From positions 1 through 24,054 of the IMG/VR virus record IMGVR_UViG_3300032116_001297: 24,054 nucleotides of DNA. One strand, given 5' to 3'. The notes beneath the pieces are model-generated. The model did not search any database, had not been told where the DNA came from, and saw only the letters and a program-made list of their open reading frames with translations. Of this stretch, positions 1 to 24,054 are shown one piece after another. Numbering within the stretch: position 1 is the stretch's first letter; every line of letters begins with the position of its first letter. The DNA comes from a virus. A program made the position numbers and the translations under genes.

Positions 1-641
1 TCAACACTATTTTTTCCATAATTAGAATATCCGGCTAGAGTCATATTAGAGTTGAGTCCAGCCACACTAATAGTATTGTTGAACTTATATGACGAAGGAT
101 ATCGTGGCAGTAGATCATTATCAGATGAGTTGTTCCCAGCAGCTATAACCACAACTATTCCAGCATCACTAGCATTTTTTATAGCATTATACAGTGCTAG
201 AGACGATGAAGTTCCGCCTCCCCAGCTTAAATTAATAGCCGCTATATTATGTCCACGCAGTTTCATCTTAGTAGCATAGTTAATAGCTGTCGCCGCCGCC
301 CCCGTATATCCCAATCCTTGATAGTTTTGGAACTTAAGGGGCATTAATGTGACAGTATTTTTACTAACAGAATCAACTATTCCCGCAATGTGCGTTCCGT
401 GATAAAAATCGTCCTGTGGAATATTGTCGTTATTTGCAAAATCCCACCCATTAATATCGTCAATGTACCCGTTATTGTCGTTATCAATTCCGTCTACTTT
501 TTCACTAGGATTTGTCCATATATTCTCTGATAAGTCTTTATGATTAAGATCTATGCCAGAATCAACAAAAGCCACAATGGCACCAGTTAGTGCAAGCCTA
601 TTCTCTAGATTTTCAATATGTAATTTAGCATCCTTGCTCAT
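1..641 (-). CDS. Subtilisin-family (S8) serine protease, N-terminal part, cut by window edge
   Basis: Reading the minus strand from ATG at 641 gives 213 codons with no stop before the window edge. The first two members of the S8 triad are visible: Asp27 in VDSGID and His81 in HGTHIAGI. The oxyanion Asn170 follows in AAGNNSS. The Ser motif (GTSxA) would lie beyond position 1. Between Asp and His is an Asp/Asn-rich stretch (residues 50-62, DGIDNDNNGYIDD), common in secreted bacterial subtilases and probably calcium binding. The start is well supported by AAGGAGGT at 646-653. Oddly, there is no signal peptide and no propeptide: the catalytic domain begins about 20 residues in. Residues 7-18 (LHIENLENRLAL) resemble the LExR motif near the N-terminus of planctomycete exported proteins. 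It is the only minus-strand gene. Virion maturation or host lysis roles are speculation. Confidence 0.9.
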   Translation of the reverse strand, partial: MSKDAKLHIENLENRLALTGAIVAFVDSGIDLNHKDLSENIWTNPSEKVDGIDNDNNGYIDDINGWDFANNDNIPQDDFYHGTHIAGIVDSVSKNTVTLMPLKFQNYQGLGYTGAAATAINYATKMKLRGHNIAAINLSWGGGTSSSLALYNAIKNASDAGIVVVIAAGNNSSDNDLLPRYPSSYKFNNTISVAGLNSNMTLAGYSNYGKNSV

Positions 642-645
642 CGCC

Positions 646-653
646 ACCTCCTT
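646..653 (-). promoter_or_regulatory. Strong Shine-Dalgarno of the subtilase gene
   Basis: On the minus strand AAGGAGGT stands 4 bases before the ATG at 641. It is a full-length consensus ribosome binding site and decides this start. Confidence 0.8.
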
Positions 654-727
654 GTATTATATAGTACGTTCGTTAACTAGATTTGGATCAAACAGTGTTA
701 TTCCCCGTGTTACCGTGTATTATATAG
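653..727 (+). repeat. 12-base direct repeat in the divergent control region
   Basis: TGTATTATATAG occurs at 653-664 and again at 716-727, 63 bases apart, both on the + strand. The first copy abuts the ribosome binding site of the minus-strand subtilase and the second abuts the ribosome binding site of the + strand 54-residue gene. Each could be a -10-like element or a binding site. The second copy is part of the GTGTATA-type motif family of this window. Confidence 0.55.
715..727 (+). promoter_or_regulatory. Putative phage promoter, GTGTATT variant, upstream of the 54-residue gene
   Basis: GTGTATTATATAG begins 26 bases before the ATG at 741. This is closer than in the other five sites (33-50 bases), and a start of transcription 7-10 bases downstream would fall within the ribosome binding site AGGAG (729-733). 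The related copy at 653-664 may therefore be the one that drives this operon. No TTGACA-like -35 is visible. Confidence 0.4.
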
Positions 728-740
728 CAGGAGTATTAAT

Positions 741-905
741 ATGATTAAAAAGCAACAAATCGAAACGCAATTGGATTGCAGGGCTACAGCCGCTTTGCGA
801 AACGAAATAGTCGAAGATTTATCCAAGCCCGATAAGCCTATTAGCACGGTTTTAGAGGTAAAGGACAAGGATGAATCTGAAAACAACAACGAACAAGGCG
901 ATTGA
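741..905 (+). CDS. Small acidic protein of unknown function, 54 residues
   Basis: ATG at 741 follows AGGAG (729-733) with 7 bases between, and the frame stays open for 54 codons to TGA at 903-905. The product begins MIKKQQIETQLDC and ends in an acidic, Asn-rich tail (KDKDESENNNEQGD). No family is recognised and there is no membrane segment or signal peptide. It is the first gene of the + strand operon and overlaps the next gene by 35 bases, so the two are probably translationally coupled. The good ribosome binding site and the promoter-like motif just upstream are the main support. It may be a small regulator or a leader-type gene. Confidence 0.6.
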   Translation: MIKKQQIETQLDCRATAALRNEIVEDLSKPDKPISTVLEVKDKDESENNNEQGD

Positions 906-1647
906 GCTAGCTCGCATAGATTACGAAGACAATATAGAGCTTCTTGGCGTTTACGGGCTATGCGATGTTAACCAGCCCCTTTCTTACGCCATTAAAAATA
1001 AGACCATAACGGACTGTAATTGTTTTAGTCACGTATTTGGTAATGATTGTCGCTTTTTCTACGCTCTAGAGCAAGTCAAGAATAATAAGGTTATAAAATA
1101 CGAGCGTGGCATTGGGTACTTGGCTGATAAAAACGGTAAAACTGTTATTGTCAGAGAAATCCCAATAGCTACTGGATCAGACCCATCTAATCAATCGGCA
1201 TGCATAGGTGGATGTACGCCCTTTAGATGCACAGACTGTGATTATCTTATAGCTTATTCTACGGTTCCTCAATTATATGTTGAAAACTTATTAGAGTCTA
1301 ATTCACTAATTACGTCCATAGCCCCCTTTACGCCGCACTCTTTTGCGGTATCTGAAGACTCATTAGTTGGAAGATTAAACGATGGATTACAATCTTTATC
1401 TCTTAATAACGTTATGTTTGTGGAAAGGTTATGGAGTTCCTTATCAAGCTTTACTAAACAAATTATTCTTAAAACTAGCAAATTAGATGTTAAGAAACTA
1501 GCAACAAGCGTATTACAATTTGTTCCATCTAGTAAGTCTGGAGCCAAAAAGGGTTGCTTTATCTATGATAAGACGGACAATAATCTTAAGTATTATGATG
1601 GAGAGAAATGGAGATCTTTAGTTTGGAAGGAAGACATTGAAGAATGA
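871..1647 (+). CDS. Cysteine-rich protein of unknown function with fibre-type C-terminus
   Basis: The product has 258 residues. Nine cysteines are present, seven of them in two clusters: residues 49, 51 and 60, then 111, 115, 120 and 123 (CX3CX4CX2C). The second cluster could bind a metal. The C-terminal 30 residues (228-250, around CFIYDKTDNNLKYYDGEKW) match the pattern xxYDxxTNxLKYYDGxxWR, which is very common at module borders of phage fibre and baseplate-associated proteins. I infer a virion-associated or adhesin-like role, but no family is recognised over the first 220 residues. The start overlaps the preceding small gene, and the ribosome binding site is weak (AAGG 6-9 bases upstream), which suggests coupling. 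The stop overlaps the next start as ATGA. Confidence 0.6.
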   Translation: MNLKTTTNKAIELARIDYEDNIELLGVYGLCDVNQPLSYAIKNKTITDCNCFSHVFGNDCRFFYALEQVKNNKVIKYERGIGYLADKNGKTVIVREIPIATGSDPSNQSACIGGCTPFRCTDCDYLIAYSTVPQLYVENLLESNSLITSIAPFTPHSFAVSEDSLVGRLNDGLQSLSLNNVMFVERLWSSLSSFTKQIILKTSKLDVKKLATSVLQFVPSSKSGAKKGCFIYDKTDNNLKYYDGEKWRSLVWKEDIEE

Positions 1648-2150
1648 AAATACCCAAGAATATGACAGAACAAGAGGTGGTTCATCAAATCAATACCGTA
1701 GTCAATAGAATAGCATCTAAATATACGTTTTATGGATATGAGGTTGATGATATAAAACAAGAGGCTTTTATTATATGCATGGATGCGCTTGATAGATATG
1801 ACAATAAGCGGCCCTTAGAAAACTTCCTATCAGTACACTTATCTAATCGCTTAAAGAATTTTATTAGAGACAATTATTTTACAAAAGACGAAGAAGAAAA
1901 GAAAAAGGTGCTTAAGCCTAAGAGTTTGTCATCAGAAGAGTACATGCCGGTAAATAGGCACTCAGATAACCACGATATCAACATAGACGCTAAACAAATA
2001 CAAAAGATTTTAGACAAACACTTACCACCTAGTTATCGCGCCGACTATCTTAAACTAATTAATGATGTATATGTTCCTAAAAAGAGAAGAGAAGAAGTAA
2101 TAGAGCTTATAAAGGAATTAGTAGAAAGGTACATGGATGAAGAAGGGTAG
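1644..2150 (+). CDS. Small phage sigma-70-like factor
   Basis: The product has 168 residues. Residues 11-75 look like sigma region 2: helices around VNRIASKYTFYGYEVDDIKQEAF, then CMDALDRYD and LENFLSVHLSNRLKNFIRD. The pattern DDIKQExxxxxxDALDRYD is the usual core-binding and -10-recognition signature. After a charged linker (about 82-112), residues 115-165 form a second helical domain (ILDKHLPPSYRADYLKL through ELIKELVERY) that could be a reduced region 4. The size is like T4 gp55 (185 residues), which directs RNA polymerase to late promoters with no -35. That fits the GTGTATA motif upstream of the structural genes here. The pairing is inference. A non-sigma helix-turn-helix protein is the main alternative. 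Confidence 0.62.
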   Translation: MKIPKNMTEQEVVHQINTVVNRIASKYTFYGYEVDDIKQEAFIICMDALDRYDNKRPLENFLSVHLSNRLKNFIRDNYFTKDEEEKKKVLKPKSLSSEEYMPVNRHSDNHDINIDAKQIQKILDKHLPPSYRADYLKLINDVYVPKKRREEVIELIKELVERYMDEEG

Positions 2151-2922
2151 ACTATCTAAAGAAGAGATTAGGTTTATATCTAATAATATAGATAATCTCA
2201 CCGTAGACGATATAGCAAAAAAGCTCGACAGAGATGTTGAGTCTATAGACTCCTTTGTAAAGCGTAAGCTTAAGCGCGGACTATCTCTGGAAGAAGAGGC
2301 GGCTTTTGAATTAGAAGATCGCCCCTATTGGATAGAGCTAGAAAATCAGTTTACCTCTGAAGAGTTGGAACTATTTAAATATCACTGGACTAGAATTATC
2401 GCACAGTTCAAAGATGATGTTTTTCCTACTGAAGAACTACAGGTAGTAGATGTTATTAAGTTAGAAATACTCATGAATAGGTGCTTAAAGAGTAATAAGG
2501 ATAATCTTAATGAAATGAGCCTGCTTGAAAAACTTATTCGTGACGAGCGCGCTTTAGAAAAAGATCAGCGAGATCAAGATTATCTTATGAACCTTGAGAG
2601 ACAGATGGCGGCTCTACGGGCTAGTCAAGAAAGTCTTAACCGCGATTATCGTGAGCTACAAACAAAGAAGGCGGCGATGTTAAGAGAAATGAAGGGCACT
2701 AGAGAGCAGAGAATTAAACGACTAGAAGATAGTAAACAAAGCTTTACTTCTTGGATAGCTAGCTTAATACAAGATCCAGAGAAGATGAAACGTTACGGTA
2801 TAGAGATGGAGAAAATGAGACTGGCGATGTTGAAAGAAAAGGAACGCTTAAGCGCGTTCCATAAATATGAAGACGGGATAATTGATCAACCATTCTTAAC
2901 ACCAGATACAATTAAAGACTAA
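2137..2922 (+). CDS. Probable terminase small subunit
   Basis: The product has 261 residues. The N-terminal 45 residues form a helix-turn-helix-like unit (LTVDDIAKKLDRDVESIDSF). A Trp-containing helical segment follows (about 64-118), then a long charged coiled coil (about 130-240) rich in Glu, Lys, Arg and Gln. An N-terminal DNA-binding domain followed by an oligomerising helical domain is the general plan of small terminase subunits, which recognise phage DNA and stimulate the large subunit. The gene starts inside the end of the sigma-like gene (14-base overlap). Five genes, including gmd, separate it from the large terminase, which is unusual. No sequence match could be tested, so a coiled-coil DNA-binding protein of other function remains possible. 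Confidence 0.5.
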   Translation: MKKGRLSKEEIRFISNNIDNLTVDDIAKKLDRDVESIDSFVKRKLKRGLSLEEEAAFELEDRPYWIELENQFTSEELELFKYHWTRIIAQFKDDVFPTEELQVVDVIKLEILMNRCLKSNKDNLNEMSLLEKLIRDERALEKDQRDQDYLMNLERQMAALRASQESLNRDYRELQTKKAAMLREMKGTREQRIKRLEDSKQSFTSWIASLIQDPEKMKRYGIEMEKMRLAMLKEKERLSAFHKYEDGIIDQPFLTPDTIKD

Positions 2923-2934
2923 TTAGGAGAACAC

Positions 2935-4023
2935 ATGAAAACTGCGATTATTTTTGGAGTAACGGGACAAGATGGAAGCCACTTAGCAGACCTTCTATTA
3001 TCAAAAGAGTATAGCAAGGTAGTTGGGGTAATGCGACGATCTAGCGTTGATACAACTCAAAGAATAAAACATTTACTTTCTAATGATCGCTTCAAGCTTG
3101 TTGAGGGGGATATTACCGATTCTTATAGTGTCTCTAATCTACTTCGGAGTAACGTCGATGTAGATGAAATCTATAACTTGGCAGCGCAGTCTCATGTAGG
3201 AACATCATTCAAACAACCAGCTATTACCTGGGATATTACCGGTAAAGGCTGTATTAATATTCTACAGACAATAGTAGATCTAAATATGTTTCAGTCTAGA
3301 TTCTACCAAGCTTCTTCCAGCGAAATGTTTGGTGATTCTTACGATATTGGCCCAGATGGCACAAAATTTCAGAATGAAAATACTAAGTTTTTACCACAAT
3401 CTCCATATGCTATAGCTAAATGCGCCGCTCATTATGCAGTAAGACTCTTTAGAGAAGCGTATAGTCTTCATGCTAGTGCCGGAATACTTTTTAATCATGA
3501 AGGACCGCGCAGAGGAGATAACTTTGTAACTAAGAAAATAACAAATTGGATTGTAGATTTTCACTATTGGCTTTTGAGCAATAAGCTTGAACTAAAAGAT
3601 CTAAACTACGATACAGATTATATATACGGCAGAGTGCTTGGTGAAAACATTCCCAAATTAAGATTAGGAAATTTAGACTCCTTTAGAGATTGGGGATATG
3701 CTGGAGATTACGTTGAAGCTATGTGGCTTATGCTTCAACAAGAAATCCCAGACGATTATGTTATTTGTACTGGCAAAACTTATAAAGTACGAGACTTTTT
3801 AGACTTAGCATTTCATCGTATTGGCATAAATACTTGGTCTAATCTCGTAGTAGTAGATAAGGAGTTTTACAGACCAGCAGAAGTAGATTATTTACGTGGA
3901 GATTGCTCAAAAGCTAACGAAAAGCTTGGATGGATCCCAAAATATGACTTACCAGATTTAGTATCATTAATGATAAGTGATAGGTTAAATGAAAAACTAC
4001 CGTGTAACGCTAGACATATCTAG
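2935..4023 (+). CDS. gmd: GDP-mannose 4,6-dehydratase
   Basis: The product has 362 residues, typical for the family. It is a short-chain dehydrogenase that converts GDP-mannose to GDP-4-keto-6-deoxymannose, a precursor of GDP-fucose and other deoxysugars. Visible signatures are the NADP-binding loop GVTGQDGSHL (8-17), the early RRSS (34-37), and the catalytic set Ser128 and Glu130 in SSSEMFG with Tyr158 and Lys162 in YAIAK. FNHEGPRRG and KKITNW follow, then RDWGYAGDYVEAMW late. The usual Ser/Thr of the active site is Ser here. Compared with bacterial Gmd there is extra sequence between KKIT and LGN (residues 205-240). AGGAG lies 5 bases upstream of the start. Phages are known to carry gmd, probably to alter host surface glycans. 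Its place among packaging genes is odd. Confidence 0.95.
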   Translation: MKTAIIFGVTGQDGSHLADLLLSKEYSKVVGVMRRSSVDTTQRIKHLLSNDRFKLVEGDITDSYSVSNLLRSNVDVDEIYNLAAQSHVGTSFKQPAITWDITGKGCINILQTIVDLNMFQSRFYQASSSEMFGDSYDIGPDGTKFQNENTKFLPQSPYAIAKCAAHYAVRLFREAYSLHASAGILFNHEGPRRGDNFVTKKITNWIVDFHYWLLSNKLELKDLNYDTDYIYGRVLGENIPKLRLGNLDSFRDWGYAGDYVEAMWLMLQQEIPDDYVICTGKTYKVRDFLDLAFHRIGINTWSNLVVVDKEFYRPAEVDYLRGDCSKANEKLGWIPKYDLPDLVSLMISDRLNEKLPCNARHI

Positions 4024-4237
4024 AGTGTTTGACAAAATCAAACATTTAATATTAAGGGCTTATAATTCACCATTTCCTACCATTTTTATATCAGCTAATG
4101 ATCCAGACGAGGTCTGTAGGCTTGCTTTTGATCAATTAATAAAAATGATCATGGACCAAAACCCCTCCATTAGCATGAGAATTCTGTGTAGAAAACTTAA
4201 AAGAGAATGTAGAATAGATAAAATAGAGCTTCTATGA
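3989..4237 (+). CDS. Small basic protein of unknown function, 82 residues
   Basis: The product starts MKNYRVTLDISRVFDKIKHL and ends with a basic helix (MRILCRKLKRECRIDKIEL). It looks like a compact alpha/beta fold with no signal peptide or membrane segment. The start lies 35 bases inside the end of gmd, and the stop overlaps the HNH gene start as ATGA. This favours a real, coupled gene, although the ribosome binding site is weak. I do not recognise the family. Position before two nucleases and the high Lys/Arg content allow a nucleic-acid-binding accessory role, as inference only. Confidence 0.6.
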   Translation: MKNYRVTLDISRVFDKIKHLILRAYNSPFPTIFISANDPDEVCRLAFDQLIKMIMDQNPSISMRILCRKLKRECRIDKIELL

Positions 4238-4494
4238 AAAGAAACTATGATGATCCAGCTTATACGGCTTTTAGAAAAGCTGTTATTAAAAGAGATGGGA
4301 ATAGGTGTATGATGCCAGGATGTGGATACAACAGAAAACTACAGGTACACCATATTAGAAAGTGGTCTACCGCCTCTTCATTGAGATATGAAATATCTAA
4401 TGGGATTAGTTTATGTCCAAATTGCCACAAATCCATAAAGGGAAAAGAACACCACTATGAAACTTTATTTATGGAGATTATAAATGGCCTATAA
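4234..4494 (+). CDS. HNH endonuclease
   Basis: The product has 86 residues and is a compact HNH/McrA-type nuclease. The zinc-binding pairs are Cys25/Cys30 (CMMPGC) and Cys61/Cys64 (CPNC). The catalytic core is His39-His40 (VHHIRKW), Asn56 (SNGISLC) and His65, with His73 further on. HNH proteins next to the terminase are common in phages, where they can work with the large subunit during packaging. It is complete and free-standing and does not interrupt another gene, so a homing role is less likely. The start overlaps the preceding stop by 4 bases. Confidence 0.9.
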   Translation: MKRNYDDPAYTAFRKAVIKRDGNRCMMPGCGYNRKLQVHHIRKWSTASSLRYEISNGISLCPNCHKSIKGKEHHYETLFMEIINGL

Positions 4495-4984
4495 ACAAGC
4501 TCCACATTTTACAGTTATTAAAGACACAAGAGAGCAAGATGGATACTTTTTTAGCGCATTTAATACGTGCGCCGGAATGGTAGAGCGTAAGCTTGATACT
4601 GGAGATTATACCATACAGGGATTAGAAGACAAGGTGTGCATAGAGCGCAAGGGGTGTGTAGAAGAATTGGCTGTAAATCTAGGTCAAAAAAAATATACAT
4701 TTCTTGACGAGATAGAAAGAATGGCATCTTTTCCGCATAGATTTATAGTTTTAGAATTTTCATTAGAAGACTTGGTTAAATTCCCAGCCGAAACACGTAT
4801 TCCAATTAAGAACAAGGCTTCAGTAAAGATAACTGGAAAGTACATGTTGAAGTGTCTAATAGAGTTTCAAATTTATAATAATATCAATGTACTGTTCTGT
4901 GGGGATAAATATAATGCGTTCTTAGCGGTTAGTAGCATCTTTAAAAGAATCAACGAAATGTACACCATAGGGAGAAAAGAATGA
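4484..4984 (+). CDS. ERCC4 (XPF/Mus81-type) nuclease domain protein
   Basis: The product has 166 residues. Motifs in order are DTREQ (14-18), DTGDYTI (38-44) and IERKG (53-57), the GDYxnERK core of ERCC4 nucleases, which cut branched or flap DNA. The classic motif is ERKx3D. Here the residue after the three-residue spacer is Glu60 (ERKGCVE), a conservative change that should be checked for activity. The rest is an alpha/beta domain (FPHRFIVLEFSLEDL and following), with no helicase or HhH domain visible. GGAG at 4473-4476 precedes the start, which overlaps the HNH stop by 11 bases. A job in trimming or resolving branched DNA before or during packaging is a reasonable inference. Confidence 0.85.
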   Translation: MAYKQAPHFTVIKDTREQDGYFFSAFNTCAGMVERKLDTGDYTIQGLEDKVCIERKGCVEELAVNLGQKKYTFLDEIERMASFPHRFIVLEFSLEDLVKFPAETRIPIKNKASVKITGKYMLKCLIEFQIYNNINVLFCGDKYNAFLAVSSIFKRINEMYTIGRKE

Positions 4985-5625
4985 TGGCTGAACCAGAACT
5001 ATTAAAAGATTTTCATGACTATGGCGCTAACATAGCATCCAGAGAAATATTTTTACATAATCATTATCACACAGAGGACAATTCTAATCCCGGTGTTGAA
5101 TATAGAATGTCCAATACTTTTCTCAAAAATCTCAGAGCATTAGACACCAGATCAGATCAGCCCATTATTATACATATGCAGAGTATAGGTGGTGAATGGG
5201 ATGACGGCATGGCTATATATGACGCAATTACTATGTGTAGATCTTATGTTACCATTATTGCTTACGGGCAAGCCTCTTCAATGAGTAGCATTATATTGCA
5301 AGCTGCTGATTATAGACTTCTAACGCCCAATACGCACTTTATGTGCCATTTTGGGTCCAGCAATATCAATATGGATTATCTTAGTGCCATGAATTACGCT
5401 GATTATGAAAAGAAAATGTGCGATGTTATGTTTAATATCTACGCTAAAAGATGTGTTAATGGGTCATTCTTTTATGAAAAGTTTGGCAAAAAACCGAGCG
5501 AAAAACAGGTTAAGCAATTCTTGATTAGAAAGTTTAAGTCTGGCGATTGGTATATGCATTCAGATGAGGCTATTTACTATGGATTTGCTGATAAAATTAT
5601 AACTAGCTGGCACCCACTTGCATGA
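4981..5625 (+). CDS. ClpP-like serine protease
   Basis: The product has 214 residues, the size of ClpP. The family triad can be placed: Ser100 in GQASSMSS (ClpP GQAASMGA), His123 in FMCHFGSS (ClpP MIHQPLGG) and Asp189 in SGDWYMHSDEAIYYGFAD (ClpP ERDxxxxxxEAxxYGLxD). SIGGEWDDGMAIYDAI (68-83) is the conserved oxyanion-side segment. Thus all catalytic residues appear intact. No signal peptide is seen. In many phages a ClpP-fold enzyme is the prohead protease, but here a separate prohead protease lies after the portal, so this one is either a second maturation protease or acts on host proteins. The ATG overlaps the previous stop, and its own stop overlaps terL as ATGA. Confidence 0.88.
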   Translation: MMAEPELLKDFHDYGANIASREIFLHNHYHTEDNSNPGVEYRMSNTFLKNLRALDTRSDQPIIIHMQSIGGEWDDGMAIYDAITMCRSYVTIIAYGQASSMSSIILQAADYRLLTPNTHFMCHFGSSNINMDYLSAMNYADYEKKMCDVMFNIYAKRCVNGSFFYEKFGKKPSEKQVKQFLIRKFKSGDWYMHSDEAIYYGFADKIITSWHPLA

Positions 5626-7607
5626 GTAAATCTAAGCTAAAGATTATAGACGAGGCTTGGTTAGGTCTAGAGACAATAGAGACAGACCTATTTAATCCAA
5701 TGTCTATATTAAAGTCTTCCGATGATGACTTTCATCTTAAGCTTTCTTGGTTAATGAGTAGGCCAGACTACCTTTCTTTTTTTGCTAACCATATTCTAAA
5801 TATACAATTGCTTCCGTCCCAGAGCTTAATTATAAAAGAGCTATGGGAAAGAAAATTTCCAATGCTTATTGCTAGTCGAGGATTTGGTAAATCATTCAAA
5901 TTGTCTGTATATTCTATGCTTAGAGCATTAATGCTTCCTCGTAGAAAAATTGTTATTGTTGGCGCAGCGTTTAGGCAGTCTAAGGTAGTTTTTGAATATA
6001 TGGAAACAATTTGGAGAAATTCTCCAATGTTAAGAGATATGTGTGATGCAGATAGTGGTCCCCGTAGAGATACTGATAGATGTGTTATGCGTATTAATGA
6101 TAGCATAATTACATGTTTACCACTTGGTGATGGTCAGAAAATTAGAGGTCAAAGAGCCAACGATATTATTGCTGACGAATTCGCATCTATTCCTAGAGAT
6201 ATTTTTGAGAACGTTGTAGCTGGCTTCGCTGCGGTCAGTGCTGATCCGGTTGAAAATGTAAAAAGATTAGCAGCACAAAGTAAAGCTAAAGAGCTGGGAG
6301 TAGAAATTATAGCAGAAGAAACCCCAAAAGACCAAAAGGATAATCAGATTATCTTGTCTGGAACTGCTTATTATGACTTTAATCACTTTGCTACATACTG
6401 GAAAAAGTGGCAGTCTATTATAAAGAGTAGAGGAGTTCAGTCTAAATTAAGAGATGTTTTTAACGGAGAAGATCCGCCCGAGAATTTTGATTGGAGACAA
6501 TATTCTATTATAAGAATGCCATATGAATTACTTCCACCCGGATTCATGGACGCAGACCAAGTTGCCAGATCTAAGGCCACCGTTCATGCGGGTATTTACC
6601 AAATGGAATATGGAGCTTGTTTCACAAGAGATTCTCAAGGCTTTTTTAAGAGATCGCTTATAGAATCTTGCGTGATAACAAAAGACTCTTCAATTAAAGA
6701 TACTAAGGGAAATGATATACACTTTGAGGCTTCTTTAATGGGAGATCCAAATAAAAGATATATCTTTGGAGTTGACCCAGCCTCAGAAGTAGACAATTTT
6801 AGCATAATTGTACTAGAAGTTAATTCAGATCATAGAAGAATTGTTCACTGCTGGACAACAACAAGATCAGAACATAAAGAACTTGTTAAAAAGGGTTACT
6901 CAAACGAAACAGATTTTTATTCTTATTGCGCTAGAAAAATAAGAGATTTGATGGTTCTGTATCCATGTATTCATATTTCAATAGACGCTCAAGGTGGTGG
7001 CATAGCTGTTATAGAGTCTCTACACGATCAAGACAAGATCAGAGAGGGAGAGCTACCAATCTGGCCAGTTATAGAAGATGATAAACCAAAAGATACTGAT
7101 GGAGAGCGAGGTTTACACATTATAGAACCCTGCCAGTTCGCTAGACACGATTGGCTGGCAGAAGCTAATCACGGAATGAGGAAAGATTTTGAAGACAAGG
7201 TGTTATTGTTCCCATATTTTGATACAATATCATTAAGCCTATCTAACGCTGAAGACTCTATAAAAAATAGAATGTTTGACACGCTAGAAGAATGCGTTCT
7301 AGAAATAGAAGAATTAAAAGATGAGTTATCTATGATTCAGATGACTCAAACTAATAGCGGAAGAGACAGGTGGGACACGCCAGAAGTTATAGTTGGTACT
7401 GGCAAAAAGAGCAAAATGAGAAAAGATAGATATTCTGCTTTATTGATGGCAAATATGGCGGCTAGAGTTCTACAGCGCACACCAACCCAAGAAGCATATC
7501 AGTTTTATGGAGGTTTTGCTACCGGTGGACATGCTCAGAAAAATCCTTCTGAAAAACTCTATACTGGACCAAGCTGGTTTGTAGAACAAATGAAAGATGT
7601 GTATTAA
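5622..7607 (+). CDS. terL: Terminase large subunit (packaging ATPase and nuclease)
   Basis: The product has 661 residues, the length of T4 gp17-type subunits. The N-terminal motor has Walker A ASRGFGKS (84-91, Lys90), Walker B DIIADE (181-186) and the coupling motif SGT (246-248). The C-terminal RNase H-like nuclease has acidic residues at Asp385 (FGVDPAS), Asp455 (SIDAQGGG) and Asp602 (KDRYSALL). All key positions are intact. Between Walker B and SGT is a charged stretch (about 210-241). The enzyme pumps DNA into the prohead through the portal and cuts the concatemer. It is coupled to the ClpP-like gene by an ATGA overlap. A promoter-like GTGTATT motif lies across its stop codon. Confidence 0.97.
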   Translation: MSKSKLKIIDEAWLGLETIETDLFNPMSILKSSDDDFHLKLSWLMSRPDYLSFFANHILNIQLLPSQSLIIKELWERKFPMLIASRGFGKSFKLSVYSMLRALMLPRRKIVIVGAAFRQSKVVFEYMETIWRNSPMLRDMCDADSGPRRDTDRCVMRINDSIITCLPLGDGQKIRGQRANDIIADEFASIPRDIFENVVAGFAAVSADPVENVKRLAAQSKAKELGVEIIAEETPKDQKDNQIILSGTAYYDFNHFATYWKKWQSIIKSRGVQSKLRDVFNGEDPPENFDWRQYSIIRMPYELLPPGFMDADQVARSKATVHAGIYQMEYGACFTRDSQGFFKRSLIESCVITKDSSIKDTKGNDIHFEASLMGDPNKRYIFGVDPASEVDNFSIIVLEVNSDHRRIVHCWTTTRSEHKELVKKGYSNETDFYSYCARKIRDLMVLYPCIHISIDAQGGGIAVIESLHDQDKIREGELPIWPVIEDDKPKDTDGERGLHIIEPCQFARHDWLAEANHGMRKDFEDKVLLFPYFDTISLSLSNAEDSIKNRMFDTLEECVLEIEELKDELSMIQMTQTNSGRDRWDTPEVIVGTGKKSKMRKDRYSALLMANMAARVLQRTPTQEAYQFYGGFATGGHAQKNPSEKLYTGPSWFVEQMKDVY

Positions 7608-7614
7608 TTATTGG
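7599..7614 (+). promoter_or_regulatory. Putative late promoter before the portal gene
   Basis: GTGTATTAATTATTGG overlaps the terL stop codon and begins 46 bases before the portal ATG at 7645. The distance matches the sites at 12831, 16823 and 22860 (45-50). It carries T in place of A at the seventh base, so it is a weaker match. No -35 is seen. Confidence 0.45.
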
Positions 7615-7615
7615 T

Positions 7616-7635
7616 AATCCAATTACAATCCAATT
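7616..7635 (+). repeat. Tandem 9-base repeat in the portal leader
   Basis: AATCCAATT occurs at 7616-7624 and 7627-7635, two bases apart, directly before the portal ribosome binding site (GAGG at 7636-7639 region). It would lie in the 5' leader if transcription starts at the 7599 motif. It may affect translation, or be chance in AT-rich DNA. Confidence 0.35.
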
Positions 7636-7644
7636 GAGGTAATC

Positions 7645-9735
7645 ATGAGCGATAATAGTGAAATGGTAATGTGGTCAGACGATAATCCCACAAGTAAATC
7701 TCAAGCCATGTCTCAATTTTCTGATAATGTTGATGCTTATGGCGGCTTTGCTAAAACCCAAGGCAGCACATATAGAAACTTCACAGATATTGAACCAAAT
7801 CGCTCAGTTAGACCAGGATTTTCTCATCAAGATTATTATGCTTTTAGACCAAACGAGGCTGTTCCATCTCAGCAGCGTAAAGCCATTAAAATGTGCATGG
7901 ACGCTTACGATAAAGTTGGCATTATTAGAAATATTATAGATTTGATGGGCGACTTTGGTTGCCAAGGTATACAGATAGTCCACCAAAATAAAAGCGTTGA
8001 GAGATTTTATCAGCAGTGGTTTAAGAGTGTTAATGGTAAAGAAAGATCAGAACGCTTCTTAAACAATCTCTATAAAACTGGGAACGTAATCACATATAGA
8101 AGCTATGCTAAGATTACTCCCCAAATAGAGCAATATATGAAGTCGCTCGCATCAGATATTAAAGTAGAAATTCCCAAAATGACTACGCGAGAAATTCCTT
8201 GGAGATATAACTTTTTTAATCCTCTCAATGTAGAGCATAAAGATGGTGCCCTCTCTCTATTTCTTGGGAAATCTTCTTACGTAGTTAATTTGGGAACGTT
8301 TTTTGATAGATTTGTAGACGGTGATGTTCAAAGCGATGTTATAAACACTTTACCAGAAAACATAAAACAAGCTCTTAAGAGCGGCCAGAAAAAGGTTCCA
8401 TTAGATGTTGATAGGCTAAGCGTTTTTCATTACAAAAAGGATGATTGGCAATTATGGGCAAATCCCATGATTTATGCAATACTAGACGATATAATCATGC
8501 TTGAAAAAATGAGACTAGCAGACTTGTCCGCTCTTGACGGTGCCATATCTAATATCAGATTGTGGACGCTCGGCAGTCTTGAGCATAAGATTTTACCAAA
8601 TAAGCCAGCTATTAATAAACTAAGAGATATACTAGCCAGTAATGTCGGCGGCGGAACAATGGAACTTGTTTGGGGTCCAGAGTTAACATTTAAAGAGTCT
8701 AGTAGTGAAGTTTATAAGTTCCTTGGTTCTGAGAAATATACCGCAGTATTAAATAGTATATACGCTGGACTTGGCGTTCCACCAACCTTAACTGGTATGG
8801 CTACTAACGGCGGTGGATTTACCAATAACTTCATATCCTTAAAGACCCTCGTAGAACGACTTCAGTATGGAAGAGATCTATTAGTTAAGTTTTGGGAAAA
8901 AGAAATTGAGCTTGTTAGAAGGTCTATGGGTTTTAGGAATAGGGCATATGTTCAATTTGACCAGATGAGCCTGTCTGATGAAGCTGCCGAAAAGAACTTG
9001 CTCATACAATTAGCTGATAGAGATATTATTAGCCACGAAACACTTCTATCTAGATTCAAGGAAATTCCACAAGTGGAAAAGATTAGACTTCAAAGAGAAG
9101 TTGAAGAAAGGTCTGGGGATAAAACTCCAAATAAGGCTGGCCCATATCATAATCCACAGCACAAAGAAAATCTAGAAAAGATTGCTCTTCAAACTAATCA
9201 AGTATTGCCACAAGATGTTGGCATCAAAACAACTGTACCAAAAGATATATTGATTCCAAAGCCAGCACCAGCCGCGCCCGTAGGAACATCTCCAAGCCAA
9301 CCAAAGCCAGCTAATCCAAATGGTAGACCTCCATTATCAAAAGATTCACAGCAACGTAAACAAAGAATAGCCAAGCCACGATCTAAACCCGGCGTTGCAG
9401 AGCTTGTTGTTTGGGCTGAGACAGCTTGGGATAATATTTCAGATATATTAAATAATGCTTATCTTAATTGTAAGAGTAAGAAAAATTTAAGACAGCTAAC
9501 AAAAGCAGAAGCCAATGAGTTAGAACAGCTTAAGATAGATGTATTGACCAACGTAGAGCTTATGGAAAACGTTACCGAAGCTTCTGTTACAGACTTATTA
9601 AAACAACACAAGTCTGCACCGAAAGAATTTATGTCTCTATTAAAAGAATATAATATTAATTTTGATTCCATGAATATAGAGCAATATCGAAGAAACATTG
9701 TTGGCTTATACATAGAGCAAAATGTCTCTGTTTAA
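7645..9735 (+). CDS. Portal protein
   Basis: The product has 696 residues. It lies directly between the large terminase and the prohead protease, the standard place for the portal. The N-terminal half has the portal-like helical wing and clip segments (MCMDAYDKVGIIRNIIDLM at 81-99, then a region with paired Trp and Tyr). The stretch around residues 365-395 (YAGLGVPPTLTGM and the Gly/Asn-rich run after it) matches the loop found in portals of the HK97/SPP1 type. After about residue 530 comes a Pro/Ala/Lys-rich linker (532-567), followed by a helical tail to residue 696, making it longer than typical 450-600 residue portals. The portal forms the dodecameric DNA channel at one capsid vertex. The ribosome binding site GAGG precedes the ATG. 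Confidence 0.88.
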   Translation: MSDNSEMVMWSDDNPTSKSQAMSQFSDNVDAYGGFAKTQGSTYRNFTDIEPNRSVRPGFSHQDYYAFRPNEAVPSQQRKAIKMCMDAYDKVGIIRNIIDLMGDFGCQGIQIVHQNKSVERFYQQWFKSVNGKERSERFLNNLYKTGNVITYRSYAKITPQIEQYMKSLASDIKVEIPKMTTREIPWRYNFFNPLNVEHKDGALSLFLGKSSYVVNLGTFFDRFVDGDVQSDVINTLPENIKQALKSGQKKVPLDVDRLSVFHYKKDDWQLWANPMIYAILDDIIMLEKMRLADLSALDGAISNIRLWTLGSLEHKILPNKPAINKLRDILASNVGGGTMELVWGPELTFKESSSEVYKFLGSEKYTAVLNSIYAGLGVPPTLTGMATNGGGFTNNFISLKTLVERLQYGRDLLVKFWEKEIELVRRSMGFRNRAYVQFDQMSLSDEAAEKNLLIQLADRDIISHETLLSRFKEIPQVEKIRLQREVEERSGDKTPNKAGPYHNPQHKENLEKIALQTNQVLPQDVGIKTTVPKDILIPKPAPAAPVGTSPSQPKPANPNGRPPLSKDSQQRKQRIAKPRSKPGVAELVVWAETAWDNISDILNNAYLNCKSKKNLRQLTKAEANELEQLKIDVLTNVELMENVTEASVTDLLKQHKSAPKEFMSLLKEYNINFDSMNIEQYRRNIVGLYIEQNVSV

Positions 9736-9752
9736 CGTGCAAATCTCTTTTT

Positions 9753-9768
9753 GTGTATATTATTTTTG
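9753..9768 (+). promoter_or_regulatory. Putative late promoter before protease/scaffold gene
   Basis: GTGTATATTATTTTTG begins 33 bases before the ATG at 9786. It has the exact GTGTATA heptamer and no -35. Because the motif itself begins with GTG, an automatic gene call would start the protease here and extend it by 11 residues. The ATG at 9786 is the better start. Confidence 0.6.
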
Positions 9769-9785
9769 AGAGGCACACACCAATA

Positions 9786-11237
9786 ATGAATATATATAAA
9801 CAAGAAATTTTAGACGGTTTATCCGAGAGCATCAAGGCGCAAGCAAGCATTGCTTATTGTGCGCCTGCTATATTGGTTAGCAATATTGATCAAGATAGCT
9901 CTTGGGATGTGTCAAGACAAACAATACAAAAAATCAGAGCTTCTAGTAATCCTAATCAGATAGATTTATATTATCTTAAATCTATTTTAGTTTCGACGGG
10001 TTGGAATAAAAACGATGACGTTTTTGATCCAAACGAAACTTGGGCTGCTAGAGCTACTCCAGAAGACAAACAATTTAACTTCATGCACAATGAAAATGAT
10101 ATCATTGGGCATATTACTGGTAGTTATGTAGTTGATAGGCAGGGACAAAGAATATTAGCAGAAGATTCTGACGAAACTCCACTAGAATTTGATATTGTTA
10201 CAGAAGCTGTTCTCTATAATAGCTGGACTAATCCAGATAATAGAGAGCGTATGCAAAAGATAATATCAGAGATAGAAGAAGGAAAGTGGTTTGTTTCAAT
10301 GGAATGTTTGTTTGCTAACTTTGACTACTCAGTATTAGACAATAATGGCAATGCAAGAATTATCACACGTAGCGAAGAGTCAGCATTTTTAACAAAACAC
10401 TTACGAGCATACGGTGGTACAGGAGAGTATGAAGGCTATAAAATTGGTAGATCATTAAGAGACATTTCTTTTTCTGGCAAGGGTTTAGTATCTAAGCCAG
10501 CTAATCCAAGAAGTGTTATTCTTGATTCTAGCAAAGCTTTCTCTGCTAAAAAAGAAGAGTATAGTATTTCAAACGTTTCTAAAGGAGATATTAATATGTC
10601 AGATACTAACTTAGAGAAGCAGCTAGCCGATCTACAAGGTGAGTTAGCTTCTTCACAAGAGCAAGTCAAGACAACAAAGGCAGAAGTTGAGTCTGTAACA
10701 CAAGAATTTACAGATAAGGTTTCTACACTTGAGTCTAGTCTTGCTGAAAGAGAAACAGCTATCAAGGCTTTTGAAGAAAAGGTAGCATCTCTAGAAGAGG
10801 CTATTGCAGCCAAAGACAAAGAGCTTTCTGAACTTTCTACCGCTATGAAAGATATGCAGAAGAAAGAAAAAGATCGTATGCGTAAAGAAAAGCTAGTCAT
10901 GGCTGGCTTTGAAGACGCAGAAGCTGAAGAGTCAGTTTCTCTTTATGACGCCCTAAGTGACGAAGCTTTTGAAGCTGTAGTCGCCGGTATGAAAAAGAAG
11001 TGGGGCGCTATGAAAGACAAGATGATGAAAGAAAAAGAAAAGGAAATGGCTTCTGAAACAACTGTCGCTTCCGAACAGGAAGTGGTAGAAACAACTCCAG
11101 AAGCAACTTCTGAACTTTTTGAAGGTGTCGAATCAACAGAAGCCACTCTTGTAGACGCTTCTGATGTAAATGATGAGTTAGAGGCTACAAGAGCTAGTGT
11201 AGCAGAGTGGCTAACAGAAAACGTCCTACGTAAGTGA
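9786..11237 (+). CDS. Prohead maturation protease fused to scaffold
   Basis: From ATG 9786 the product has 483 residues. Residues 1-245 are a phage prohead serine protease. The likely catalytic His is 101 (NFMHNENDIIGHITG) and Ser is 171 (WFVSMECLF). A conserved tail, ISFSGKGLVSKPANPRS (228-243), matches the usual end of such domains. Residues 270-483 are a charged, Glu/Lys/Ala-rich coiled coil with an acidic C-terminal part (the scaffold). The protease would cut scaffold and capsid N-termini during head maturation. An in-frame start with a strong ribosome binding site at 10581-10587 would also make the scaffold alone, as for lambda C/Nu3. The upstream GTG at 9753 belongs to the promoter-like motif. 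The ribosome binding site GAGAGG (9768-9773) is 12 bases from ATG, a little long. Confidence 0.85.
   Translation: MNIYKQEILDGLSESIKAQASIAYCAPAILVSNIDQDSSWDVSRQTIQKIRASSNPNQIDLYYLKSILVSTGWNKNDDVFDPNETWAARATPEDKQFNFMHNENDIIGHITGSYVVDRQGQRILAEDSDETPLEFDIVTEAVLYNSWTNPDNRERMQKIISEIEEGKWFVSMECLFANFDYSVLDNNGNARIITRSEESAFLTKHLRAYGGTGEYEGYKIGRSLRDISFSGKGLVSKPANPRSVILDSSKAFSAKKEEYSISNVSKGDINMSDTNLEKQLADLQGELASSQEQVKTTKAEVESVTQEFTDKVSTLESSLAERETAIKAFEEKVASLEEAIAAKDKELSELSTAMKDMQKKEKDRMRKEKLVMAGFEDAEAEESVSLYDALSDEAFEAVVAGMKKKWGAMKDKMMKEKEKEMASETTVASEQEVVETTPEATSELFEGVESTEATLVDASDVNDELEATRASVAEWLTENVLRK
10581..10587 (+). promoter_or_regulatory. Internal ribosome binding site for the nested scaffold
   Basis: AAAGGAG lies inside the protease/scaffold gene, 8 bases before an in-frame ATG (10596). 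It is a better match to the consensus than the ribosome binding site of the full-length gene, and it falls at the domain border. Confidence 0.75.
10596..11237 (+). CDS. Nested scaffold protein from internal in-frame start
   Basis: ATG at 10596 is codon 271 of the protease/scaffold reading frame (numbered from 9786) and would give 213 residues starting MSDTNLEKQLADLQGEL. The sequence is almost wholly helical, with heptad-like spacing of Leu, Val and Ala and dense Glu/Lys pairs to about residue 140, then an acidic Thr/Glu/Val tail ending AEWLTENVLRK. This is the make-up of phage scaffold proteins, which fill the prohead during capsid assembly and are then removed. The internal AAAGGAG plus the domain border support independent translation, giving free scaffold in excess over protease-linked copies. 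The same plan is known from lambda C/Nu3. That it is used here is inference. Confidence 0.7.
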   Translation: MSDTNLEKQLADLQGELASSQEQVKTTKAEVESVTQEFTDKVSTLESSLAERETAIKAFEEKVASLEEAIAAKDKELSELSTAMKDMQKKEKDRMRKEKLVMAGFEDAEAEESVSLYDALSDEAFEAVVAGMKKKWGAMKDKMMKEKEKEMASETTVASEQEVVETTPEATSELFEGVESTEATLVDASDVNDELEATRASVAEWLTENVLRK

Positions 11238-11257
11238 TTTAAACAGGAGAAAAAACT

Positions 11258-11728
11258 ATGGCTCTAAAATCAGATAGATATGAGTTTCAAACTGATATCA
11301 GTTTCTTTTACAATGAAGGCACTGCTACTCGCGGTGGCGTAGTTGTACATGATACAGCCGGTTCTGGCGCAGCTATGGATCAAGGTGTCAACCTTGTGAA
11401 GTACGCGGCAGCAACATCGGCTAGTCGCCCAGTAGGTATTCTACTTAACGACGTTGTAAATAAGGATCTAACCCGAACACACCTCAATGTCTACAAGGAC
11501 GAGGTACAAAAGGGTGGCAAGGTTACAGTACTCCGAAAGGGTTATGTTGTAACAAATAATATTACAAGTTCGACCGTAAATGCTGGTGACCCTGCCTATG
11601 CTTGCCACGTAAATGCTGGCAATCTAAGAGTAGATAGTCCAGGCAGTTCTGGCGTACTAATGGTTGGCCGTTTCCTTTCAACAAAGGATGAAGACGGTTA
11701 TGCCAAAGTAGAAGTTAACCTTCCCTGA
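11258..11728 (+). CDS. Probable capsid decoration protein
   Basis: The product has 156 residues, small and beta-rich, with no signal peptide: MALKSDRYEFQTDISFFYNEG, then GGVVVHDTAGSGAAMDQG and VGILLNDVV. It lies between the scaffold and the major capsid gene, the place of gpD in lambda. Codons here end more often in C and G than in the fibre genes, a sign of high expression. AGGAG precedes the ATG. It would sit on the outer capsid surface and stabilise the expanded head. This is inferred mostly from position, size and predicted fold. Head-tail joining or another minor capsid role is the alternative. Confidence 0.65.
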   Translation: MALKSDRYEFQTDISFFYNEGTATRGGVVVHDTAGSGAAMDQGVNLVKYAAATSASRPVGILLNDVVNKDLTRTHLNVYKDEVQKGGKVTVLRKGYVVTNNITSSTVNAGDPAYACHVNAGNLRVDSPGSSGVLMVGRFLSTKDEDGYAKVEVNLP

Positions 11729-11757
11729 CTAATAAATTAAACAAAGGAGATTTAAAC

Positions 11758-12765
11758 ATGCCAATTAATAAAAGACCTAGCGATGAGTTTATCGCTCTCC
11801 TACGTAAGTCAGGGGATGCCGATGTGAATGTTGCTGCGGCTGCTCAGCATGAGTTTGCCAAGGCTCTAGAACTACCCCTTCGTAAGGGCGTTCTCGTTGG
11901 TAACATTCTTGGTAACATTTTCGAAACCATTAATGTTGAAGCCGGTTCTACAACAGAGTATCCTCTTGATCTAGTTTCTCCCGGCCTTGAGGGTGAGCAT
12001 GTCGCTTACACCAATCCTGGCCACGGTAGAATTCCAGAAAGATCTGTTGAGAGCGATTATGTGATGATCCCAACATATAGCATCACATCTTCTGTAGACT
12101 ATCTACTTCGCTATGCTCGCGAAGCCAGATGGGATATCGTTGGTCGCGCCATGCAGGTCATGGAAGCCGGTTTTACAAAGAAGATGAACGATGATGGCTG
12201 GCACACACTTCTAGCTGCTGGCGTTGATCGTAACATCCTCGTTTATGACGCTGATGCTACAGCCGGTCTTTTCAGCAAGAGACTAGTTTCTCTTATGCAG
12301 ACCGTAATGCGTCGTAACTCTGGTGGTAATAGTGCTTCTGTGGGCCGTGGTCGTTTAACTGACCTCTACGTTAGTCCAGAAGCTCTAGAAGATGTTCGTA
12401 ACTGGGGTCTAGACCAAGTTGATGAAGTAACACGAAGAGAAATTTACACCGCTGCTCCAGGTAGCGCTGTAATCACAAGAATCTTCGGCGTCAATCTTCA
12501 TGATCTTGACGAACTAGGCGAAGGTCAGGAATATCAGAACTTCGTAACATCGGATCTCGGTGGCGCTCTACAGTCTAGCGATCTAGAACTCGTTGTTGGT
12601 CTTGACCAGTCAACCAGTGATAGTTTCGTAATGCCCGTTAAGGAGCAACTCCAAGTATTCGAAGATCCAACCCTACACCGTCAGCAGCGCGCTGGCTACT
12701 ACGGTTGGTCAGAACTTGGTTTCGGTGTTCTTGATAACCGAAGAGTAATTCTAGGTTCTTTCTAA
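11758..12765 (+). CDS. Major capsid protein (HK97 fold)
   Basis: The product has 335 residues. AAAGGAG upstream is a strong ribosome binding site. Features of HK97-fold capsid proteins are the N-terminal helical arm (1-40), the following beta-rich E-loop region (55-110), the long spine helix near WDIVGRAMQVMEAGFTKKM (124-142), and an A-domain ending in a conserved-looking strand stretch (RAGYYGWSELGFGVLDNRRV, 311-330). The place after protease, scaffold and decoration genes and before the terminator is standard. Codon use is the most biased of the window (many CTA/CTC/CTT Leu and CGT Arg, frequent C-ending codons), consistent with the most abundant virion protein. Exact domain borders are my estimate. 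Confidence 0.9.
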   Translation: MPINKRPSDEFIALLRKSGDADVNVAAAAQHEFAKALELPLRKGVLVGNILGNIFETINVEAGSTTEYPLDLVSPGLEGEHVAYTNPGHGRIPERSVESDYVMIPTYSITSSVDYLLRYAREARWDIVGRAMQVMEAGFTKKMNDDGWHTLLAAGVDRNILVYDADATAGLFSKRLVSLMQTVMRRNSGGNSASVGRGRLTDLYVSPEALEDVRNWGLDQVDEVTRREIYTAAPGSAVITRIFGVNLHDLDELGEGQEYQNFVTSDLGGALQSSDLELVVGLDQSTSDSFVMPVKEQLQVFEDPTLHRQQRAGYYGWSELGFGVLDNRRVILGSF

Positions 12766-12777
12766 TCTAAGATTAGA
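12761..12777 (+). other. Short perfect hairpin across the capsid gene stop
   Basis: TCTAATC, loop TAA, GATTAGA gives a 7-base-pair stem spanning the stop codon of the capsid gene, just upstream of the terminator. There is no following T-run, so it is not a terminator by itself. It could protect or process the 3' end, or help ribosome release. Confidence 0.4.
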
Positions 12778-12797
12778 GTTCTAGAAATCAGATTAAG

Positions 12798-12829
12798 GCC
12801 ACCCTCATTTTATTGGGGGTGGCTTTTTT
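12798..12829 (+). terminator. Intrinsic terminator after the major capsid gene
   Basis: GCCACCCTC (12798-12806), an 8-base loop, and GGGGGTGGC (12815-12823) form a 9-base-pair stem with one G-T pair, followed directly by six T (12824-12829). This is a textbook rho-independent terminator and the clearest in the window. It closes the head operon. The GTGTATA motif begins two bases after the T-run. Confidence 0.92.
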
Positions 12830-12830
12830 C

Positions 12831-12846
12831 GTGTATACTAAACTAG
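12831..12846 (+). promoter_or_regulatory. Putative late promoter of the fibre operon
   Basis: GTGTATACTAAACTAG begins 50 bases before the ATG at 12881 and two bases after the head-operon terminator. TATACT could serve as a -10 element. The place of a -35 is occupied by the terminator stem and shows no TTGACA. The leader ends TAATTAGGAGAAAATT before the ATG. Confidence 0.7.
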
Positions 12847-12880
12847 AAGAAGTCTATGCGACTCTAATTAGGAGAAAATT

Positions 12881-13573
12881 ATGGCAGCATTATCGGATTA
12901 TTTGGAGTCGGGTCTACTTAATCATATCTTTAGAAATACAGCGTTTAATAGACCCTCTACTATTGCAATTGCTCTTACTAGTGGCGTTCCACTAGATTCA
13001 GATTCTGGTTCTACTATACCAGAATTACCCTCTGGCGTCAACAGAGGAACCAATTTCGTTACAACAAACTATAAAAGAATTAATTTAGGTAATCCAGCTA
13101 CTGCTGGTAATAATGTCTGGAATGCTGTTGGAGTAGATGATACTACAGTTTTCTCTGTTTATGGAACAAGTTCGTCTGGAGCAACCGTTGGTCAAAGCGG
13201 TTATTTCTACCCACTCTATTTAAATCAGTCTACGGCGTTAACAGCCTCTAATGGATTTACTCAATCATATAGATTTAGAGAATTTCCCAATGTAACATTC
13301 CACGCCCCAACAAACCTACAGCAAACAGCAATGAGTGGCGATCCCGGTTATGCTAAGTATGATGGAAATGGATTTATAAAGAATTCTTCTCAGATAGTAT
13401 TTGATACCGCCCTAACAGATTGGGGATGGGTTTCTGGCATAGCCATTGTAGATACTGCTAATTATGGTTCTGGTAATTTATTAATGTATGCAAAGATAGA
13501 AAATCCACGATATATTTATACTGGCGATAATATTAAGTTCGACATTAATTCTTTAGAAATAAGTTTAAAGTAG
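12881..13573 (+). CDS. Phage tail/fibre-like protein of the short-fibre type
   Basis: The product has 230 residues. It starts MAALSDYLESGLLNHIFRN with TIAIALTSG next, the opening of a common phage family whose members begin LSDYxExxLLxHxFRxTxF and continue with a LYVGLxT-like strand. Near the end SQIVFDTALTDWGWVSGIA (168-186), with IVDT and GSGNLLMYAKI following, matches the FPTATxDWGTVTHxxIxD ending of that family. A middle insert of about 60 residues (87-150) is not typical. The family is annotated as tail fibre or virion structural protein. The role is otherwise open. It heads the fibre operon, with TAATTAGGAGA as ribosome binding site region. Confidence 0.75.
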   Translation: MAALSDYLESGLLNHIFRNTAFNRPSTIAIALTSGVPLDSDSGSTIPELPSGVNRGTNFVTTNYKRINLGNPATAGNNVWNAVGVDDTTVFSVYGTSSSGATVGQSGYFYPLYLNQSTALTASNGFTQSYRFREFPNVTFHAPTNLQQTAMSGDPGYAKYDGNGFIKNSSQIVFDTALTDWGWVSGIAIVDTANYGSGNLLMYAKIENPRYIYTGDNIKFDINSLEISLK

Positions 13574-13574
13574 A

Positions 13575-16500
13575 ATGATTTTAAGCAAGTCCCAACTTGT
13601 TGAGAACATACTTACTGAGCTATCTGATAATTCTACTGGACAAATATCGCCATACGATATACGTCATAATCTGTTAGATATTATAGATTCAGTAGCTGTA
13701 TTACTTCAAAACAATGAGTTAGATACTAATAACTTTTCTTCTCCCGCCACTAGAACCACTAGGGCTGGGCATTATACTATAGAAAATTTATCTTTAAATG
13801 GTTATTTTAGTATAGATAATTCTGCTTTTGGTTTCGCTTCTCTTAAATCTAACTATCAAGGCTCCAGAAATACAGCGGTAGGTTCTCATTCATTATCATG
13901 CAACGTGTATGGTGAAGATAATGCGGCTGTTGGATATAACGCTCTTGGTGGCAATACTAACGGTTTTGGTAATGTTGGTCTTGGCAATTACTCTTTAATA
14001 AATAATAAGATCGGTAACTTTAATGTTGCTATCGGACATGGCGCAGGATACTATGTTGATAGATTTACTTCTAATAAATTATTTATAGCCTCTCACCCCG
14101 TTGATGACTCTTACATATGCTCTAATCCTAATGGTTCTGGATTAGTACCATTATTATATGGAGATTTTGGTGCTAAGAAAGTTGGTATCAATACCAATAC
14201 TCTAAACTCTAACGGAACTCTAGAGGTTAATGGTGATATCACTCCATCATCTGGAAATATTAGCAGTCTAGGTAACTCTAGTTATAGGTGGAATAATTTA
14301 CATACCAACTATATATCTTTTAATAGCGGTGTTTATCTATCTGCCGACGAAAATATTATAACCAATACTAATATAGTCAGTAACAATAACAATTCAAGTA
14401 TTGGAACATTAAGCCAACCTTGGTCTGGTGGATACTTTGATAATATTGTAGTTAATGGCGTTGCTACTTTTAATAGATTTAATGCTTATGAAACCTGTGA
14501 ATATTATTGTAAAACAATCCATCTTGCCTCTAGCGGAGTTGTAGAAACTCTTGATGGCGGTGGTCCAACAAGTATATATGACTATGCTTATCAGTCTCCA
14601 TTAATTTATGAATGCTCTCTAATAACTGATGAACAAATGCTTGGTGCTGGCATCATAGCAAGCACAAGCGGTACTGGTTATCGCAGAGATTATAGATTCA
14701 CATTCTTACCACCATCTTCTGGTTTACAGTGCGATACTAACGGTTATGCCCAAGCTTCATGGTATACTAATACTACATTAGCTATTGATTCTGGAGCATA
14801 CCTAAGAACTAATCGAATAGTTAGCTATGATAATAACTGTCACGGGCTATTTTTTGATGGCGGAAATACATATATTGGAAGAAAAAATATACTAGACGCT
14901 AGACCTTCTAGTTCTAGTGGTAATATCGCGGGACTTGGAAACGTAAACTTTATTTCTAATTCTGGTATTATTAATGACTATGTGACCTCAATAGCGTCCT
15001 TAGAATCTGGCGTCAGCGTATCCACAAGAATGATTACTGGCGCTAAGCGAAGAGTTAAAGATTCTCTCAATAATAATAAAGACATTCTTACGGGCTTTGA
15101 ATTAAAATTTATTGATACAAGCTCACAAAACTTGTCTATACCATCTGACAGATTTGTTATTGGATCATACAATAATTCTTCTAACATGTTTAATACCATA
15201 TCCTTAATGAAGGACGGTTCTCAAGGTATTTTTGGAATTAATGGTCTTGGAGTATTATCAGAAAATATAGTTCCAAAAACCGCCTTGGATATTCGCACAA
15301 CTGGTAACGCCATTATTAGAGCCACGGCAGAAAACCAGAGTAAAACTATTGCTGCCTTACAGTTGTTTGGCGAACAAAGCTATGAATATAATGGTATAGA
15401 AATTGCTTATTTAAATACTAGCGGCGTTGCAGATCTAAGTATATACAAAGATTCTGGCAAGCAAGTATTCTTTAGGCTGTATGATAACAATACAGTTGGA
15501 CTATTTACCAGTAGCGGCACATCAAATGCCATGCTCACGCTTGGTGATAACTTTAGAAACACAGCCGCAATTAGTTTGAAAGATTATAGCGGTTCACCAA
15601 CTGCCACAAGCACATACGGTAAGCTTTTTGTAAAACCTAAAATTGCAGATTATCAAGCTCAGTCTGTATTCTTTATGGACGGCAGCGGTAATACTCATGA
15701 TCTTATTATAAATAAGTTTGACGTTAACGATGCTAGACTGTTATTCACTGATAATTTTGAGAATACTTTTGGCGGCTTACAATCTCCACGAACTAGGATT
15801 TTATCTGGAGCTAATGGTAACACGACTTTAGGACATAGATCATTATATTCTATCTCTAATGGCGATTTTAATATCGCGATAGGTTCACATGCTGCAAGCG
15901 GGCTAATAACTGGATCTAATAATACGATAATTGGTCCATATTCAGCTAGAAGTATATCAACTGGATCTAATAATATAGTTATTGGTAACAGTGGATTCAA
16001 TAACACTATAAATAGTGCAAGTCATAATATTGTAATAGGTAACAATTCTATAGGAAATAATACTAGTGGAAACTACAACTTTATTCTAGGTGCGCAACAT
16101 AATCTGGTATTACTACAAGGAACCCTAGGCCCAACCGATCAAGATAAACAGTTGTCTTTACCAAGCGGCGGTAAATTAAATATATTTGACAATACTAATG
16201 CCGATGCCCTTGGTCTTAGAGCTAATATTATAGAGGTTCAAGACTTTAGTGGCAATAATTACCCAGACAATACGTTATCCTTTAGATTTAAGGGTAATTC
16301 TTCGGCTGATCTTTTAACACTTAAGCATCACGTTGCACCGCTTAGCAAGACTCCAAACTATAACTCCGATAGTAATGACATTCCACACGCAGATCTTCGT
16401 GGAGATTTAAGACTACTAGGCTCAGTTAGATTCAGTGATGGAACTTCTTTAGATTCTTCTTCTCAAATAACTAATCTGAATGCTCAAGTTGCAACAGTTA

Positions 16501-16784
16501 GTGGTCAAATCTCTACTATAAACAGTGTTCTCAGTTCTATTTTTATTGAAGGAAATGTTTCTAGAGATATATCCTCGCCACAAGACCCATCAGTTCCAAC
16601 CTCTGGAAATCTTATTGTAAGGGATTCTCATTGGTACGATGTTGGTACTATAAATCTTGTAAATAGAGATAAAACCTTACATATTAGTGCTGGAGATTAC
16701 GTAATAGCTATCAAAATAAATAATGAATATAGACCGGTATGGGTTAGCACACAAAGTGCGCCCTGTCCCAACTTTGGCAATTAA
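13575..16784 (+). CDS. Large fibre/adhesin with YadA-like head repeats
   Basis: The product has 1069 residues. The N-terminal module (1-46, SKSQLVENILTELSDN then IRHNLLDIIDSV) is shared with the fibre at 17386 and probably anchors it to the virion. Two blocks of 17-residue repeats, N-x-x-h-G at each start (residues 97-157 and 747-840), match the left-handed beta-roll of YadA/Hia-type trimeric adhesin heads. Between them are fibre-type units such as SLGNSSYRWNNLHTN and IGTLSQPWSGGYFD. A short coiled coil (about 965-990) precedes the beta-rich tip. There is no secretion anchor, so it is a phage fibre rather than an autotransporter. It likely forms a trimer that binds host surface. Only weak ribosome binding is visible, 1 base after the previous stop, which suggests coupling. 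Confidence 0.85.
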   Translation: MILSKSQLVENILTELSDNSTGQISPYDIRHNLLDIIDSVAVLLQNNELDTNNFSSPATRTTRAGHYTIENLSLNGYFSIDNSAFGFASLKSNYQGSRNTAVGSHSLSCNVYGEDNAAVGYNALGGNTNGFGNVGLGNYSLINNKIGNFNVAIGHGAGYYVDRFTSNKLFIASHPVDDSYICSNPNGSGLVPLLYGDFGAKKVGINTNTLNSNGTLEVNGDITPSSGNISSLGNSSYRWNNLHTNYISFNSGVYLSADENIITNTNIVSNNNNSSIGTLSQPWSGGYFDNIVVNGVATFNRFNAYETCEYYCKTIHLASSGVVETLDGGGPTSIYDYAYQSPLIYECSLITDEQMLGAGIIASTSGTGYRRDYRFTFLPPSSGLQCDTNGYAQASWYTNTTLAIDSGAYLRTNRIVSYDNNCHGLFFDGGNTYIGRKNILDARPSSSSGNIAGLGNVNFISNSGIINDYVTSIASLESGVSVSTRMITGAKRRVKDSLNNNKDILTGFELKFIDTSSQNLSIPSDRFVIGSYNNSSNMFNTISLMKDGSQGIFGINGLGVLSENIVPKTALDIRTTGNAIIRATAENQSKTIAALQLFGEQSYEYNGIEIAYLNTSGVADLSIYKDSGKQVFFRLYDNNTVGLFTSSGTSNAMLTLGDNFRNTAAISLKDYSGSPTATSTYGKLFVKPKIADYQAQSVFFMDGSGNTHDLIINKFDVNDARLLFTDNFENTFGGLQSPRTRILSGANGNTTLGHRSLYSISNGDFNIAIGSHAASGLITGSNNTIIGPYSARSISTGSNNIVIGNSGFNNTINSASHNIVIGNNSIGNNTSGNYNFILGAQHNLVLLQGTLGPTDQDKQLSLPSGGKLNIFDNTNADALGLRANIIEVQDFSGNNYPDNTLSFRFKGNSSADLLTLKHHVAPLSKTPNYNSDSNDIPHADLRGDLRLLGSVRFSDGTSLDSSSQITNLNAQVATVSGQISTINSVLSSIFIEGNVSRDISSPQDPSVPTSGNLIVRDSHWYDVGTINLVNRDKTLHISAGDYVIAIKINNEYRPVWVSTQSAPCPNFGN

Positions 16785-16788
16785 TAAC

Positions 16789-16849
16789 TATGTGGACTCC
16801 AAGAGAGAGCGATAGGGATTGAGTGTATACTTATATGGATTTCCACATA
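16789..16849 (+). repeat. Inverted 8-base repeat flanking a promoter motif
   Basis: TATGTGGA (16789-16796) and its exact reverse complement TCCACATA (16842-16849) lie on either side of the GTGTATA motif at 16823-16838, with 45 bases between. It could fold the leader RNA or be a two-site operator. Chance is possible at this length. Confidence 0.35.
16823..16838 (+). promoter_or_regulatory. Putative late promoter before the connector gene
   Basis: GTGTATACTTATATGG begins 45 bases before the ATG at 16868. It has the exact heptamer with TATACT in the -10 place and no -35. It would start transcription inside the fibre block, so connector and second-fibre genes have their own supply of RNA. Confidence 0.65.
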
Positions 16850-16867
16850 TTTTAACGGGAATTTTAT

Positions 16868-17374
16868 ATGCAGTGGCAAGAACAAGCTAACATAATGGTC
16901 AGACACCTTATAAATGACGTAGATTCGTCAAATTATAAGTACACAGACGATAGAATAGATTCTGCCGTTTTAGTAGCAGCTAAACTTGTAGTATTAGAAC
17001 TTGATTTTAATAATCAGTACAGCATTAATGTGATTGAGCGCACGATTTCTCCAGACCCAATATCTGATGATTATTTTATGAATTTACTAGTATTAAAAAC
17101 TGCTGTAGTAATATTAGGTGGAGAGGTCAAAACTGAGGCTTCAAATGCTATATCTATTAAAGACGGACCATCTGCTATAGACTTGAGGGGAGTTTCTTCG
17201 ACTTTATTAGCATTATATCAAGATATATCCAAGAAATACGACGATTTAGTTTCTGACTACGGATATCACGGCTCTACCGGTCAGGCTATTCTTGGTCCAT
17301 ATTCTCCCGGAAGTGACTATGTGACACGTACAAATTCAGATCACGATTTTAGAAGCAATTATTTTAGATACTAA
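16868..17374 (+). CDS. Probable head-tail connector (adaptor) protein
   Basis: The product has 168 residues, mostly helical. The N-terminal part (QEQANIMVRHLINDVDSSNY, then YTDDRIDSAVLVAAKLVVLE) matches the pattern of phage head-tail adaptors: a helix starting a partial repeat, a YxDxxIxxAxxxAAxL run, then a second helical pair ending in VKTEASNAISIKDGPSAID. The C-terminal region is Gly/Tyr/Ser-rich and probably extended (residues 125-168). Adaptors sit under the portal and join the tail. It lies between two fibre genes, which is unusual, but has its own promoter-like motif. The family assignment is from overall shape, with no single diagnostic residue. A tail-completion role is the alternative. 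Confidence 0.55.
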   Translation: MQWQEQANIMVRHLINDVDSSNYKYTDDRIDSAVLVAAKLVVLELDFNNQYSINVIERTISPDPISDDYFMNLLVLKTAVVILGGEVKTEASNAISIKDGPSAIDLRGVSSTLLALYQDISKKYDDLVSDYGYHGSTGQAILGPYSPGSDYVTRTNSDHDFRSNYFRY

Positions 17375-17385
17375 TGGAGGATTAA

Positions 17386-18324
17386 ATGGCTATTTTATCA
17401 CAAGCACAGATTAAGGCTAATATTCAAGGTGAATTGGCCGATAATAACGCCGGTCTTATATCAGCTTATGATGTTCGTCATAACATGGAAGACCTTGTTG
17501 ATTCTATAAATCAAATTGTAGCTAGTGGAGACTTTGATGTGTCCACACCATTTACTGGAAGCAATGTTAGATTTCAGAAGCTAATTATAGCAGGATCTGG
17601 TATTAGTTTTCCAAATGCAGAGACTCCTGGAATTCAGTATGAGCCTTATCCAGGTCCAGGAAGTATTCAGCATAATCAGTTGGGAGGATTAGCCGTAGGG
17701 GATCCACACTTACAATATTTACCACTAAATGGCGTAAGAGTAATGTCTGCCAACCTTGGACTTGGTAACAATTGGATAAACTCTAGTGGAGCTTCAGACA
17801 TTGTTAGTAGTAGTAATAGGGGGCTTCAATTTCAAACTCAAACCACTAATACTGGCATAGTAGAGCAAGTCAAAGTAGGTTCTAATACAAGATTTGTTTT
17901 TAATACAGATAACTCTGTAATGTCTACGGCAAAAGGTGTAGCCAAGGCTTGGATAAGCTTTGATGCTAGTGGAGTAGACGGTTCTCCACAAGTATACTCA
18001 TCTTATAATGTAAAAGAATTACAGAAAATAGGTGTTGGTAAATTTAAAGTAATATTTAATTCTGGCATTTTAAGAAGCAATAATTATGTAGCACTGGGTA
18101 ATAGTAATTCTAGAGGCACTTCTAACAGTCCAGAAGATTTTGATCTAAATACAGTGGGCATTGTTGCTAGAAATGGCGATGACGCTTCTGTTCTTAGAAA
18201 TATGACGTTCTGCGTTCTAAATGACGGCAATCAGTTCGTAGATGCCGCACTTAATGACATTGTAGTATACGGATTAGCTCCTAATGAATCTAGCGGAGTG
18301 CCACCAGTAGTAACTGTTCTTTAA
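17386..18324 (+). CDS. Second fibre protein with shared N-terminal anchor
   Basis: The product has 312 residues. Residues 1-46 repeat the N-terminal module of the 1069-residue fibre (ILSQAQIKANIQGELADN, then LISAYDVRHNMEDLVDSI). Residues about 85-110 include a DPHLQYLPLNG unit often seen in fibres. The C-terminal half from about 186 (AKAWISFDASGVDG, then SYNVKELQKIGVGKFKVIF) matches a widespread phage tail-protein domain with the consensus AKAWVNFxGTxxxxIRxSYNVSSIxxxGxGxYTxxF. Thus it is a mosaic of an anchor, a linker and a common tip domain. GGAGG lies 7-8 bases upstream of the ATG. The role is a short accessory fibre or tip, probably trimeric. Confidence 0.8.
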   Translation: MAILSQAQIKANIQGELADNNAGLISAYDVRHNMEDLVDSINQIVASGDFDVSTPFTGSNVRFQKLIIAGSGISFPNAETPGIQYEPYPGPGSIQHNQLGGLAVGDPHLQYLPLNGVRVMSANLGLGNNWINSSGASDIVSSSNRGLQFQTQTTNTGIVEQVKVGSNTRFVFNTDNSVMSTAKGVAKAWISFDASGVDGSPQVYSSYNVKELQKIGVGKFKVIFNSGILRSNNYVALGNSNSRGTSNSPEDFDLNTVGIVARNGDDASVLRNMTFCVLNDGNQFVDAALNDIVVYGLAPNESSGVPPVVTVL

Positions 18325-18342
18325 TCCTGTTAGGAGTATATT

Positions 18343-20268
18343 ATGTCCCAGAACAAAATAAAAATATCTGATAGAATAAAAGAAATCAGTTATACAATGG
18401 GGACCGGTAACTTTTCCCTAAATGGGGCAGTTGCCGGATTTAGCTCCTTTGGTTCATCTTATTCTAATAATGATTCTTTATTTTACGCAGTTACTGATGG
18501 ATCAAGATATGAGATTGGTTCTGGATTATTCAAAACCGGCCCAATTAACTATATCGTTAGATTCCCACTAAAAAGTTCCAATAGCAATAATAGAGTAGAC
18601 TTTCCAGAGGGCGTAAAGGAAGTCTTTGTTACATATCCAGCAACCCACGCTGTATATATGGGTTCTGGTATAGACGGCTTAAGCACACCTTCTCAAAATG
18701 GTATTGCTTTCTGGTCATCTAGTAATACTTTAGATTATGATTCATCTATAGTTTGGGACAAGACATTCAAAAGACTAGGCGTTAACCATCCAACTCCAGA
18801 CTACGGGATTCATCTTGGTGGTAGTGGTCCAGAATCAGTCGTTAAAGCTTCTGGCTTTATGGTTGGAAGTTCTGGCATATATTTTCCTCCAAATAATGAT
18901 TATGCTGGTGGCGTTCAGTTTAGTCATTACGAAAAGAACAAATTAGATAGTCAAGCTCTTAGCGAAGGGAAAATTGGTCAACTTACTGGTACTAGTGCCG
19001 TATTTGATCTTAGCGGCGTGGCTAACCAATACATTCTATTTAAACCACAAAACGCTGGATTAGTCCTTGCTGGTCCACCAAGCGGGTGCGTTGCTCCATG
19101 TTCTCCAGCGTATCCAACATTTAGACAATTAACTATAGACGATGTTCCCGGTATATCATCTTTGTCTGGCATACTTAATAACAAGATTGTTACATTAATT
19201 GGCACTACAAATTCTGCCATAGTGTCAGTTTCTGGGTTATTAAACACAAAGATCAACGATGTGTCTGGTATTTTATCTGCTAATCAAGGAATTCCAGATG
19301 GAGATAAGGGAGATATATTAGTTACAAATACTGGAACTACATGGACGATTGATGCCAATGCTATCAATTCTACTAAATTAGCAAACTCTTCTGTTACGCC
19401 TCAGAAATTGAGCTTTAATAAGGCGTTAACTAATATTGTTGGAGGAAGACTAACGTTGACTTCTAATACTCCAGTAACTAGCTCTGACGCCACATCTAGC
19501 ATTGTTTACTATACCCCATACGTTGGCAGTTCTATTTGTTTGTATAATACATCAAGTGCAAGTTGGGACATTTTAGATTTTACACAAGCGTTTTTATCTT
19601 TAACCGGCTTGACATCTGGGAAAAATTATGACGTTTTCGCTTATAATAATAATGGAACTGTAACTTTGGAGCTTGGCACAGCTTGGTCTACTGATACCAC
19701 AAGAGCTACAAATTTATCCACACAGGACGGCGTTTATGTTCTCTCTGGAAATTTAAGCCGAAGATATCTTGGAACTATTCGTGCCACAACAAGTAATACT
19801 ACAGAAGACTCTCAAGCAAAAAGATTTGTTTGGAATATGTATAATAGAGTAAATAGATCTTTAAGAATATTGTCTTCTGCTGGCCCTTGGACATATAATG
19901 GAACATCTTGGAGACTACTAAACGCAGTCTCTTATCCAGTAGAAGTGGTTCAAGGATTATTTACAAATTCCGTAGCTCTAAACGCTGGCGTATTATTTAC
20001 AGCCGCCCAAACTAGTCCCACTGTTTTATACAGCTTTGCTATTGCTAAAGATTCTACTAGCGCGCCATTTATGGGAACCAGAATATCAAATATCAACGAT
20101 GCTACAAATGAACAACTATCAGTAACATTGTTTGATAATCCTGGTCTTGGATATCATTATTATACTTTACTAGAAAAGGGCAATGGGGCCGTCACATCAG
20201 CATACGCTCTGTTTGGATCAAATGCTAGCGATTATTTTGGTGGTATTCAAGGCTCTTGGGAGTGCTAA
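18343..20268 (+). CDS. Third fibre/tail protein, mosaic
   Basis: The product has 641 residues. The N-terminal domain (1-60, KISDRIKEISYTMGTGNFSL, then AVAGFSSFGSSYSN and YAVTDGSRYEIGSG) matches a domain common in phage virion proteins (DRVKETTxTxGTGxxxLxGAVxGFQxF). The middle has fibre-type repeats. Residues 365-505 (GGRLTLTSNTPVTSSDATS, YYTPYVGSSICLYN, then TTEDSQAKRFVWNMYNRVNR) match a second widespread fibre tip domain. The C-terminal 130 residues are a separate beta-rich segment. The gene therefore combines three modules known from different phages. AGGAG precedes the start. A receptor-binding or tail-surface role is inferred. Confidence 0.8.
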   Translation: MSQNKIKISDRIKEISYTMGTGNFSLNGAVAGFSSFGSSYSNNDSLFYAVTDGSRYEIGSGLFKTGPINYIVRFPLKSSNSNNRVDFPEGVKEVFVTYPATHAVYMGSGIDGLSTPSQNGIAFWSSSNTLDYDSSIVWDKTFKRLGVNHPTPDYGIHLGGSGPESVVKASGFMVGSSGIYFPPNNDYAGGVQFSHYEKNKLDSQALSEGKIGQLTGTSAVFDLSGVANQYILFKPQNAGLVLAGPPSGCVAPCSPAYPTFRQLTIDDVPGISSLSGILNNKIVTLIGTTNSAIVSVSGLLNTKINDVSGILSANQGIPDGDKGDILVTNTGTTWTIDANAINSTKLANSSVTPQKLSFNKALTNIVGGRLTLTSNTPVTSSDATSSIVYYTPYVGSSICLYNTSSASWDILDFTQAFLSLTGLTSGKNYDVFAYNNNGTVTLELGTAWSTDTTRATNLSTQDGVYVLSGNLSRRYLGTIRATTSNTTEDSQAKRFVWNMYNRVNRSLRILSSAGPWTYNGTSWRLLNAVSYPVEVVQGLFTNSVALNAGVLFTAAQTSPTVLYSFAIAKDSTSAPFMGTRISNINDATNEQLSVTLFDNPGLGYHYYTLLEKGNGAVTSAYALFGSNASDYFGGIQGSWEC

Positions 20269-20271
20269 TTT

Positions 20272-20769
20272 ATGATAAGTTATTTACACAATATGATTAG
20301 TAGTATAGTACCTATTGAGGGTCTATCAACAGCAGATGACGGTTCTATAATAGTACATTATATTGATACTCCAACTCCAGAGCAGTATCTTCAAATAAAT
20401 GCTATACTTAATAGCTTAGATTTACAGTTAGCCAAGTTCAATAAGCTAGAGGAACTTGAACAAGGTTGGAAAAACAGTATCGCAAGTGGGTGGGAAACTC
20501 CAGAAGGCTGGAAGTTGGGCTTAGACACACAAGATGTTACATTATTAACTGGAGCTTTTATATTAGCAAAAGAAGCTGCCGACGCTGGGCTTACTAATTC
20601 AACTAGTATTATTGATACCGCTGGCGAACCACATCAGCTAACCATTCAAGAACTAACTTCTTTAATGTTACAATACGGAAGTGCTAGAGCCACCCTTAGT
20701 GCTGAGTATGCTAATAAGAAACACGCCATACACAGCGCTACATCTATTTCAGAATTGGAATCAATATAA
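20272..20769 (+). CDS. Fibre-assembly-like protein (DUF4376-type C-terminal part)
   Basis: The product has 165 residues. The C-terminal 110 residues (56-165) have a helical pattern shared with DUF4376-like proteins, which occur after fibre genes: EEL then WETPEGWKLGLDTQDVTLLT, AFILAKEAADAG, IDTAGEPHQLTIQELTSLML. It directly follows the third fibre (3-base gap), the usual place of a fibre chaperone. The N-terminal 55 residues are variable, as expected if they meet a particular fibre. The ribosome binding site is modest (GGGAG). A chaperone or a small tail-tip protein are both possible. I lean to chaperone. Confidence 0.6.
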   Translation: MISYLHNMISSIVPIEGLSTADDGSIIVHYIDTPTPEQYLQINAILNSLDLQLAKFNKLEELEQGWKNSIASGWETPEGWKLGLDTQDVTLLTGAFILAKEAADAGLTNSTSIIDTAGEPHQLTIQELTSLMLQYGSARATLSAEYANKKHAIHSATSISELESI

Positions 20770-21251
20770 TGCCAGTATATGTTCCAGAAAGTGTTTTTGA
20801 TAAATACTATGATGTAATAGACTCCACCTTTGATATTTTTGGAGTAACATGTCAATTAGTATCTATAAATAAAGTGGAAGAACTAGTTGTTGATCCAGAC
20901 AATAATGTGCCAGAGAAAAATTCTATTAATGCCCACAGAGTACGAGGTGGTGATTATGAGCGTGGACATAAAATTGTAAAAGAAGTCGAAGTACTAAAAG
21001 ATATTAAGCTAAAAGTATATTGGGATGCTAGACAGTGGATTGGCGTTGGCGGAAACATACAAGTGCCAGACGGTTCTATTCAAACGATAGGATTCATGAA
21101 AGATTTACCACTAGTACTTAATGCTAAATCACTAATAGTTCATAAAAATATTAAAGAGTATAAAGAGTTAAGATTTGAGAGAATGGGCGAGCATACACCT
21201 ATGGGGTTAAGACAAGACAGATACTTTGCCTGTATGTGGAGAAGGGTGTAA
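20769..21251 (+). CDS. Probable connector/neck structural protein
   Basis: The product has 160 residues, beta-rich with a basic central stretch (RVRGGDYERGHKIVKEVEVL). A recognisable segment is YYDVIDSTFDIFGVTCQLVS (13-32) and a late WDARQWIGVGGNIQVPDGSI. I do not recognise a named family. The ATG overlaps the previous stop by one base (TAATG), so the gene is coupled. Its neighbours (two more structural genes, then the probable tail tube) suggest a head-closure or stopper protein. That is inference from position and size. Confidence 0.5.
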   Translation: MPVYVPESVFDKYYDVIDSTFDIFGVTCQLVSINKVEELVVDPDNNVPEKNSINAHRVRGGDYERGHKIVKEVEVLKDIKLKVYWDARQWIGVGGNIQVPDGSIQTIGFMKDLPLVLNAKSLIVHKNIKEYKELRFERMGEHTPMGLRQDRYFACMWRRV

Positions 21252-21883
21252 TGACACTTTCTATTAGACTTGTAGAAACAGAAAAGCAAATTACTAAAAA
21301 TATTAATTTAGCAATAGCCGATGTATTAACCCAAAAAATAAGATCTCAACAAAATTGGATACTATCTGAATTAGTCAAAATTGTACCATCTTGGATTAAA
21401 GCTCAGCCAGAAATACAGTCTTTACAATCTTACAGTACTGGATCTTTAGTGGCTTTATTTGGAATTCCTGGAGATACTAATTCAATAATAGAATCGATAT
21501 GTGCCTCAGTCGCAAATTCTATTAGTTTAAAATTTACTCCATTTAAAGCAAATCTAACTGGCGGATTAGAAATATACTTTCAACCATCTAATTTTGCTAA
21601 TTTATTGGCTTTACCAGAGGGCCATGTGAACATTAATAATGGAGATTTACACTGGCTAGATTGGCTATTAACGAAGGGCGACACTATTATCGTGGCTAAT
21701 TATAGTTACAATCCTCAAACTGGACTTGGACGATCTAATTTGGGAAACATGTTACCCGGTGGAGCTTTTAGAATTCCACCCCAATTCTCTGGTACAAATA
21801 CTGACAACTTTATTACTAGAGCGTTAATTGGTTCAACTCAAGAAACGGCCATAACCTCAATTATAAAGAGAGCTTTAGCTTAA
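21251..21883 (+). CDS. Probable tail-completion/neck protein
   Basis: The product has 210 residues from ATG 21251. The same frame could be read from a GTG at 21236 (five residues longer), but the ATG has GGAGAAGG (21238-21245) at a fitting distance, while the GTG is inside that ribosome binding site. N-terminal helices (ETEKQITKNINLAIADVLTQ) precede a central domain (LHWLDWLLTKGDTIIVANYS), then RIPPQFSGTNTDNFITRAL near the end. The pattern of a helical start followed by a W-rich strand segment and a C-terminal RxPPxFxGTxxDNFxTRAL ending is one I associate with phage neck or tail-completion proteins, without a firm family. It overlaps both neighbours by one base. Confidence 0.5.
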   Translation: MTLSIRLVETEKQITKNINLAIADVLTQKIRSQQNWILSELVKIVPSWIKAQPEIQSLQSYSTGSLVALFGIPGDTNSIIESICASVANSISLKFTPFKANLTGGLEIYFQPSNFANLLALPEGHVNINNGDLHWLDWLLTKGDTIIVANYSYNPQTGLGRSNLGNMLPGGAFRIPPQFSGTNTDNFITRALIGSTQETAITSIIKRALA

Positions 21884-22854
21884 TGGACCACCTAAACTTA
21901 AAAGGATTTGATAATGTATTTTCTACAACTCTAAATAATGAGTTGCAAGATAATATTATTGAATTTTTAGATTGGGCCTTGTTACAAAAGGGAAATTACC
22001 AAAATGTTTCTCTGGGAGAGGCTTCTTTAAGGGGTGGAGATTATAGTAGATTAAAATTATCTTCTAATAAAAACTTTCCTAGCGGATTAGCCTGGGAAGG
22101 ATTTAGAAAAAACTGGGTCTGGCAAAGTGGGGTATCTTTTAATCCGCCACCAATTGTTGGGAATAATCATAGCCACCCTGGAATTTCTGGAGTTTATGTA
22201 AATAATACCTTTGTCCCATCTTCCGCTAGTGGTCAATATTCTCACAAAGTAGACTATTTTAACGGGCGTGTCTTATTTAATAACCCAATTCCCACTGGAT
22301 CAATTGTTAAAGCTGAATATAGCTATAAATATATTAATATATTATATGCTAATAGTTTACCCTGGATAAAAGAAATACAATACAGAACATTAGACGCCCC
22401 ATCTAACTTTAATACTAATAATAAGAATGAATATGCTCTATCAGCAGAAAGCAGGGTTCAATTACCAGCTATAGCTGTAGAAATAGTTCCCAGAAGGACT
22501 GTTCGTGGATATCAGCTTGGTGGAGGTCAAACGGTAGAAACCGACGTTATATTTCACTGCTTAGCTGAAGACGAATTCACTAGGAATAAGTTAGTAGATA
22601 TTATATCACTACAAAACGAAAAAACAATACATATGTTTAATAGTAACGCCATAGCGGATTCCGGGGCGTTTCCTATGGACAATATGGGAGTGCCGGTTTC
22701 TGGAGCTTTAAGATATCCAGAGCTAATCGATCTATTTTATAGAGGAAAACTGAGATTTAAAAATTCTACAGTTCAAAATATGGATTTAATTAACAGCAAT
22801 TTTTATGCTGGTATAGTGAGATTGACGGCTGAAACGATTGAGGTCACTATATAA
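21883..22854 (+). CDS. Probable tail/neck structural protein
   Basis: The product has 323 residues. It begins with a helical stretch (NNELQDNIIEFLDWALLQKG) and is beta-rich afterwards (YSHKVDYFNGRVLFNNPIPT, IVKAEYSYKYINILYANSLP). FHCLAEDEFTRNKLVDIISL (225-244) is a clear helix. No signal peptide, membrane span or enzyme motif is seen. The gene ends just before the promoter-like motif preceding the probable tail tube and is coupled to the previous gene by a TAATG overlap. Its likely role is in the neck or at the tail junction. It may instead be a baseplate-type protein. Confidence 0.5.
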   Translation: MDHLNLKGFDNVFSTTLNNELQDNIIEFLDWALLQKGNYQNVSLGEASLRGGDYSRLKLSSNKNFPSGLAWEGFRKNWVWQSGVSFNPPPIVGNNHSHPGISGVYVNNTFVPSSASGQYSHKVDYFNGRVLFNNPIPTGSIVKAEYSYKYINILYANSLPWIKEIQYRTLDAPSNFNTNNKNEYALSAESRVQLPAIAVEIVPRRTVRGYQLGGGQTVETDVIFHCLAEDEFTRNKLVDIISLQNEKTIHMFNSNAIADSGAFPMDNMGVPVSGALRYPELIDLFYRGKLRFKNSTVQNMDLINSNFYAGIVRLTAETIEVTI

Positions 22855-22859
22855 ATTTC

Positions 22860-22875
22860 GTGTATATCTAAATAG
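22860..22875 (+). promoter_or_regulatory. Putative late promoter before the tail-tube gene
   Basis: GTGTATATCTAAATAG begins 47 bases before the ATG at 22907. It has the exact heptamer and no -35. The leader carries TTAATTAGGAGAGAATTA, very like the leaders of the gene at 12881 and of gmd (TAATTAGGAGA in all three). Confidence 0.65.
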
Positions 22876-22906
22876 AGTTTTTCCACTTAATTAGGAGAGA
22901 ATTATA

Positions 22907-24013
22907 ATGGCAAATAATAGAATATTTTATGCCTGCCAAGCCGTAGCCATTGCTCCATGCCCAGACGCAAGCAATTTCACAGAGCTTCACGGCGTTCAGA
23001 GCGTTGGCATTAATACATCTTTCAACCTAGAACAAATTTTCGAACTCGGTCAGATTTCTATCTATGAAAATATCGAAGGTCTTCCCGACGTAGAGCTAAC
23101 AATAGAAAAGGTTCTTGACGGCTATCCATTAGCATACCGTTTATCTACACAAAATGTAAACGGTTCTAATCCAGGCGATAAGCTCGTAGAAAGAACAAAG
23201 AATAGATGTTCTGCTGTTTTAGCTATCTATCCAGACGATAAAGACATTGTTAGTGGCACTCCACAGCAACAGGTTTACATGTCTGGCATGTATGTTAATG
23301 CCATTTCATACACCTTGCCCGTAGAAGGCAATTGCACAGAATCTGTAACGCTTGTGGGCAATCATAAGCAGTGGAATTTATCTAATAAGTTTACATCGTC
23401 TTTAGCTTTTCCAAAGTTTGCTACTAGCGGAAACGTTGACGTTCCTAAGAATCTTCAGTCTGGATATGTTGCGGGTGGTGTTCAAAGAAGAGAAAATGTT
23501 GTTATGGCATCTTCTATCGTACCAACAGCCGTTCTTAATAGCTATGGCTTAAGCGCGACTGCTACCACTGGTAATAATTGGGATTCAAGCGCCAAGGCTC
23601 CAAAAGCACATATTCAAAATATTAGCATTAGTACAGACCTTGGACGAGAAGACATTCTAGAACTAGGTCAGCGCGCCCCATACTATAGAGCGCCCAATTT
23701 CCCAGTAGAAGTAACGGCGGAATTCGAAGTTATTTCTATCTCTGGTGATTTTGTTTATGCTTATGAGAATGGTAATCCAGCCTATGTTGGAACAATAAAT
23801 GAGGGCAGTAACACATCAGAAGAAACCATTAAGATTAGACTTACTGATGGCACGACTTTTGATTTAGGCTCTAAGAATAGACTATCATCTGTTACATACG
23901 GCGGTGGAGACGCTGGCGGTGGTAATGCTAGTATGACATTTAGCTACGTTACATATAACGATCTTGATGTTATTCCTCCACACGGTGGCGCTGGTGAATT
24001 AGCCAACGTATAA
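22907..24013 (+). CDS. Probable tail tube protein with internal duplication
   Basis: The product has 368 residues. Two segments share a pattern: residues 30-72 (SVGINTSFNLEQIFELGQIS, ending LPDVELTIEKVLDG) and 236-281 (NISISTDLGREDILELGQRA, ending FPVEVTAEFEVISISG). Both have xxISTxxxxExIxELGQxxxY followed by PxVExTxE. This suggests a tandem pair of tube-like beta domains. Trimeric tail tubes built from a two-domain subunit are known from phage T5 pb6, and hexamers of one-domain subunits are the usual form. Strong ribosome binding site, its own promoter-like motif and C-ending codon bias point to an abundant protein. A sheath gene is not seen in the window, so tail type is open. After the TAA is ACAAGGAAA (to 24054), perhaps the ribosome binding site of the next gene. 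Confidence 0.6.
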   Translation: MANNRIFYACQAVAIAPCPDASNFTELHGVQSVGINTSFNLEQIFELGQISIYENIEGLPDVELTIEKVLDGYPLAYRLSTQNVNGSNPGDKLVERTKNRCSAVLAIYPDDKDIVSGTPQQQVYMSGMYVNAISYTLPVEGNCTESVTLVGNHKQWNLSNKFTSSLAFPKFATSGNVDVPKNLQSGYVAGGVQRRENVVMASSIVPTAVLNSYGLSATATTGNNWDSSAKAPKAHIQNISISTDLGREDILELGQRAPYYRAPNFPVEVTAEFEVISISGDFVYAYENGNPAYVGTINEGSNTSEETIKIRLTDGTTFDLGSKNRLSSVTYGGGDAGGGNASMTFSYVTYNDLDVIPPHGGAGELANV

Positions 24014-24054
24014 TTCTGTTACAGTTTATTTAATTTTTAGGATTTACAAGGAAA

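Follow-up and report, generated by a model that had tools for sequence, protein, structure and literature searches.

Genes and GTGTATW sites in the window

The window, meaning the whole 24,054-nt stretch of DNA analysed here, is a fragment from IMG/VR, where its relatives are numerous. It contains a terminase operon that includes a small sigma factor gene, a capsid operon, and copies of a short element, GTGTATW, at the following positions.

715..721, + strand: candidate late promoter element GTGTATT, 26 b 5′ of ATG 741
1644..2150, + strand: gene for a 168-aa phage sigma factor (Sigma70_r2 in Pfam, E = 8e-8, passing the cut-off)
5622..7607, + strand: terminase large subunit (PHROG terminase, E = 2e-23), part of the operon headed by the 715 element
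7599..7605, + strand: candidate late promoter element GTGTATT, 46 b 5′ of ATG 7645 (portal-like gene)
9753..9759, + strand: candidate late promoter element GTGTATA, 33 b 5′ of ATG 9786 (scaffold-like gene)
11758..12765, + strand: major capsid protein (PHROG major head protein, E = 2.5e-4, with position and conservation), part of the operon headed by the 9753 element
12795..12829, + strand: intrinsic terminator 3′ of the capsid gene, 13-pair stem, the strongest in the scan
12831..12837, + strand: candidate late promoter element GTGTATA, 50 b 5′ of ATG 12881, right behind the capsid terminator
16823..16829, + strand: candidate late promoter element GTGTATA, 45 b 5′ of ATG 16868
22860..22866, + strand: candidate late promoter element GTGTATA, 47 b 5′ of ATG 22907

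All six copies lie where the initial annotation had placed them, all on the + strand, and the spacing of 26–50 b to a start codon that it gave agrees with the distances to the next ATG listed above. The 715 element heads the operon that holds both the sigma gene and the terminase gene. The 7599 element shares bases with the 3′ end of the terminase gene, in which GTG TAT TAA encodes V, Y and stop, and it ends in T because of this overlap; coding constraint may contribute in part to the conservation of the site. The GTG of the 9753 element can be read as the start of the longest ORF, and ATG 9786 is probably the true start. The T-run of the capsid terminator adjoins the 12831 element with a single C between them, a distance of one base and not two as had been described. 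An exact GTGTATA inside a gene, of which none had been seen by eye, is present at 6716–6722 on the − strand, antisense in the terminase gene. The labels connector, tail tube and portal found no support in PHROGs or Pfam, and the gene at 12881, labelled a fibre gene, matched a head-protein PHROG instead. At the left end of the window (3–647, − strand), a subtilase gene (Peptidase_S8, E = 1e-26) is divergent from the structural operon and is cut by the contig end.

The number of GTGTATW copies in the window is not above chance (7 observed, 7.6 expected), and the window-only count was rejected as evidence. However, six of the seven copies lie 20–60 b 5′ of a gene start, positions that make up 4% of the + strand (raw P = 5e-10), and this placement ranked top among 158,254 one-degenerate 7-mers. 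The signal is one of placement, not of copy number; from the genome-wide count that had been suggested, the placement before starts stood while the bare number did not.

Placement and conservation of the element in related phages

Searches with the capsid and terminase yielded 158 loci, and after removal of overlapping records 147 sequences including the window were scanned. Every 7-mer was ranked by its concentration 20–70 b ahead of starts without assuming the motif, gene calls being simple ATG ORFs on contigs that may be fragments. TGTGTAT ranked first of all 7-mers (278 of 476 upstream of starts, 10.5 expected) and GTGTATA second (221 of 353, 7.8 expected), and the reverse complement of GTGTATA was not concentrated before starts in the same 147 loci (2 of 353). 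Within clade 2 (capsids ~66% identical), GGTGTAT came first and GTGTATA second, and in five long contigs taken alone GTGTATA was the top 7-mer (36 of 106, 2.0 expected). Rather than occurring as often inside genes as before them, the motif was confined to gene starts in both the 147 loci and the five long contigs.

The individual sites are also conserved. GTGTATW was kept in 96–100% of distinct clade-1 relatives upstream of four genes, namely 741 (site 715, 32 of 33), the portal-like gene 7645 (site 7599, 106 of 107), the scaffold-like gene 9786 (site 9753, 87 of 87) and 12881 (site 12831, 54 of 56), and upstream of twelve other genes in just 0–6% of distinct relatives. The 16823 site was kept in five of six clade-1 and 14 of 15 clade-2 distinct relatives, and an equivalent of the 22860 site lies ahead of the orthologue in contigs G010, G007 and G012. 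When upstream regions were retained only if less than ~75% alike, the element was present at 114 of 118 (24/25 for gene 741, 25/26 for 7645, 45/45 for 9786 and 20/22 for 12881), compared with 0–2 each for eight other genes in the thinned set. In these comparisons, the same operons retain the element although the flanks have diverged. The original observation of the motif is thereby confirmed as real and is much stronger than the window alone shows.

A logo of 178 distinct sites reads TTTTTGTGTATA(A/T)T followed by a weak TnGA ~7 b on, and a −35 is not seen in it, which bears out the absence of a −35 hexamer reported for the window. The distances from site to start form two classes, 25–30 b and 45–55 b. 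The base ahead of GTG is mostly T in clade 1 and G or A in clade 2; as this base varies with orthologous position, it provides no independent evidence of coevolution between sigma factor and promoter and was rejected as proof of it. No description of GTGTATA as a phage promoter was found in the open-access literature.

A region-2 sigma factor encoded in the terminase operon

The 168-aa product of 1644–2150 consists of region 2 (residues 20–77), a variable linker and three C-terminal helices. Region 4 was not detected in the Pfam search, with no match at E ≤ 1. In an alignment of 31 relatives of the window sigma region 2 is nearly invariant, and the alignment and a structure model place a disordered linker and the three helices after it. 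Foldseek matches of the model in the PDB were mostly sigma factors, among them region 2 of E. coli sigmaE on the −10 strand, all with E > 0.05. A homologue was present in 22 of 22 contigs searched (16, then six more), covering both clades. The clade-2 sigmas are ~33% identical to those of clade 1 and mostly 200–245 aa long; those examined (L292:461-1114 and others) have, after region 2 and ahead of the C-terminal helices, an insert rich in cysteine (RPDKPCLTC...C...C) that is not found in clade 1. A search of 12 contigs for the gene of the RNA polymerase beta subunit, in which the control worked, found none. Neither the window sigma nor the capsid had a match among the 50,697 phage records of a collection of isolated phages, and MAG matches did not assign a host, being inconsistent among SAR202, Alphaproteobacteria, Chitinophagia and Flavobacteriales.

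The sigma operon starts behind the element, and in the relatives examined 671–1026 b lie between the element and the sigma gene. The relatives were also checked for a conserved promoter of the sigma70 type serving this gene or its operon; none was found, and the idea that the operon is driven by one of its own was rejected. This result is a point against the reading preferred below; our guess is that read-through or a weak early promoter supplies the first sigma.

By association with the element, the 1644–2150 product is the likely reader of GTGTATA. The main rival is a second sigma-like protein (~158 aa), encoded just upstream of the replication block in six clade-1 contigs (among the loci are L246:8954-9424, corresponding to G010:28954-29427; also G012:58463-58936, G011:121459-121932 and G007:22895-23377). 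It gives weak Sigma70_r2 and Sigma70_r4_2 signals and a sigma-like structure model, and a GTGTATA site lies directly 3′ of its gene. However, it was not found in eight clade-2 contigs (153–244 kb) that share the promoter element, its gene is outside the structural cassette, and the logo lacks the −35 that one would expect a region-4 sigma factor to use. We consider it improbable that this protein reads the late promoter.

Two probable promoter classes along long contigs

In the window, sigma70-type sites were no commoner than in shuffled sequences (76 versus 69.7). Along the five long contigs, where a sigma70-type promoter was counted if it had at most one mismatch, the structural block contained 35 GTGTATA-type sites and no sigma70-type promoters, whereas 22 and 35, respectively, were found outside it (Fisher p = 1.8e-10). 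In the 167-kb contig G010, seven GTGTATA-type sites stand before the structural genes, which occupy 71–142 kb on a single strand, and a 41-kb block encoding RNR, a UvsX-like protein, DnaB, primase and PolA has one site at its extreme front and none listed within; polA is preceded by a TTGACT-17-TATAAT promoter. The element is found ahead of structural operons and differs from the early promoters, in the manner of late promoter classes generally.

The claim that the motif precedes structural genes holds, but the motif is not restricted to them: among ten site-downstream genes tested, four encode HNH-type endonucleases and one a thioredoxin-like protein, genes that lie outside the structural block. 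HNH-type endonuclease genes with their own GTGTATA site are present in G010 at 12933, 15362, 156267 and 165174. Several other features of these contigs were recorded. In the early sigma70-type promoters, the spacer that separates TTGACA from TATAAT often contains a common word, GCCGATA or CGATA (in G010 in the early arm, for example at 142287 and 154882; in G012 at 26328–48598). DNA polymerase I of G010 (53611–57470) is divided over two ORFs with a 227-aa gene in between, and in the structural block of the same contig (81626–99606) there are ORFs of exceptional length, 3738 and 2257 aa.

As GTGTATAAT includes a TATAAT-like hexamer, host RNA polymerase with a host sigma factor might read the element as a −10 that needs no −35, possibly helped by a phage activator. 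Yet these genomes do have classical TTGACA/TATAAT promoters, which serve regions other than the structural block and are missing from it, the TG that an extended −10 normally carries is shifted by one base in the element, and a region-2-only phage sigma is conserved alongside it; we give this reading a slim chance. That the element instead works in another way, for example in RNA processing, within a leader or as a regulator binding site, is very unlikely: the fixed distance classes ahead of starts would suit such a role, but the element lies at operon starts and directly behind a terminator, not ahead of internal genes, and no Rfam family was found in the window.

Comparison with known phage sigma factors

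Late genes of phage T4 are transcribed with gp55, a region-2 sigma that uses a −10-like element with no conserved −35 (PMC7892883), and phiEco32 gp36 is a sigma without region 4 whose middle/late promoters have a single element, tAATGTAtA, and no −35 (PMC8948821). The window sigma resembles gp36 in being small and in that region 4 was not detected. Both systems have single-element promoters without a −35, TGTATA is common to the two elements, and the phiEco32 element lies ~45 b ahead of starts, a distance also seen here. Nevertheless, GTGTATA(A/T)T does not match tAATGTAtA, gp36 is encoded outside the late cluster and the window sigma inside the terminase operon, the capsids are unrelated, and the genomes of the present group are 130–240 kb. 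With gp55 the window sigma shares region 2 and the proposed use of a −10-like element without a −35; the elements differ. In T4, a C-terminal motif and gp33 couple the system to the sliding clamp.

The PHROG of gp36 is phrog_1740, to which the window and clade-2 sigmas show weak matches (E = 2e-4 and 4e-4), and the sigmas of both clades had no match to phrog_234, which contains gp55. Profile alignment by hhalign gave no confident result for either protein: for gp36 the probability was below 6%, and neither pairwise nor profile alignment was confident; for gp55 it was 4%, and no profile match extended beyond 31 residues. Because of the weak match to phrog_1740 and the lack of one to phrog_234, the window sigma is not filed as gp55 and is perhaps a distant relative of gp36; by analogy, it would work like both. 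SaPh711_gp47 of phage 7-11 is similar in that a phage sigma steers the host polymerase to late genes, but it has region 4 and its promoter has two elements, GTAAtg-(16)-aCTA (PMC8948821).

A proposed late switch

Taken together, the conservation of the element at the same operons, its confinement to gene starts, the exclusion of sigma70-type promoters from the structural block and the presence of a region-2-only sigma alongside uphold the initial proposal that these sites are late promoters of a dedicated class lacking a −35. Across this large group of uncultured phages from aquatic sources, GTGTATA heads capsid and tail operons and most probably serves as the late-gene start signal, where "late" refers to the gene content of the operons. 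The reading that we prefer, with a probability of roughly 80%, is that GTGTATA is a late promoter made of one −10-type element, and that host RNA polymerase reads it when equipped with the phage sigma of 1644–2150.

Under the proposed switch, host RNA polymerase would use its main sigma to begin with the early and replication genes, transcribing them from TTGACA-16/17-TATAAT promoters. The small phage sigma, which has region 2 and in which region 4 was not detected, would be made next and would direct the host core enzyme to promoters that require no −35 hexamer. This holoenzyme would recognise and melt the GTGTATA element, and transcription, presumably late, would begin a few bases 3′ of it, at about +12 to +16 from the motif start (6–8 bp past the element in the gp36-type system), so that the structural operons would have short leaders. 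Because the element also heads the sigma operon, the switch should be self-reinforcing once it has been thrown.

A more far-reaching version is doubtful. It would make these proteins a separate sigma family that has only region 2 in common with gp55 and gp36 and reads a GTG-fused −10 without a −35; being made from its own promoter type only, it would sustain the switch by itself, and in the clade with the larger genomes the acquired cysteine-rich, possibly metal-binding insert would hold upstream DNA or polymerase in place of region 4.

Switches of this kind are already known, unlike the proposed GTGTATA promoter and its probable sigma. The sigma gene and the short element would form a testable two-part switch from uncultured phages, with which the late operons of uncultured relatives could be annotated from sequence alone, and the region-2-only sigmas are a natural set for asking how polymerase starts without contact to a −35.
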